DNA of 64,000 bases from Chloropicon primus (taxonomy: Eukaryota; Chlorophyta; Chloropicophyceae; Chloropicales; Chloropicaceae), in assembly GCA_023205875.1 (NCBI GenBank), contig CP060763.1, positions 372,001-436,000 on the forward strand, given 5' to 3'. The notes beneath the pieces were generated by a model that was given only the letters and a program-made list of their open reading frames with translations, did no database searches and was not told the DNA's origin. The position numbers and the translations under genes were made by a program. This document shows positions 1 to 64,000 of the stretch, piece after piece (the stretch's first letter is position 1; every line of letters starts with the position of its first letter).

Positions 1-736
1 CCGCCGAAGGGAACAGGCTTCCGTGCTCCACCTGAGGCAGCAAGCTGATGACCGAGAACGCCACGAACATCAACAGAGTGACGGTGATAAGCGTGACGTT
101 GGTCTTGCAGGTCTCCCCCTCCGGGTCGAAGAACTTGTACATGACGACGACGCCAGCAACGCAGAGGCCATAAGACGCAGACGTGAGCGCCAACAACCCA
201 GCAACCCACCCATAGTGCTCCTTGTTGACCCAAGAGTCGTTCCAAGCGTGAGCGAAGTCCAGCAGTATCATCATTTGCATGATGAGAAACAAGCCAGAAC
301 CAAAACGTGCGAACATCGAGTACACTTCCATGGACTCGTTCGGCAGGAAGAACGGCACGACCTGGAACACGATCCAGGCCATGATCTTCATGAACCATCC
401 TCCCGTGTGGAGCTTCGCTCTCGCTTCTCCCTTGTACTTGACACCAGCAAGCAAGCACGAGAACAGGGCGAAGAAAAGAAAGTTGCCCATGCTGATGCGA
501 TACACCGCTTGCTTCCCAAACCATTCGTCGGACGGCCTGATGCCCATGGTGTCTATCCACGGTATCTTCTTCATCAAAGGTTGCGCGTAGTCTCTCATGA
601 TCCACGACAAGAAGATGCTCACAAGGAAGAGGAACATGTAAGCACCACGAGATACTTTGGATAAACCGTTCACGCAGGACTTGCAGGCCGAGCAAGCGCA
701 CGTCGCCGCGCACGAGCCCAAGCAAGCGCTCGCCAT
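1..736 (-). CDS. SERINC: SERINC/TMS1 family membrane protein (C-terminus off the window)
   Basis: The minus strand reads open from an ATG at 736-734 to the left edge, about 245 codons. The protein starts with the cysteine-rich N-terminus typical of serine incorporators (MASACLGSCAATCACSACK), followed by hydrophobic segments and the family signatures YRISMGNFLFFALFS and DFAHAWNDSWVNKEHY. The family comprises multi-pass membrane proteins of Golgi, endosome or plasma membrane, historically linked to serine incorporation into lipids and more recently to lipid scrambling. Roughly the first half of a usual 400-480 residue protein is present, without introns here. The family call is firm; the substrate role is not visible from sequence. 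Confidence 0.92.
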   Translation of the reverse strand, partial: MASACLGSCAATCACSACKSCVNGLSKVSRGAYMFLFLVSIFLSWIMRDYAQPLMKKIPWIDTMGIRPSDEWFGKQAVYRISMGNFLFFALFSCLLAGVKYKGEARAKLHTGGWFMKIMAWIVFQVVPFFLPNESMEVYSMFARFGSGLFLIMQMMILLDFAHAWNDSWVNKEHYGWVAGLLALTSASYGLCVAGVVVMYKFFDPEGETCKTNVTLITVTLLMFVAFSVISLLPQVEHGSLFPSA

Positions 737-1370
737 GCTCAGTGGCGCGGTTATCAAACCTCCCATCCTCTCTCTCTCTCTCTCTCTCTCTCCTCTCCTC
801 TCCTTCAAGTTCACTTCACTTCGAGGGCGACACCAAATGCCTCTCTTCTCTTCTCTTCTCTGCTCTGCCTCTTCGTCTCCGCCCGAGGAGGAGGATGGAC
901 GTTTTGAAGGGACAGGAGGAGGAGGAACGGAACGGAGGAGGAGGAGGCATACATTGGGATTGGGATTGGGATTGGGATCCTTTCTTTCTCTTTCACACTC
1001 TTTCTCTGTCTCTGTCTTTGTCTCGGTCTCTCTTGTGCTGCTGATGCTGCTGCACCCTGACCAGTGTGTCAGCTCCGCGGGGACGTTTATGGCAATGAGG
1101 GGACAGGAGGAGGAGGAACGGAACGGAGGAGGAGGAGGCATACATTGGGATTGGGATTGGGATTGGGATTGGGATCCTTTCTTTCTCTTTCACACTCTTT
1201 CTCTGTCTCTGTCTTTGTCTCGGTCTCTCTTGTGCTGCTGATGCTGCTGCACCCTGACCAGTGTGTCAGCTCCGCGGGGACGGGGACGGGGAGGACGAGG
1301 GGGTGGGCATGAATCCCGCGAGGAGGCCTGGGTCCTGGGTCCTCGGTGATACAATACAATGCGCGATGGT
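737..1370. other. Intergenic region with imperfect tandem duplication
   Basis: It holds the upstream region of the SERINC gene and the 3' flank of the RRP7 gene. A CT-repeat tract lies at about 768-792. Most of the rest is two copies of one approximately 190-bp sequence, listed separately. I see no credible gene. Confidence 0.6.
909..1282. repeat. Two-copy tandem duplication, period 191-197 bp
   Basis: Bases 909-1085 and 1100-1282 are near-identical. Both begin with a purine-rich GGGACAGGAGGAGG block, continue through a GGGATT hexamer run and a CTTTCT/CTCTGTCT tract, and end at GTGTGTCAGCTCCGCGGGGACG. The right copy has one extra GGGATT hexamer, which accounts for the 6-bp change in offset (191 before it, 197 after). 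Confidence 0.9.
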
Positions 1371-2150
1371 TTATATTTGGTAAGGGTTGAACTTTCTCTT
1401 GGACCTGAGCTCGGCGATCCGCTTTTTGTCTTCCTTGAACTTGCTCTGCAGCTCCAGGATCTCGTTCCTTCTCTGCTCCCTCCGCTGAAAGTGATAAAAG
1501 CCCTGGTGAAGCGAAGCTTCCTTCCTGTTGGACTCGGCCCTGACCTTGGAGACGGCTTGCAAGTTAACCCCGGAGCCGTCTTGGTTCTTGTGCCTGGCCC
1601 CCTTCCTGGTTCTCACCACAGTCCAGCCGTCGCCCGCCGCGGCGGCCTCCCTGGCCCTCCTCTCCTCCTCCTCCTCCGCCTCCTTCTCCTCAATAAACGT
1701 ATTCACCCTCTCCAGCAAAACCTCGTTCCCAGGACGCTTCCTCCTGTACTCCATCACCAACCCATACGCACCATCCCTCCCACCACCCTGTTCCCCATCC
1801 TCCAGGTCCAACACCATGCCCTCTGCCTTATCACTCAGCACCGCATCCCTCGCCTCCGCCTTCTCGAACACGACGATCCCGGTCTTCCTCTTCTTGTCCT
1901 TGTGAATCACGCATCCCTCCACATTGCCGAACACCCCGAACCCATCACACAACCCTTCACTCGTCATCCCTTCCGGCACACCATTCAACAACACCGTCCT
2001 CTCTCTCCTCTCCATCCCTTCGCCATCGTCTTCGCCATCCCCAACCTTGGGCAAACTCCTAGCGATGAGAAGCCGGACGAAGCTCGTACCTTTCAAGCGG
2101 ATCCTCAAGTGCTGCGTCACTTCCCTCGACTTGCGCTTCCGCTTCGTCAT
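1371..2150 (-). CDS. RRP7: Ribosomal RNA-processing protein 7 (RRP7) homologue
   Basis: A 259-residue protein from the ATG at 2150. A basic N-terminus (MTKRKRKSREVTQHLRIRLK) precedes an RRM-like segment at about residues 43-100 (RTVLLNGVPEGMTSEGL... TGIVVFEKAEARDAVL). The C-terminal third carries the RRP7 signature: a Lys/Arg-rich helix with FYHFQRREQRRNEILELQSK followed by ELRSKRKFNPYQI. In yeast Rrp7 works in the small-subunit processome on 18S rRNA. The open frame extends upstream to 2711 but passes through promoter-like repeats, so the internal ATG is preferred. It is divergent from the CWC21-like gene. Confidence 0.88.
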   Translation of the reverse strand: MTKRKRKSREVTQHLRIRLKGTSFVRLLIARSLPKVGDGEDDGEGMERRERTVLLNGVPEGMTSEGLCDGFGVFGNVEGCVIHKDKKRKTGIVVFEKAEARDAVLSDKAEGMVLDLEDGEQGGGRDGAYGLVMEYRRKRPGNEVLLERVNTFIEEKEAEEEEERRAREAAAAGDGWTVVRTRKGARHKNQDGSGVNLQAVSKVRAESNRKEASLHQGFYHFQRREQRRNEILELQSKFKEDKKRIAELRSKRKFNPYQI

Positions 2151-2308
2151 CCTCCTCCTCTCCTCTCCTCTCTGCGCTGCGCTGCGCTCTTCCTCCCAGG
2201 ACGGCGCCACTTTGCTCTTGGCTTTGGCGAGCGAGGGAGGAGGAACACTTTTGTGGAGCCAAGGGGAGGACGAGGGCGAGGGAAGGAGGGGAGGAGGGCG
2301 ACGGTTGT

Positions 2309-2359
2309 CGATAGTACGTCTCACGGGCTTTCCGTCGATACCTTGGTCGACCCGAGTGG
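2309..2359 (+). promoter_or_regulatory. Composite promoter element, copy 1 upstream of CWC21-like gene
   Basis: CGATAG, then ACGTCTCACGGGCTTTC, then an 18-base spacer ending GTCGA, then CCCGAGTGG. It shares fixed spacing with the other sites in this window. Confidence 0.7.
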
Positions 2360-2490
2360 CGTCCTGAGTGATCGAGAACACTGGAACGAACGAACGAGTG
2401 TGCTGGATCTCGTGAAGCAAGCGAGGGAGGAGGAACACACTTTTGTGGAGGACGAGGGCGAGGGAAGGAGGGGAGGAGGGCGACGGGTGT

Positions 2491-2541
2491 CGATAGAACG
2501 TCTCACGGGCTTTCCGTCGATACCTTACTCGACCCGCTTCG
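2491..2541 (+). promoter_or_regulatory. Composite promoter element, copy 2 upstream of CWC21-like gene
   Basis: Same block as 182 bp to the left: CGATAG, ACGTCTCACGGGCTTTC, an 18-base spacer ending CTCGA. It lies about 185 bp before the ATG at 2726. Confidence 0.72.
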
Positions 2542-2725
2542 ACGGGAAGAAGTGTTTGGTTTGCTGGTGTTATTGATCGATTCACCAGGTTGTGCTTGCG
2601 CTGCTGTTGAGGGAGGAGACCTCTGATTGGAAGGAAGGGACGAGAGGAAAGGGGAGGTGTCCTTGTGCGCGTGCCGATTCGATTGGTTGGTTGATTGATC
2701 GATTGATACATCGGTGCAGGCGGCG

Positions 2726-3562
2726 ATGTACAACGGAATAGGTTTGCAAACGGCTCGAGGGTCGGGCACGAGTGGCCACGTCCAGGAGAACAAGTTCAGT
2801 GACAGGCGGAGGAGGAGCGGTGTGGGGAACAGGGACTGGCGCAGTGGAGCCTCCAGGGCAGAGCCTAGCATCCGTAGGAAGCCGAATGAGGACCTCCTGG
2901 AGCACGAGAGGAAGCGAAAGATCGAGGTGGAGCTCTTCAAGCTACGGGATGACTTGGAAGACGAGGGGAAGCATTCAGAGGAGGAGATAGAGAAGAGGGT
3001 TGGGGAGCTGAGGGCCAAGCTTGAAGCCGCGGCCGCCCAGGGCGGAGGGAGGCGGGAGAGGGGTAGGGGTCGGTTCGATGTGCCCCAGGACACGCACGCC
3101 GTGGCGGACAGGAAAGCCAAGCAGATGAGAAACCTCGCCCGAGCCCTGCGCGTGGATCCCGAACTGAAGGAGGGGCAGGCCTTTGACAGGGAGCTTCAGG
3201 AGCAGAAGAAGCAGGAGATGCTGGAAGAGAGGGACAAGTTCCGGATGGAGGCCGAGGCCAGGAGCGAGAAGAGGAGGCGGGAGCGGGAAGAGAGAACAAA
3301 GGGGGGCCGCAAGGACGGCGGAGAAGGGGAGGCGGGGACGAAGGCGAGGGGGAGGTCTCCACCCGCAGCGAGGAAAAAGAGGAGCAGGAGGGACAGATCG
3401 CCCTCGGCGTCTTACAGCTATTACAGCGACAGCTATAGTTATAGCTACAGCGACAGCGAGGGGGACGAAGAAGCGGGAAAGAAATCCCCGCCTCCGCGGC
3501 AGGCCAGGGGAAGGTCGGGGTCGTATTCCAGCTACAGCTACAGCTATTCGCCTTCGCGGTGA
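2726..3562 (+). CDS. CWC21: CWC21/SRRM2-like cwf21-domain splicing factor
   Basis: A 278-residue intronless protein. The N-terminus MYNGIGLQTARGSGTSGHVQ is the diagnostic start of the Cwc21/SRRM2 family, which decides the start over an in-frame ATG at 2714. The cwf21 helix lies around residues 55-110 (LLEHERKRKIEVELFKLRDD ... EEEIEKRVGELRAKLE). The C-terminal half is charged, then Ser/Arg and finally a run of alternating Tyr and Ser (SYSYYSDSYSYSYSD, and again at the very end). In yeast Cwc21 contacts Prp8 in the catalytic spliceosome. The Tyr/Ser tail replaces the usual RS repeats. Confidence 0.88.
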   Translation: MYNGIGLQTARGSGTSGHVQENKFSDRRRRSGVGNRDWRSGASRAEPSIRRKPNEDLLEHERKRKIEVELFKLRDDLEDEGKHSEEEIEKRVGELRAKLEAAAAQGGGRRERGRGRFDVPQDTHAVADRKAKQMRNLARALRVDPELKEGQAFDRELQEQKKQEMLEERDKFRMEAEARSEKRRREREERTKGGRKDGGEGEAGTKARGRSPPAARKKRSRRDRSPSASYSYYSDSYSYSYSDSEGDEEAGKKSPPPRQARGRSGSYSSYSYSYSPSR

Positions 3563-3642
3563 CAACGTGGATCCTTTTGTTTAAAGCAAGTTTTGAAGAA
3601 CAAGTTTCGTGCACACTCCGGAGACGCTTTTCACCTCGTGGG

Positions 3643-4439
3643 TCACTCCAAGTCGAGGACGTTTGGAATCTGCTCCACGTCGGACGGCTCCCAGCCCGCT
3701 CCCGTTCTCTTGGTCTTCACGTTGGACGGAACAGAGTCGCCGTACGAGGGGGGCAAAGGGTTATCGCCAATCGACCTCACCAGGGGGTCTCTCTTGTACA
3801 CGTCGAGCCCCTTGTCACCCCAAGGCGCGGGCAGGTCCTCCGGCTTGACGAGTTCGCCCGTCCTGTAAGCCTCCGCCACGGCCTCGTCGGGGTCCTCGTT
3901 CTCCGCGCTCGCCGCCGCTTTCCTGATGGCGACTCCAGGCGGTGGCGGAGTATCCGTCGCCAGCCTCGCAGTCAGTGACCAGTGCGGGAACTGCTCGATC
4001 CACTGCAGGAAGGAGTACTGCTTCACGAGGGTGGTCTCCTCATCCACCAGAGGGTCCCTGCAAAACCGCTTGCCAATCACTCTTTCGGTCGGTCCGAAGC
4101 TCAGGCAAAGCCTCTCGGGATCCGCGGAGATCATGGCAGAGATCCTCTCCTTGAGCGCCTTGACCGAATCGTTCGGCGAGACGTCCACCGTGTACACCTC
4201 ACCCGAGCCATCCACTGCGAAGCGAACGGAGAGAAGAGGAAAAACGTAGGGTCAGTCATATCGCGGAGGATTGTGGACGAAAAGAGAGAGAGAGAGAGAG
4301 AGGAGAGGTGGGGAATGAGAGGTGACGTACCGACGTGCTCCCCGTGGTTCACCTTGATGGTCACCTGCTTCGTTTGGTCTCCGCCTCCACCCATGGTCTT
4401 CCTCGAGAAAAGTCCCTTCACCTTCTCGCCCTCGAGCAT
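3643..4439 (-). CDS. Ubiquitin-like domain protein, function unknown
   Basis: Two exons on the minus strand: 4439-4331 and 4214-3643, with a 116-bp intron (4330-4215, GT...AG). They give 226 residues; the start could instead be the in-frame ATG at 4394. Residues about 20-100 look like a ubiquitin-like beta-grasp fold (KQVTIKVNHGEH ... YTVDVSPNDSVKALKERIS ... LCLSFGPTERVIG). The rest is Pro-rich and acidic with a segment APWGDKGLDVYKRDPLVRS that I do not recognise. It lies between the CWC21-like gene (convergent, about 80 bp) and FtsH11. Gene reality is strong from the in-frame splice; function is unassigned. Confidence 0.7.
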
Positions 4440-4616
4440 CCGGCCGCCGAGCGAAAATTGCCCAATTTTTGAAACGGCAGAGCCGTTACTCTGGGGAGGG
4501 GGGGTGGGATCAAGTGTCCGATGTCCATGGTTGGATGTGTTGTCTTCGCCCGTTGGTGAGGCAAGGCCACACGCGAATTAAATGTATTGCACACGGTTTT
4601 CTTTTTAATTTTAATC

Positions 4617-7073
4617 TTACGCCTCGATCGACACGTCAGGCTCCAAGGAGCCTCTTGGAGTCTCGATGGAGGGCACGTCGGCACTCTCATCGGAGGTGGT
4701 CAGGGAAAGAACCTGCTTGATCTGGGTCTGGTTGAGGGTCTCCCTCTCGATCAAGGCTTTGGCGAGCTTGTGCAGCTCCTTTGATCGAGCCTGGAGGAGG
4801 GTCCTCACCCTGGCCTCCGCGTCCTTGAGAAGGTCCACCACCTCCGTGTCGATCTGCTTCTGCATCTGGGAGCTCTGGGACCTGAAGTCGTCCACGTAGA
4901 TCGGGCCAACGGCCTCGCTCATCCCGCACTCCGCGACCATGTGCCTGGCGAGTCTCGTGGCCTGCTGCAGGTCGCTCGTCGCACCGGTGGTGACCTTGTC
5001 CTCCCCGAAGATGAGCTCCTCCGCCACCCTGCCCCCCATGCACACGTCCAGCTTGGCGAGGAGCTGCTCCTTACTGACGGAAGTCTGGTCCTTGTCCGGA
5101 ATCTGGGTGACCATGCCCAAGGCGCTGCCCCTGGGCATGATCGTGGCCTTGTGCACGGGCATGGTCGCCTTGGTGAACAAGGCCACAATGGCGTGGCCAG
5201 CCTCGTGGTAGGCGGTGAGCTTCTTCGACTCCTCGCTGATCAGCATGCTTTTCCTCTCCGCTCCCATCAGGATCTTGTCCTTGCTCACATCGATCGCGAG
5301 GGCGTCGATGGCCTCCTTGCCATCCTTCGCGGCGGCGCAAGCTGCGGTGTTGAGCAAGTTGTACAAGTCGGCTCCGCTGAAGCCCACCGTGCCCCTGGCA
5401 ATGACGGTGGCGTCCACGTCAGGGGATATGGGCTTGTCCTTCATGTAGAGCTCGAGGATCTCCTTCCTTCCCTGGTAGTCCGGAATGGACACCACGACGT
5501 GCCTGTCGAACCTACCAGGCCTCGTCAAGGCCGCATCGAGCGTCTCCGGAAGGTTGGTGGCCGCCATCACGATGATCCCTTGGTTCTCCTCGAAGCCGTC
5601 CATCTCCACCAAGAGCTGGTTCAGCGTCTTCCTCGTGTGGGACTCCCACTGCTTCCTGCTTCCACCCACAGCGTCGATCTCGTCGATGAAGATGATGCAG
5701 GGGCCCTTCTTCTTCGCAGCAGAGAACAGCGACCTCACCCTCCTGGAGCCCACGCCCACGAACATCTCCTCGAATTCCGAGCCTGCTCTGTAGAAAAAGG
5801 GAACCCCGGCCTCTCCCGCCGTGGCCCTGGCCAGCAAGGTCTTGCCCGTCCCGGGGGGGCCGGTCAGCAAGATTCCCTTTGGCAACTTTCCACCCAGCCT
5901 GGTGAACTTTCCCGGGTTCTTGAGGTACTCCACGACCTCCTCCAGCTCAGCCTTGGCCTCGTCGCAACCCTTGACGTCCTTGAAGGTTTTCACGCTCTTC
6001 TCCGGCATGTTCTCCTTGTTGTACTCCTTGGGGGCGTAGGCCGAATTCCCTCCGCTCTGGAGCGAGTTCGAGCTCTGCGTCGTGGTTTGCATCCCCATGT
6101 ACCTCCTGGTGAGCGCACTTCCAGTGAGCCACAAGAAAGAAAACATGCAGACCAGCATCATGGAGTACAACAGGTCCGAGATCCTGAACTCTTTGGCCTG
6201 CTTCCCCGGGCCCAAGCCGTTGGACCCGACGACGACCACGTGCAGCGGCTCGCTGCTGGAGCCTTCCGTCGTTCTCTGCAGGCTCGAGGCGTCACCAAAC
6301 CCCTTGGAGAGGGAAACGAGGCGGACTAAGAGCCTTGTGATGCCGAGGGAGTCTGAGCTGCCGTCCAGGCCATCCACGCGATCGAACTGCCCCTCCCCGC
6401 TTCTGCCCTTGTCGTGCATGGCATAATCCTCTATCCTCTTCGAGAACACGAGAGCTTTGAGGTACTCTGCGACGACCTGAGGGCCGGTGGCGAACCCTCC
6501 CCTGTCCACCTTGGTGACCACGGCCCTCGGCGAGACCTCCAGCAAGGCACGGAGGTAGTTGGCCTGGATCGCCTCGTCCGAGGGATTGTCCAGGGCGCTC
6601 TGCCTGAGCCGCCTCAGCTTCCTTCTGCGACGCCTGTTACCGAAGGGCCAGACGAAATCCCGCACTTGGAGAGCAAGGGATTGAATAACCCCCCCTCTCG
6701 AGGATTTGGAACCAGCCGCACCGCTCTGAGCAACCCCAACAGCCTGGGTCCCAGCAGGTGCCTCCGCGGCGGTGGTCACCCCTTCTTCCCTGGTGCCGGC
6801 GTCCTCCTCCCCACCAGGTCTCTCCTCTCCCGAGACCTCGCCGCCTTCCGCTCTGCAAGCGACCCCTTGTGCACTGCTGCACGTCCCCAAGCCAAGGGGC
6901 AACGGGAGGGATCGACGTGCTCTTGCACAGGCTGTCCTCCTCCTCGTTCTTCGCGCCCTCGTCCTCACGACGGAAAGACGGAAGGGCGAGGCCTGGCTGG
7001 TCCCTCCGACATCACAAGCCGCCACCGCTGCCTGCCGCCTGCTCCCTCCCAACGCCGTCCCCGTCGGCGCCAT
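4617..7073 (-). CDS. FTSH11: FtsH11-type ATP-dependent zinc metalloprotease
   Basis: An 818-residue intronless protein. The order is a plastid-type transit region, a cyanobacterial/plant FtsH11 N-domain, a membrane segment ([19 protein letters not shown]), then the AAA module: Walker A GPPGTGKT at about residue 405, Walker [12 protein letters not shown], and [12 protein letters not shown]. The zinc protease motif HEAGH is at about residue 625. [14 protein letters not shown] and [20 protein letters not shown] match plant FtsH11 closely. FtsH11 works as a single-membrane-span protease of the plastid envelope and/or mitochondria. The start at 7073 gives the transit peptide [14 protein letters not shown]; the open frame to 7319 overlaps the promoter element and is not used. 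Confidence 0.93.
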
Positions 7074-7627
7074 AACCCTCTTCCACACCTCCTCACTCCT
7101 CAGGAGTCCAACCGACGAACCAAAACACGTTTCAGTCTCGCAAATCTTCACCACCGAGTCGTTTCCTTCCGCAGAGGGCTCGAGAGAAAGAGCGGGACGT
7201 GACTGTTTCGCTCGTGATCGCGTTCGAACCCCTCCTCTCCCTCCTCGCTCGCCGTGGCTGTCCCTTTCAAACCACCTCTCCTTATCCGCTACAGCGATTC
7301 TGCGGTCGGTGGTCTCCAACTCGAGAGAGAGAGAGCGAGGATCTGATGGATGGATAGGATCGAGGTTCCAAGGACTTGCCGCTTTGATTGATGATGGAGT
7401 GGAGGATGAGACTGGACCTCTTCATGGGCTTTGGTTCGGGTGAACTCAAGCCCGCCCCGCCCCCCACTAAACCAGACAAAAAAACCTTTGATGAAACAAA
7501 ACTCTGTGTTGTGCCGTGCCACGAGCGAGGACGCGGAAGCAGGGAAAGCCCCTGGAAGGGGGGAGGGGCGGCTTGCGGTGAGGAAAAAATAGGAATAATT
7601 AGATGCACATGCGTAGGATTCACTTCT
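7074..7627. other. Intergenic region upstream of FtsH11
   Basis: It holds the FtsH11 promoter element near 7160-7203, a GA-repeat near 7325, and the 3' flank of the transporter gene. No nucleotide-binding domain exon for the neighbouring transporter is present. Confidence 0.55.
7160..7203 (-). promoter_or_regulatory. FTSH11: Composite promoter element upstream of FtsH11
   Basis: In gene orientation: ACGTCCCGCTCTTTC, an 18-base spacer ending GCGGA, then AGGAAACGA. It lies about 90-130 bp before the ATG. Confidence 0.55.
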
Positions 7628-8683
7628 TCACTTGTCGTCCTTTTCCAGCGTCCGGATCAGGTGGTGAAGCCTGTTGGACTCGGCGTAAAGGGACGCGAAG
7701 GAGGAAAGGTTGTCGATCACGATGGAGGCCGCATCCATCACCCGCCCGAATGCTATGGCCGCCTGGGTGATCACCCCGAGCTCGATCTGATTCTTAAAAT
7801 AGGGATTGCTCAAGACCAAGGTCGGGATGAGAATCGTGAGGTACCCGTACGTCGACGTGAAGATTTCCAGCTTGGTGTTCCAGGAGATGCGCGCGCCGAG
7901 GACCTCCACGAGATCCGCGAGGATCCTCGTGAACTTATCCAGCGGCTCCCTTCTCACGACCCCCGCCCGCAAGTTCCCCTCCTTCAGCGACGTCTGGTAA
8001 GCGAGCCTGGAGAGCTGCTTGGAGAAGAGAGCGACCACAGCGAGAGTTCCCGCCGCAGCGTACAAAACGAGTATGAGCACGAGGACCTTGGATATCTTCC
8101 ACAGGATCACGGTAAAGGAAATGGTGCTGATGGTGTACCTGAAAGTCAGGAGAGAGAGGTCGATCACCCGGTCGGCGAAGCTGGCAGCATCCTCGCAGAT
8201 GCGCTGATCAATGTTGTCGACCCCGCTCGTCTCTCGCCCTTTCCTCAGCACCACGAGATGCCGCGTCAGCCACTCGCGGAACCGCAGCGTGCTCAGGCTC
8301 ACCGTGAAGTAGTAGCCACCGGCCACGGGGACAACGACGGCGACGATGCCGACGAACTTTGCCAATGCCAGCCAGAATTCTTCCTGGTTCCGAGTCGCCA
8401 TCGCTGTGCTCATGTCCCTCTCGGCGTAGGACGTGAGCACAGCGAGCGCGGTGTGGCCCGCGGCCAGGGCAAAGACGAGGGCAAGCCGCAAGAGGGCCGA
8501 ACCCCGCCTCTCGCTGCTGAAGTACGGCCCAATCACAGCAACCACGGATCCCAAACCCACACCCTGACTGATCTCCTCCTCCTCCCCCGCGCAGAGCGCC
8601 AGCGTGCTTCTTCTCGTGACGCTCCTCAAAGTCGTCGGCTCCGTGTGCCTCCTCGTCAGGAGCGAAACGCTCTCCACGTCCAT
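7628..8683 (-). CDS. SbmA/BacA-like (ABC D-type) membrane domain without ATPase
   Basis: A 351-residue intronless protein from the ATG at 8683. Several hydrophobic helices (LVFALAAGHTALAVLTSY, VGIVAVVVPVAGGYYFTV, VLVLILVLYAAAGTLAVV) and the C-terminal segment YFKNQIELGVITQAAIAFG with ESNRLHHLI match the transmembrane module of SbmA/BacA and plastid ABCD-type transporters. Half-transporters of that family normally continue into a nucleotide-binding domain; here the frame stops and no Walker motif follows in the 550 bp before the next gene. It may therefore be a BacA/SbmA-like carrier (which lacks an ATPase) or a partner of a separate ATPase. Confidence 0.75.
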   Translation of the reverse strand: MDVESVSLLTRRHTEPTTLRSVTRRSTLALCAGEEEEISQGVGLGSVVAVIGPYFSSERRGSALLRLALVFALAAGHTALAVLTSYAERDMSTAMATRNQEEFWLALAKFVGIVAVVVPVAGGYYFTVSLSTLRFREWLTRHLVVLRKGRETSGVDNIDQRICEDAASFADRVIDLSLLTFRYTISTISFTVILWKISKVLVLILVLYAAAGTLAVVALFSKQLSRLAYQTSLKEGNLRAGVVRREPLDKFTRILADLVEVLGARISWNTKLEIFTSTYGYLTILIPTLVLSNPYFKNQIELGVITQAAIAFGRVMDAASIVIDNLSSFASLYAESNRLHHLIRTLEKDDK

Positions 8684-9138
8684 CCCGTCAACTCCTCGCT
8701 CCTCCCACGCGCATTAACATCCCTCCCGACACATGCTTGCTCCGAGGCGCCATGGCGAGGATCCTCCCCATCATCTCAGCCGTTACGAAAAGCCACCGAG
8801 CGTTACCGAGCGTTTCGTTTTTCCACATATCGGAGAAGAACGACGACGACGAGCGGCGAAGGCGAAGGGAAGAAGGTGAGGAGAGAGAGAGAGAGAGAGA
8901 CGCGCGAGCGAGGGGGGAGGTTCACGGGCGCAACGAACCCGAGGCCTCTTCCCGACCTTTCGAAAGAGCCCGAACTCGAAGAGAGTGGCGAGAGTTTTGA
9001 GGAACTGAAAGAGCAAAGTCTTCGTTTTCGTGGTTTGCTCTTCACGCTGCCAAAGCCGGAGCGTCGGTGGCTGAGAGAGAAAGTGCGTCTTCGTTGTTTT
9101 ACTCTTTTTTGTTCGGAGGGAAGGGAACGGCCTGCGCG
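8684..9138. other. Divergent promoter region (transporter / small ubiquitin-fold gene)
   Basis: It contains a GA-repeat at about 8878-8900 and one plus-oriented composite element. No gene is seen. Confidence 0.5.
8941..8988 (+). promoter_or_regulatory. Composite promoter element
   Basis: CTCTTCCCGACCTTTC, an 18-base spacer ending CTCGA, then AGAGAGTGG. It is about 150 bp before the ATG at 9139. Confidence 0.6.
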
Positions 9139-9411
9139 ATGACGATTTCTTTGACGGTTCAGCCTCGCGTCCAGCGCGAGAAATGGAGCTTGTACTGGAA
9201 AGAGAGCATGAGCACGAAGACGGACATCCTCGACCCGGTGGTCTTGAGCGTGGACGAGAAGAAGACGAAGGTAAGTCGCGGGAAATCTTGGTACACCAAG
9301 CAGCCACGCCACGGAGGCCGGCCGATGAGCGCGCCCTTGGCCGCGGTGGCGCAGCATCAGGGCTTAACCGACGAGGGGTCGAAGACGAGTTCACTCACCC
9401 ATTCTTCCCTG

Positions 9412-9456
<45 letters not shown>

Positions 9457-9848
9457 ACACAGGTTGGAGACGTTTTGCAGATGGTGAGCTCTCGCATGTC
9501 GTGGCCCCCGAAGCAGGAGCTCCTTCGCCTGGAGGGCTTTGAGGAGCCATGGGAGCTCTGCGTCCTGAATGGAAAAGAGTGCATGGAGGACCAAACCCTT
9601 GCCGACTGCGGCATCACAAAGGAGAATAGCACTGTCACGACCGTCAGAAAAGTTCTCGTCGCGGAAGGTGAGAAATCCAACAATCGAATCCTCTTCTTGC
9701 TCCGGCCTTCCGCCCAGCGAGGGCGGCAACAAAAAACAAGAGCTAACTCCTCTCCCTTTTTGTCAACGCGCTTTGCTTCTTCTTTTCAGGGTGGAAAATC
9801 AAAACGGGAGGACTCGATGACTCCGACACAGACGAGGATGATTTCTAA
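9139..9848 (+). CDS. Small protein with ubiquitin-like fold (SNRNP25-like?)
   Basis: Three exons, 9139-9270, 9463-9667 and 9790-9848, join in frame to 131 residues. The first intron ends in a long CT/CA repeat before its AG. The middle part reads as a beta-grasp: VVLSVDEKKTKVGDVLQMV, WELCVLNGKECMEDQTLADC, GITKENSTVTTVRKVL, ending in an acidic tail DSDTDEDDF. The layout recalls the U11/U12 SNRNP25 ubiquitin-like domain, but the match is weak and I do not assign it. Confidence 0.65.
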
Positions 9849-10380
9849 TTCTCGTGCCGTCCTTTTGCATGGGATCCCAAGCGTGACCCATCATCTCCTG
9901 CTGCTGCGCCAAACCGCGCGCATCGCAAGCTTGTAAATACATTCACACAACTGTGCTTCTTTTTCCACCCTTGATCGCATGATAACAACCGAAGGTGCAG
10001 CACCCGCGAGAAGGGCATCATCGGAAGGTCCCCTCTCGTGCCATCCCTCTACCATTACTCTTCTTCGCCCCCCTCCTCTCCATCACTCACTCACTTGATC
10101 AGCAAGACAGGAGACGGAAGTGATGATGACGATGACAGAAGGCACTCTCATGTGAAAGGCAAGCCAAGGAGGGGAGGAGCATCCCTAGAAGGGCAATCCC
10201 AAGAAGCACCCAGGTCCCCCTCTGCTCCCTCTTACCATTACTCTCTACCATTACTCTTCTTCGTCCCCCTCTCCCTCTCCATCCCTTGATCAGACGAGGT
10301 CCCCTGATCCTGATCCACTTTGCTCTGGCCGCTAGCGACGAGCGACGGCAGCGACGGAGAGGTGAACGAGGAGAGGAGGA
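9849..10380. other. Intergenic region with partial direct repeat
   Basis: A pyrimidine-rich block, TACCATTACTCTTCTTCG plus a run of C-rich sequence and TTGATCAG, occurs at about 10050-10105 and again at about 10233-10295, an offset of 183-196 bp. No gene and no composite element is seen. Confidence 0.55.
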
Positions 10381-10720
10381 ATGGTGGTTCTCATGGGACG
10401 GGAGGGCCTTACCTCGTCATGCCGGACACATCCTCATCCTCAGCTTCAAGGAACATCTTCCGTTTCCGCAAGGAGGAAGGAAACCAGCAACGGAAGGACG
10501 AGGACGAGGAAGCGCAGCCACCCACGTGTCGTCATCGTGTCTGCAGGGAGTTCCATCAAACCTTCGAGGTCTTCCCAAATGAAAGCGACGGACTTCTTGA
10601 GGACGCACTTGAAAACTTTGGCGCCTTACACGCCCATCGAGCCCTTTGAGGTCCTCTCGCAGAAACTTGGAAGGTAAAGCCACACGAAACCAACAACGAT
10701 GAACTTGTCTTCGATTCACA

Positions 10721-10779
<59 letters not shown>

Positions 10780-11839
10780 CTGACTGTCGTGTTCCGATTG
10801 GTTGCTTGATTGCTTGTTTGTTTGCTGCAGGGCGCCTGGTGACATCGTGAAGCTCGATGCGAACGAGAATCCTTACGGGCCACCACCTGAGGTGCTGGAT
10901 GCCCTGGGAACCATGAAGTTCCCGAACATATATCCAGACCCTGAGTGCAGGCGGTTGAGGGGGCTGCTTGCTGATTACGTGGGGGTTCCGGCCGAGAACA
11001 TTCTCGTGGGGTGCGGCGCGGACGAGCTCATCGACCTTCTGATGCGGTGTGTCCTGGAACCAGGAGACACGATAGTAGACACGCCGCCAACGTTCACCAT
11101 GTATGCCTTCGATGCGGACGTCAACGCCGCGAAGACGGTGCAAGTGCCAAGGCTGGACGGCTTCAAAATCGACGTGGACGGCGTGAGCGAGGCGGTGAGG
11201 GAGCACGGCGCGAAGATCCTCTTCGTCACCTCGCCCAACAATCCGGATGGGGGTGTCATCTCTGACAAGGATCTCCGGAGGCTGCTGGACCTGCCATGCT
11301 TGGTGGTGCTCGATGAGGCGTACATCGAGTTCGCAAAGGAGGACAGCAGGTCAAGCTGGGTGCTGGAAAGGGAGAACATGGTCGTCTTTCGGACGTTCAG
11401 CAAGAGCGCGGGCCTCGCGGGATTGAGAGTTGGTTACGGCATCTTTCCGACCGATCTGATCACCTACTTGTGGAGGGCGAAGCAGCCGTACAACGTGTCG
11501 GCTGCAGCGGAGTTGGCTGCCTGCACCGCTCTGGAGAATGTGGACTACATGAACACGGTCAGAGATATGCTCGTCCAGGAGAGGGGTGTGCTCATGAGGG
11601 AGCTGGACAGCATTTGGTTTCTGGAGCCGTTCCGATCGCAGAGCAACTTCATACTGTGCAAAGTGACGGGGGGAACAGAAGCCCACGAGCTCAAGCAGAA
11701 GCTGCAGAATGAGTACGGCGTGATGGTGAGGCACTACAACAAGGCTTTGCTGAACGGTTACATCCGGATATCGGTCGGGAAGCCTGAGCAGCACGTGGTT
11801 CTGATGGCGGCCTTGAGGGATATTGCGGACAAGCTCTGA
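10381..11839 (+). CDS. HISN6: Histidinol-phosphate aminotransferase (plastid)
   Basis: Two exons (10381-10673, 10831-11839) give 433 residues. The intron carries a CA-repeat followed by a GA-repeat. The N-terminus is a Ser/Thr/Arg-rich plastid transit peptide. The enzyme part is typical of fold-type I HisC: LDANENPYGPPPEVLDAL, the LVGCGADELIDLL cofactor-phosphate loop, TSPNNPDGGVI, LDEAYIEFA, and the PLP lysine in FSKSAGLAGLRVGYG (about residue 289). It transfers the amino group from glutamate to imidazole-acetol phosphate (EC 2.6.1.9) in histidine synthesis. A further upstream exon cannot be excluded. Confidence 0.93.
10717..10780. repeat. CA-repeat followed by GA-repeat inside HISN6 intron
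   Basis: About 15 CA dinucleotides run directly into about 14 GA dinucleotides, some 50 bp before the 3' splice site at 10830. Confidence 0.9.
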
Positions 11840-11883
11840 AAAAGTTTTTTGTGTGTGAACAATGTTTCGTTGGCTTTACAAGG

Positions 11884-12819
11884 TCAAAGGTCTGGTGCGC
11901 CAGGATCCCGCCTTGGCTTCGTTTTCAGCATAAGGATCTCTCTCATATTTGAGGCGCCATCGTCCACCCGAAAGACGTGGTCAAGATCAAACAACCCTTG
12001 CTCCTTCACAGCTTGTTCGAAGGGTGCCACCCCGCCTCCGACACCAAAGTAGTACACCTTTGCTGCAACTAGGACGACTCCCGTCTTTGGCTTCACACAC
12101 GAGCTCAGAAGATCCAGCAGCGAGGGGATGGACTTTGGCTCATAAATAGTCTCTGCAGCGAGAACCAGGTCGTAGCATTGCTTGCCCAACAAGTCCCTGC
12201 AGCCACTCCAGTCACCGCTTATGTAGGTAGCTGCGCCGTTGGTTTGCTTGCCGTGGTGGCGAGCGTTCTTCTCCACGCAGGGGTACGTCACGGACCGCAG
12301 CACCTCCTTGTTGAAGTCCTGGAACACCACGCTGCTGGCCCCGTGCGCGAGGCACAGTATCCCTGGCAAGCCCTGGCCGCAGCCAAGCTCCAAGACGCTC
12401 TTTCCTTGGAGATCACCGTGCTTCGATCCGTTCCCATCCTTCCCGTCACTTTCCCCCAGGTTGTACAACTGCATCAAGTACTGGCAGAGGTCAACGCTGC
12501 ATTCCCAGACCTTGAAACCACCTTCGTAGCGCCCCGGCACAAGGTCGGTGGACTCGTCTAGACCCTGCACGAGCGTGCTCTGCTCCAGCAGCTTGACAAC
12601 TTTCCACAATCTGATCGAATTTCCAACTTCTTGGATGCCGTACCCCTCATCATTATCGCCGTCCCCGGACCACCCGGACCCCTCTACCTCCACCACCTCG
12701 GCCGGCACCAACTCCTCTCCTTCCCTGGGCCTCTTCGGTGACCTCGAGCAATCCTCGGATTCCTTCGAGGCTTCCGCACCCACGTCAAAATTGAATCGAA
12801 AAGGCGCTTCGTCGTTCAT
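11884..12819 (-). CDS. METTL18: METTL18/Hpm1-type protein-histidine methyltransferase
   Basis: A 311-residue intronless protein. A disordered acidic N-terminus is followed by RYEGGFKVWECSVDLCQYL, the SAM motif VLELGCGQGLPGILCLAHG, VVFQDFN, and the late YDLVLAAETIYEPKSI segment, all characteristic of the METTL18/Hpm1 group within seven-beta-strand methyltransferases. Yeast Hpm1 and human METTL18 methylate a histidine of ribosomal protein uL3. The gene is convergent with HISN6, the stop codons being 45 bp apart. Confidence 0.88.
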   Translation of the reverse strand: MNDEAPFRFNFDVGAEASKESEDCSRSPKRPREGEELVPAEVVEVEGSGWSGDGDNDEGYGIQEVGNSIRLWKVVKLLEQSTLVQGLDESTDLVPGRYEGGFKVWECSVDLCQYLMQLYNLGESDGKDGNGSKHGDLQGKSVLELGCGQGLPGILCLAHGASSVVFQDFNKEVLRSVTYPCVEKNARHHGKQTNGAATYISGDWSGCRDLLGKQCYDLVLAAETIYEPKSIPSLLDLLSSCVKPKTGVVLVAAKVYYFGVGGGVAPFEQAVKEQGLFDLDHVFRVDDGASNMREILMLKTKPRRDPGAPDL

Positions 12820-13378
12820 GTCACCACGTCGTTCTCAGCTTCACAATCGACCCTGGCGATTCTCCCCTCCCCTACTTGCAGCCATAACCCTCTGAGCACC
12901 CTATCACTTCACCCCTTGTGCTCCTGCCCAAAGTCAACAAACCTTCCACAAAGGAAGCGAACCCAAGCAATGCTTACACGGATGGAGAGATCGAGAGACG
13001 ATCTATCGTTTGACGCTGCCTCTCCTTTCCCTCGATGCCTCCACGAACCTCAAACCCTCTTCGGTTGTTGTTTGTTTGTTCCCCTTCCCTTCCCCTGGAG
13101 GCGAAGTCCCCTCACAGTCACAGAAGGGCGCGCGCGAAGTCTGCGACGAGACAAGCGGATGTGAGAGACGAACGTGGAGGAAGAGGAGGAAGGGGACTAA
13201 ACCTATCGAAAGTACGTCTCACGATCTTTCGATCGAGCGGTCGCTTGCCCGGTTTGGCGTCGAGGAAGGGAGCGAGAAGCGAGGTGGAGTTGGATTGAAT
13301 CGAAGGACGGGCGAGGAGCACGTGCATCGCAGAGGAGGAGGAGAGGTCTTTTCCTCGGTCGCTGGTGGTCACGGCTCC
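12820..13378. other. Divergent promoter region (METTL18 / RWP-RK-SET)
   Basis: It contains one clear composite element at 13207-13257. A reading frame is open across it from 13010 but starts upstream of the element, so it is treated as 5' flank. A degenerate GACGATCTATCG at about 12998 may be a relic element. Confidence 0.5.
13207..13257 (+). promoter_or_regulatory. Composite promoter element (best match) upstream of RWP-RK/SET gene
   Basis: CGAAAG, TACGTCTCACGAT, CTTTCG dyad, then an 18-base spacer ending CTTGC, then CCGGTTTGG. It is about 125-170 bp before the ATG at 13379. Confidence 0.75.
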
Positions 13379-15184
13379 ATGGCATGCCGTGTCATGAGGA
13401 GAAGTGCGAGGTGTGATCGCCCTCGACATCGTCATCCTGTGGAGTCGAGCGAGGCCAAGGACGGGTTTGGGTTTCCTGAGGAGGACTCCAGGGAATGGGA
13501 ACAGAGGGGGATGGCGGAAGCAGACCTTCTTCTTTCTTCCTCAATGCCCTTGGCCAGCTGTGGGATTGTCCAGCAGGAGTGGAGGGTTTCCGAAGATGAG
13601 ACGAGGGGGTTCGTGAGCGTGGCGGGTACGAAGAGTGGGATGGACGAGGGGGAACAGAGGCAGGACGTGGTTCATCCGTACCACCCACAGCCTGTGCCGC
13701 TGCCAGAATCTTCTCCTGTGCTGGTGGGAGCATGCGGCGAGGCTGTCCAGAGAATCGTTCATGTGCCGCCATCAGCGTCATCACCCGCGCCAGTTTCGAA
13801 CGGGGTTGAGGGTTTGGCAGCGCAGAGAGGGGCAAGGAATAAGACGCTGCCTGCGAAGTTTTTGGACGACGAATGGTCCTCTGGAATACAAGGCAAGACC
13901 GATCGTCCTTGTCCAAAGAAGGAGGGCAAGCTTCCTCCAAGTTATCGAAAGCGGTCCAAGAAAACTGCCCAAGCGAAGGCGAAGAAGACGAAGAAGTTAT
14001 CTCAGCTTACCAGAACCCAATCGCCGATAGGGAAGCGGACGCGGCGGTCGAAGAAGTATACTCGAGAGTCGATAAGTTACGAGTGCCTGAGAGCTTTGTT
14101 CAAGTACCCACTGGAGAGGGCGGCCAAGGAGCTGAACGTCTGTGGAAGGACATTGAGAAGGCGTTGCAAGGATTTTGGGATCGAGAAGTGGCCATACTTT
14201 CAAGTTGCTTCGCGCAAGAGCGTGCTGGAGAGCTTGGCCAGGGAGGCAGCGGGTACAAGCGGAAAGGACACTGACCCTGGTACCTTGGTCACTCTCAGGA
14301 AGTCTGCAGCGGAGAGGAAGCCGTCCTCATCGAAGCGGAAAAGTGCTGCAAAGAAGAAGGTGGGGGCAGAGAAGGGGGCCAAGCAAGCTTTGACAGGCAA
14401 CAAGAAGAAGGTTCTTCGCATCAAACAAGCGACGTGCCGCGGAGAATGCATCGATCTGATGCAGAAGGTTGATGGCCAGCTGATGCAAAAGAAGCAGAAG
14501 AAAAATCTGCTAGAGGAGAAAAAATTGCAGGAAGCAGAAGCGCGGAGAAAGGTGGAGGACGACAGAGTCCAAAAGAACATCGAGGGGATCCTCTGCTCAC
14601 GACTCGAGCCATGGAACAAGGACTGGAAGAATTTGTATTACAACAGAAACTTCCATGTCACGAAAACCAAGATGGCGAAGAGGACTCGAAATGAATGCAG
14701 CGTGGCACCAGAAGAGAAGGTTATGGCGAAGAAGAGCAGAAGGAGCGAAGCGATGGTTCTCAACGACATGGTCAAGATCGGCAAGAGTCCTGTGCACGCT
14801 TGGGGCCTCTTTGCCTCGCGGACCATCAAGGAAGGAACAAAAATCATCGAGTACGTCGGTGAACTCACTCGGGCCTCCTTGGCTGACAAGAGGGAGAATT
14901 TCTACGAAAGGAATGGGATGGACTCGACCTACATGTTTCGAGTCGGTAAGAATCTCATCGATGCGACGCTCAGGGGCGGGCCAGCCAGGTACATCAACCA
15001 CAGCTGCGACCCGAACTGCAGGCCGAGGGAGCTCACGAAGGAGAACAAGATCGTCTTGTTCTCCATCAAAGACATCCAACCGGGGCAGGAGCTCTTCTAC
15101 GATTATAAATTCGACTTTGAGGAGCTGGGCAAGAAGACCCCGTGCCACTGCGGAGCTCCCAACTGCCGGGGGTGGATGAACTAA
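13379..15184 (+). CDS. RWP-RK domain fused to SET histone methyltransferase domain
   Basis: 601 residues from the ATG at 13379, intronless. An N-terminal disordered region is followed at about residues 222-280 by an RWP-RK-type DNA-binding module: a basic run, then ISYECLRALFKYPLERAA, KELNVCGRTLRRRCKDFG and IEKWPYFQV (the usual RWPxRK reads KWPYFQ). A basic coiled-coil linker leads to a SET1/KMT2-like SET domain at about 459-585 (VHAWGLFA, IIEYVGELTR, STYMFRVG, RYINHSCDPNC, LFYDYKF) and a post-SET CxCxxxxC motif (CHCGAPNCRGWMN). RWP-RK proteins regulate nitrogen response and gamete fate in green plants; KMT2 enzymes methylate H3K4. The fusion suggests a sequence-directed methyltransferase. 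Confidence 0.85.
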   Translation: MACRVMRRSARCDRPRHRHPVESSEAKDGFGFPEEDSREWEQRGMAEADLLLSSSMPLASCGIVQQEWRVSEDETRGFVSVAGTKSGMDEGEQRQDVVHPYHPQPVPLPESSPVLVGACGEAVQRIVHVPPSASSPAPVSNGVEGLAAQRGARNKTLPAKFLDDEWSSGIQGKTDRPCPKKEGKLPPSYRKRSKKTAQAKAKKTKKLSQLTRTQSPIGKRTRRSKKYTRESISYECLRALFKYPLERAAKELNVCGRTLRRRCKDFGIEKWPYFQVASRKSVLESLAREAAGTSGKDTDPGTLVTLRKSAAERKPSSSKRKSAAKKKVGAEKGAKQALTGNKKKVLRIKQATCRGECIDLMQKVDGQLMQKKQKKNLLEEKKLQEAEARRKVEDDRVQKNIEGILCSRLEPWNKDWKNLYYNRNFHVTKTKMAKRTRNECSVAPEEKVMAKKSRRSEAMVLNDMVKIGKSPVHAWGLFASRTIKEGTKIIEYVGELTRASLADKRENFYERNGMDSTYMFRVGKNLIDATLRGGPARYINHSCDPNCRPRELTKENKIVLFSIKDIQPGQELFYDYKFDFEELGKKTPCHCGAPNCRGWMN

Positions 15185-15631
15185 TGTGCCATGTGTGTGT
15201 GTTTAAAACTCATTCGATCGACTTCTTCTCCCCTCGCCCTTTCTCCCCCGATGCTCGGACCTTGGATCAATCTCAACTCAAGACTTCTGGAGAGCCAGGG
15301 CTTGGCAGGAAAGAGAGAGAGGCCACCATCAAGTGCTTCCTTGTCCACGATGCACCCCCCACCAGCCCAATGACCATGTATTGTGAAACAATTCCCTCTT
15401 GTCTTCCACCTCCCTCACCAGCCGTTACCCCCTTGGTGTGATTCAAATCTGCTGTACGACAGCACGACGCGTCCCTCGACGAGCGAGAGCGAGAGAGAGA
15501 GCTCAAGATGAAGGAAGAAGGATGCGACGGAGGCTTCTTTGCGAGAAAGATGACAAGGAGGATGGAGCAATAGGTTCGGACATTGTCACCGGCTTGATCG
15601 TCAAGTTTTCTTCGCTTTGAGAGAGGCAAAG
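15185..15631. other. Intergenic region, nothing recognised
   Basis: It contains a short GA-rich run near 15483-15502. No composite element and no gene were found. Confidence 0.5.
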
Positions 15632-18600
15632 ATGGAGTTAAAGGCATCTGTCTTGGAGTGGCTGCTTGAGCTCGGAATCCCAGAGGACCAGCTTCCCTTG
15701 GCCTCGTATGTTCCGCAGAGCGCGACGGGAAGCATCGCGATAAGCGAGGAAGCCGAGTCTGCTTTGCTGAATGGCAAGGGAACTTGGGCCATCGTCACGC
15801 ACGTCCTGAAGAGTCGAGGGAAGACCTTGCCTTTCGCGGCCACGGACTCGAATCCTTTGAAACGGGGGAGGACAGCGATAGACAGGTTGCACAACTGGAG
15901 CTTCATCGAGAGGCTGCTGTCGACGGTGGGCATTATCGTGGATCCAGATGCCAAAGCTCTGGCGGTGGCAGGGGATTGCGACGCTGTGGCGAGCATCCTT
16001 GCAGAAATTAGGGACTTTTGCGTGCCGAAGGCGGGGGGAGGAGGAGGAGGTCGTCTCAGCGAGGAAGCAGCCAAGCTGCTGGGGGAGGTCGAGGAAGTGA
16101 CGGTGCCAGGGGAAAGTTACGCCGAGGAGATCGACAGAAAGCAGATTGCCGACGAGGTCAGCCTCGCCGTGGGAGACGTTTCCGCCCCCTCAGATCTTGC
16201 TCTGGACGCCGGCGACGCCGACGACCTGCTTCGGGGTCTGACGACTTCCGTGTCAATGGAAGGGAAGGACATTTACCAGATGCCCAAGGGTCCCGTCCGA
16301 AGCCTCGAGGACAGCGACTCGTGCGCCCAGTTCTTCATCAGGTCCATCTCTCGACACTTTGGCACCGACCACTCGGAGTCCCTGCGGTTCCTGATTGACG
16401 ACTCTGGAATCATCGAGGACTGGATTGTGCGAGGCTACCCCGCAGGGAAGTACGAGCCTGTCATTTCTTGGCTGAACGAGGTCATTGGCAAAGTGACTGA
16501 CTTGTGCTTCCATATTGCAAGCGAGCCCTCCACCCTGTCGGTGTCCCTTTCTCTGATTTCTACGGGAGTCAGATCGAAGAACAGGGAGGTGGCTCTGACC
16601 ACGTGCTTCCTGCTGAAGCAAGCCATTGTGGTGCTCGAAAAGTACTTTTTGTGGAAAGCCTCGAAGAAGTGGCTCACGAGCAGCATAGGCGCTCTCATGC
16701 CAATGGTGCAGCTCATGAATAGGTTCCCCGATGCGGAGGTCTCCCAGTCGATCACCGCCACCGTCCGAGCATTTTACAAGGAGGACTTCCCCCAGGTCTT
16801 TCTTCCTGACATCACAGACGTTTGCAGAGGTTTCAGCGAGAGGGCCGCCTTCTTGAGAGAGATGATGCACGCCATCGCTGCCGACCACAGCGTGGACAGC
16901 AAGATCACAAACGACAGCGTCTCTCTGTTGTTTCAATACTTCATGGAGCAACTGCAACGGGCTCAGAGCGACTTTGAGAAAAACCCTCTCATCGACGCGC
17001 TTACCGTGTGTTGGGAGCACTTTGACATCCATCCAAACGTCGAGATAAGAATCAAAACGATCTTGGGACACATACAAACCCAGTGCAGGTCCCCGTTTGC
17101 GCAAGTGAGGCACAGTTCGATCTCTCACTTGTTCAGCCTGTTCGAGCATCTTTTGAGGAACGGTGAGGATCTGATGTCCACCTGCCAGCAAGCTGTCATG
17201 GCATGCTACGTGGAGAACTACATGGACATCTTCGTGCACCAGGCCATTCTGAAGAACCTGCTCAAGATCTTGGAAAAATACGACTGCGTGCCCTTGAGCT
17301 TGCCCGTCTCCAGGCTCATCAGCAAAATCATGGAGGAAGGAGTGATATCATCGTTGCAGCTGCAAGTGGTGGAAAGCATATCGATTCACCCGAACCTGGG
17401 CATTGGGGATGCCATCTCCTTGTTCAAGCTCATGCTGAATCTGAGCACCTCCCAGGGATCTCACGGGACCACCTGCATGAAGATCGTCGTCGACCTGCTG
17501 GACAGGGTCGGAGAAGAGGAAGAAGCGATCCTTGCGCTGAGGATGTATCAGGAGCGCTTCAGCGGAGTCAGGGTGAAGAGAAAGAGCAAAAAGGCTGACT
17601 TCTTGTCCAGGATAGACATTTTCCTGAAGCAGAGGGAAGACTTTGCTTTTGTATCCAAGAACCTCGATCAGCAATTCCTCGCTACCATAGGAGATGCTCC
17701 AGAGGAAGAAGGAAATCGGGAGGATTACGCCATCGTGAGCAATGACAATGACAAGGAGAACTACATCGCGGCCAATCCTTTGGCGAAGCAACCCAAGAAG
17801 AAGAAGACCCCGGCGGTCACTCCAAGGTACCAGATGGGTCTGAAAGGAGTAGCCAAAGAAAGGAGCGAGACCAAGTACAACGCTAGAGTGGTGGCGAGGC
17901 CCGGCCAGGCCAAGGCTTCTCGTCCTTCTGCGGAGAATCGGGGGGTGGGGGGCAGGAGGCAGCCTAATCACGTGAAAGCGGTGACGAGCGAGCCGAAGAA
18001 GGTGGACCGCCAGAAAGAGAAGAAGCCTGCGAGGAGCAAGGAGGAGGTCATGAGAATGAAGGAACGGCACAGGAAGGAGATCGAGGAGATCAAACTGAGG
18101 AGAGAGAAGAAAGAAGAGGCACTGAAGAAGAAAGAGCAGGAGCGCTTGGAGAAGGAGGAGCAAATGCGGCTCAGGCACATCCAGAAGAGGAACCAGATTG
18201 TCAAAAAGATGTCGGTCCCAAAGGCACCGAAGCACGCTTCGCCGGAGGATTCGGAGATGATAAGCGAGCTCGTGATGGAAGCACTCAAGAGAAGGCTCGA
18301 GGCCAACCCTGACACCCAGATGCCTCCGGGGTACAGCAAGAGCGTGGAACCCACCTTTTACTCGGACTTGATTGATGGGTACAAGGAGCAGAGAGGGGAG
18401 GATTATGCCCAAAATGCTCACATGTGCCTCAGCTTGTTATCCGACATCATGCAAGAGAAGCTCCAGATTCCTGCCCGTGCGAACCTTCTCGGGACCATCG
18501 TGGTCAAGAGGATCCAGGCTGAGGAGACCCCGCATCGCGCGGGTCTCGCGAGGAAGAGGGGCGATGACACGCCAGCCTCGCAACCGCCCGCGAGGGAAAG

Positions 18601-19216
18601 GAATGTCCGGAAGAAGCCACCGAGGGCTGCTCCTCCCTCCACGAAAGCCAAGTCGGCGAGGTATTACAGGAGATCGCCCATGTACCGCCCCGTCCAGGAC
18701 ATGATCGTGGACATGATTCACCAGGCCGTGAAGCGGGTTGCCAGAAAATCAAAGTCCAAGTGGAAGCCCAAGCCCAACCCCGTCATGCGAAGCCAGACCA
18801 GCGCCCAGAGCACGGAGGATCGACTCAAGTACTGGAACATGCGGAAGCAGAAGGAGAACGCCGAGAAGGAGGAGGTCCAGAAGAAGAAATCACTGGCCGA
18901 GAAAGAGGAGCAGGCGAAGCGCAAGGCCCGATCCGATTTCCTGAAGAAGAAGCTGGAAAGACAAAAGCAGGAGAAGGAAGAAAGGGACAAGAGGATGATC
19001 GAAGAAGCGAAGAAGAAGCAGGTCGATCAAGACAGGCAGAAAGCTCTTGCGCAGGAGAAAGAAAAGGCCAGGAGGCTGGCCCAGAAGGAGAAGCTTCAGA
19101 TGTACAAGGAACAAAAAGCGCGGGAGGCCAAGGAGCTGGAAGAGGCGAAGCTCCAAGCAAAGGCGCCAAAAAGTGCGAGAAAGATGAAGAAGAAACCGAC
19201 GCCACAGGAGTCGTGA
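15632..19216 (+). CDS. Large CH-like domain, helical-repeat and coiled-coil protein
   Basis: 1194 residues without introns. The N-terminal approximately 130 residues resemble a CLAMP/SPEF-type calponin-homology domain: VLEWLLELGIPEDQL, TWAIVTHVLKSRGKTLPF, IDRLHNWSFIERLLSTVGI, CDAVASILAEIRDF. Residues about 220-680 are helical and ARM/HEAT-like. After an acidic and basic linker there are two Lys/Glu-rich coiled coils, about 790-880 and 1060-1190. The layout fits a microtubule or axonemal protein, but I do not recognise the family. If axonemal, it would imply flagella at some life stage. Confidence 0.75.
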   Translation: MELKASVLEWLLELGIPEDQLPLASYVPQSATGSIAISEEAESALLNGKGTWAIVTHVLKSRGKTLPFAATDSNPLKRGRTAIDRLHNWSFIERLLSTVGIIVDPDAKALAVAGDCDAVASILAEIRDFCVPKAGGGGGGRLSEEAAKLLGEVEEVTVPGESYAEEIDRKQIADEVSLAVGDVSAPSDLALDAGDADDLLRGLTTSVSMEGKDIYQMPKGPVRSLEDSDSCAQFFIRSISRHFGTDHSESLRFLIDDSGIIEDWIVRGYPAGKYEPVISWLNEVIGKVTDLCFHIASEPSTLSVSLSLISTGVRSKNREVALTTCFLLKQAIVVLEKYFLWKASKKWLTSSIGALMPMVQLMNRFPDAEVSQSITATVRAFYKEDFPQVFLPDITDVCRGFSERAAFLREMMHAIAADHSVDSKITNDSVSLLFQYFMEQLQRAQSDFEKNPLIDALTVCWEHFDIHPNVEIRIKTILGHIQTQCRSPFAQVRHSSISHLFSLFEHLLRNGEDLMSTCQQAVMACYVENYMDIFVHQAILKNLLKILEKYDCVPLSLPVSRLISKIMEEGVISSLQLQVVESISIHPNLGIGDAISLFKLMLNLSTSQGSHGTTCMKIVVDLLDRVGEEEEAILALRMYQERFSGVRVKRKSKKADFLSRIDIFLKQREDFAFVSKNLDQQFLATIGDAPEEEGNREDYAIVSNDNDKENYIAANPLAKQPKKKKTPAVTPRYQMGLKGVAKERSETKYNARVVARPGQAKASRPSAENRGVGGRRQPNHVKAVTSEPKKVDRQKEKKPARSKEEVMRMKERHRKEIEEIKLRREKKEEALKKKEQERLEKEEQMRLRHIQKRNQIVKKMSVPKAPKHASPEDSEMISELVMEALKRRLEANPDTQMPPGYSKSVEPTFYSDLIDGYKEQRGEDYAQNAHMCLSLLSDIMQEKLQIPARANLLGTIVVKRIQAEETPHRAGLARKRGDDTPASQPPARERNVRKKPPRAAPPSTKAKSARYYRRSPMYRPVQDMIVDMIHQAVKRVARKSKSKWKPKPNPVMRSQTSAQSTEDRLKYWNMRKQKENAEKEEVQKKKSLAEKEEQAKRKARSDFLKKKLERQKQEKEERDKRMIEEAKKKQVDQDRQKALAQEKEKARRLAQKEKLQMYKEQKAREAKELEEAKLQAKAPKSARKMKKKPTPQES

Positions 19217-19529
19217 AGTTACATTAGGCGGCCCAGGGCCTTGTACATTAACCCTATTATACGAAACCTAACGCAACACGCCCGGCCCGGCTTGCAATGT
19301 CACATTATCAACCACCTTAGCCCAGCACACCACCCTCTCTCCTTTGATCTCCAGTGGATGACGCGCTCAAAGGCAGTGTCAGGGAGGGTGAGAGAGCGAG
19401 AGAGAGAGAGAGAGAAGATGGCAACGAATCCCCCCTCCCTTCCCTCCCCTCACCCACCACCATTCACCCCCTCCATCCCGTACCCGCCCGCCATCAGGCC
19501 TGCAACCTCCAAAAAAAGTGATCTGATTG
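19217..19529. other. Intergenic region, nothing recognised
   Basis: Mostly pyrimidine-rich, with a GA-repeat near 19396-19413. No composite element was found. Confidence 0.5.
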
Positions 19530-20762
19530 ATGGTGGCCATGAGCGAGGAGGGTGACCTCCGTCGGGAGAACGCGAGGCTCCGGTTGGAGCTGGAGTCGGC
19601 GAAGAGAGAGGTCGAGGTCCTCCGGATGGCTTTGGAGGATCACTCGTTCCGCTCGTCGCCGAGCGGAACCTCCTCGGGTCAACAACGCTCACCATCATCA
19701 CAGGATCAGTTGCACCTTCCTCCTGCTGGGGAGAGGGGAACGACGAGTACTGGCGAGGAGGAGGACGCGGGCCGAAGGGCGAAGAAGAAGAAGAAGGTGA
19801 GGGTGGAGATGTGCGAGAACGGACCGGACTTCACTGCGTGCCCTTACGTGTACGTGTCGCTGAAGCTCGCCTACTTGGGCTGGGCCTACCACGGCTTTGC
19901 TCGACTGAAGCACCTGGAGGAGACGGTGGAGGAGAAGTTTTTCAACGCTGTGAAGAGGTCCAGGCTCATCCCGCCACAATGTGACCCGGTGGCCGACCTT
20001 GACTACTCGAGGTGCGGTCGAACGGATAAAGGGGTGAGCGCTTCGGGCCAAGTCATCAGCTTGAAGCTTCGTGGCGCTTCTGGTGGCCAGCCCCCTTTGG
20101 ACTACGTGAACCTCATCAACAGGCACTTGCCGGATGACATCAGGGTGTTGAGGTGCCTTGAGGGGGCCTCGCCGGAATTCAACGCCAGGTTTGACTCCAA
20201 GGGGCGCCACTACAAGTATTTTTTTGTCCAGGACGGCTCCTACGACGTGGAAGCGATGAATGCTGCGGCAGCCTGTTTCCTCGGGGAGCACGACTTTAGG
20301 AACTTTTGCAAGAGGGACGAGAACGCCCAGACTTACTTGAGGAGGATAGACGCTTGTTACATCGAGGACGTCAGTGAAGTATACGACAGTGAAAGTGACG
20401 AAAAGATGTATGCCCTGAACGTGATCGGGTCCGCGTTTTTGTGGCACCAAGTTCGCTGCATGGCGTCCGTTCTCTTTTCGGTGGGGCAGGGGCAACTCGA
20501 GGAGAAGGACATCAGGAGGTATCTCAACCCCGCCGAGCAGCCAAGGAGGCCCAATTACACCATGGCCAAGGAGGAGCCCCTCCTTCTGTATCGCTGCATG
20601 TTCGACGACCTCAAGGAGGACCAACTCGCGTTGTCTGCCCTGGCACGAAAAAGGCTCGAGTCTCACCTCCAGAGTCTCCAGCGCAATCTCAGAATCAGGT
20701 TGCAGCTCGTCAAAGAAATATTCCTCACAAGTAGAGGAGCCTCTGAGTCTGCAAATCAATAA
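19530..20762 (+). CDS. PUS3: tRNA pseudouridine(38/39) synthase, PUS3/DEG1 type
   Basis: 410 residues, intronless. A short coiled coil at the N-terminus (LRRENARLRLELESAKREVE) is typical of Deg1/PUS3. The TruA-fold catalytic domain follows: LAYLGWAYHGFARLKHLEET, the active-site loop YSRCGRTDKGVSASGQVI (catalytic Asp at about residue 166), HYKYFFVQDG, FRNFCKRDE and FLWHQVRCMASVLF. The enzyme makes pseudouridine at positions 38 and 39 of the tRNA anticodon arm. The start is the ATG at 19530 or 19539. Its last 38 bases overlap the end of the convergent TPR gene. Confidence 0.92.
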   Translation: MVAMSEEGDLRRENARLRLELESAKREVEVLRMALEDHSFRSSPSGTSSGQQRSPSSQDQLHLPPAGERGTTSTGEEEDAGRRAKKKKKVRVEMCENGPDFTACPYVYVSLKLAYLGWAYHGFARLKHLEETVEEKFFNAVKRSRLIPPQCDPVADLDYSRCGRTDKGVSASGQVISLKLRGASGGQPPLDYVNLINRHLPDDIRVLRCLEGASPEFNARFDSKGRHYKYFFVQDGSYDVEAMNAAAACFLGEHDFRNFCKRDENAQTYLRRIDACYIEDVSEVYDSESDEKMYALNVIGSAFLWHQVRCMASVLFSVGQGQLEEKDIRRYLNPAEQPRRPNYTMAKEEPLLLYRCMFDDLKEDQLALSALARKRLESHLQSLQRNLRIRLQLVKEIFLTSRGASESANQ

Positions 20763-22149
20763 TACCCCGTGTGCTAATATCCTGTAGACTAGTTTGGGGG
20801 CAGACGTCCTCCCTCCACCTCTGTTCGGACCTCTTCAAGATCTTGTCCGCTTCCTCCTCCCTCCTCGGGATGACTCTGAGGAGCTTCGAGTAGTTGTACT
20901 CGAGCAAAGCGATGCAGGTTGGGTGGCACCCGGACGTCTCCCCGGAAGGGTCGTCGAAGATCGACGACGAGGACGCGCTCAAGAGTTTGCTGGCGGTTCT
21001 GTACAAGCCTTCCGCCAAAGTCAGCCGGTTGAGCTCAAAGTACACTTGGGCCAGCTTCATGATGATCAGCCCCGCCCTCGCATCGCTGTCAGAGAACGTC
21101 TCCCCGTGCTCATTGAGGAGGCCCTCGAGCTTCTTCTCGGCCTCCTCGAGCCTTTTGTCCCGGACGAGGACCTGGGCCGCCCCGAATCGGGAGCTGTGTG
21201 CCACCTCCCTGAGCATGGGAACGGAGCCCCACAACTTGAACGAATCCTCCAGCTTCCCGGCGTCCTCCTCGGCCGCCTCGGCCACGTAATCAAAGTGCGC
21301 CTCGGCTCCCCTCCTGTCGTCGCCGTCCCCGAGGCAGTGCAAGAACAAGGAGTAATTCTTCATGACGTGAAACAGCTTGGCGTCCCGGTCCTTCCACTCC
21401 CTGGTGTCTCTGCCTCCCATGCCCTCGGCTACTTTGTTCCAGCTCTCCAGAGCGAGGTCCCGCGCTCCCAGGGAGTGGTCCAGGAGCCCCTTCATCCCCT
21501 CGTACACGGCAGCCATCCCCCTCTTGCTCTTCTTGCCGATGATGGAGGACTGGAAGTCGTACGCGCTGAAGGAGACGTCTACGTCCGCGTACGTGGACGT
21601 CAGGTCGTTGGCCAAGCCGTCCTTCCCCTGGCTCAGGTAGATCAGCGTGAGAAGGTGGCGCGCGAAGAGGCTTCCCTCGCTCTGAAACTTCGCGTTCAGG
21701 ATCTCATCGTTCTCCATCAGGTGGGACAACGCTTTGTTGCACTCCCTCTCCACCTCCCTCCACTTCCCATCCAAGTACAGGACCTCCGCGGCAGTCAGCG
21801 ACAACCTCACCATTCCCTCCACTTCGTACCCCTTGGAATCCCTCTCCACCATCTGCGCCCCGTGCCTGAGCGTCTCCACCGCAGCGCTTCGGCTCTGGCA
21901 CGTCCTGGCGTACCGTATCAGGTCCTCCGTCATGCTCCCACCGCCGCTGCTGGTGGTGGTGATGCCGCTGCCGCTGGTGGTGGTGGCGGAGGAGAAGCCG
22001 AGGGCGAGAGGGAAGGACGAGGAAAGTGTCGACGTCGTCCCTCCTCCGCAACTGACGACCCTCCATGGCCACCTTCCCCTCGGGAGAGAGAGAGAGCGAG
22101 AGAGCGAGAGAGAGCGAGAGAGAGCTCTCGCCACCATGGTCGACGCCAT
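20725..22149 (-). CDS. Organelle-targeted TPR-like helical protein
   Basis: 474 residues from the ATG at 22149, intronless. The first approximately 30 residues are Arg/Ser/Leu-rich without acids (MASTMVARALSRSLSLSRSL), a mitochondrial- or plastid-type presequence. The rest is alpha-helical with TPR-like pairs (LTAAEVLYLDGKWREVERE, RFGAAQVLVRDKRLEEAEKK, MKLAQVYFELNRLTLAEGLY). I do not recognise a specific family. Its stop lies 38 bp inside the PUS3 coding sequence on the other strand. The frame extends upstream to 22431 but is low complexity there. Confidence 0.75.
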   Translation of the reverse strand: MASTMVARALSRSLSLSRSLSLPRGRWPWRVVSCGGGTTSTLSSSFPLALGFSSATTTSGSGITTTSSGGGSMTEDLIRYARTCQSRSAAVETLRHGAQMVERDSKGYEVEGMVRLSLTAAEVLYLDGKWREVERECNKALSHLMENDEILNAKFQSEGSLFARHLLTLIYLSQGKDGLANDLTSTYADVDVSFSAYDFQSSIIGKKSKRGMAAVYEGMKGLLDHSLGARDLALESWNKVAEGMGGRDTREWKDRDAKLFHVMKNYSLFLHCLGDGDDRRGAEAHFDYVAEAAEEDAGKLEDSFKLWGSVPMLREVAHSSRFGAAQVLVRDKRLEEAEKKLEGLLNEHGETFSDSDARAGLIIMKLAQVYFELNRLTLAEGLYRTASKLLSASSSSIFDDPSGETSGCHPTCIALLEYNYSKLLRVIPRREEEADKILKRSEQRWREDVCPQTSLQDISTRGIIDLQTQRLLYL

Positions 22150-23016
22150 CGTCTTCCGACTCTCTCCCTCGATCGCAAGCAGCAGCGCAGAACGATGAAG
22201 AAGGAGAAGGAGAAGATCGAGGATCGAAGGCGATGAACCCAGGAGGCCCACGATTGGGCCGATCCAGCGCAGTGCCCAAGCAATGCACTCACCTCGCGAG
22301 GGACGAAGACAATGCATGCACGGATGCATGGATGCGTGAATGGATGGATGGAAGGAAGGAAGGAAGGAAGGAAAGGGAATGCAGGGGGGGAAGGGAATCG
22401 AGGAGAGTATCCCGATCCGACGCCAAGACACAAAATTGTTCCGCGCTCCTCCACGAAGCTCCTCGTCCCGCCATCTCAGTCGTACACCGATACTACGCTC
22501 TTTCCACGACGTTACCGTAAGTAAGAGTGGTTTAATGTTATTGATGTATTAATGTTATACATAGAAGATGTTGTAATGAGTGTACAGATCTTATCCACTG
22601 ACGAGGACGAAGATCACACAACAGAACAGATCCTCGTTCGACGAGGGCGAAGGACGAGGGAGGGAGAAAGCGACGGCCTTGTTGGAAAACGAGGTCGTTC
22701 CGAAGGTGGGGACGAGTGTTGACGGGAATCTTTGTCTCGCGCTCTTTCCAACGAGCCCTCGCTTGAGGTTTTTGGACCGAAACTCGGAACTCGGGAGAAC
22801 ACGGAGCAAGGGACATCGTCATCGTCGTCGTCATCGTCGTCGTCGTCGGTGCCAAGTGGAGCGGAGGCCTCGCGGCTCGTCTTCGGGGGTTTCTTTCTCT
22901 GGCGAACTGCCTCCCCTCTCGACGCCAGCAACAGCAAGGCTTGCTGGTGCCCAAGGAGGGAGTGAGCGTGACCCCCTCGCTGCGAACGATACCAACCCTG
23001 ATCCCTGCTCTGCTGC
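22150..23016. other. Divergent promoter region with microsatellites and one element
   Basis: It holds GATG/GGAA repeats (about 22320-22375), a CGT/CAT-type trinucleotide run (about 22815-22850), and a plus-oriented composite element near 22730. No gene is seen. Confidence 0.6.
22728..22775 (+). promoter_or_regulatory. Composite promoter element upstream of SSU-like gene
   Basis: TTTGTCTCGCGCTCTTTC, an 18-base spacer ending CTTGA, then GGTTTTTGG. It is about 240-290 bp before the ATG at 23017. Confidence 0.65.
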
Positions 23017-23859
23017 ATGGGTTGCGGCATCATGGCGTGCTGGTTGAGGGGCGGGAGGGTGCTGGGTTCGGGAAGCTCTAGCACCTCTGGAACGAGTGCG
23101 GTGGTCCAGGGAAAGTTTTGGGCGGCGCAGCGAGGAGCTGTGGGGTGCGGTAGCCGGTGGGTTGGGCATGAGGCGAGGGCGCTGACGCCGTCCCGAGGGG
23201 GGGAGGGGGAGCTGAGCGACTTGCACCAGGCCCTCCACGGCGACATGAAAGGGGTCTCGGCGACGAGGGCGTCCACGCGGTTGGAGAAGGCCCAGTCGAA
23301 GGAGCGGAACAGGAAGATCCTCCTCGAGCACCTGGCGGAGTTTGTCCACGAGCACCAGCAGTGGCTGGGCGGCAAGTTCCCGTCGAGGGGCTACCTCTCG
23401 AGCGTCGGTAGGATTGACCTCGCGGAAGCGATACGCAAGCTCGGGGGGCCCGCGAAAGTGGCACACATGTTTGGGCTGAAGTGGGGCGTCGACGAGGGGG
23501 GGGGGGGCGCCTTGGGCAAGGTCGAGCGCGATGCGGGTTCCAACGGGGTCGTGGACAGCATCAACACTCTGGACAAGGCGAATCTGAAGCTCTCGATCGC
23601 CGAGAACGTGGAGAAGGGCCACTCGTTCATGGTGGAGCACACGAACAGCAAGACCCCGATGAAAGAGAGCGAGTGGACCCTGTGGAAACCACCGATCTCG
23701 GATAGCTCCACCACGGAAACCGTGAAGAGAATTCTGGAGGAGGCGGAGATGTGCGCAAAGCACCACCCCATCTGTTACGTCAGGATCACCGCTTTCGACA
23801 AGGGAAACTTTTCGCGAAAGATCACCTTCCTCCTCCACGTACCTTCCGCCGGTTCGTGA
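23017..23859 (+). CDS. Plastid protein with Rubisco small-subunit-like C-terminal domain
   Basis: 280 residues, intronless. Residues 1-55 look like a transit peptide. At about 80-150 is a helical module with FPSRGYLSSVGRIDLAEAIR and KLGGPAKVAHMFGLKWG, a pattern (GR-x-DL-x2-AI-x3-GG-x3-VA) seen in algal and plant organellar proteins. Residues about 187-278 follow the RbcS fold: LDKANLKLSIAENVEKGHSF, then EWTLWKPPI (RbcS: YWTMWKLPM), then VKRILEEAEMCAKHHP, then CYVRITAFDKGNFSRKITF followed by LLHVP (RbcS: AYVRLVAFDNQKQVQIMGF then LVQRP). It is not a normal RbcS because of the N-terminal fusion and shortened loops. Possible roles are Rubisco binding, assembly or clustering, by analogy with the SSUL domains of cyanobacterial CcmM and activase. 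Confidence 0.75.
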   Translation: MGCGIMACWLRGGRVLGSGSSSTSGTSAVVQGKFWAAQRGAVGCGSRWVGHEARALTPSRGGEGELSDLHQALHGDMKGVSATRASTRLEKAQSKERNRKILLEHLAEFVHEHQQWLGGKFPSRGYLSSVGRIDLAEAIRKLGGPAKVAHMFGLKWGVDEGGGGALGKVERDAGSNGVVDSINTLDKANLKLSIAENVEKGHSFMVEHTNSKTPMKESEWTLWKPPISDSSTTETVKRILEEAEMCAKHHPICYVRITAFDKGNFSRKITFLLHVPSAGS

Positions 23860-24049
23860 CAGCAGACACCACACAAGGTTGTTTGCTTTTGTTTTTGAAC
23901 TATACAAGAGATACCGCGCAGTTTGGACTGCCGTACCTACTACCATGATGATAACTTGTGAAAAAATGTTTGTTGTATTTTGTTTGTTTTTGATCAAAAA
24001 AGTTTTGTGAGAATTATATATATATATCCCCCCCAATCATCACTCCGTC

Positions 24050-26260
24050 TTACTTGGTCGTCGTCGTCGAGCTGGCCCCTTCCCCGTATCGCATCAGTTG
24101 CTTGTCCACAGACCAGTCCCGAGGCTTGTAAAAGATGACGTTCTCTCCCATCAAGCTGTGCTTGTCGTGCAAGAAGGTCTGAAAGTCCTCCGGACCGAGC
24201 GAACACCAAGTCGTGGTCGTGGGCAAGCTGCCCCCGCTGACCCACGAGAAAGGCAGAGAAAAGATGGATCTCGTTTGGGACTTCCACCTCCTCTTGCAGA
24301 TAGGCCCCGCGTGACTGATCTTGGTGTAACCCAAGTTGTAGAGCTTGAACAAGGTCTCCGTCGGGTTGTTGTGCCCGGAGTCCACGGAAGCCTTGTAGTT
24401 CATCTCCACCAACACGATCGACGGGTAATTCGTCTTGTGCTTGAACAGAGCCATGCCACCGTCGATCACTGCATTCTCCCACCCGTTCACGCTGATACGC
24501 ACAGCCCCTACTGTTTCGTTCAGCGAGATGACGTCCTCGAGTCTCTTGTACTGCACAGTGACTTGTTCCTTGTCCCCTCCCCCCGCGCCCTTTTGCTTTT
24601 GCCCCCCCAGTCCCATCTCGAGTGAAGGGTACCCGTGCCTGAGCCCATCCCCAAGCGACGTGCCAGCCGGGACGCCGTACGTCACGTTCTCGTTCTTGTC
24701 GCTCAGCGCCACCCTGTGAATCTTGATGAAGTCCTCAAACCCGTTCCTCTTGCTGCTGGTCTCGAAGGCTTTGAGGGACATGTTGGACACCTCGAAGGAC
24801 TCCACGTCATGGCCCCTTGCAGCCGCCGCAAGAGAGAAGAACCCGATGCCAGCCCCGATGTCCAGGAGCTTGACCGACCTCTTCTTCCCCCCGAGGGACC
24901 CCACCAGGGCGTTCACCACGCCCGGCTTCTCCCCGGGGGCCATGCCAGCCTGCCACCTGCCGTACTTGAAGAGGTCGTCGTTGGCATCCTGGCCCGACTC
25001 GAACTCGGCCCCCTTCCTGTACACCGACATCTCAAAGGTGGGCTTGAAGTTCGCGCTCACCGGGAACAAGTTCCTCTCCTTGTACTCCAAGTAAAGCTCG
25101 GACTTCACCGAGGACGAGTCGTGCAAAGCACTCGTGAACCCCGCGCCCTTGGAGTGGCCCCTGAACACCTTCCTGTCGCACTTGGACCAGCACACAAAGT
25201 GGGACTTCCAGCCGCCCATGAAGTGGTGCAGAACCTTGACGTCGCTCGAGTCGCTCCTCACTCCCTCCTTGTTGTCAGGGTGAGCCCCGAGCCCGACCCA
25301 GGGCAGGAACCGCACCGGCCAAAGCTCCTCGTCATTCACGCTGAAGGGAGGGTGTTTCTTCGAGTGCCTCAGCACCACGTCAGTGAAGATGCCAGGACCA
25401 GTCTTCTCCAAGGTGTCCCTGTTCTTGTTGTCCGAGAACTTGGTCGTGGCGTGGTTGCTGATGAAATCGCACACCTCCCTGAGCGCAGGGTGGCCAGGGG
25501 CGGCCATGAAGGTCCACTGCAGGACCTGGTTCGCCCTCACGTAGTGGTGGTTCAAGGCGTCCTCCTGCGTGGTCCCCTCGTACTCCCAGCCAACCACCAT
25601 GGTATCCGTGGGAAGAAGGACCTCGTCCAGAGGAGTCTTGCACTCCGTGTCAATGTCGGTGTAGACTCCGCCATACTTGTAGATGACCATGTACCGGAAG
25701 AAGTCGCTCCTTTCGACGGACTTTGGCAAGGTCACGTATGCCTTGACGTACTCCGGGAACTCCTGCTTGACAAAGTTGAGGCAGGCCTCGTCGTCGTAAA
25801 ACCTGATCTCCCAGCCGGGGTTGAGCTCCCTCCAGCTCTGCACTAAGTAACGGAGCTTGGAGGAAAGAGCCTTGGACCCGTACGTCTGGTGAATGATTTT
25901 GGGTATCTTCTTCTTGTTCGAGTTGGTCCCGTGGGTCTGCCTCAGCGCAAGGGTGCCATCCAACTGCTGGCCGTCCGAGTTGGTGAAGCTCTCGATGAGG
26001 AACCTGGCCTCGCTCTTGAGGGTCACCTTACCTCCGAAGAAGCTCCGGTCAAAGTCCTCGCTGCTCTTTTGGAACCCGCAGGTGCTGTTGAAGGTGCAGG
26101 TGAAGGCCTGGCTCAAGGCCACCACGAAGAGGAGGACCATGCATAGCTTGTGGATCCTCGCCTGCTTCTTGCTCGTCGATATCAAGCTCGATATGCTCTT
26201 GTACGAGTACTCCTTCTTCAACCCACCCGTGCTCACCGACCTCTTCATCTTCATCTTCAT
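24050..26260 (-). CDS. Type II membrane protein: GT32 (OCH1-like) glycosyltransferase fused to FkbM-type methyltransferase
   Basis: 736 residues, intronless, from the ATG at 26260. A basic N-terminus precedes a single hydrophobic anchor at about residues 37-55 (KLCMVLLFVVALSQAF). The GT32 domain has KKIPKIIHQTYGSK, WEIRFYDDEAC, RSDFFRYMVIYKYGGVYTDI and the DxD in YTDIDTE (about residue 200). A second domain from about 440 on has a SAM-binding motif KLLDIGAGIGFFSLAAAARG and FkbM-like C-terminal features (VSNMSLKAFETSSKRNGF, SIVLVEMNY). It is likely a Golgi enzyme making O-methylated glycans. It is convergent with the SSU-like gene, 190 bp apart. Confidence 0.87.
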   Translation of the reverse strand: MKMKMKRSVSTGGLKKEYSYKSISSLISTSKKQARIHKLCMVLLFVVALSQAFTCTFNSTCGFQKSSEDFDRSFFGGKVTLKSEARFLIESFTNSDGQQLDGTLALRQTHGTNSNKKKIPKIIHQTYGSKALSSKLRYLVQSWRELNPGWEIRFYDDEACLNFVKQEFPEYVKAYVTLPKSVERSDFFRYMVIYKYGGVYTDIDTECKTPLDEVLLPTDTMVVGWEYEGTTQEDALNHHYVRANQVLQWTFMAAPGHPALREVCDFISNHATTKFSDNKNRDTLEKTGPGIFTDVVLRHSKKHPPFSVNDEELWPVRFLPWVGLGAHPDNKEGVRSDSSDVKVLHHFMGGWKSHFVCWSKCDRKVFRGHSKGAGFTSALHDSSSVKSELYLEYKERNLFPVSANFKPTFEMSVYRKGAEFESGQDANDDLFKYGRWQAGMAPGEKPGVVNALVGSLGGKKRSVKLLDIGAGIGFFSLAAAARGHDVESFEVSNMSLKAFETSSKRNGFEDFIKIHRVALSDKNENVTYGVPAGTSLGDGLRHGYPSLEMGLGGQKQKGAGGGDKEQVTVQYKRLEDVISLNETVGAVRISVNGWENAVIDGGMALFKHKTNYPSIVLVEMNYKASVDSGHNNPTETLFKLYNLGYTKISHAGPICKRRWKSQTRSIFSLPFSWVSGGSLPTTTTWCSLGPEDFQTFLHDKHSLMGENVIFYKPRDWSVDKQLMRYGEGASSTTTTK

Positions 26261-26974
26261 ATCTTCTCTGCGATGCTGCCAACCTGAAGACCTTGAAGCG
26301 GAATGAAGCAAGCAAAGCAAAAGGACAAGGACAAGGACAAGGACAATGTCACGAACCAAGGGAGACAAACAGCACCACCACCGCGCACCACGAGAGCAAA
26401 GTGGAGTTTGGGTTCGCTTGGGTTCGTCTTCACACAAAGTCTAAGTCCCTTACAAATTCAAAGTCGTCATCTTTGGGCCTTGGTTTGGGTTTCCAAGCCG
26501 TGCCGAGCTTTGCTCACCACCTTTGCTCACCACCTTTGCTCTTTTGCTCTTGCTCCTAGAAGATTATTTGATAATAATAATATCAAGAGAGAGAGAGAGA
26601 GAGAGGGGGAGAAGAGAGAAGAGAAGGAGGGGGCACAAGGACGGTGACGGTAGGTAGGTAGGGTGATAGTACAGCTTGGAACGATTCGATGGTTTGCCGC
26701 CAAAGAGGTTACGGCTTGGCAGGAAAGAGTAAAGGATTGTGTTGGTCTCTCTTTGCAAAACCCAATCGACCCCCCAACAGTGGTGGCGTAGTCCGACGGC
26801 GTACCACAACAAGAGGGGAGAGAGCATTGTGTCGTGCTACCAACGAAACAAAACAAAACAAAACGAAACGAAACATGCGTAGGGAGGGAGGGAGCCCTTT
26901 CTTTAGGGGGGAGGATGGACGGAAGGGAGAGGAGTCGAAGAGTCGATCCGGGCTCTGGGGATAAAAAAAAAAGA
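26261..26974. other. Intergenic region upstream of the GT32 gene
   Basis: It holds a four-copy AAGGAC hexamer run (about 26322-26346), a 15-bp direct repeat of GCTCACCACCTTTGCTC type (about 26512-26540), a GA-repeat (about 26584-26606) and a short AAAAC/GAAAC run (about 26845-26873). No gene was seen before the 5S rRNA gene. Confidence 0.55.
26963..26972 (-). terminator. Pol III oligo-T terminator of the 5S gene
   Basis: Ten consecutive A on the plus strand (T on the transcribed strand) lie directly after the 3' end of the 5S rRNA gene. Confidence 0.85.
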
Positions 26975-27091
26975 ACATACGCCACGAGAGATTCCCGTGT
27001 TGTCACCAACCACAGTACTGATCTCGCCCACACGCGCTTGACTTCCGAGTTCTGATGGGATCGGGTATTTTCACGTAGGTATGAACGTATG
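26975..27091 (-). rRNA. rrn5: 5S ribosomal RNA
   Basis: The minus strand from 27091 reads CATACGTTCATACCTACGTG, then AAAATACCCGATCCCATCAG, AACTCGGAAGTCAAGCGCG, and on to GATCAGTACTG, GGTTGGTGACAACACGGGAA and CGTATG. This matches the eukaryotic 5S layout, including the A-box/C-box internal control region. The two ends pair (CATACG with CGTATG) to form helix I, giving about 117 nt. A T10 run follows immediately. It is a single copy within this window. Confidence 0.93.
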
Positions 27092-27115
27092 ATGAAAGAG
27101 GGAGAGAGTGTGGCC

Positions 27116-27123
27116 TATATATA
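27116..27123 (-). promoter_or_regulatory. rrn5: TATA-like box about 28 bp upstream of the 5S gene
   Basis: TATATATA centred about 28-29 bp before the predicted 5S start, the same position as the -28 TATA-like element of land-plant 5S genes. Confidence 0.7.
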
Positions 27124-27459
27124 CCTCTCGCCTCTCGCCGCCTTCCTCCCGGTCTCGTCTCGTTCCCCTCCTCGTCCAGCACCCGCCCGAGGGAACGCAA
27201 AGTCGAGTGAGTGGAGCATCCATCGCGAAAGGGAAAGGCCTTGAGGCAAGACTTTGGGTATGCCCGACCCTTTCCTCGATCCTGCGCCCCCTCCCCTCCC
27301 CTCTCGTCGTCCATCCTCGCCTTTCGATCGCCTTTTCGATTTTTTTGGGCTAGCTAGTTAGCTGGAGGGGGACGACGAGAAGGAAACCCAGGACGAGCTT
27401 TGAAACTTTGGATCTTGGCGGCTTTGAGGACGTCCCCGGCTCGAGATTAGCACTTGGAT

Positions 27460-27511
27460 CGAAAGTGCGTCTCTCGAGCTTTCGTTTGAGCCCTTACTCG
27501 ACGAGTTTGAC
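27460..27511 (+). promoter_or_regulatory. Composite promoter element upstream of LisH gene
   Basis: CGAAAG, TGCGTCTCTCGAG, CTTTCG, an 18-base spacer ending CTCGA, then CGAGTTTGACC. It is about 185-235 bp before the ATG at 27695. Confidence 0.75.
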
Positions 27512-27694
27512 CCCCGGGGTGTTCGATTAAAACTCGCGCCAAGGAGGAGCAAGCGACGGAGAGGGAGGGAGAGGGGAGCATTGCGGACGAGGCGGAGGTC
27601 GAGGTCGAGGTGTGGAGGGGAAGAGAGGAAGGCAGGACGAGGTCTTGACTCGTGGTCTTTCGGTTTCTCGCTTGCTCGAGGCAGCGTGCTCGTG

Positions 27695-28883
27695 ATGGCT
27701 TCGACGAGTTATCCAACGTCGAGCACCGCGACGGTGACGAGTGCGGAGCTGTCCCTCCTGGTCCGGGACTACCTGTCCTCGGAGGGCTTCTCGCGGACGC
27801 TGGAGCAGTTTGAGGCGGAGGCGGAGGGCCTTCTGCGCCAGGGGAGCGGCGGGTCGAACCCCGGGCTGCGAGTGGACCCCGGCGTTGCGAGGGGCCTCAA
27901 GCCGCTGAGGGGCGTGGTGAGCGAGTACTTGGGCCTGGCGGAGGAGTGGAAGAGAAAGAGGGTGCTGGGAGAGTCGCACCCCCTCGCGGCGAGAATGCTT
28001 TGCGTTCTGGAAGACTTTGCGAACGACAGCAACCGCGCGACATCGGTCAGGTGAGTACACACAGCACGATTCGCTCCCGTCCTTCAGCCACGCACGGCCG
28101 GTGGGGCGCCCACTCTGACGCTGTTCTCCCATTCCTTGCTCTTCCTTTTTACCCCGATCCTTCGGCAGTGGCGACGGAAGGGGCGGGGGCGACCGCTTCC
28201 CAGGGCAATCGTTTGACACGGCGTTCACGCCCTCTCCCCACAGGGCGCTGCCGGGGGGAGGGGACGGAGCCGGGTCGGTGTATGGGCAGCATCGGCTCCA
28301 GAGTAGCAGAGCGCAGGGCAGGAACTTGTTCGCCGAGACTTCGGGCCGGGAGGCAGCGGGGCAATCTCCAACCGCGCCGACCCCCTCCCCCCTCCGAAGG
28401 AAGAAGGGGACGCCCAGGAAGAGAAATGTGGTTGCCCAACCAAATTCGGTGGACGACCAGCTCCTTCCGTTCGCCAAGGACCTGGCGCAGCGGATCAACG
28501 GCAGCAAAGGCGGCGCCTTTGATGGGATCTCGGAAGACTTTCTAACAAACTTGGAGGTGAGTTCTGTCGGCTCGCAACCTCGCCCTCTACTCCTGTGCCC
28601 GATAACTCAGGCAATGGCTAACATGCGTCTCTCTTCCGCCTCATCATCTCAGAACCTTCCCGAAGACTTCGGGTTCGAGCACCTACTGAACTCCCTCAAC
28701 CCAGAGGCGGATGGTGCGAGCTATCACCCCCTTCAGCCCTCGTCCAATGATGCAGTGGACGCTCCCGCGGGGCAAGCCAACCAATACCACCCATCGAGCA
28801 AGCGGCCACGTCGGCGGCTCTCCGACTACCTCAAGACGGCAAACGGCGTGGATAACCTGTTGAACAGCATCAAATACAATTGA
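27695..28883 (+). CDS. LisH-domain protein, function unknown
   Basis: Three exons, 27695-28050, 28169-28556 and 28653-28883, join in frame to 324 residues. A LisH dimerisation motif lies near the N-terminus (LSLLVRDYLSSEGFSRTLEQ, about residues 22-41) followed by a second helical part (GLKPLRGVVSEYLGLAEEW). The remainder is low complexity with basic patches (RRKKGTPRKRN, KRPRRRLSDYLK) suggestive of a nuclear protein. The C-terminus is DNLLNSIKYN. I cannot name the family. Confidence 0.75.
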
Positions 28884-28973
28884 GTTCCCCCGGCGACCAC
28901 TTCTATGTAGTGCATACGAAGCCATAGCCAAACACCCAGATATGTTCCTCTTCAAAGGGACCACTCCTCTTTG

Positions 28974-29017
28974 CCAAAACCTTCCACCGAGGTATCAATC
29001 GAAAGCCCGTGAGATGC
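28974..29017 (-). promoter_or_regulatory. Composite element facing away from cactin
   Basis: On the minus strand: CATCTCACGGGCTTTC, an 18-base spacer ending GTGGA, then AGGTTTTGG. It lies between the LisH stop (28883) and cactin start (29145) but points left, the only site in this window not oriented to a downstream start codon. Confidence 0.6.
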
Positions 29018-29144
29018 CCTTCCGCTTGTTCAACACCTCGTTCCCATCCCCTTCACCGACCTTGCACAAGGCTCTCAACAAACACCACCCCACCCTCCAC
29101 CTTGAGGCGCCCCCCTCCATCGCCATCGTGTCATTGAGGAGGCC

Positions 29145-30983
29145 ATGGCGGAGGGGAGCGAGAGGCGAAGGCACAAGAGGAGGAGGAGGGAGGGGGAGGG
29201 GGAAGGCGAGGGTGGGAGGTCGAGGTCCCGGTCGCACCGCAGTCGACGGCGGAGGTCGCACCACCAAGTGCAGGAGCAGGCGGACCATATTGCCAAAGTC
29301 CTGCAAGAGACGGGCCGTGTCGTGGGCTACGAGGACGAGGAGAACCCGTTCGGCGATGAGAACTTGTCGCAAGCTTTCGTGTGGCACAAGAAGATCGAGA
29401 AGCAGCTTGAGGATGGCGTGACGGAGAACGCGTTCTCGGCCGAGCAGGTGAAGGAGAAGCACGAAGAGCGGCTGAGAGAGATCGAGCAGGTGAAGAAGAG
29501 GAGGGAGGAGAGGGAGAAGGAGCTGGCGAGGAAGCAGGAGGAGCTCGACGTGCTGCAGAAGGAGAGGGTCCTTGCGGAGGCTGCCGAGTTGGAGCAGAGG
29601 GACGAGGGGTTCCACGCCGAGCAGGCGAGGACGAGGTCTGAGATCAGGATCAGGGAAGGAAGGGCGAAGCCTGCGGACGTCTTTTATGATATCTTGAACG
29701 CGGTGTCGACCTCGGGGACGGACATACAGAACCCCAGTGGGATGTTGGACATGCTTGAGGCAAACGAGCTCGGTGACCTTGAGCGCGAGGCCAAGGCCCA
29801 CGCAGCTTTGGACGCCCACGACGAGGAGAAGTCGAGGTACTGGGCCGCCGTTTTGTTGCTCTGTGACCACGAGTTGGGCATACGCAGGCGGGAGGACGCC
29901 GGCCGGGGGGAGGGCGGCAGCAGCGGCGGCGGCGTGCACACGAGCTTGGATTCGGACATGAGAGAAGTTCTCGGAGGCAAGAACGTTGGCGAGCTCTTGG
30001 CGCTAGAGGCGGACATATCAGAAAAATTGGACAAGGGCACCACGGACGACGAGGAGTACTGGCAGCGCGTTCTGCAGAAGACCAAGCTGCAGCTTGCGAG
30101 GCACAAGGTGATGTACGCTTACAGCAAGAGGCTTGGGAACTTTCAAGAGCACGAAGGGGACTTCCAAGACGATATCCAGGGGGGGGATCAAGCCGAGGCC
30201 GAGCACGCCGTGGCCACCGCCGAGGACGACGCTGAGGCGGGTCCCGTTTACGCCAGGGAGTACTCCCCAGGTCCCGAGGATCTGGAGGATCCTGGCGACG
30301 GCGACGAGGGGAACGTCGTCGATGAAGCTGACGATCTTGCGGAAATTCGAGCCCTTCGAGCCCGAGTCCAGCAGGACGAGCACATGAAGCTGAATACTGC
30401 GGTCGGGGTGGGGGCCATCAACCGAAAGACCCTTGAGGCGACGAGGCAGGCGGCAAGGGGCGCGAGAGACTCGGCCGCCGCCTCGACCTCAGCCGCGAGC
30501 GGCAAGCTTGCGGCCTACTCGAGTCGCGTGATGGGGGAGACCTCAGAGAACGACTCTGTCTTCACCCAAGAAGTGAGGGTGGACAGGAAAGTGGAGTGGT
30601 GGCATCAGAAGTACCAGGCGAGAAAGCCAAAGTACTTCAACCGTGTTCACACCGGTTTCGAGTGGACCAAGTACAACCAGACGCACTACGATCACGACAA
30701 CCCTCCGCCAAAGGTCGTCAAGGGCTACAAGTTCAACATCTTTTATCCTGACCTTATCGACAAGACCAAGGCGCCTTCCTACAAAATCGAGAGGGACCCC
30801 GAGTCTCCTGATCATTCCACTTGCATCATCAGGTTCCAGGCCGGCCCGCCTTACGAAGACATCGCGTTCAAGATCGTGAACAAGGACTGGGAGTACAGCC
30901 ACAAATACGGCTTCAAGTCCTCCTTCGAGAGGGGCATCCTGCACCTGTTCTTCAACTTCAAGCGACAGCGCTATAGAAAGTAG
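29145..30983 (+). CDS. CACTIN: Cactin
   Basis: 612 residues, intronless. An RS/RR-rich N-terminus precedes the cactin middle domain (DHIAKVLQETGRVVGYEDEE, NPFGDENLSQAFVWHKKIEK, PADVFYDILNAV) and the highly conserved C-terminal domain (KPKYFNRVHTGFEWTKYNQT, KGYKFNIFYPDLIDKTKAP, RFQAGPPYEDIAFKIVNKDW, ending FFNFKRQRYRK). Cactin is a spliceosome-associated protein needed for splicing fidelity and, in animals and plants, development. The start is at the first ATG, in a CCATGG context. Confidence 0.95.
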   Translation: MAEGSERRRHKRRRREGEGEGEGGRSRSRSHRSRRRRSHHQVQEQADHIAKVLQETGRVVGYEDEENPFGDENLSQAFVWHKKIEKQLEDGVTENAFSAEQVKEKHEERLREIEQVKKRREEREKELARKQEELDVLQKERVLAEAAELEQRDEGFHAEQARTRSEIRIREGRAKPADVFYDILNAVSTSGTDIQNPSGMLDMLEANELGDLEREAKAHAALDAHDEEKSRYWAAVLLLCDHELGIRRREDAGRGEGGSSGGGVHTSLDSDMREVLGGKNVGELLALEADISEKLDKGTTDDEEYWQRVLQKTKLQLARHKVMYAYSKRLGNFQEHEGDFQDDIQGGDQAEAEHAVATAEDDAEAGPVYAREYSPGPEDLEDPGDGDEGNVVDEADDLAEIRALRARVQQDEHMKLNTAVGVGAINRKTLEATRQAARGARDSAAASTSAASGKLAAYSSRVMGETSENDSVFTQEVRVDRKVEWWHQKYQARKPKYFNRVHTGFEWTKYNQTHYDHDNPPPKVVKGYKFNIFYPDLIDKTKAPSYKIERDPESPDHSTCIIRFQAGPPYEDIAFKIVNKDWEYSHKYGFKSSFERGILHLFFNFKRQRYRK

Positions 30984-31415
30984 CCCGGTCGTCGTAACTG
31001 AACAACTGAATCAATAAAATCCTACGAAGAGCGTTTGAGTGTAGCTTTTCCCAGCACCTTTGGCTTTCGTGCCATGCACCCCCATTGCCCGCCCTTCACC
31101 ATTGGCCTCAACCCCCCAGCTGCTGATGATCAGAGACTGTGAGCGACGCGTTCGCCCTTCCCCGGAGGCGGCCACCACCTGGCTGCGTCACACACGATGT
31201 GTCCAAGCGGAGTGGACCTCGGGTGTGGACCGAATCCAATGAAATCTTTTGAGTAATGTGAAGAACGAGAACGTGCTCCTTGCCTTCCCACACCTTCCAT
31301 TGCCTTCCTTGTCATGCACTCCACCAATCCATCCTTGTCTTTGTGTAACCTCCCACACAGGAGAGAGAGAGAGAGAAGCAGAAGAGCACGATCGGTTGGT
31401 GAGAGGGGGAGCACG
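30984..31415. other. Intergenic region, nothing recognised
   Basis: A short GA-repeat at about 31362-31376 precedes the TFIIS start. No composite element was found. Confidence 0.5.
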
Positions 31416-32375
31416 ATGGGTCTAAGCGGAGGGGAGCTTGGTGTGAACGAGTTGTGCGGGTTGGTGGGGAAGATCGAGAAGCTTGCGAAGAATGCCGCGG
31501 AGAATGATTCGGACAAGAAAGGTGCAATAGCTCTCCTGGAACGGATTGGGAAGGAACTGAAGAACAAATCTGTGTTGGCCAAAGCCCAAGAGAAGGAGAA
31601 GGCTGGCAAGAGGTTGAAGCGGTTGGAGAAGCACGAGTGCCAGGGGTTAGCGAGCACGGCGAACAGGGTGTTAGGGGAGATCGTGAAGAGGTTCAAGAAC
31701 GAGGAGAGGGTCGCGCAGGGTGTGGCCAAGTTCAAAGAGACCAAGGGGGCCAAGCCTGTGGAGGACATGGTGAAGGTGAAGGTCACGGAGCACCCCAAGG
31801 TGGAGAGGGAGCAGGAGAAGGCTGCTGTTGCTGCTGCTGCTGCTCTGGTCGCCAAGGGGGACCCCTTCACGAACGCCAGGCAGGTCGTGAAGAAGGCCTT
31901 GCTGGAGGGATTGAAGCTGGCTTGCGAGGAGACGGGGAAGGATGTCGAACTGGCAGAGAAAGTGGCGACGGAGCTTGAGGAGGAGCTGAGTCAAAAGTAC
32001 AACACGGAGAGCAAGGTGTCCAAGGAATACAAGCTCAAGTACAGGAGCCTGAGCTTCAACCTGAAGGACAAGAATAACCCTGACCTGAGGAGTCGGGTGC
32101 TTTTGGGTGAGGTAGATTGCAAAGACCTCGTGACTTGGAGCCCCCAGCAGCTTGCCAGCGACAAGAGGAAGGAGGACAACGCCACCATCAAGAAGAACAT
32201 GCTGCTGAACGCCCAAGCGAGGAAGCCCACCGTTTCTTCCACGGACCAATTCAAGTGTGGCAAGTGCGGACAGAGGAAGTGTACCTATTATCAAATGCAA
32301 ACGAGGTCCGCTGATGAGCCCATGACCACCTTTGTGACTTGCACCGTGTGCAACAATCGCTGGAAGTTCAGCTGA
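31416..32375 (+). CDS. TCEA: Transcription elongation factor TFIIS
   Basis: 319 residues, intronless. It has an N-terminal LW-type helical domain (ALLERIGKELKNKSVLAKAQ), a central Pol II-binding domain (DPFTNARQVVKKALLEGLKL, KYKLKYRSLSFNLKDKNNPD, LRSRVLLGEV) and a C-terminal zinc ribbon at about 280-319 (FKCGKCGQRKCTYYQMQTRS, the catalytic acidic pair in ADEP, then CTVCNNRWKFS). TFIIS stimulates transcript cleavage by backtracked RNA polymerase II. The ATG at 31416 is chosen over an upstream in-frame ATG at 31314 in low-complexity sequence. Confidence 0.95.
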   Translation: MGLSGGELGVNELCGLVGKIEKLAKNAAENDSDKKGAIALLERIGKELKNKSVLAKAQEKEKAGKRLKRLEKHECQGLASTANRVLGEIVKRFKNEERVAQGVAKFKETKGAKPVEDMVKVKVTEHPKVEREQEKAAVAAAAALVAKGDPFTNARQVVKKALLEGLKLACEETGKDVELAEKVATELEEELSQKYNTESKVSKEYKLKYRSLSFNLKDKNNPDLRSRVLLGEVDCKDLVTWSPQQLASDKRKEDNATIKKNMLLNAQARKPTVSSTDQFKCGKCGQRKCTYYQMQTRSADEPMTTFVTCTVCNNRWKFS

Positions 32376-32501
32376 GGCGCCTTCGCCCACTTGCGGGTAG
32401 AAGCCTTTTCGATACCCTCTTGATGGAAGAATAAGAATAACTGTTTTACACCGTATATGATTCGTTATATGATTGCGGGGGTCTGTTGCGCGCCGCACGA
32501 C

Positions 32502-35174
32502 TCAATTGCAGATGGACTCTGCCCTCTCAAGGACTTTCTTGAGTTCCTTCAAGTCACTGGAGTCCTCAAAGTGATTGGATGCCTGCTTCACGATTCCCTT
32601 GAAGTGGTACTTGAGGCTGCTGACGCCGCTCTTGTCCTCGGGATTTGCTTCCGTGCATTTGATCGCCGCGTCGAGGAGGTCTGCGCTGGACTGGACAATT
32701 CTTGAAAAGAGCTCCTCGTCCCCTTTCCACTGAAGGCCCAGCAAGGCACGCGATTCCTTCAGATACATTTCTTTCATGCTCGCGTAGCTTTCCACCATCT
32801 TGTAGTAGCTGCCGAAGATGCGCCAAAGCTGGTGCCCAGCTGCACTCGTTGCCGCAAATTTCTTGAGAATGTCCAAGATCTTTTCCTCCATCGCTTTCCA
32901 CTCCTTCGAGCCCGCAGCAGGCAAGTCATTCTCAAAAGCGCTGGTGGCCTGCTCCTGCCCTTCTTCCTCATCATCCGAATCGTGGATCTCCAGGGTCTTC
33001 AAGTCCTCGTCGCTGATGTCGCCAGACTTTTCGACTTTGGTCTTCGCCCCGGAAGAACCCGAATGCTTGGCGTCCCGAATTATTCGCAGAAGCAGCTCCA
33101 AGGAGAACAGATTGACCTTGTGACAGCTTTCCATAGCGATCACCTTCTGCAGGCCGTAAACCCCCAGCATGACGTGCCCGCAGCGCAAGCCAGCTTCGAT
33201 GTAATTGTCCCACAGCTGCCAGGACTCGCGGCGCAGTCGAACGGCCTCCTTGAGGGCCGCAAAGGCCATCTTCCACGTCCGCCTCTTCATGTGCAGCGCG
33301 GCTAGATTGTTCCAGGCCTCCGCGTTCTCGGAATTGAGCTGGGTGACTCTTGTGAATGCTTTCAGCGCGTCGTCTTCCCTGTTTTCCCTCATGTAACAGT
33401 ATCCCACAGCGAACCAGCCGCTCGGATGCAATGGGTTCAGGGCAAGGGCCAACTCCCAGCTCTCGATCGCGGGCTTGTAATCATCATTCCTCATGGCGCT
33501 CGCCGCAAGGCTCCTCTGCGCCCTCGCGTGACGCTTTCCTGACCTCTCCCAAGCTTTCACGTAACACGAGTCGTCTTTGGTGACATCTCCGAGAGCGCAC
33601 CACAGCCTGGGATCGTCGGGAGACTCCTCGAGGCGATCGTTGATGAGTTTCTGGGCCTGGGCCGTCTTCTGCAGGAGCTGGTAGCACACGATCAAGTTAT
33701 CCCACTGCTCGTACTTCTCGAAGACTATCAGGGCGTTTCCAACCATCGCGTTGGACAAGAGCTGCTCCCCGTACTCTTTCTGAAAGAGCGGGAGGGGAGG
33801 GAACGCAATGGTAAAGGCCCCAGAAATTCTCATTGACACAGATGGTGTTGGAAGGGCCAAAGCCTCGACCAACTTCTCCATCCGCACCAGAGACCTCTCC
33901 CTGGTTCTGTTTCTCTCTCTCTCGAACCGGGCCGCGTGCAAGGTCGCGGCCATTTTCGCGAAAGCCCCTGGGGGATCCTGCTTGAAGATGCACTGGACGT
34001 ACGGCATCATCTCCCAGCTCTGCAGGTCGGTCCGCGCTTGATTCTTGCTCACCTGCACCAACCAAAGCAGCACCAATGCCTGCTCCGCGTGAGACAAGTC
34101 AGTGACCTCTTCCTCCTCTCCCTCGAGCCTGGGAAGGAGCAAAATGTCCTCTTGGTCCAGGCCCTCCATCAGCCAGTCCTTGGGCAGCTTCTCGTCCTCT
34201 CGCTCGGCCGCACTCGAGGAGTTCTCGCCCGCCTTCCTTTCCGTGAGCAGGACCATCTGGGCCTTCGCGTCCACCTGGTGGACGGTCCTCTTTCCCATCA
34301 CGCCGGTTTGCCTCAAATCCATCCCCAGCCTGTCGCTGGCCATCCCAATGAAGTCGGAAGCCTCGTTGACGCAGTGGTACGTCTGCATCACCATCGCGCA
34401 CTCCATCTCGAGAGCAGCCAAGCAGCCTTTGCCCCAAAGGTCCTCGTCCTTGTCGCGAAAGGTCTTCGAAAGTTCTTTCGCCAGCTGAACCAGAGACTCC
34501 TTCAGGGTCGCCGAGTTCTTGGACAGAAGCTTTTGGTGCAAGTGCAGCGTCCTTAGTTTCCACCACGGCGCCGTCGCGAGCTCCACGTCCGACGAGTCCG
34601 CAAAGTCGACTCCTCTGAAGATGGTGCTGGCCGTGCACAAGTATCCCACCAGCTCTGGCTTCCCTGCCACGTACTCGCCGTCCACGCTCATGTGCTTGAG
34701 AATCCACTTCCTCGACATGGCCTTCCCCTCCTCGCCCTTGCTCCTTGCCCCCGCGCCGTCCTCTCGAGCGCAGGCCTCGGGATCCTCCCCCACGGCCTCG
34801 GCGGGTGGCCCCGTCACGTTCGCCCTGACGAATACCAGGAGCGAAGCCACAGCGACCAGAAAGTAACCGATCTTGACCTCTCCATCCGTCACCTTCCCGC
34901 CGTCGCCCTCGAGCACCTTCTCCAGCTTCTCTATCCACGAGTCACTCGCACTGGCGCCTCTCAGCACGGGCTCCAACCTCCCAAGCCCCGCTCTCAGCAG
35001 GGGCAAGGCGTCCCCCTCGCCCAAGCAAAACGTCTCGAGGGCCGCCGCAACGTCCTTCGTCCTCTCGCATTCCTCCACGAGGCCAAGCAAGGACCTCGTC
35101 CCCTCCGAGTCGCCATACCCCTCAGTGGTCCTCTGCATCAGAACCACCTCCAACGCCTGCATAGCGGCCGCCAT
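32502..35174 (-). CDS. TTC27: TTC27/Emw1-like tetratricopeptide protein
   Basis: 890 residues, intronless. The N-terminal half contains the TTC27 segments WWKLRTLHLHQKLLSKNSAT and the acidic LPKDWLMEGLDQEDILLLPR. The C-terminal half has tandem TPRs: NALIVFEKYEQWDNLIVCYQ, SLAASAMRNDDYKPAIESWE, ALALNPLHPSGWFAVGYCYM, DALKAFTRVTQLNSENAEAW and NNLAALHMKRRTWKMAFAAL. Yeast Emw1 is essential and linked to cell-wall integrity; human TTC27 acts as a co-chaperone-like factor, including in assembly of PRPF8. The composite element lies about 180-230 bp upstream. Confidence 0.88.
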   Translation of the reverse strand: MAAAMQALEVVLMQRTTEGYGDSEGTRSLLGLVEECERTKDVAAALETFCLGEGDALPLLRAGLGRLEPVLRGASASDSWIEKLEKVLEGDGGKVTDGEVKIGYFLVAVASLLVFVRANVTGPPAEAVGEDPEACAREDGAGARSKGEEGKAMSRKWILKHMSVDGEYVAGKPELVGYLCTASTIFRGVDFADSSDVELATAPWWKLRTLHLHQKLLSKNSATLKESLVQLAKELSKTFRDKDEDLWGKGCLAALEMECAMVMQTYHCVNEASDFIGMASDRLGMDLRQTGVMGKRTVHQVDAKAQMVLLTERKAGENSSSAAEREDEKLPKDWLMEGLDQEDILLLPRLEGEEEEVTDLSHAEQALVLLWLVQVSKNQARTDLQSWEMMPYVQCIFKQDPPGAFAKMAATLHAARFERERNRTRERSLVRMEKLVEALALPTPSVSMRISGAFTIAFPPLPLFQKEYGEQLLSNAMVGNALIVFEKYEQWDNLIVCYQLLQKTAQAQKLINDRLEESPDDPRLWCALGDVTKDDSCYVKAWERSGKRHARAQRSLAASAMRNDDYKPAIESWELALALNPLHPSGWFAVGYCYMRENREDDALKAFTRVTQLNSENAEAWNNLAALHMKRRTWKMAFAALKEAVRLRRESWQLWDNYIEAGLRCGHVMLGVYGLQKVIAMESCHKVNLFSLELLLRIIRDAKHSGSSGAKTKVEKSGDISDEDLKTLEIHDSDDEEEGQEQATSAFENDLPAAGSKEWKAMEEKILDILKKFAATSAAGHQLWRIFGSYYKMVESYASMKEMYLKESRALLGLQWKGDEELFSRIVQSSADLLDAAIKCTEANPEDKSGVSSLKYHFKGIVKQASNHFEDSSDLKELKKVLERAESICN

Positions 35175-35351
35175 ACTTGCTCAAACCAAACGTCCTTCGA
35201 CCTTGACCTCCGCGATGACACAACGAACCGCTGCGCACGCCGATCCCTGCCTCTCCGTCGCCACCTCTCTCGTCACCTCCTCCCTTGGAGTGAGGTCTCA
35301 AGCAAACAAGGTACCACTCGATGGAGATATCAATCCAGTGCGGACTCAATC

Positions 35352-35406
35352 GAACGAGTTATCCGTCAACCAAAGTATCGACGGAAAGCTCGTGAGACGT
35401 AGCTTC
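35352..35406 (-). promoter_or_regulatory. TTC27: Composite promoter element upstream of TTC27
   Basis: In gene orientation: TACGTCTCACGAGCTTTC, an 18-base spacer ending GTTGA, then CGGATAACT. Confidence 0.72.
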
Positions 35407-35629
35407 GTGTGGCACCCTTTCCTCCCCTCGCCTCCCCTCGCCTCCCCTCGACCCTCTCGCCGCTCGACAAAGTTCGAGTCCGTGTCCGTCAGGTGGACAG
35501 CCGCAATCCAACTATTAAGTCTGCTGGGGACTGGAGCCTGGAGAGCCTGGAGGAGGTGAAGGTGAGTGACGAGGGACAGGAGGGAGATGAGGTCGAGGGA
35601 GAGGATGGAGAACACGCCGATGCCATCTT

Positions 35630-35675
35630 CGCATCAAGATCTTTCTCTCGAGCTCTCTCTCGAGAGGAATGACGT
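35630..35675 (+). promoter_or_regulatory. Composite promoter element, distal copy upstream of NDUFAF8-like gene
   Basis: GATCTTTC, an 18-base spacer ending CTCGA, then GAGGAATGACG. The last 16 bases (CTCGAGAGGAATGACG) are identical to the element upstream of the ankyrin-type gene at 52.2 kb. Confidence 0.6.
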
Positions 35676-35804
35676 TCTGTGGAGGTTTTGAGACGAGATC
35701 ACTCGTTTGGCTCTTCCTTTTGCTGATTGCCATTAGGATTGTTGTACAGGTTTGGTCAGCGAGAGGGAGGGACAGGAGGAAGGGGGAGGAGGAGGAAGGC
35801 ACAG

Positions 35805-35855
35805 AACGTAATCTTGGCTCAAGGGCTTTCGATTGACGAGAGCATCGGTCGTTAA
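35805..35855 (+). promoter_or_regulatory. Composite promoter element, proximal copy upstream of NDUFAF8-like gene
   Basis: ACGTAATCTTGGCTCAAGGG then CTTTC, an 18-base spacer ending ATCGG. It lies about 95-140 bp before the ATG at 35947. Confidence 0.6.
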
Positions 35856-35946
35856 GCTCACTGGTTCGGGTCTCCTTGTGTTCGACACAGATATAGAGGT
35901 TGAGATATTGAGGTTGGGATTGAGGTTGGGATTGAGGAGACAAGGT

Positions 35947-36147
35947 ATGCAAAAGGTGGCCAACGGCTTCTCCAAGTCGGTTCTGGCGTCGCTGACGACG
36001 TGCTCGCCGGAGGTGGCCACGTACGGGGCGTGCATAAAGCAGGGGTTGCCGGATATCCAGCGCGGGATGTGCGAGAAGCAGTTCCTGGCGTTGAAGAAGT
36101 GCTTCAGGAAGGAGCTCCGGGAGTCCATGAGGAAGGCGAGGAAGTGA
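35947..36147 (+). CDS. NDUFAF8: Twin CX9C mitochondrial protein, NDUFAF8-like
   Basis: A 66-residue protein. Four cysteines form two CX9C pairs (Cys19/Cys29 and Cys42/Cys52), the signature of small intermembrane-space proteins oxidised by Mia40. The spacing and the segments YGACIKQGLPDIQ and CEKQFLALKKCFRKEL resemble NDUFAF8, a complex I assembly factor that partners NDUFAF5. The plus strand is open upstream to 35833, but that part is repeat-derived. The homology call is by pattern only; another CX9C family is possible. Confidence 0.7.
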   Translation: MQKVANGFSKSVLASLTTCSPEVATYGACIKQGLPDIQRGMCEKQFLALKKCFRKELRESMRKARK

Positions 36148-36283
36148 GGGGCGGGGCCAGGGCAAGACTCGGACCCCTGGGTTGTAAACTAGAGGGGGTG
36201 CTTTCATCTGCAAAGACCTGCATTTATGGTATTTCTATTTTACTCTACTTCTGTTGTTACCAAAGGCGGTGGCGCGTCCGCCT

Positions 36284-37505
36284 CTACGGCGTAGGGGTGA
36301 CCCTGAACGTCTCCAGAGCTTCCCTGATGACGGAAAGCTTCTCCGAGGCGTCCTCGCCGCAAGAGTCCCCGCAAAAGTACTGACCATTCGCGATGAACAG
36401 CTTGTTGCTCTGGATGCAAACCGTGGAAAGCACTCTCTTGTTCCCCCTCGTCGTCTCCAGGGAGTAGTCGAAGTCGTAAAAGACCAACCCCTCGGCGGCC
36501 TCCCTCGTCGACAAATGGTTCAGGGTCGCCACCTTTGTGCTCTCCTGCGCGCAAGAAAAAACACCCAGAGTTAGAGCTGGAGAACCGACGACGACGACGG
36601 CGACGACGGCGAGAGGTTGTCTTCTCCAATGGGTGTGCTCACTCACCTTGTTCTTCTCGAAAGAGATGAGCCTGTCCGCAGCCTCCTCCACGGTTGCGAA
36701 CTCCTCCAGGGACCCCACCCGGACCGGGGTGACGGTCACGCCAAGGTTGTTGAATTTGTAGGACGGGTCCTTGAAGATGACCTCGGCGCCGCTCTTCGAC
36801 GCCTGGGCCCAATCAAGAGGCGGCCGCAGGCTGAAGCCGTTCCTCGCGTCGACGTAAACCTGCCCCTGCTGCGACTCTGCGATCCGGGAGAGAGACGACG
36901 AAACCACAAGCGTGTCGGAATAAGCGCGTCAGAACAAGAAGAGCGAGAGGACCTTGCTTTGTCGGCCACCTACCCGCGAGCGCCGGCCTGCGCGGTGCCA
37001 GAGCGAGCAGCATCAAGTAGTTGCAGAATCGCCTCGATCCCTTCGCCAGGTGCCACGGCACGCCCGCCTTGGGGTCCCCCGCCACACTCCCCGGGCCCGC
37101 TGTACTCGTACAGCACGAGGCCCCCACAATCGCTGCCCTCCTCGTGTGCGGCGTCTCCCGAAGCACGTCCTTGTCTTCGCCGTCGTCGTCGTCGTCGCTC
37201 CCTTGCTCCGACATCACCATCGCGCGATCCTCGAGACTCCTCGCAAGCCGCTCCACGGCACTCCTCGCCCGAACGACCAGCAAGGCCCTCTCCCCCACCC
37301 TCAGCCCCTCTCGAGGAGTCAGAACGCCCAGAAACTCCCTCCACTGCTGCTCTCCTCTTGCCGTCGAGGGAGAAGAAGAGGACGAGGGAGAAGAGGCGCA
37401 AGGACGAGGGAGAAGAGGGAGGCGAGCGAGGCGGCTCCTCCCACCCGAACCCTTCGGAGGCTTCGGATAAACCGCCACCACCCCTCGGTGACACGCCACC
37501 GTCAT
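36284..37505 (-). CDS. PsbP-domain thylakoid lumen protein
   Basis: Three exons on the minus strand: 37505-36974, 36876-36647 and 36544-36284, joining in frame to 340 residues. The first exon encodes a long plastid transit region with a twin-arginine-like stretch (SRRFCNYLMLLALAPRRPAL), suggesting Tat import to the lumen. The mature part has PsbP features: VYVDARNGFSLRPPLDWAQA, GAEVIFKDPSYKFNNLGVTV, EAADRLISFEKNK, FYDFDYSLETTRGNKRVLST and the C-terminal SEKLSVIREALETFRV. PsbP-like and PPD proteins assist photosystem II, photosystem I or NDH; which subtype this is cannot be told. Confidence 0.85.
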
Positions 37506-37602
37506 CCTTGGCGCTTGACCGGTGCTCCAAATCAATCCAAATCAATCCAAATCAATCCGGAGGAGGATGTCAATCTTGGTGCTCGTCGTTCTCAAACCAG
37601 AA

Positions 37603-37648
37603 CCAAATCCTTCGAGCGACGGCTCTTTCGAAAGATCACGACACACTC
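37603..37648 (-). promoter_or_regulatory. Composite promoter element, proximal copy upstream of PsbP-like gene
   Basis: In gene orientation: GTGTGTCGTGATCTTTC, an 18-base spacer ending CTCGA, then AGGATTTGG. Confidence 0.68.
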
Positions 37649-37910
37649 CTTCCCCTGGTGTCCCACACCTCGCCCTCAAGTCCCTCTCCCGACTCCAATC
37701 GTCTCCCGAACCCCTCGCCGTCCCCTCCTCCTCCTCTCCCCTCTCTCCACTTCGCCTTCCACAGAATCCTCACCAGATCACCTCTACCTTCAAGCGACGG
37801 CTCTTTCGAAAGATCACGACACACTCCTTCCCCTGGTGTCCCACACCTCGCCCTCAAGTCCCTCTCCCGACTCCAATCGTCTCCCGAACCCCTCGCTCCT
37901 CGTCCCCTCC
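37612..37910. repeat. Tandem duplication, offset 178 bp
   Basis: About 105-120 bp starting at the GCGACGGCTCTTTCG core and running through CCCCTGGTGTCCCACACC to CCCGAACCCCTCG is near-perfectly repeated (left copy from about 37615, right copy from about 37793). The near identity in noncoding DNA implies a recent event. Confidence 0.9.
37782..37827 (-). promoter_or_regulatory. Composite promoter element, distal copy upstream of PsbP-like gene
   Basis: Duplicate of the proximal element, displaced 178 bp; the spacer ends CTTGA here. Confidence 0.65.
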
Positions 37911-38326
37911 TCCTCCTCTCCTGTCTGTCTGTTCTGGGGAGGATTTGCCCTGCGTATCTAGTAACAGGTGTACTATATTATTACACTCATTACTAGATGG
38001 CGGCGCTGAATTCTTTTTTTTTAGCGGCGAGAAGAACACAAAAAAGGAGCGAAGACTCGACCGACGCGAGAGAGAGACGACCAAGGTAAGGGGCGAGGAA
38101 ACGAGGGACGAGGAAGGTGGAAGGTGACGAAGGCGTCCGGACCATGACATCCGCCTTGTTGTGAGGATTCCGTCGGTCCAATTGGTTATGTCAGGAGGTC
38201 ACTAACCACGAAACAAACCGGAATCTTTTCTTTTTCTTTTTCTTTTTCTTTTTCTTGATGATGGGGATGATGAATGAATGATGGTGGTTGGTGTTGGCAT
38301 CCATGGCAGGGAGTTTGATAGATTGA

Positions 38327-38869
<543 letters not shown>

Positions 38870-39052
38870 GGGCGGCATATGCGGTAGCTTTAAGGACACT
38901 TTTAAGACACATGTGATATAAAAAATTGATAAAAAAGAAAGGAGAATGTCGCGACCCGCGCCGCGGTGGTCGTTCGTGGGTCGTGTCCGAAGCCGCTTGC
39001 CTTTTCTGATTTTTGTACAAAACTTTTGAGAGGAGCTCCCTTCTGAACTGAT

Positions 39053-40804
39053 TTACACTGGCTCCTTGTCCTCCGAGGCCGCGGCCCTCTCCCTCTCTCT
39101 CCTCCTCCTCCTCTCCTGGTCCCTGACCTCCCTCTCCTGGGTCCTCTTCCGTTGGGTTTTCCTCAGCCTCGATTTGCGTTCCTGCTTCTCCTCCCTCGTC
39201 TCGCAGTCCTGAGGGGTGCAGTCCTCCTCGTCCTTGATCTCCTCGGGCAGGGGATCGGGGCGGCAGTCCTCGATGTCTGGGTGCCGGCAGCCGCAAGACC
39301 AGTTGCTGGGGTCGTCCTTCGGGGACTTGTACATGCAAAACTTGAGCACGTCCTCCTTGCCGAGTTGCTTCAGAAGCATCTCCTCCGAGTCGAAGGAGTG
39401 GACGGGATCCCCCACCTTTCGCATTCCGACGCCCTTGTAGTAGTGGTACGGGTAGATCTGCGGGCCGTCGTTGATGGGTGACACCCCAAAGCCGTAAACG
39501 CTCACCGCGTCGCACAAGCTCAGCAAGAAGTAGATCATCACGTAGCCGGAGGATGGAACGTTGAGGCCAAGGTAAGGACCGTAGCCCGCCTCGCAGAGCT
39601 TCTCCCTATAGCCAGCGAGCAGTGGCTGGGCCATCGACGTTGCCCTTGATGACATGTACATGAGCTTCACGTCAGGCCTTGTCTCGGCCAAGTAATCCTG
39701 CAACAGCTCGTACTCCTGAGTGTTCGCCCTGGTCACAATGAACGTGAGGTCCTGCTCCACGGGCAGGACTTCCCCCTTCTTCATGCCCCTGCTGTTCCTG
39801 TAAGTTCTCGTCCAAAGCCTGTTCAGGACCCTGTGCGTCGTCTTGCTTCCCACCCTCCTCCAGTACCTCAGCGCCGGAGCTTGGTTCACCCGAATGACCG
39901 TGTCGTGGCTGTTTATGGATTTCATGTACTCCGTGAAGTGGAGGTGACCGCTGTTGCCGACAATGGCGCAGCTTCCCCAGTGTCGACTGCGCAGCACCGA
40001 CTCTCCGTCCGGCGGAAGGAGCTCCACATTTCTGACCCTGTCAGTTCTGTTCATCCCCTCCCCCTTCCCCAATCGCTCGTAGTTCCCTTGATGCACGATG
40101 AAGTTGTTGACTTCCAGCTTGCTCTTCAGATTCAGCCCTTCGAGGTCGGGCAACGCCGTCCGATGCTCCGTGCAGTTAATGAACTTGTTGAAGTCAAGCC
40201 TGTCCTGCACCGTCCTCCTCTCGAACCAAGTGATGTCCGGCCTTGCTGCCTCGCCTCCGTTGTACTTGTCCAAGACCTCTTGAGGGTAGACCCTTCGCCA
40301 TAACCCGTCATGGTTCTCCCACTTCCAAGGCAGCGGCTTGCCAGTGACCTTTGATATGACGTTGAAGCCTTCTTTGCCCACCACTGGGGAGGAAGGTGAC
40401 GACCTCTTTGATCTCTGGCTGCTGCTGCTGCTGCCGCTGCTCGAGGGGGAGGAGGAAGGTCTTCTCCTCCTTTCCCTCTTTCCTTCGCCTGCATCCCTTG
40501 GCACTGCTTCAGGTGTGCTGCGGTTCAGGTACAGTGGCTCCACGCCCTTGCTGCCCTCCACGCTCACGGCCTCGGCAGGGTGCTCGATTGCAGTCGATGA
40601 CGACCGATGATGGAGGCTGAAAATATAAGCCGTCCTTGTAGCCACCAGCAGCAACACCAAAACGAGGATGTTTCGCTTCAACCAGGACACTATCGCATAC
40701 CGAGTAAACTTGAACTCCCTTCCCCTGGGACTTGGCGAGTCCGAGAGCACGTGCTTCTTCGGCACCCTTGCAGGCCTGTAATTCTTTCGAACGAAGAACC
40801 CCAT
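39053..40804 (-). CDS. GT29 sialyltransferase-like type II Golgi protein
   Basis: 583 residues, intronless, from the ATG at 40804. A basic cytosolic tail precedes one membrane anchor at about residues 45-62 (NILVLVLLLVATRTAYIF) and a Ser-rich stem. The luminal domain has the sialyltransferase L-motif (WGSCAIVGNSGHL, DTVIRVNQAP), the S-motif region (PSSGYVMIYFLLSLCDAVSV then YGFGVSP) and a later YHYYKGVG with an invariant His. Green algae and plants carry GT29 proteins although CMP-sialic acid is scarce there, and the acceptor may be a related sugar such as Kdo. The highly charged C-terminal tail (about 60 residues, Arg/Glu-rich) is unusual. Confidence 0.87.
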   Translation of the reverse strand: MGFFVRKNYRPARVPKKHVLSDSPSPRGREFKFTRYAIVSWLKRNILVLVLLLVATRTAYIFSLHHRSSSTAIEHPAEAVSVEGSKGVEPLYLNRSTPEAVPRDAGEGKRERRRRPSSSPSSSGSSSSSQRSKRSSPSSPVVGKEGFNVISKVTGKPLPWKWENHDGLWRRVYPQEVLDKYNGGEAARPDITWFERRTVQDRLDFNKFINCTEHRTALPDLEGLNLKSKLEVNNFIVHQGNYERLGKGEGMNRTDRVRNVELLPPDGESVLRSRHWGSCAIVGNSGHLHFTEYMKSINSHDTVIRVNQAPALRYWRRVGSKTTHRVLNRLWTRTYRNSRGMKKGEVLPVEQDLTFIVTRANTQEYELLQDYLAETRPDVKLMYMSSRATSMAQPLLAGYREKLCEAGYGPYLGLNVPSSGYVMIYFLLSLCDAVSVYGFGVSPINDGPQIYPYHYYKGVGMRKVGDPVHSFDSEEMLLKQLGKEDVLKFCMYKSPKDDPSNWSCGCRHPDIEDCRPDPLPEEIKDEEDCTPQDCETREEKQERKSRLRKTQRKRTQEREVRDQERRRRRERERAAASEDKEPV

Positions 40805-40920
40805 CCCGTCGGGTCCTTGGCCCCTGCTCTTCACTGAACTGACCAACCCTGTTCTACACCACCCCTCTCATATTCTCGTCACTTTTGCCCCTAACAAACG
40901 TTTCCAATGCACTCCGGGAC

Positions 40921-40973
40921 GTCAAGCGGTCAACCGATACGCCATTCGAAAGATCGTGACACGTACTTTCGTT
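40921..40973 (-). promoter_or_regulatory. Composite promoter element upstream of GT29-like gene
   Basis: In gene orientation: CGAAAG, TACGTGTCACGAT, CTTTCG dyad, an 18-base spacer ending GTTGA, then CCGCTTGAC. This is among the closest to consensus. Confidence 0.75.
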
Positions 40974-41206
40974 CAGTGTGATCCACTCCTCCTTGCCTTG
41001 TCTTTGTCTTCCTCAACTTGTCCAGTGAAGTGCACCCTCTCCCCCTTTGCTCCGCTTCATGCGTGGACAAACTGTCCATGGGATGAAAGCACAGAGAGAG
41101 AGAGAGAGAGAGAGGCGGGGAGGGGCGAGGTCCATCGGAGTTCTCTGCCGTCGTGAGGTGACGACGACGAGGAGGGAGAGAGGAAGGACTGAAGGGGTCG
41201 AGAAAA

Positions 41207-41265
41207 CGAAACTGCGTCTCTTGACCTTTCGAACGACACCGGCCTCTGCACCGAACGGGTTTGGT
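41207..41265 (+). promoter_or_regulatory. RPB4: Composite promoter element upstream of RPB4
   Basis: CGAAACTGCGTCTCTTGAC, CTTTCG, then GAACGACACC; the downstream TTTGG block is present but about 7 bp further away than usual. Confidence 0.6.
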
Positions 41266-41350
41266 GAGGAAGAGGACGACGGGCAAGGGCTTGGTGGTCT
41301 TGGGATCGACGGGCTTGGTTTTGCGGCGGAGTGGTCGTGCGAGGGCGAGG

Positions 41351-41782
41351 ATGGCGAACAAGGAGGGAGTGATCGACGACATCAACGACATCTATGAGTC
41401 GAAGGACTTCGAGAACGCTCGGATGCTCTTCATCTCAGACGTGGAACACATCCTGAACGAGAACTTGAACAGGAGGAAGGAGCAGGAGGGGACGAACTAC
41501 GAGTTCGGTCCGGTCGTGGACAAGGCTTTCAGTTACGCCAAGCGCTTCAGCACGTTCAATTCGACGAATGACGCTCAAGCATTTCGCGAGGAGCTCAGCA
41601 ACACTGCTCAGTACGGCTTCCAGGAGCACGAGATCACCCTGCTGGGCAACCTGTGCCCAGACAACTTGGACGAGGCCGTGCACTTGATCCCTTCCATCAA
41701 GCAGCACGTGGCGGAGGGCGTGGAGGGGGCCGAGAAGATCGACCGGGCGATCTCGGAGGTCCAAAAGCACTGCAGGCAGTGA
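41351..41782 (+). CDS. RPB4: RNA polymerase II subunit RPB4
   Basis: 143 residues, intronless. The Rpb4/CGRP fold is clear: ENARMLFISDVEHILNENLN, DKAFSYAKRFSTFNSTNDAQ, LLGNLCPDNLDEAVHLIPSI, ending RAISEVQKHC. Rpb4 pairs with Rpb7 in the Pol II stalk. The upstream frame is open to 41261 but lies between the promoter element and the ATG. Confidence 0.95.
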   Translation: MANKEGVIDDINDIYESKDFENARMLFISDVEHILNENLNRRKEQEGTNYEFGPVVDKAFSYAKRFSTFNSTNDAQAFREELSNTAQYGFQEHEITLLGNLCPDNLDEAVHLIPSIKQHVAEGVEGAEKIDRAISEVQKHCRQ

Positions 41783-41857
41783 GAACCTCCTTCGTGTAAC
41801 ACTATAAACCAAACTGCTTTGAGCGAAAAATACTATCGCATTACCCTTTTACCTGCC

Positions 41858-42920
41858 TTATTTGCGAAGCTCCTCCTTGTAAGGGTCCTTTGGTGGTGGC
41901 ACGGCGTCGCCCCAGATCGACTGCAAGTATTGATCCCTCCCGCAGTTGAACCTGTAGTACTTGTAGAGAATCGGCTTCTTTTTGTAGTAGTCCTGGTGGT
42001 AATCTTCCGCTGGCCAGAACGCCTTGGCTGGTTTGATCTCCGTGTAAAGCTTCCTGGTCTTGAAGACGTCCGAGTCCCTGTACCTCTCGAACGATGCGAT
42101 GGCAGCTTCCTTCTGGGCCTCATTGTGGTAGAAGATGGCCGACCTGCGCAGCAAAACGAGGAGCGAAGCACGCCACGATGGTCAGAACGGCGGGACGACG
42201 CCGAGGCGACGGGAACCTCAATGGGGCGCGCCTTTACTCACCTGTACTGCTTTCCAGAGTCGCAGAACTGCCTGTTCTTCACCGTAGGATCGATTTGATG
42301 CCAGTACACTTGCAGGAGCTCCTCATACGAAACCTTTTTGGGATCGTACAAGACCTGCAAGCTCTCGGCGTGCCCGGTAACCCCGGCCGATACCTGTCTG
42401 TAAGAGGGGCTTGGCTCCTCGCCTCCGGTGTACCCTGACGTGGTTTCCAGGACTCCCTCCGTCTGCAATGATGCACCCGACGGGGAAAGAGCCGCAGAGG
42501 GGACGGGAAGGAGTTCATCGAGTCAGTACGCTCGCTCAGCCCCAATGGTGGTCGAGATTGAATCCATGATCCGAGAGGGAGAGAGAGAGGGAGAAGGAGA
42601 CGCCATCCCACCTTATCAAACGGAGGCTCCATGCACCAGAAGCATCCTCCCGCGAACGTGGCAACCTCGAGACCGTCCCGTGGTGGCGGAAGCGCCTCTT
42701 GGGCCTGCGCCTCTTGGACCCACGACCCGAGACCCAAGGGCAGAGAAAGCAGCAGAGCACCGAAGAGGGAAGACCTCCTCGACGTTGCTGCTGTTGATGA
42801 TGGCGGCAGCTTCCTCGAGTTCGTCGAGTTCGTCGCTTTTGTCTTCGAAGACCTCGAAGGCCTCACCCCTTGCGCCACGGCACGCGCGCTCGTGCCGTAC
42901 TTGCACTTGACCGCCCTCAT
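41858..42920 (-). CDS. MSRA: Peptide methionine sulfoxide reductase A, predicted thylakoid lumen
   Basis: Three exons: 42920-42612, 42462-42242 and 42143-41858, in frame, 271 residues. The catalytic motif [13 protein letters not shown] carries the reactive Cys (about residue 90); [44 protein letters not shown], and [18 protein letters not shown] are standard MsrA. The N-terminus has a plastid-type basic part followed by [20 protein letters not shown] and an AQAQE cleavage-like site, the layout of a twin-arginine lumen-targeting peptide. Characterised plant plastid MsrAs are stromal, so the location is notable. Confidence 0.93.
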
Positions 42921-43590
42921 GACGAGCCAGAGTGGGGCTAACGACGACAGAGCCAAGAGATCTTTTGGAGATCTTTGGATAAAAGGAAAGATGAGGATGA
43001 GGATGATGAGAAGTGAGGCAACTTGGGTGGGGAGAAGGGGGAGGAAGGGAGGGGTTCTGATGGTGGTGGATTCTTTCCCCGTGCCTTTGATACACACGCA
43101 CGCAAGCACGCAAGCACCCCGTACCAATTCCAATTGTTTTGCTTTGCTTTGCTTTGCTTTCGCTCTCTTCTCGATCTTCTCGTGGCATCCATATCAGGGG
43201 GAGGCAAGTGTGTGTGCCTCTGTGTCTTGTGTGTCTGAGGGCACGTTGCGTGAGATCTCAACCACACGCATTCCGGAGGAGGAGCCGAAGAGCCACGCGA
43301 TGCCCGCTCAGTAGGATCACTTAACCACCGCGGATTCATCACCAGAGGACTCGAGCAAAGGGAGGGTAGAAATGGGAAGGAAGTCTCGGTCTCAGCCTCC
43401 TTTCCGTCGTTGTTGACCAGCCTGCTGTCTGATTTTGTGTGATCTGAATATACTGCGAGACCCTCCCCTTGTGTGTGTGTGTGGGGGGGTCCCAAAATAC
43501 TAATGTGCGATTGCAAGAGGCGTGAACGAAAGGCGTCGCGGGGCTGCACGGACAAAGGTGTGTGCGCGCAGATGGAGAGGTGGTTCCACT
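42921..43590. other. Intergenic region, no gene recognised
   Basis: It holds TTTGC repeats (about 43137-43160), a GT-rich stretch (about 43208-43240) and a GT microsatellite followed by a G run (about 43471-43489). I looked for snRNA, SRP and tRNA signatures and found none convincing. Confidence 0.45.
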
Positions 43591-44412
43591 CTAGTTCTCT
43601 CGTTTCAGTCTCACTCGGTCCCCCGGCACTTTCTCAAAGTCTACATCCGGGTTCTTCCAGTGATCGGTGTGCTTCACCAAGCTTGCAGAGACCATTTGGG
43701 ACCCGTAGGAGCCGAGACCAGCAGTACCGTCCTTCCTCCGGTACAGTCCTAAGTTGTTGATCGCAAGTGCGATCTGGAAGGGCATCATCCCATTTCCCTC
43801 GGGGTCGCACTGTTCCAGCGCTAACCTCACGCAGGCGACTACCGTCCTTTTCGTGTCGTGTGTTTGATCTGCCGCCCTCCCCGTGGTGGCTTGTCTGTTG
43901 GCGGCCCTCTCGCGGACTCTCCTCCTCGCCTTCGGGGACTCCTCGCCCAGGTCCTCCTCCCCTTCGCCCAGGGCCCCCTCCGGCTCGATCTCGCTGGATC
44001 CCCCTTGACTCTCGTAGTCCGCTTCGTCGTCCCCGTACGCAGGGAGCGCGCTCTCCTCGAGCTTTGCCATATCCCTCTCGCGAGCCTCATCCAAGGCCTC
44101 GGCCAACTTGCGCTTCCCTGTCGGGGCAACCCCCGAGGCGACCACCGCAAAGTCGTCGCTCCTGCTCTCGTCGCTCTCGATCCGGTCCGAAGTCGCCGAC
44201 TTCTTGGGACTACTGAAAACCTTTCGATTGTCTCTCTCCTTCCCCTCTGCACTTGGTGCACGACGCTCCCTCTTTCCCTTCTCCCTCTCCTCCTTCTCCC
44301 TCTCCAAAAACTTTCCCATCTTCTCCCACAACGAGTCGGGAAGGGGAGGGCCCCTCGTCGCCACAGGGCTCTTCCTCACTGCACCAGCGGGATCAGAAGC
44401 TTCGCCACTCAT
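43591..44412 (-). CDS. Unknown protein with conserved-looking C-terminal domain
   Basis: 273 residues from the ATG at 44412, intronless. About 170 residues are charged and disordered. The C-terminal approximately 90 residues look folded: TKRTVVACVRLALEQCDPEG, NGMMPFQIALAINNLGLYRR, a Gly-rich turn, then SASLVKHTDHWKNPDVDFEK. A composite promoter element 240-290 bp upstream supports it being a real gene. I cannot assign a family. Confidence 0.65.
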   Translation of the reverse strand: MSGEASDPAGAVRKSPVATRGPPLPDSLWEKMGKFLEREKEEREKGKRERRAPSAEGKERDNRKVFSSPKKSATSDRIESDESRSDDFAVVASGVAPTGKRKLAEALDEARERDMAKLEESALPAYGDDEADYESQGGSSEIEPEGALGEGEEDLGEESPKARRRVRERAANRQATTGRAADQTHDTKRTVVACVRLALEQCDPEGNGMMPFQIALAINNLGLYRRKDGTAGLGSYGSQMVSASLVKHTDHWKNPDVDFEKVPGDRVRLKREN

Positions 44413-44797
44413 GCTCACTTCCGCTTCGGGTTCGCCCGACGTTGCGACAATAAGAACAACGCTCGTTTCACCAAGTCCGAGGGACGGAACGACACAAAAC
44501 GAGAGATCCGCCACGAGATGGTGGTGGACAGACGCTTGTCTCCTCACCGACCTTCGCGTTTCACGCCAACCCCCACACGCTCCTCTCCTCTCCTCTCCTC
44601 TCCTCTTCTGGTCCTTGGTGTTCGTCCGGTCGCCTCCGAGGTCAATCCGGCACCAAATCCTTCCACCGAGGGGTCTCCTGAAAGCTCTCGAGATGAACAA
44701 GCCTCCTGCACCCCTCCCCTCTCGCCCCTCTCTCTCCTCGTCTCCCTATCGCAACCCAAACCTCCGTTGCTCCTCTGCTAAGGGATGGCGGGAAAAG
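44413..44797. other. Divergent upstream region with one element
   Basis: It contains the minus-oriented element near 44653-44700 and a CTCCT-type repeat at about 44580-44606. Confidence 0.5.
44653..44700 (-). promoter_or_regulatory. Composite promoter element upstream of unknown gene at 43.6-44.4 kb
   Basis: In gene orientation: TTCATCTCGAGAGCTTTC, an 18-base spacer ending GTGGA, then AGGATTTGG. The block CCTCGGTGGAAGG is shared with the element at 28974. Confidence 0.68.
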
Positions 44798-44935
44798 ATG
44801 GCGGGGAATGAGCATTATTTTGGCACCTGCATGTCAGCTCTGTACGACGACGCGATGGTGGACGCGACGCAGGGGAAGGGGAGGAGGAGGAGGCTTGAGC
44901 TCAGGACCAAGAAGCGTAGATCCATCCTCAAATAG
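44798..44935 (+). CDS. Candidate 45-residue basic microprotein
   Basis: The frame MAGNEHYFGTCMSALYDDAM then VDATQGKGRRRRLELRTKKR and RSILK is short but has a coherent acidic/aromatic front and a strongly basic tail. It sits alone between two minus-strand genes, about 100 bp from the kinesin stop. It could be the end of an unrecognised gene or chance. Confidence 0.35.
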   Translation: MAGNEHYFGTCMSALYDDAMVDATQGKGRRRRLELRTKKRRSILK

Positions 44936-45031
44936 AAAGGGAAGTGCGTATATTAGGGTAACAAACAATTTACTGATACATGGTTTCATTATGCATAATA
45001 TGATGTTTCTGCAGGCCGAGGGGCTTGGTCA

Positions 45032-46989
45032 TCAGTGGCGTGGCGTCATGGGGAGCTCCAGCCTTGTGATGGGAGATGAATTCTCCTTCCCGCACTCGCG
45101 CATCTTCTCGTCCATGTAGGCCTTGAAGACGGGGGTCATCGCCTGGTTTGCTGTGCTCTTGCACACCGCCGCGCACTGCGTTGCGGTGTGCAAGGTCTCG
45201 ATCTTGTTGGACGACGCGAGCAGGCTCTGGATGAGCTCGTCCTTCTCCTTCAGCTGGACCGCGAGCTCCTCTTCGTGCTTCACCCTCAAAGCCTCGATCT
45301 GGCTCTCAAAGTCGCTCTTCTGGGCCTCGCTCTCCTTCTTCAGCCTCTTCACCTCGTGCTCCAACTCCCCAATCCGTGCCTCGGCCAGCCCCAGCTTGGC
45401 GCTGCTCTTCTCCAGCTCCTCCTGCTTCTGCGACTCGAGCCTCTTCCTGGACGACCTGGTGTTGCCGATCTTGGAGAGCTTGTTCGTCAGATCGCTGTGC
45501 TTCTTCTGCAGCGACTGAAGCTTCTTGGCTCTGACCGGAGCCCTGTTCTCCTTCTCCGCCTTGTCCTCCCTTAAGGAAGGCAACATCGCCGATGCAAGGG
45601 GGTGGGACTTGATTATCCTCTCGTGCTTCGTGCGAGCCCCTGGGAGCTTGATCATCTTCGCCCTCTCCGCCCAGTGCAGAGTGTTGGCCGTCTCCCCGAG
45701 CGAGAAAGAGCTTGGCGTCACAGTGGCAATCATTGCCGTCTGGCACATGCCCCCCAAAGAGTCCTTGAGCATCTGCGTGAGCTTGGAGTTCCGGAAAGGA
45801 ATGTGCTTCTTGCCCTCCACCAGTGCGCGGATGCAGCTTGAGAGGGAGAGGAGGGACTTGTTGATGTTCGCGCCCTCAACGCTGCGAGAGGAGCTCTTCT
45901 TCTCGTTGGCGATGGTCCTCTCCGATCCAGCCAAGTCAACCAAAGACAGCTTGCCGGTCAGGGTTCTGTTCTCGTCCTTTCTCACGACCTTGATCTGCAG
46001 CAGGGCATGGGACCTGCTCGACGTCCTGTTGCACCTCGTGGACTCAGTCTTTCTGTGCTTGTTGCCCTTGTGGAGCAAGTTCACCACTTCCTCCGCGCTG
46101 CTGGCACTCACTTCCTTGACTCCGTTCATCGTCACCCCCTTCCCAGGGAGCTCCCTCAGGCACAGGTCTCCGCCATTGGGGTTGAGCAAGTCCTTCAACG
46201 CCTCGTTGTAGATCTCGACGTAGGTCAGAGTCACGCTCGTATCAGGATCCTCTTCGATGGACTTGAAGAGGTTCTGAAAGGCAAGAACCATGATGCCAGG
46301 ATCATCGACGGAGCCAAGCATAGTGTGGGTCTTGCCAGTACCCGTCGCTCCGTAACAAAAGCAAGAAGCGTTCTGTCCGTTCAGCACGCTTTCCACCAAC
46401 GGGGCAGTGGTGGTATCGTAGACGCACCTTTGCGTGTCGAACATGTTGAAGACGTGGTCGAACTGGTACTGCCTCGTCTTCAGCCTCTTCATCCTCAGAT
46501 AGTCGTCGCTGGCGCAGAACTCGTGCAGGAAAGTCGTGTTTTTGTCCGCGATCTCCAAGGAATCAAAGGCGCCCGCCGTCAGCTCGGTCTTGGACAGGGG
46601 GCGGCCCCTCACGAACACGTTGATGCGTCCCCACTCGACCCTCGAGTTCGGGCTCTTCGATTTCACCTTGACCTCCTCCTTGATCGACACGATGGTCTTC
46701 TTCGGCACGGCGTTCGCCGTTCTCGGCCGCGTCTTTCTCAGCGGGCTCTGCTTGCTGCTCGCCCTGGTGCTCGCCCTCCTCGCCTCGGACTTTTCCTGAA
46801 CGACGAGAGACAGAGAGAGACAGAGAGAGAGAGGGAGTCAGCGCCGAGAGTTTTGCCTGGGAGACCGTCCGGACTTATCCTTCCTTCTCCTGAGGAGGCT
46901 CCTAGCCAACTTACCTTGACAACTCTTGCACTTTGCATGACGGTGCTTCTGCGCAACCTTGGCGCAGTCCTAGGTCTCTCCGCGGCCAT
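45032..46989 (-). CDS. Kinesin-8 (Kip3/KIF18-19 type) motor
   Basis: Two exons, 46989-46915 and 46795-45032, in frame, 612 residues. The motor domain spans about residues 55-400: INVFVRGRPLSK, P-loop GATGTGKTHTM, SVDDPGIMVLAFQNLFKSIE, NRTSSRSHALLQI (switch I), LVDLAGSER (switch II), EGANINKSLLSLSSCIRALV and IPFRNSKLTQMLKDSLGG. The loop and neck features and the helical tail (ELEKSSAKLGLAEARIGELE) fit kinesin-8, a plus-end-directed motor that trims microtubules in mitosis. It is shorter than most family members. The C-terminus is PITRLELPMTPRH. Confidence 0.92.
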
Positions 46990-47250
46990 TGTCGTCGTTC
47001 GCTTTCGTTCGTTTCCTCTCTCTCTCTCTCTCCAACGGCTGTCGTCCTCCCTGGGTCCTGCCCTACCCTCTCAAGTGTCCTCCTCCCCTACTCCTCCCCC
47101 TCGCCTTGAAGCCAACCTCACTTCACACCAACGATAAACGATACACCTCCAACCACCTCGTGGAGTCCTCCCCCTCGTCCTGCTGCACCAAAACGGTATC
47201 CCCTCCACTGGCTCAGTCGTCCAGTGGTCCTCCTCCTCACACACACTTTG

Positions 47251-47457
47251 GGTACCACTGGGTTGCCTCAACTTGTGTCGTCTTGTGTCGCGTTATGTTA
47301 TGTTATGTTATGTTGTGTCGTCTTGCGTTGTGTTGACCACAACCACACACTCGCACACAAACCTCTTGCCTCTACCACTGGTCACTGGGTACCACTGGGT
47401 TGCCTCAACTTGTGTCGTCTTGTGTCGCGTTATGTTATGTTATGTTATGTTGTGTTG
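47251..47457. repeat. Direct repeat, offset 137 bp, with TGTTA minisatellite
   Basis: GGTACCACTGGGTTGCCTCA followed by ACTTGTGTCGTCTTGTGTCG and a GTTAT run occurs at 47251 and again at 47388. Confidence 0.9.
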
Positions 47458-47689
47458 TGTGTTGTGTTTGTTCCCCTCTTCTGTCTCTGCTGTCCCCTCT
47501 CTCTTCTGTCGTCGTGACCAATTGAAATCATCAAGACGACAGGACTATACGATATGGAAGTTCAAGACACGCTACATCAACGGAATGGTGGATAATGAGT
47601 GTACATATTGTGTACACCCAAGATGAGACCTTGGAACCTTGAACGCTGACGAGAGCTGAGCTGAGGAGAGCTGAGCAGAGGAGAAGGAG

Positions 47690-48062
47690 AGCAAGAGGAG
47701 GAGGAGAGGTCTTGGTGGAGGGAGAGATACCCTAGCCCTAGGACCCCCTGGGATTCACCTCTCTACTTTCAGAATCAGTCAACACACACACGCACGCACA
47801 CACACACACACACAATAACTGCTTGCTTCTGCTGCTGCTCCAGCAACCTTGGAACAGCTGGAGAGGGACAGCTGAGAGGAGGAGGAGAGGTCTTGGTGGA
47901 GGTAGAGATACCCTAGCCCTAGGACCCCCTGGGATTCACCTCTCTACTTTCAGAATCAGTCAACACACACACGCACGCACACACACACACACACAATAAC
48001 TGCTTGCTTCTGCTGCTGCTCCAGCAACCTTGGAACAGCTGGAGAGGGACAGCTGAGAGGAG
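47690..48062. repeat. Near-perfect two-copy tandem duplication, 181 bp
   Basis: Both copies run from GAGGAGGAGAGGTCTTGGTG through ATACCCTAGCCCTAGGACC, a CACACACGCACGCACA run, GCTTGCTTCTGCTGCTGCTC, to GGAGAGGGACAGCTGAGAGG. The right copy abuts the ATG of RsfS at 48064. Confidence 0.93.
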
Positions 48063-48063
48063 G

Positions 48064-48582
48064 ATGGCGCTCCTCGCTGCGTTGGGGACGGTGAGGAGGG
48101 CTGTGACGAGACAAGGAGGCGTTGCCAGTGAGTTGGCGAGGAGGTTGTCCACCGGGACTGGCCCAGAAGATGGGATTCCTGCGGGCTGCAGGGGAGGTCC
48201 TCCAGGGACCGTCCCTGACAGCCAGGCCCTGTCATCCGTCGTGGACGACGTGGTGGACCTCATCCAGCGAGCCAGGGGGAAGGACATCGCAGTGGTGGAT
48301 CTGGCGAACGCAAACGCGCTGTGCAACTCCTTCATCATCGCCACCGGGACGTCCAGGGACCACCTAGGAAGGATCACAGGCGGTTGCCAGTACCTCTTGA
48401 AGGAGCGGGGCTACACCTCGCGTCTCGAGGAGGGAGAGGAGTGGTATCTCCTCGACGGAGGGTCTTTGATCGTGCACGCCTTCTCCAGGGGTGCTCGAAA
48501 CTACTACGACTTGGAAGGCCTGCACGCCAACGCGGACAGCTCGAACGTTCGCCACATCCCCAACCTCGAAGAACTGGATTGA
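48064..48582 (+). CDS. RSFS: Ribosome silencing factor RsfS / iojap, organellar
   Basis: 172 residues, intronless. The N-terminus MALLAALGTVRRAVTRQ followed by ASELARRLSTGT is a mitochondrial-type presequence. The RsfS domain spans about residues 60-160: DLIQRARGKDIAVVDLANAN, LCNSFIIATGTSRDHLGRIT, GEEWYLLDGGSLIVHAFSRG, RNYYDLEGLHANAD. RsfS binds uL14 and prevents subunit joining; the mitochondrial form (MALSU1) serves in large-subunit assembly. Confidence 0.92.
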   Translation: MALLAALGTVRRAVTRQGGVASELARRLSTGTGPEDGIPAGCRGGPPGTVPDSQALSSVVDDVVDLIQRARGKDIAVVDLANANALCNSFIIATGTSRDHLGRITGGCQYLLKERGYTSRLEEGEEWYLLDGGSLIVHAFSRGARNYYDLEGLHANADSSNVRHIPNLEELD

Positions 48583-48625
48583 AGTGAAGATACACAATAA
48601 TATATTATTGAAGTACATTGGAGAG

Positions 48626-51600
48626 TTAATACATTTTTTCGAGGCTGGCCGTGTCCTTCTCCTTCCGCACCACGTCCTTTGCGTCTACCATGTCGTACGC
48701 GGCGGTGTGGGGCTGGGCGACGAGGAGGACGGTGGAGGACAGCCCGCTCAGGAGTTCGATGAGCCGCTTCACCCCCTCGTCGTCGAGGCTGTGCATGACC
48801 TCGTCCAAGACCATCAAATTCGACCTTATCCCTGACCGCAGGGAAGCCAAGGATGAAAAGCCGAGCGCCAGAGCGAGTCCCAGGCGCCCCCTCTCCCCGC
48901 CGGACAGCTGACTCAGGCTCCTCTCCACGAACTTTCCCGACGCGTTCCGAACCAAAACCTTCTTCTCTATGCTCTCTATCTGCTTCTCCTGTTTCGTGGT
49001 CCTGGTGGAGTTCAGCTGCAGCTGCAACGAGTTGGAGCTCAAGATCTCTAGGTTTTTGTTCGTCCTGCCTTGCAGCTGCTTCAGGGCCCCCTCGATCACG
49101 TAACTTTGCACGCCCGTAGTGGAGAACGCGGCGTCCACGGATTTCAAAGTCTCCACAGATTTCCTGAGCTCAGCGACAGCTCTTTCCCTCTGCTCAAGAG
49201 CTTCCTTCTCCGACTGCACCTTAAGGGCCGCCTCGGCACTTTGGCCTCGGTAAGGATTCTCCTGCCTCCTCAAGACCTTCGCCTGCTCTCTGAGAGCTTG
49301 GAGCTCGTTGTGGTGATGCTGATCTTGTAGAGCCGATGCCGCTTTCCCCGCGAGCTCGTTCTGCAAACGCGTTAGGGAGGCCTTCTCCCCCCTTATCGAG
49401 GTTTGCATTTCCCTCTCCGCACTCACTAAGCCCTGCAGCTCCTCCTGCAACGTTTGCTGCCTCTGCATTTTGTCGCCCAAGTCGCCAGCGAGCTCACTCA
49501 AATGCTCAGCAAAGGACGTCGCGTCGATAGGTTGGTCGCAAGTTGGACAGACGCCGTGCTGCTCCGTCCTTAACAAGGCTTCCTTTTTCTTGAGAGTCTC
49601 CTGCAATGTTGCAACTTCGTAAGATGCCAAAGACAAGTCTTTTTCCTTGTTGATCCGCTCGCCCCTTCCGAACGAGAGCTGCTCTTCCCCTGCGCGAACG
49701 GCATCTTCTGCCTCGCTAATCTTCCCCCTTAATTGCTCGATCTCATCCACCAAACTGGCAGAGGAGCTTCCAGAGGCATTGGGCTGCTTTGAAACCAGCG
49801 CTTCCTCTTGGTCTTCAAGCTGACGCTCCAGCTCAAGAATCTTTGAGGCTTGAAAGTTCGTCCACGATTCGACCTGCGATTCCAAGTTCTCCAGGTGCTT
49901 CTCGCTATGGGTCAAGACTCTTTTGCAGATTTCCTCCTCCGAAGCCGCGGAAGAAAACTTGTCTTTCGCCTCCCTCAGCTTTCCCTTGGCTTGCTTCGAG
50001 GCTTCTTCCCAATGAGAGAGAGAGGGCGCGATCAAAGCGAATTGCTCCTTCAGCTTTTTGTCGGTGCTAAAGAGCAATGAGTTGATGTTTTCCGCGTCGA
50101 TCATCATCATCTCGCACAACACGTTGGTGTTGATCGCCTCGTCAATACTCGCCTGGGTGGCCTTGGAATCTAATTGCGTTTTCGAGACGCCCCCGAGGCG
50201 GAACGACAGGTTCTTCAGAGATCGGGGCGTGATGGAGCGCTCGATCTCGAACTCCTCGTTGTTAAGAGATCCTCGTAGAACCACAGTAGCCACCTTGGAG
50301 GAATCATTCACCACATCTCTGTTCGTCAGAGACCGCTTCTTCCTGGACGGGTCTCCCTTGAGTTCTGTTTTCCCCGTCAGAGCCCAGATGGCAGCCATCA
50401 AGAGACTTGTCTTCCCAGCTCCATTGGACGTTGCGCCGTCGCTGTCGACGTTCTCCCCGCTGATTATCCGGAGATTGGGCGGGCCCTCGATGTCATAACA
50501 GACTCGGTCACGGAAAGGGCCGTAACCTTGGAGCTCCACGGACCGGAGACGAATGTCACTGCTTCGGGTCTCCATGTTTTGCGCCTCCATCTCTGCCATG
50601 ATGGATTGGCACAACGACCGAGTCTCGGGCGAGAGCGACGAGTGATCGGCATACGCCTGAAAGATCCCATCCGCATTCATGTCGTCCGCGTTCTCGATTC
50701 GGACGGTCTCCTTCTCGACCCTGGGCTGCAGATCCAGAGAGGAGACCCCCAGGCCCCTCAGTGCCTCTGAAAGCCTCTCCGTTTCTTCCTCCCTGACGTT
50801 CTTCACGCGCACGCGGTCTCCGGCTCTGACGGCATCGAAAATCGTCGCGTCGTGCAAGGCCGTGGCGGAAGCATCGAATGTGAAGTGCCGGGGCCCCAAA
50901 TCCACCTCGACGTCCCCCTTGATACTCCAATCACTGCCATCGAGAATCTTCACGGACTTGCGCTGATTCGATTCGCCAAAGCTAACCTGGTACTGGCTGC
51001 CGACGTAGTGGATTCTGCCTTCGATCGAGTGCGGCCTGTGATAGTGGCCCGTGTAGACAGGAATCGTGGAAGGGAACGCGGATGGGTGAATTCCTTGAGC
51101 CGACTGAAATTGCTCGTTGAAATCCGCGCCGATGATATCCACGTGGCAGAAGATCGCCTTTGGCTGCTTCCCCCCACCCCCGCTCCCACCGCCGTCGTTT
51201 GGGGAAACCTTCATGAGCTCTTCCTCGATCTCCTCCTTCCTCTGACGGTAAGGCAGCCACAGGGCGCCCATGAAGTAGCTAGGCTTGTCGATCACGATCA
51301 CGTTGCTGCAAGCTTTTGCGATTGGCTCCAACGAGTGGACCACCCCGCCTCGATCCACCTGGTCATGATTCCCCGGGATCATCACAGTAGGCTGCTTCCA
51401 GTCCTCCGCAAAAAGCTTAAGCACCTTGTTCAAAGGTTCCACGGGGAGCGAGCCTCTCAAGTGAAAGAAGTCGCCCAAGAAGATCACCCCCGCTCCTCTT
51501 CCTTTTGCTAAAACGTTGACAAAGTTGAGAACATCCATGCAGGTATCCTGAGTCTGCCTCGACACGTGGAGGTCGGAGAAAACGACCCACTCCTTCACAG

Positions 51601-51775
51601 ACCGGTGCCCTCCCGCCGCATCCCCTACCTCGCTGCCGATCCGCAACGCGTAGTTCCTTCTCCAACAACGGTGGCGAGGAAAGGGCCCAAACCTTGCACA
51701 AAGTCCTCGTCCCTGCACCGGGACTGCAGACCTTCTCAAGAGCGATGCTGCCCTCGTCAACCTCAGACGCTCCAT
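48626..51775 (-). CDS. Single-chain SbcD-SbcC (Mre11-Rad50-like) nuclease-ATPase, organelle-targeted
   Basis: 1049 residues, intronless, from the ATG at 51775. The Arg-rich N-terminus (MERLRLTRAASLLRRSAV) looks like an organelle presequence. Residues about 60-330 are an SbcD/Mre11 phosphoesterase with motifs FSDLHVSRQ, FLGDFFHLRG, MIPGNHDQ, FCHVDIIGADFN and YTGHYHRPH. From about 410 an SbcC/Rad50 ATPase follows: LQGYGPFRD, Walker A NGAGKTSLLM (about 450), a coiled coil with zinc-hook GVCPTCDQP (about 742), signature LSQLSGGERGRLGLALALG (about 955) and Walker B LMVLDEVMHSLDDEG (about 988). The complex trims DNA ends and hairpins. In bacteria, phage T4 and eukaryotes the two subunits are separate proteins. 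Confidence 0.9.
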   Translation of the reverse strand: MERLRLTRAASLLRRSAVPVQGRGLCARFGPFPRHRCWRRNYALRIGSEVGDAAGGHRSVKEWVVFSDLHVSRQTQDTCMDVLNFVNVLAKGRGAGVIFLGDFFHLRGSLPVEPLNKVLKLFAEDWKQPTVMIPGNHDQVDRGGVVHSLEPIAKACSNVIVIDKPSYFMGALWLPYRQRKEEIEEELMKVSPNDGGGSGGGGKQPKAIFCHVDIIGADFNEQFQSAQGIHPSAFPSTIPVYTGHYHRPHSIEGRIHYVGSQYQVSFGESNQRKSVKILDGSDWSIKGDVEVDLGPRHFTFDASATALHDATIFDAVRAGDRVRVKNVREEETERLSEALRGLGVSSLDLQPRVEKETVRIENADDMNADGIFQAYADHSSLSPETRSLCQSIMAEMEAQNMETRSSDIRLRSVELQGYGPFRDRVCYDIEGPPNLRIISGENVDSDGATSNGAGKTSLLMAAIWALTGKTELKGDPSRKKRSLTNRDVVNDSSKVATVVLRGSLNNEEFEIERSITPRSLKNLSFRLGGVSKTQLDSKATQASIDEAINTNVLCEMMMIDAENINSLLFSTDKKLKEQFALIAPSLSHWEEASKQAKGKLREAKDKFSSAASEEEICKRVLTHSEKHLENLESQVESWTNFQASKILELERQLEDQEEALVSKQPNASGSSSASLVDEIEQLRGKISEAEDAVRAGEEQLSFGRGERINKEKDLSLASYEVATLQETLKKKEALLRTEQHGVCPTCDQPIDATSFAEHLSELAGDLGDKMQRQQTLQEELQGLVSAEREMQTSIRGEKASLTRLQNELAGKAASALQDQHHHNELQALREQAKVLRRQENPYRGQSAEAALKVQSEKEALEQRERAVAELRKSVETLKSVDAAFSTTGVQSYVIEGALKQLQGRTNKNLEILSSNSLQLQLNSTRTTKQEKQIESIEKKVLVRNASGKFVERSLSQLSGGERGRLGLALALGFSSLASLRSGIRSNLMVLDEVMHSLDDEGVKRLIELLSGLSSTVLLVAQPHTAAYDMVDAKDVVRKEKDTASLEKMY

Positions 51776-51939
51776 CACGCCACAACCTCGATCCCCTATC
51801 GACCAATTCTTCCCCTCCCCCCTCACCACCACCCGTGAGGCCGCGCCGCGCCGTCCTCTGCAACCATGAACACGCAAGCTCAACCAAAACTGATCCTGGG
51901 AAGAGATCCACGTTTCAGTCCACAAAATCTTCAACACCG

Positions 51940-51985
51940 CGCCATTCCCTTCAAGCGGCCATCATTCGATAGATCGTGCGACGAT
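51940..51985 (-). promoter_or_regulatory. Composite promoter element upstream of SbcD-SbcC gene
   Basis: In gene orientation: ATCGTCGCACGATCTATC, then a 17-18 base spacer ending CTTGA, then AGGGAATGG. Confidence 0.6.
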
Positions 51986-52203
51986 CCTTCCAGCCTCGAT
52001 CGCCCCTTCCCCCGCCTCTCTTCCTCGGCCTCGTCGTCCACGTCGTCGTCGTCGTCGTCGTCGTCGTGACCACCGTCGTTCTCGAGTCCTCCCTTATTAA
52101 CGCCCGGGTTCATCGCCAACAAGGGAGAGGGAAGGTGTTATCGTCGAAGGACTTTGTGCGAGGACGCCGGGCCCAAGGGGTGCGAGGACGTGGGCCCAGG
52201 GGG

Positions 52204-52252
52204 TGCGTCTGCTCGCTAGCTTTCGATCGAAACCTTCCTCGAGAGGAATGAC
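52204..52252 (+). promoter_or_regulatory. Composite promoter element close to ankyrin-type gene start
   Basis: GCGTCTGCTCGCTAGCTTTC, an 18-base spacer ending CTCGA, then GAGGAATGACG. It ends only about 7 bp before the ATG at 52259, so the transcript would have a very short leader unless a later ATG (52280) is used. Confidence 0.62.
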
Positions 52253-52258
52253 GCCGGG

Positions 52259-53650
52259 ATGACAACGTGGAGAGCAAAGATGGAGGAGACGAGGGAGAGC
52301 AAGAGGCAGAGGAGGGAAGGAAAGGATGCGTTGGAGGTGCTGCCAGGGAGTGCGTGGCTCAGGATAGGGAGTCTTGTGGAGCCTTACGACCGCCTGGCGT
52401 TTGGGTTGACGTGCAGGACGTTTCTCGAGGCGGTGAGGACGAGGGAGGAGAACTTTAAGGAGAAGGGGAAGGATTCTCTTCTGAGGACGGACTTGAGGAG
52501 AGAGAGGATGTTCGAGCGCCTGCCTCGGTTCACTTTGGGTTGGTACAAGTGGGTGAGCGCGTCGTTCAAGAGAAAGAGGGGGCGAAGGTTCTTGTGTGAC
52601 CTGGGCAAGTACAAGACCTACTTGTCCGACTGCGACCTGTTGTTCACCGCGACTTTTCAGGGCAGCGTGGACGCGACGAGGTGGTTGGTGAGCCAAGGGG
52701 TCCCCTTGAGGGTTGACAAGTGGAAGTGCTGCGAAGGAGCTGAGTTCGGAGGCAATATTGAGCTGTTGTCGTTGTTCAAGAGCGAGGGCCACGCCTTCGA
52801 ATCGCTCAGCTACGCTCGTGCTGCTTACGGGGGGAACTTGGAGGCCATCAAGTGGCTTCGGAAAGAGAGCCCCCACCTTGATTGGGATTCGATGACGTGC
52901 ACTTACGCCGCGGAAGGGGGTCAGCTTGAACTCCTCAAGTGGCTTCGAAGCCAGGATCCGCCTTGCTCCTGGGACGAGGGCACTTGCGCCGAAGCAGCTT
53001 TGAACGGCCAAATTGGCGTCCTTCAGTGGCTTCGAAGTCAGGATCCACCTTGCCCGTGGGACAGCTCGGTGTGTTCATACGCAGCTGAGGGCGGCCACCT
53101 TGGTATTCTCAAGTGGCTGAAGCAGCAGGGGTGGACCATGGATGGAGAGTGCTGTGAGACAGCAGCGAGGGGAGGGTTTTTGGAAACGATCCAATGGTTA
53201 TTCTCGAGCGAGAGTTGCGAATTTTCGATTTGGCATTGCGCCGAGGCGGGAGGCGGGGGTCACCTTCATGTTCTGGAGTGGCTCCGAAGCCAGGATCCGC
53301 CCTGCCCTTGGGACGAGAACACTTGCTCTGACGCAGCTCTTGGAGGTCACCTCCACACTCTGCAGTGGCTTCGAAGCCAGAGCCCGCCTTGCCCTTGGGA
53401 CGAGAACACTTGCTCTGCTGCAGCTAAGGGAGGTCACCTCGATGTTCTGCAATGGGCACGGAGCCAGGACCCGCCTTGCCCTTCGAACGAGTGGACTTGT
53501 CGCAGTGCGGCTTCTGGGGGCCATCTCCACATCCTGAAGTGGCTTCGCAGCCAGAATCCGCCCTGCCCTTGGGGCCCACAAGACTGCATCAACGAAGCGC
53601 GAGAGAACGAGAGTGTCGACATCTCCGACTGGATCGCGAAGAATTATTAG
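52259..53650 (+). CDS. Ankyrin-type repeat protein with F-box-like N-terminus
   Basis: 463 residues, intronless. An F-box-like helix set at about 28-62 (LEVLPGSAWLRIGSLVEPYD then RLAFGLTCRTFLEAVR) is followed by about ten repeats of approximately 28 residues built on WDExTCxxAAxGGHLxxLxW and LRSQDPPCP. Such WLRSQDPPCPW repeats form large families in algae, stramenopiles and large algal viruses. Adjacent repeats are alike at DNA level, suggesting repeat-unit gene conversion. The role may be an E3 ligase substrate receptor, inferred from the F-box-like part only. It is convergent with the next gene, the stops being 28 bp apart. Confidence 0.85.
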   Translation: MTTWRAKMEETRESKRQRREGKDALEVLPGSAWLRIGSLVEPYDRLAFGLTCRTFLEAVRTREENFKEKGKDSLLRTDLRRERMFERLPRFTLGWYKWVSASFKRKRGRRFLCDLGKYKTYLSDCDLLFTATFQGSVDATRWLVSQGVPLRVDKWKCCEGAEFGGNIELLSLFKSEGHAFESLSYARAAYGGNLEAIKWLRKESPHLDWDSMTCTYAAEGGQLELLKWLRSQDPPCSWDEGTCAEAALNGQIGVLQWLRSQDPPCPWDSSVCSYAAEGGHLGILKWLKQQGWTMDGECCETAARGGFLETIQWLFSSESCEFSIWHCAEAGGGGHLHVLEWLRSQDPPCPWDENTCSDAALGGHLHTLQWLRSQSPPCPWDENTCSAAAKGGHLDVLQWARSQDPPCPSNEWTCRSAASGGHLHILKWLRSQNPPCPWGPQDCINEARENESVDISDWIAKNY

Positions 53651-53678
53651 GAATCAAAAACGTAAGAATACAATGCAG

Positions 53679-55670
53679 TCATCTCTTGCTGAGTCTATAC
53701 TTGATTTTGTTTCTCCAACGCCTTCCAAAGGACATCAGTTTTCCCCTGCCGGGCTGCGTGTGCTCCACCCGAACATCGCCGCACTCGGCTAAAACTTCGA
53801 CCCTCTTTTGTAGCATTTGTAGCAGGTTGAGCTCATCACCCTTGCAGTACCTTTGGAGCGACGACAAGTCATTCCTCACGTCGCCAAGGTAAACCTTCAT
53901 GAGGGTTTTTATCTCAGGCCCGACCGAGCCTGCGAGAAACTCAAGGTCGTTCACCACCTCGGCGGCAACCCTAACAGTGTCCTTGAGACAAAGAATTCCA
54001 TCCTTGTAGCAAAGGGTTGCGGCGCCGATGTAAGTCTTGTACGGGAAGATCTTCCTCGTCCCCATGTTCGTGGAAGTGGAGGTGGACGGGACCTTGTGGA
54101 TGAAACTCGCTCGGATTCCAGCTTGACCCCCGGACTCATCGCTGAGAACTTTCATTAATTCCAGGTCTCCTTGCCCGGAATCTCCAAAGAGAACCAGTTG
54201 GCACTCGGCGTAGAGCATCATGAACTGCTTGACGGCCTCGGCTTTCTTCAGAGCGATTGGAGACCAGACAGCGCGAGCTGCGTTTCGAGTCTTGAATCGA
54301 TCCATCAAAACTGCGAGAAGGGACTTCAGCCCCGTGTGCAGCCCGCTCTTCAGGTCGCCGCAGAGCACGACGGGCTCCATTCTCAGCAACCCCTTCCTCT
54401 TGAGCGGCCCGGTAAGCATCTTGTAAGAGTAGATCTCGCTCATCCCTTTGTACGACTTTGGCCTCGCTGTCAACAAGACGAGCGAGGCTGAGCTGAAGAA
54501 CTGGCTGAACTCATTGTGTTTCGGGCTGTTCGCTGCTGCGATTTGCTGGAACAAAAAGCAGCAGCCCGGGTACATGACTCGCTTTGGCAGCCGGGCGTCG
54601 ACTCCCGCTGGCCACCTTCCGCCCGAGCAGAGGAGCGTGTCATCTACGTCTGAGATCACCTTTGTCATCGGAACATTCCCCATGAATGTCTGCTCGTCCT
54701 TCCTCTTGAGGCCCTCGGAGTGGAGGTGCCGCATGACCTCCTGCTGCGCGACGCCTCTCAGGTCGTAGAAAACGAGCTTGTGCAGAGAGTGCCAGTCCCC
54801 TCGGGAATCCAAGATAGCCTTCATGACTTCGAGCTCCTTGCCGTGGAAACTCAAGACCAAATTCCTAGCCCAAAGCTGTTTGCTGTTGGATGACACGATG
54901 CCTATCCGTTGCAAGCCGTCCAGCAAGAGCACTTTTGATACCAGCGAAAGCTCTTTGATCCTCCCTCCCTCTCCCAGCAGCATCGAAAAGGTCCCGCGTT
55001 CAGCCACGTACGCCAGCTTCGAGCAGTTGATCATCGACAAGTGGTAATTCAGCTCCTTGGCCGGGCTCGTCTTCAGTATCGAGTGTATCTGCTCCTGCTG
55101 CGGCGTGTGCAGCTTCAGGACGCCGAAAAGCACCATTTTCAAGCCCGCGGCCTTCGTCCCGTAGAGCTTGTCCACGAGGTCCTTGAGGTGGAACGTCCTG
55201 CCTCGGACGAAACCCGACTGAGAGGACAGCTCCTTCAGGCACCGCCTTGCCTCTTGCTTCCTGAGAGCCCACAGGCCGTCCGAGAGCATCTTCAGCGATG
55301 TCACCTGCGAGGTGACGTAGCTCGCCAGGAGATTGAAGGTCTCCGCGACGAGGAGAGCGAACGCCACGGTCATCGGCAGGGTCAGTTGCAGCGCCCCCGC
55401 AGTGCGTGCTCCGGCGTACACGCCGATGAACAGCCAGAACAACTTCTCGTACTCCCGCTTGTGTAGGACCGTCCTCCTCTCCGTCACGAAGTAGAGCGCG
55501 ATGGCAACGACGACGAGGAGATCAACCCTTCGCATCCAGGTGATCAAGACCGTCCCCTGCACCACGACCGCCTCCGCCATGCCTGTGGCATCAATGTAAG
55601 CCTCGAAAACGCCTGTCGCGCTCGGCTCCGCATCTTGCTTCCCGCGAAAGAACGTCGCAAGCCTCTCCAT
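53679..55670 (-). CDS. App1-like HAD phosphatase with N-terminal membrane domain
   Basis: 663 residues, intronless, from the ATG at 55670. Hydrophobic segments lie at about 50-70 and 85-125 (VDLLVVVAIALYFV, LTLPMTVAFALLVAETFNLL). A helical middle part leads to a DUF2183/App1 catalytic domain with VISDVDDTLLCSGG (about residue 342, DxDxT nucleophile motif), VMYPGCCFLFQQI, LVLLTARPKSYKG, and VLFGDSGQGDLELMKVL. Yeast App1 is a phosphatidate phosphatase active at endocytic sites. The membrane-anchored arrangement differs from soluble yeast App1. Confidence 0.85.
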   Translation of the reverse strand: MERLATFFRGKQDAEPSATGVFEAYIDATGMAEAVVVQGTVLITWMRRVDLLVVVAIALYFVTERRTVLHKREYEKLFWLFIGVYAGARTAGALQLTLPMTVAFALLVAETFNLLASYVTSQVTSLKMLSDGLWALRKQEARRCLKELSSQSGFVRGRTFHLKDLVDKLYGTKAAGLKMVLFGVLKLHTPQQEQIHSILKTSPAKELNYHLSMINCSKLAYVAERGTFSMLLGEGGRIKELSLVSKVLLLDGLQRIGIVSSNSKQLWARNLVLSFHGKELEVMKAILDSRGDWHSLHKLVFYDLRGVAQQEVMRHLHSEGLKRKDEQTFMGNVPMTKVISDVDDTLLCSGGRWPAGVDARLPKRVMYPGCCFLFQQIAAANSPKHNEFSQFFSSASLVLLTARPKSYKGMSEIYSYKMLTGPLKRKGLLRMEPVVLCGDLKSGLHTGLKSLLAVLMDRFKTRNAARAVWSPIALKKAEAVKQFMMLYAECQLVLFGDSGQGDLELMKVLSDESGGQAGIRASFIHKVPSTSTSTNMGTRKIFPYKTYIGAATLCYKDGILCLKDTVRVAAEVVNDLEFLAGSVGPEIKTLMKVYLGDVRNDLSSLQRYCKGDELNLLQMLQKRVEVLAECGDVRVEHTQPGRGKLMSFGRRWRNKIKYRLSKR

Positions 55671-56404
55671 CTCCTCTACCTCATCTCTCCCTCGCTCGCG
55701 CAAGTCGACGACCGCCAACAACTCGTGCAATGGCAGTGCCCCTCCAACGGATGGCACACCCCAGCAGGAGGTGTTCCCGACCACTCCGAGGGCCAAACGG
55801 GTCAATTAAACGATCCCCAGAAAGCCCGTGAGACACTCTTTCGTCTCAAAACCCTTAAACTCCCTCCAATCTTCCGTCCTCGTCGCCAAAGCTCACGATT
55901 CCACGGACCTCTGCTCCATACCCTGCTCGGCCGTTATGATTCCAGACCCCGCTAAGGAAGAAGATAAGGTAGGTCATCATGAGTGTACCATACGATAACA
56001 CCGAATCCGAGTTCTGTTTTTTTTTTCGTATTTCCTTAAGCAAAGTCCAAGGGAAAACCTAGGCCCCGCGGCCCGCCTCCCTTCCGCGGTCTCCAGAGAG
56101 AGAGAGCTCACTCCTGGCGGGACCCTTGGCCATCCTTTGCCCAGCACAAGGACGAGGAGCAACAAGGCTAGCAGAACGCAGTTTGGGTCATCCTAATCCT
56201 TTTCTTTTTCTATTTTGGGGGTGGGTTTGAGCCTTTGCCCCCTCAGTCCTCAATTCTTGGGTGACTTGACTTGTTGGAACCGAAAGGACGGAAGCTTTTT
56301 TTGTGCCTCCTTGTGGTTTGGGATTGCATTCTTCTTCTTCTTCTTCTTGTTCTTCTTCGGAACAGCCACCGACTACCCGGTCAGAGGTTTTAGATTGATT
56401 GAGG
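55671..56404. other. Divergent region (App1-like / secreted methyltransferase-like)
   Basis: It contains one minus-oriented composite element and a CTT run (about 56330-56356). No gene is seen. Confidence 0.55.
55792..55843 (-). promoter_or_regulatory. Composite promoter element upstream of App1-like gene
   Basis: In gene orientation: CGAAAG, AGTGTCTCACGGG, CTTTC, an 18-base spacer ending ATTGA, then CCCGTTTGG. A full match to all three blocks. Confidence 0.75.
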
Positions 56405-57850
56405 ATGTGGAAGAGAATGGTGACGCCAATACTGGCGGTGTGCCTTTGCTGCTCGTTGTTCGTTGGCCCTGCCTTTGCTGCGGATACCGAGTCCTCGAAA
56501 GGGGTTGGAATAAGCTTCGAGCAGACGGCGGACAACGTGTTCTTTGACTTTCAGGTGGACACGGCGACTTACGACCGGGTGTACTACAACACGAGCGTGA
56601 GAGATGGGGAGACCTTGGTCAAGGTGGTGTTCCACAGCGAGGAGAACCCCTCGGACCAGAAGTTCGTCAGGCTGCACCTCGCCCAGGCCATCCTTCCTGC
56701 GGATACCAGCGCCTCCACGACGGAGGAGGGGGCCAAGCTCACGTTCTCCAAGGCCACCCCAGGGCAGAGGTGGACCAACGTGGTGAACTTCGCGAGCGAC
56801 GAGGCCCTCCAGGGAACCATCCCGGTGAACGTGGCGGGAAACATGGTGGACATCACGGCCAGCGAGTTCGAGGACCTTTCCAACGCCATAGCCAAGTCCT
56901 TGGACAGGATCGAGGGCGTCCAGTACACCTCCGCGGACGTGGACCTCATCGCCCAGCAGTTCGGGGACGCCTTTGACAAGTCCACCCCTTACTGCGTTGC
57001 CCCAAGCTTCTGCGTCTGCAAGCTTCCGTTCGTGTTTGATGGCACCAAGTGCGTCTCGGGCGACTTGTGGAAGAACTTTCAGTCCAAGGTGGTCTCGCAG
57101 AGCGCGGTGCAGGTTCAGGTCGAGGAGGGCAAGCCTCTGAGAACGTTGGGGGACCAGGAGCTCTTGGAGTTGGAGGACGAGACGTTCAACGTCATCTTCG
57201 ACACGTACCAGAAAAGGGCGGCGAAGCAGCAGATGTGGCCTTACATGCTCTACGCCCAGTCCCTGAAGAGGAGCAACGTCCTTGTGGTCGGCGGCGGAAT
57301 GACTCAGTTCGAGCCCCTGGTGATGGTGAACTCCGGCGTCAACGTCACCGTCGTGGACTCGAACTTGAACAACCTCAAGCTCCTCAACAGGATTGCGGAC
57401 AGCTCCCAGATCAACAAGAACTTGCTCCACCTCGTTTACGTGCCCAACCTCGAGGGCCTCGACGAGCTCAAGACGGAGTACGACGTCATTCTGGCCCTGG
57501 ACAGTCTGACCAAGGCGCCCACCGAGCTCCTTGAGGACGTCTACTTCGTCCTCTTGTCCAAGCTTCGCTTGGGGGGGCGGTGGATCCAGCTTGCGCCGTC
57601 CAAGTCCAGGTACATGTCCGAGGGCTCCCCCTCGTACAAGGACTTTGCTCAGATATACAACAGGCACTTGGGAGTCCCTGAGGAGACGGTGTGGTACGAG
57701 TGGCTCGACATTCCCAAGCTGATGAAGATCTTGGCCCCGACCAAGTCCCGGTTCCAGATCATCTTCGACGGCGAACTCGGCAGCAACCCGGTGCAGTTCC
57801 CAGACAATTTTCAGCTCATCGACCTGCTGTACTTGGGAAGGACGCAATAG
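56405..57850 (+). CDS. Secretory-pathway protein with methyltransferase-like fold
   Basis: 481 residues, intronless. A clear signal peptide (MWKRMVTPILAVCLCCSLFV then GPAFAAD) starts the protein. Residues about 25-200 are beta-rich and unfamiliar. A cysteine cluster (TPYCVAPSFCVCKLPFVFDG then TKC) precedes a Rossmann-like part at about 290-420: NVLVVGGGMTQFEPLVMVNS, VNVTVVDSNLNNLKLL, YDVILALDSLTKAPTELLED, LRLGGRWIQLAP. This resembles the C-terminal SAM-dependent fold but the glycine loop is not canonical. I do not assign a substrate. Confidence 0.75.
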   Translation: MWKRMVTPILAVCLCCSLFVGPAFAADTESSKGVGISFEQTADNVFFDFQVDTATYDRVYYNTSVRDGETLVKVVFHSEENPSDQKFVRLHLAQAILPADTSASTTEEGAKLTFSKATPGQRWTNVVNFASDEALQGTIPVNVAGNMVDITASEFEDLSNAIAKSLDRIEGVQYTSADVDLIAQQFGDAFDKSTPYCVAPSFCVCKLPFVFDGTKCVSGDLWKNFQSKVVSQSAVQVQVEEGKPLRTLGDQELLELEDETFNVIFDTYQKRAAKQQMWPYMLYAQSLKRSNVLVVGGGMTQFEPLVMVNSGVNVTVVDSNLNNLKLLNRIADSSQINKNLLHLVYVPNLEGLDELKTEYDVILALDSLTKAPTELLEDVYFVLLSKLRLGGRWIQLAPSKSRYMSEGSPSYKDFAQIYNRHLGVPEETVWYEWLDIPKLMKILAPTKSRFQIIFDGELGSNPVQFPDNFQLIDLLYLGRTQ

Positions 57851-58314
57851 AGATAGGTCGACTCAATCACAAGCGATAGGGGGGGGGCTAAGGCGCTCGC
57901 GTTGCACTAATCACAGGTGCCTGTAACCCATTTTGTTGTCTCTTTCTTGGAGTGGGTTCTTTTGTCCGAAACACGACAGAGGCAACCATCCCTTCTCCTT
58001 CCCTGCTGATCGGATCAGATCGGACCGTCCTCTCCTTTCCCTCTCTCCAACGCAACGTGCTGCTGCCTAAGTGGACACAAACACGCACACACACACACAG
58101 ACAGACAGACAGAGAGAGAGAGAGAGAGACTTAGGGCGACCATTCTCCTCCCCTCTCCCTCCCTCTGTCCTCCATGAAAGTCGAATGAATCCTCCCTCCT
58201 CTCTCTCTCTCTCTCTCTTTCCTGATCTGCCAGGTGGCCACGTTTCCAAAGATCAAAACGTTTTTTTGATCGAGAGAGAGAGGAGAGCTTGGTCGCCCTC
58301 GAACGGACGACGCC
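57851..58314. other. Intergenic region with microsatellites
   Basis: It holds a CA/GACA/GA repeat (about 58083-58130), a CT-repeat (about 58200-58218) and a GATC-containing dyad near 58240-58275 that only weakly resembles the composite element. Confidence 0.5.
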
Positions 58315-60443
58315 ATGAAGACCTTCCGGGCCAAGGCGCCGCGCAGCGGCCTCGGGTGCGGCTCCAGACCCCTGAGCCAAGCGCAGCGCACCCCTTTGTC
58401 CCGAAACCAGCGCCCTTTTGTCGCCAAAGCGAGCGAAAGAGAATGCTCGATGAACTTGCAGATCGATCGAGAGAGGAGGACGGCGAGGGGTGGCGTCAAG
58501 AGGACGGCGCTCGCGGAGAGGGCGGGGGAGTCGTGCGTCCTGCCGAGAGAGGCCACGGTGAGTCGAGCGTGCTCAACCCTGTCGAATTCTCCACCACGAG
58601 GAACGAAACGAAAATCTCCCACCACCACCACGAAGCACTTTTTGGTGGAGATGTTGTTGTCGTTGCTTGTTGTTGATGACAGGTTCGTGTTGGCTGACGA
58701 ACCATCTGTTCATTCGTTTGCTTCTTCGCTTTCCCTCTCCCCTGTCTCGCGAAGATCGGAGTTCTCGGAGGCGGGCAGCTCGGTCGCATGTTCGCCCTGG
58801 CAGCGGCTCGGTTGGGAGTCAAGGTGCTCGTCCTGGACCCGACTGACCCTGCTCCTGCTGCAGTGGCTGCCGGCCAAGTGAAAGGAAGCTTTCGTGACGA
58901 GGACGCGATCTTGGAGTTTGCCAAGAAGGTGGACGTGCTTACCGTGGAGATCGAGCACATCAACACGGAGGCTCTGCAGAAGGTGGCGGAGGCGGGGGCG
59001 GACGTGCAGCCCACCCCGAGGACGCTGAGAATCATCCAGGACAAATACGCGCAGAAGGAGCACCTGCGAGAGTTCGGCGTCCCGCTCCCGCCCTACATGA
59101 GGGTGGGGCTGAGCGAGGAGTCGATGAAGGAGGTGGCGGACACGCTCGGGTACCCCATGATGCTGAAGTCCAGGTACCTGGCGTACGACGGGAGGGGCAA
59201 CTACGTCGTGGAGGACGAGGAGGACTTTGCCGCCGGGGTGAAGGCTCTGACCGAGAATTTGGACGAGGACCAGAAGGAGAATGGCTTGTACGCGGAGGGC
59301 TGGGTGCCTTTCGTCAAGGAGCTCGCGGTGATGGTCGCGAGGGGCAGGGAAGGCGAGGTCGTCACTTACCCTGTGGTCGAGACGCATCACAAGGACAGCA
59401 TCCTGTCCGAGCTGGAATGCCCCGCCAACATCCCGGAGGAGACCCAGAAGAGGGCGAGGGAGGTGGCGCGCTTGGCGGTCTCGAAGTTCGAGGGCGCCGG
59501 CGTCTTCGGAGTGGAGCTCTTCCTCCTACAGGACGGGCGCGTCCTGCTGAACGAGATCGCCCCGAGGCCCCACAACTCCGGCCACTACACGATAGAGGCT
59601 TGCGTGACCAGCCAGTACGAGCAGCACGTCCGCGCCGTCCTGGGCTGGCCGCTCGGGGACACCTCCTTGACGTGCGGGGGGAGCTCCATGATCAATATCT
59701 TGGGAGAAGCGAGCGGCGAGGAAGGGGCCGAGATAGCGAACAACCTCATAGGAAGGTCGCTCCCGGTCCCCGGGGCCTACCCGCACTGGTACGGCAAGGA
59801 AGGGGTGAAGCCCGGAAGGAAGATTGGGCACATCACCATCACGGGGACGAGCTTGCTGGATGCGGTGTCGAAGAAGGACAGGATTTTGGGGCGAAAGCCG
59901 TCCTCGGAGGTGGGGGGGGACCAGAAGAAGCCCCCACAAGTCGCGGTAATCATGGGCTCGGATTCGGATCTCTACGTCATGAAGAATGCAGCCCAAGTCC
60001 TCGAGGACTTTGGCATCTCCACGCAGGTCACCATCGTTTCTGCGCACAGGACGCCCGAAAGGATGTTTGACTTTGCTAGGAATGCGCACAAGCGGGGCAT
60101 CAAAGCCATCATCGCGGGGGCCGGTGGGGCCGCCCACCTGCCGGGCATGGTGGCGTCCATGACGCCCCTCCCGGTGATCGGGGTTCCCGTGATCCCGAAA
60201 GGCGCCGCGCTGGATGGGGTGGACTCCCTGCTTTCCATTGTGCAGATGCCAAAGGGAATACCGGTGGCCACGGTGGCGATCCAGAATGCCGCAAACGCGG
60301 GTCTGCTTGCCGCCAGGATCATTGGTGCATCTGACCCACAAGTGTTGGAAAAGATGCAAGCCTACCAGGACGGGCTGAAGAAGATGGTCGAAGGAAAGGC
60401 CTCGAGGCTCGAGGGGGATGGGTGGGAGAACTACGAAGTCTAA
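58315..60443 (+). CDS. ADE2: Phosphoribosylaminoimidazole carboxylase, PurK-PurE fusion (plastid)
   Basis: Two exons, 58315-58557 and 58755-60443, in frame, 643 residues. The first exon encodes a plastid transit peptide. The PurK ATP-grasp part starts at [20 protein letters not shown] and includes [47 protein letters not shown] and [19 protein letters not shown]. The PurE part starts at about residue 477 with [32 protein letters not shown] and [20 protein letters not shown]. Together they convert AIR to CAIR in de novo purine synthesis, as in yeast Ade2 and plants. Confidence 0.95.
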
Positions 60444-60529
60444 CTAACGGCGGTTGTCGACACTGGGGCTTGGCTTCTTCTTCGTTGTTGGCGGCAAGCA
60501 ATCACATGCAATGTCTAACCCATCTATTC

Positions 60530-63027
60530 TCAAAAAGTAAAGTCTAGCTCGACTGGCATTGCCCAGTGAAATTTGCTCAGCAAGCTCTTGTTGAATATCT
60601 TCTCGATCGGGACTTCGTTCTGCTTGCACCAAGCCACCGTAATCCTGGGGTCCATGTAGTTGATCTTGGACGTTCCGAGGGCCACGGTCTTCAGATCCTC
60701 CTTCACGGCCACCTGCAACTTGAGCTTCTTGAGCCTCTCTTTGGCCTTGTCAAGCTTTGGCTTGACCTTCTCCACGGGCACGACCTTGCCCTTGCTATCC
60801 GTGTAGTCCCCGGTCTCGGCCTTCTTGCAACTGTCCTGCAACTCCTTCACTTCTTTGATCAAGGCCTTCAACTTCTCGTTCAGCTTCTCCATGGAGCCGG
60901 CGTGGCCCTTCGGAACAGAGCGCTGGTGATTGCACAGGATCGCGACCTCCTTGTTTGCCCTGTCGTAGTCCGCTTTCTTCTCCTCCACGGGCTTGTTGTA
61001 GTACTTTTGCCTCGCCTCCGTCTGCTCCTTCAGCAGCTGAGCGAGGGTGATCGAGGCGTTGTAGGTCCTAAAGACTTTCGCGGAGAGCCCCGGCATGTAG
61101 CACTTGAAGAGCTGGTTTATATCCGTCGCCGTCATTCCGTCAAAAAGGAGGTCCTCTGGCTTCTTGTCCCTCTTCCCGTTGATGGTCTTCTGCGAGAAAC
61201 TCTTCATGTTATGGTACACCATCTCGTCTATCTCCGCCACGTTCTCGTACCTTATGGAGTCCTTACCCAAAAAGTCGAACTTGACTTTGTACTTGTCGTC
61301 CTCGATGTCCAGAAACTCCACGTTGTCGACCTTGAGAGTGCAGCAGCCCACCGTATCCGCCTCATCCTCGTCCTTCTCGTGCCCCGCACGAAGCGCCAGC
61401 CTATCGATCAGATAGATCGCGCAAGCCATCTGCCTCTTCACCTTGTCCTTGGACTTCAGGCCCTTCATGTAGTCCTTCCGGATCTTCTCGATGTAGTCCT
61501 TGAGCTTCCTGGCCTTCTCGTACTTGGCCAAATCGCTCTCGGCCTTGAACTGACTGTTGGCGGCGAGGAAAACGTACTTGAGGTCCCTCACGTTGATGGG
61601 GTCGTTCCAGCACGCCAGCCACGTCACAGTGTGGTCGTGCTGGACCCTCCCCCACCTGTGGCCCGGCATGGGGCACTCGGGCACCTCAGCGTCCTCGCCG
61701 ATGTTGATGGTGATCTCCTCTGGGTACACCCGCCTCTTCCACATGCCCATTTTCGGGTGCTCCCCTCGGCCCCTGAACAGTCCCGGTGGCTCAACTCTGA
61801 AATTTCCAACCTGTTCCTGTCGATCGTCCACCTGACAGAACTTATACTTGGCTTCCACCTTGTCCTTCTCCTCCTTGATCTTCTTCTTCTCCTCCTTGGT
61901 CATCAACTTCTTCTTTTCCTGCAAGTTCCACGCGAGAAGACGAGAACAGACACACGCGAGCGAGCGCGTAGAGTTTGACCCCTTGGTCAGCACTGCATTC
62001 ACTCCCGGACTTTGTTCGACCGCTCCATTGGCCGTCGTCAGCTTACCTTCTCCGCCAGGTGCCACTCCCAAATCGGCGTGAAGTCGCACTTCTCCAGCGT
62101 CTTTATAACGTGGTTCTTCCCCAAGACAGCCTTCATGGCGTTCCAAGCGTTCTTCACAAAAGTTTGTTTCTTGAGGTACTCAGTCTCCCTCATCATCGCG
62201 TAAGCCGTCATGACCTCCTCCTGCTCAGGGGTCAGATCGACAGCCTTGTTGTCGTAAAGCATCTTGACTCCGTGCGGCTTGTACTCCGGAGGGAAGAGCA
62301 CACCCCAGTGTTGCAGCTTGGTCCACATTTGCTTCTTCCCCTTCCCTTCCGCCCCTTTGCCGTTCGCCCCCTTCGTCGTGGCCATTCTCTTGATCTTCGA
62401 CTTGATCCCCTTGCCCTTGACCGTCTTCTTCTTCGCCACCCTCGACGCCGCCGCCGCAGAGGCCTTGAGCTTCTCGTCCTTCCTCTTCTTCTTGATCTTT
62501 TCGTTTTTGATCTTTCTCAAAGTCTCGCTCCTTCCGCTGCTGCTGCCGCTGTAAACCGACTTCAACGACTTCTTGTCCGACGGAACCTTCTTCGATTGCT
62601 GCGACGGCGGAGCGGGAAGCTTCGCCATCCTCGCAGCAAGCGGAACGTCATCACTATCACTGTCCGAGTCCTCCACCTTCTTGTCCCTTTTCTCTTCTTT
62701 TTGGATCGGGATCGGGACAGAACCTTCGCCACCTGCGCTCCTTTTCGCGACAGGAGACGACGACGACGACAACTTTGCCTTCGAATCCACTGCGGTGTCA
62801 CGCTCTCTCTTCACGGACACCATCTGTGCCAGCGGCACCTCTTCCGAGCTCGACGACATCCTCTCGCCCCCTCCACCCCCTTCGGTGGTGGCTCTCGCTC
62901 TCTCGCTCTCTCTGCTCTGCTGCTCCTCATCGATGGAGGGAATGGAGGGTGGAGGATGGAGGGCGAGGACGGGGGTTGTGAATGGGAAGGGCGGTGCAGG
63001 TGACACACTTGCCTCTTCCTCTTTCAT
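60530..63027 (-). CDS. TOP1: DNA topoisomerase I (type IB)
   Basis: Two exons, 63027-62047 and 61918-60530, in frame, 789 residues (or from the ATG at 62859). A disordered Lys/Ser-rich N-terminus precedes the core: QHWGVLFPPEYKPHGVKMLY, EPPGLFRGRGEHPKMGMWKR, PINVRDLKYVFLAANS, IYLIDRLALRAGHEK, then the linker coiled coil and C-terminal SKINYMDPRITVAWCKQNEV with the catalytic tyrosine at about residue 748, ending FHWAMPVELDFTF. It relaxes DNA supercoils through a 3'-phosphotyrosine intermediate. Confidence 0.96.
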
Positions 63028-63219
63028 CTTTCGTTGGGCACTTCACTTGGAACGATTTCGTGTGCCATGGTGAGGAGGAAGAGTTGGGTCGTGTGGTGGA
63101 GTGTGGGTGGGCGAACCAAGGAGAAGAAAGTTAAGGTACAAGGAAAGCATATCCTTTTGTAATGATACACTACTAATGGCACAGCAGGGGGGCACCACCC
63201 ATCGCCCTCGGTCCCGGGA

Positions 63220-63996
63220 TCACGATTTTCGGATGGTCCAAACCTGGGTGACGTCCTTCTTCTGATCGGACGAGACCTTGCAGGAGGCGATGCCGTATCC
63301 CGCGGATTTGAGGAGCGCTTTGGTTCCATAAGCGTCAAAGGCTGTGGCCAACGGAAGGTATTTCTTGCTCGAGGAGTCGATCTCCACGTACTCCGTCCCC
63401 CACAGGGTCGCTGCCCCAGTGACACGAACAAGAAACGAGGAGCTCCCATCCAACTTGATGAAGTTATCGGCCAAGTCCGTCTGAACGCGAGGCGGGAGGT
63501 CCGAGACCGAAGCGCGAAGCGCGTAGCCCTTTCCGACCAGGTGATCCAGCCAGGCCTGAACCAACGCCTGGGGTCCAGACGCGGAAGCCACCCTGAGCTT
63601 CTCTGTGAGCGCCGCATCAACGGGAGGCAGGTTGGGCGCCGCAGAGGACTCCGCTTCAGCTTCAGGGGAAGGCGCTGCTCCGCCGCCCTCGTCAAAATCG
63701 ATCAAAGCTTCCGTGTTCACAGGCAAGGCGACCACGGACGAGTCCAAAATTCCAACGCCCAGGCGGGAGAGAATGCCGGAACCCACTCTGTCCTCAAAGT
63801 CAGAGATGAGGCTTTGGGACGCACCGGCCTCGGCCAACGTTTTGGCCGCGACGTGAAACAGACAGAAGCTGATGAAGTCGAGGTAGGAGCTGTTGGTGAG
63901 GTCGCCCACGGATGGCTGAAGGGGCTGAAGCGCGGCGATGTAATCCCCTTGCACCTGCTGCCGATACAGCCAGAACTCTTTCTGGAACGTTTGCAT
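63220..63996 (-). CDS. Unknown protein, possibly incomplete at right edge
   Basis: 258 residues from an ATG at 63996, only four bases from the window edge, so the true N-terminus may lie outside. The sequence has an N-terminal helical part (EFWLYRQQVQGDYIAALQPL, FISFCLFHVAAKTLAEAG) and a C-terminal folded part (FLVRVTGAATLWGTEYVEID, YLPLATAFDAYGTKALLKSA, GYGIASCKV) joined by an acidic Ala/Pro linker. I do not recognise the family; a plastid protein is possible but not shown. Confidence 0.65.
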   Translation of the reverse strand: MQTFQKEFWLYRQQVQGDYIAALQPLQPSVGDLTNSSYLDFISFCLFHVAAKTLAEAGASQSLISDFEDRVGSGILSRLGVGILDSSVVALPVNTEALIDFDEGGGAAPSPEAEAESSAAPNLPPVDAALTEKLRVASASGPQALVQAWLDHLVGKGYALRASVSDLPPRVQTDLADNFIKLDGSSSFLVRVTGAATLWGTEYVEIDSSSKKYLPLATAFDAYGTKALLKSAGYGIASCKVSSDQKKDVTQVWTIRKS

Positions 63997-64000
63997 TGAA

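Follow-up and report, generated by a model that had tools for sequence, protein, structure and literature searches.

The stretch of DNA analysed here, a window of 64,000 nucleotides from the tiny marine green alga Chloropicon primus, raises the question of what kind of signal is repeated between its genes. Intergenic sites of strain RCC138 share one rigid composite element of ~55 bp, CGAAAGTR-CGTCTCACGRK-CTTTCG-WTYGANNCNTYNN-TYGANNGN-TTTGR, in which the blocks GAAAG, CGTCTCACG, CTTTCG, WTYGA, TYGA and TTTGG can be distinguished and which weak conservation stretches to ~70 bp. The first-pass annotation had claimed a fixed spacing (a 13-base gap between the two arms, a spacer ending in TYGA and a TTTGG block), and all of these parts indeed lie at fixed offsets, so that the spacing is rigid across ~5 helical turns. 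Conservation averaged across sites is near background beyond about -14 to +54. An independent pattern made from the right half matched the genome 48 times and its control 0 times, and in 20 newly read sites chosen by the right half alone the unselected left half was found at the same offset. In weaker sites of the window, e.g. 22733 and 44695, the offsets of CTTTC, of the TYGA/TGGA block and of TTTGG are still exact. A de novo motif search recovered the element in about half of 30 upstream regions of the window.

We scanned the window with a 55-bp matrix built from 55 non-redundant sites, all outside the window (5 of the original 60 sites were near-copies). Eighteen clear sites scored above 14 bits, and the column-reversed matrix gave none above 8 bits (Table 1). 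These 18 include 17 of the 19 sites listed previously; the remaining two, at 8941 (7.7 bits) and 7160 (4.2 bits), are weak. In 400,000 positions of C1, 2 matches exceeded 7 bits and 3 exceeded 4 bits (reversed matrix, 0), and because this rate predicts ~0.6 and ~1 matches in the window at the levels of 8941 and 7160, respectively, both are borderline. The earlier list lacked one clear site, at 13000 on the minus strand (19.4 bits), and perhaps a second, weak one (27646; 7.8 bits), 178 bp from the site at 27468. The copies at 35804..35858 and 35619..35673 have an identity of 0.44, which is not above that of random element pairs.

Table 1 Composite elements in the window, with their matrix scores and neighbouring genes.
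Positions	Strand	Score (bits)	Feature and context	Basis
2306..2360	+	49	composite element; upstream copy of tandem pair (182 bp)	matrix scan, pair offset
2488..2542	+	43	composite element; downstream tandem copy; before cwf21-domain gene at 2726	matrix scan, Pfam
7158..7212	-	4.2	borderline element (~1 expected by chance); near FtsH-like gene	matrix scan, Pfam
8935..8989	+	7.7	weak element (~0.6 expected)	matrix scan
12957..13011	-	19	composite element (site 13000); before lysine methyltransferase-like gene	matrix scan, Pfam
13204..13258	+	62	composite element, full match; before SET/RWP-RK gene; divergent partner of 13000	matrix scan, Pfam
22722..22776	+	39	composite element (22733); before RuBisCO small-chain-domain gene	matrix scan, Pfam
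27457..27511	+	58	composite element (27468), full match	matrix scan
27635..27689	+	7.8	weak element (27646); 178 bp downstream of 27468	matrix scan
28973..29027	-	65	composite element (29016); promoter subfamily with longer homology elsewhere	matrix scan, BLAST
35356..35410	-	45	composite element (35399); before TPR gene	matrix scan, Pfam
35619..35673	+	19	composite element; divergent partner of 35399	matrix scan
35804..35858	+	16	composite element; 185 bp from 35619..35673 copy	matrix scan
37602..37656	-	39	composite element; tandem pair (178 bp), copy nearer gene side	matrix scan, pair offset
37780..37834	-	32	composite element; second copy in pair with 37602..37656	matrix scan, pair offset
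40920..40974	-	46	composite element (40963); before GT29 sialyltransferase gene	matrix scan, Pfam
41204..41258	+	16	composite element; before Rpb4-domain gene; divergent partner of 40963	matrix scan, Pfam
44652..44706	-	30	composite element (44695)	matrix scan
51940..51994	-	24	composite element (51983); before Metallophos + SbcC/Rad50-type ATPase gene	matrix scan, Pfam
52198..52252	+	26	composite element; before ankyrin gene; divergent partner of 51983	matrix scan, Pfam
55792..55846	-	37	composite element; before APP1-domain gene	matrix scan, Pfam

Across the genome, the exact core was matched 81 times and the backwards pattern 0 times; with up to 2 mismatches the numbers were 678 and, in the reversed control, 59. 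These counts suggest ~1,000 elements in the genome and, by extrapolation, perhaps one in about every ten promoters. The element prefers one strand relative to genes: in the pattern lists, all nine pairs on opposite strands no more than 1 kb apart faced outward, with divergent copies mostly ~215-300 bp apart. Three divergent outward pairs in the window (35.4/35.6, 40.96/41.2 and 51.98/52.2 kb) are as first described, and 13.0/13.2 kb is a fourth. The statement that 18 of 19 sites point toward the nearest start codon was not reproduced as such. Of the 13 window sites that have a called start ahead on their own strand, 11 lie closer to that start than to any on the opposite strand (the exceptions are 2317 and 51983); for 5 window sites no same-strand gene is called within 1.2 kb. 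At 44 of 73 sites a sense ORF with codon bias and 150 codons or more begins 40-320 bp downstream. The refuting conditions named in the first-pass annotation did not arise as far as they were run: the element shows a strand preference and genome-wide enrichment upstream of genes, and its copies are placed with regard to genes and their orientation, as those of a transposon might not be.

Start codons follow the element at widely varying distances (47-453 bp, usually 50-300 bp), whose distribution is only weakly two-peaked. TATAWA was found at none of the 73 sites between -120 and +150. Between the element and the start codon there are 15 ATGs where dinucleotide composition predicts 61.6, and the reverse word CAT occurs 55 times against 37.4 expected. 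The ATG deficit also extends upstream of the element (4 versus 17.7 at -50 to 0); therefore, the transcription start site may lie upstream, or base composition may be partly responsible.

The strand bias, the enrichment upstream of genes, the lack of TATA and the rigid spacing argue for a promoter element with several contact points. Probably it is a core-promoter-proximal site, directional and TATA-less, to which a multi-contact factor binds in the linkers between nucleosomes. A single DNA-binding factor with several domains, or else a fixed complex, would read all blocks together, sit in the linker between positioned nucleosomes and help to set a nucleosome-free gap, and it would direct a nearby transcription start, probably just downstream of the element. 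The same features support in part the first-pass proposal of a multi-contact factor or a TATA-less core promoter. The element is, however, neither a general core promoter nor one on which most promoters of the genome rely: many lack it, and in 93 upstream regions of C1:200-400 kb (part of one gap between elements) no matrix match exceeded 10 bits.

Composite core promoters of the Inr/MTE/DPE type are found in TATA-less eukaryotic promoters, and the element resembles them in having short blocks at exact spacing, in one orientation, before the start codons of functionally mixed genes; it differs in being longer and stricter, serving a minority of genes, having no TATA and occurring in tandem copies ~180 bp apart. 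ZYRE of Chlamydomonas, likewise a green-algal promoter-proximal cis-element, is reported as YGACAYGAC, marking zygotic genes without strand bias (PMC4889651); this word occurs in 0 of 93 elements. The words TTYGA and TTTGGCG are similar to those of CHR and E2F sites, but TTTSSCGS is present on the sense strand of only 7 of 93 elements and on the opposite strand of 1, and the genes are not cell-cycle specific, in contrast to those of E2F/CHR sites.

At the 60 sites 58 ORFs were found; 40 of these were scanned and 26 had a Pfam match, and the genes downstream of the element are functionally mixed. Sialyltransferase and RWP-RK genes among them, together with sialyltransferase and meiosis genes reported as silent (PMC6731263), raised the idea of a life-stage regulon. 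This found no support, as the downstream ORFs also include glutathione synthase, a DEAD_2 (XPD-type) helicase, Nop53, an RsmB/F-type methyltransferase, a ferredoxin-thioredoxin reductase chain and Rpb4.

Close same-strand pairs have a narrow spacing, 16 of 17 lying at 157-190 bp and the remaining one at 351 bp with a third copy in between. When the 60 loci were rescanned, 19 of 22 same-strand partners lay at 159-186 bp (reversed matrix, 0). In 12 of 21 tandem pairs neither flank was above the 95th percentile of random-locus similarity, and in 11 of these 12 the element was likewise not above it. A spacing of ~180 bp kept in pairs whose flanks are at background suggests a nucleosome gauge, in which the copies of a tandem would lie in consecutive linkers, separated by one nucleosome repeat, and might supply backup or alternative start sites. 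On the other hand, upstream flanks are clearly duplicated in 6 of the 21 pairs, downstream flanks are similar in 3 more, and tandem duplications of ~180-190 bp are also present in intergenic DNA of the window without the element; the gauge could therefore partly reflect a mutational habit. The nucleosome repeat stated for two Chlamydomonas promoters is ~160 bp (PMC6952782), shorter than 180, and the excerpt of PMC12695648, on nucleosome spacing, does not name the genus Chloropicon. An element that is very long, rigid, directional and recurrent at about nucleosome length would allow sequence-set nucleosome spacing at promoters to be tested directly.

These duplications, and the near-copies among the 60 sites, would also be expected if short upstream segments had been dispersed between genes as a promoter cassette by duplication or a mobile element, the likeness of the sites reflecting ancestry and not selection. 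One subfamily does show homology beyond the element, at about -85 to +70 (e.g. 29016 with C1:1025704 and C2:858733 among the BLAST matches listed). However, inner offsets are exact while mean conservation fades outside the element, right-half-selected and weaker sites keep their blocks in place, and all opposite-strand pairs face outward; we regard the cassette as a rather unlikely explanation. Less likely still is a site for a general regulatory factor or insulator in the manner of Reb1, Abf1 or CTCF, which would organise chromatin without choosing a start site. The multi-zinc-finger and general-regulatory-factor sites share with the element a long multi-block motif and a suspected nucleosome-scale phasing, and the nucleosome-like spacing of copies and the mixed genes would suit them, but such sites are usually without orientation toward a gene, whereas the element, ~55 bp long and with a putative factor, is not orientation-independent and points toward its gene.

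An RNA element of the 5'-UTR is very improbable. The palindromic arms CGAAAG/CTTTCG and the downstream ATG depletion, which suggests a transcribed leader nearby, would favour it, but the six arm pairs form in 51, 74, 88, 60, 79 and 52 of 93 elements, with mismatches such as T facing T (25) and C facing C (24), a count that shows left-arm variation and not full covariation since an intact right arm was the basis for choosing most of the 93. With a left arm that is free to vary against the right, the dyad does not behave like an RNA stem. Folding of the alignment gave no structure in the elements and none in shuffled controls either, and so carries no information; no Rfam match was found at the window elements.

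Element density falls with chromosome length (rho -0.84); the element is scarce on the largest chromosomes, and six gaps between elements exceed 400 kb. Such a fall would agree with a site for chromosome behaviour, e.g. meiotic recombination, whose number scales with the recombination rate per chromosome, but its orientation to genes would not be expected, and we give this explanation as little credence as the RNA element. Gene compactness was rejected as the cause of the absence on C1, where divergent gaps are alike (median 804 in the window versus 751 on C1). No alternative composite motif was found on C1 by a motif search with limited restarts or by a spaced-word count, whose reversed control is symmetric by construction and so has no control value.

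Neither the tandem gauge of ~180 bp nor the uneven density at the scale of chromosomes was part of the earlier finding. A wider reading, which we hold only tentatively, would combine a nucleosome gauge, a one-direction factor and two promoter systems, of element-using and element-poor domains, in one nucleus; the former would be the small chromosomes and parts of the large ones, the latter stretches of 0.4-0.7 Mb on the four largest. That density depends so steeply on chromosome length suggests a hidden organisation in a genome described as without major GC differences between its chromosomes (PMC6731263), and with the element comes a promoter grammar for an alga of ecological importance. In viral contigs, the core pattern occurs in at least 120 stretches with a top full-matrix score of 20 bits among the matches listed; a viral copy of the element was rejected, since the built-in exact core would account for most of the 20 bits. 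To our knowledge, little has been described of the core promoters of marine picoalgae. A scrambled pattern used as a chance control gave 51 matches. By eye count, 18 of these hit a word that recurs in one promoter subfamily; among the remaining 33, 10 fell on C1-C4 versus 12.4 expected by length.

The exact 17-base core of the element occurred 81 times in the genome, whereas its backward-read pattern was not found at all; with up to two mismatches the counts were 678 and 59. Five related patterns gave 59, 48, 41, 87 and 39 genomic matches, against 0 for each backward control. When the window was scanned with the 55-bp weight matrix, 18 sites exceeded 14 bits and the column-reversed matrix gave none above 8 bits; in the comparison stretch C1:200001-400000, on the largest contig, one match exceeded 8 bits and none 10 bits. 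Because 10 of the 18 window sites fall within two core mismatches, the genome-wide total may be around 1,000 elements, as extrapolated from one element-rich window, compared with 8,627 protein genes.

Sixty sites were aligned without gaps: 47 exact core matches (among 50 listed, leaving out the window's own match and two tandem partners) and 13 one-mismatch sites among those listed, all on C1 or C2. Columns were conserved over roughly −11 to +43 and more weakly around +49 to +54; upstream of the element, the strand was strongly purine-rich. To guard against circularity, a second set was chosen on the right half only, and 20 sites among its 48 pattern matches were newly read, six of them forming three related tandem or inverted pairs. 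The left half recurred there at unchanged offset (C at 0, T at 4 and C at 5 each in 17/20, G at 8 in 19/20, A at −6 in 18/20). The fixed-offset architecture that the first-pass annotation described for about 15 intergenic regions is solid. The matrix columns resembled each other most when shifted by 12 bases (z 3.4 versus permuted columns, top of 32 lags), a hint of a putative 12-bp repeating contact within the element. The right half CTTTCGAACGAGCCCTCACTCGA is present in seven identical copies on C20, the smallest chromosome, which suggests a local promoter family there.

None of the 18 window sites lies within a called ORF, and codon-biased sense ORFs spanning 150 codons or more begin 47–318 bp downstream at 44 of 73 sites. 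At 47 sites the start lay 47–453 bp beyond the last element (28 at 47–165, 12 at 225–293), with starts called mechanically, so that introns or short first exons escape. All nine opposite-strand pairs closer than 1 kb in the pattern lists faced outward. The divergent, outward-facing arrangement claimed at first reading holds beyond the window, as do genome-wide strand preference and association with genes. Among 14 opposite-strand matrix matches in the 60 fetched loci, five were the element mirrored through its own dyad at an offset of 8 bp; the other nine, with one pair counted twice, were all upstream, outward-facing and 224–301 bp away. Divergent partners in the window are separated by 215–252 bp. 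By position and direction, association of the element with promoters is well supported, and the geometry would fit a core-promoter role for the element within a nucleosome linker.

ATG was depleted between the element and the start codon (15 observed versus 61.6 expected), whereas CAT was not (55 versus 37.4). The deficit was strongest at +50 to +100 (2 versus 25.1) and set in already upstream of the element; from −110 to −15, ATG numbered 10 versus 24.7 expected and CAT 18 versus 7.8. Part of it arises because the calling of starts itself leaves few in-frame ATGs in the sequence ahead of them.

Merging six exact pattern lists gave 293 sites (mismatch-tolerant list left out), among which 17 same-strand pairs were closer than 1 kb, 16 of them spaced 157–190 bp and one 351 bp. 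Rescanning the 60 loci with the matrix gave 22 same-strand partners across 19 loci, some counted twice since two C19 loci share 435 identical bases; 19 partners, triple arrays included, lay at 159–186 bp and the rest at 231, 252 and 414 bp. Upstream flanks were duplicated in 6 of 21 tandem pairs and downstream flanks similar in three. Many arrays look old, with their spacing nevertheless kept, because in 12 of the 21 neither flank exceeded the 95th percentile of likeness among random loci. Such spacing might reflect a nucleosomal gauge. Tandem duplications in non-coding DNA also occur five times in the window, offset by 137–191 bp (178–191 in four of them); the C1 stretch is three times as long and contains two tandem duplications, both within genes, with none found outside called genes in its 200 kb.

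The elements are spread unevenly. Across 267 loci, density was 4.5–6.5 per Mb on C1–C3 versus 31–33 per Mb on C19–C20, falling as chromosome length grows (Spearman −0.84, p 4e-6), and C1–C4 together held 45 loci versus 100 expected. Six gaps exceeded 400 kb; 0.36 were expected under uniform spread (six reached in 0 of 5,000 simulations) and 2.7 with per-chromosome counts kept (p 0.007). Being defined on exact pattern lists, these gaps are element-poor rather than necessarily empty: among matches listed, one-mismatch sites occur at C4:1149598 and C2:923724, within the C4 gap and one of the C2 gaps respectively, and the first C2 gap contains a promoter-subfamily word (C2:195757). In the partly read gap, C1:200–400 kb gave no matrix match above 10 bits, and a de novo search of its 93 upstream regions for a substitute motif returned purine-rich or incoherent words only. 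Gene density was 0.47 per kb there versus 0.48 in the window and divergent gap lengths were alike; GC3 was slightly higher (0.81 versus 0.78, p 0.047).

The window corresponds to C10:372001-436000 in the Chloropicon primus RCC138 assembly, which comprises 20 contigs and 17,584,162 bases, the longest contig having 1,855,637 bases (PMC12301720, Table 1). A word find for "promoter" gave no hit in the searched text of that paper or of the C. primus CCMP1205 genome paper (PMC6731263), and, judged by titles and abstract openings, none of the papers listed for Chloropicon with promoter or cis-regulatory had Chloropicon promoters as its subject. Composite promoter elements as such are already known; one so long, rigid, directional, repeated at ~180 bp and chromosomally uneven had no counterpart that we could match.

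We did not adopt a reading of the element as the mark of a putative regulon, because the proteins encoded downstream are functionally mixed, element-less window genes are just as unremarkable (RRP7, TFIIS, topoisomerase I, PurE/K, cactin, kinesin) and GC3 did not separate window genes with the element from those lacking it (p 0.17). Repeated-domain proteins with HARE-HTH, a predicted DNA-binding domain, gave 18 domain matches in the genome (C1, C4, C5, C9, C10, C12, C13, C14, C18 and others). At least two of their genes, at loci L043 and L068 outside the window, lie directly downstream of related element copies; these proteins could be candidate binders.

Simple repeats, purine- or CA/CT-rich, are common in intergenic DNA (e.g., 10717–10777 and 58075–58129). 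The 5S rRNA gene was the sole Rfam match in the window, and the SbcD-SbcC-like fusion is found here in a eukaryote.

Features located in the window
Feature	Position	Strand	Offset	Remarks
Non-coding tandem duplication	905-1282		191 bp	96-100% identity; without matrix match
RWP-RK and SET domains in one ORF	13544-15184	+		domain matches
Single 5S rRNA gene	26974-27092	-		Rfam match; intergenic, upstream of element at 27468
Non-coding tandem duplication	47249-47455		137 bp	96-100% identity; without matrix match
Non-coding tandem duplication	47680-48064		180 bp	96-100% identity; without matrix match
SbcD-SbcC-like fusion ORF	48626-51937	-		metallophosphatase domain, then SbcC/Rad50-type ATPase parts
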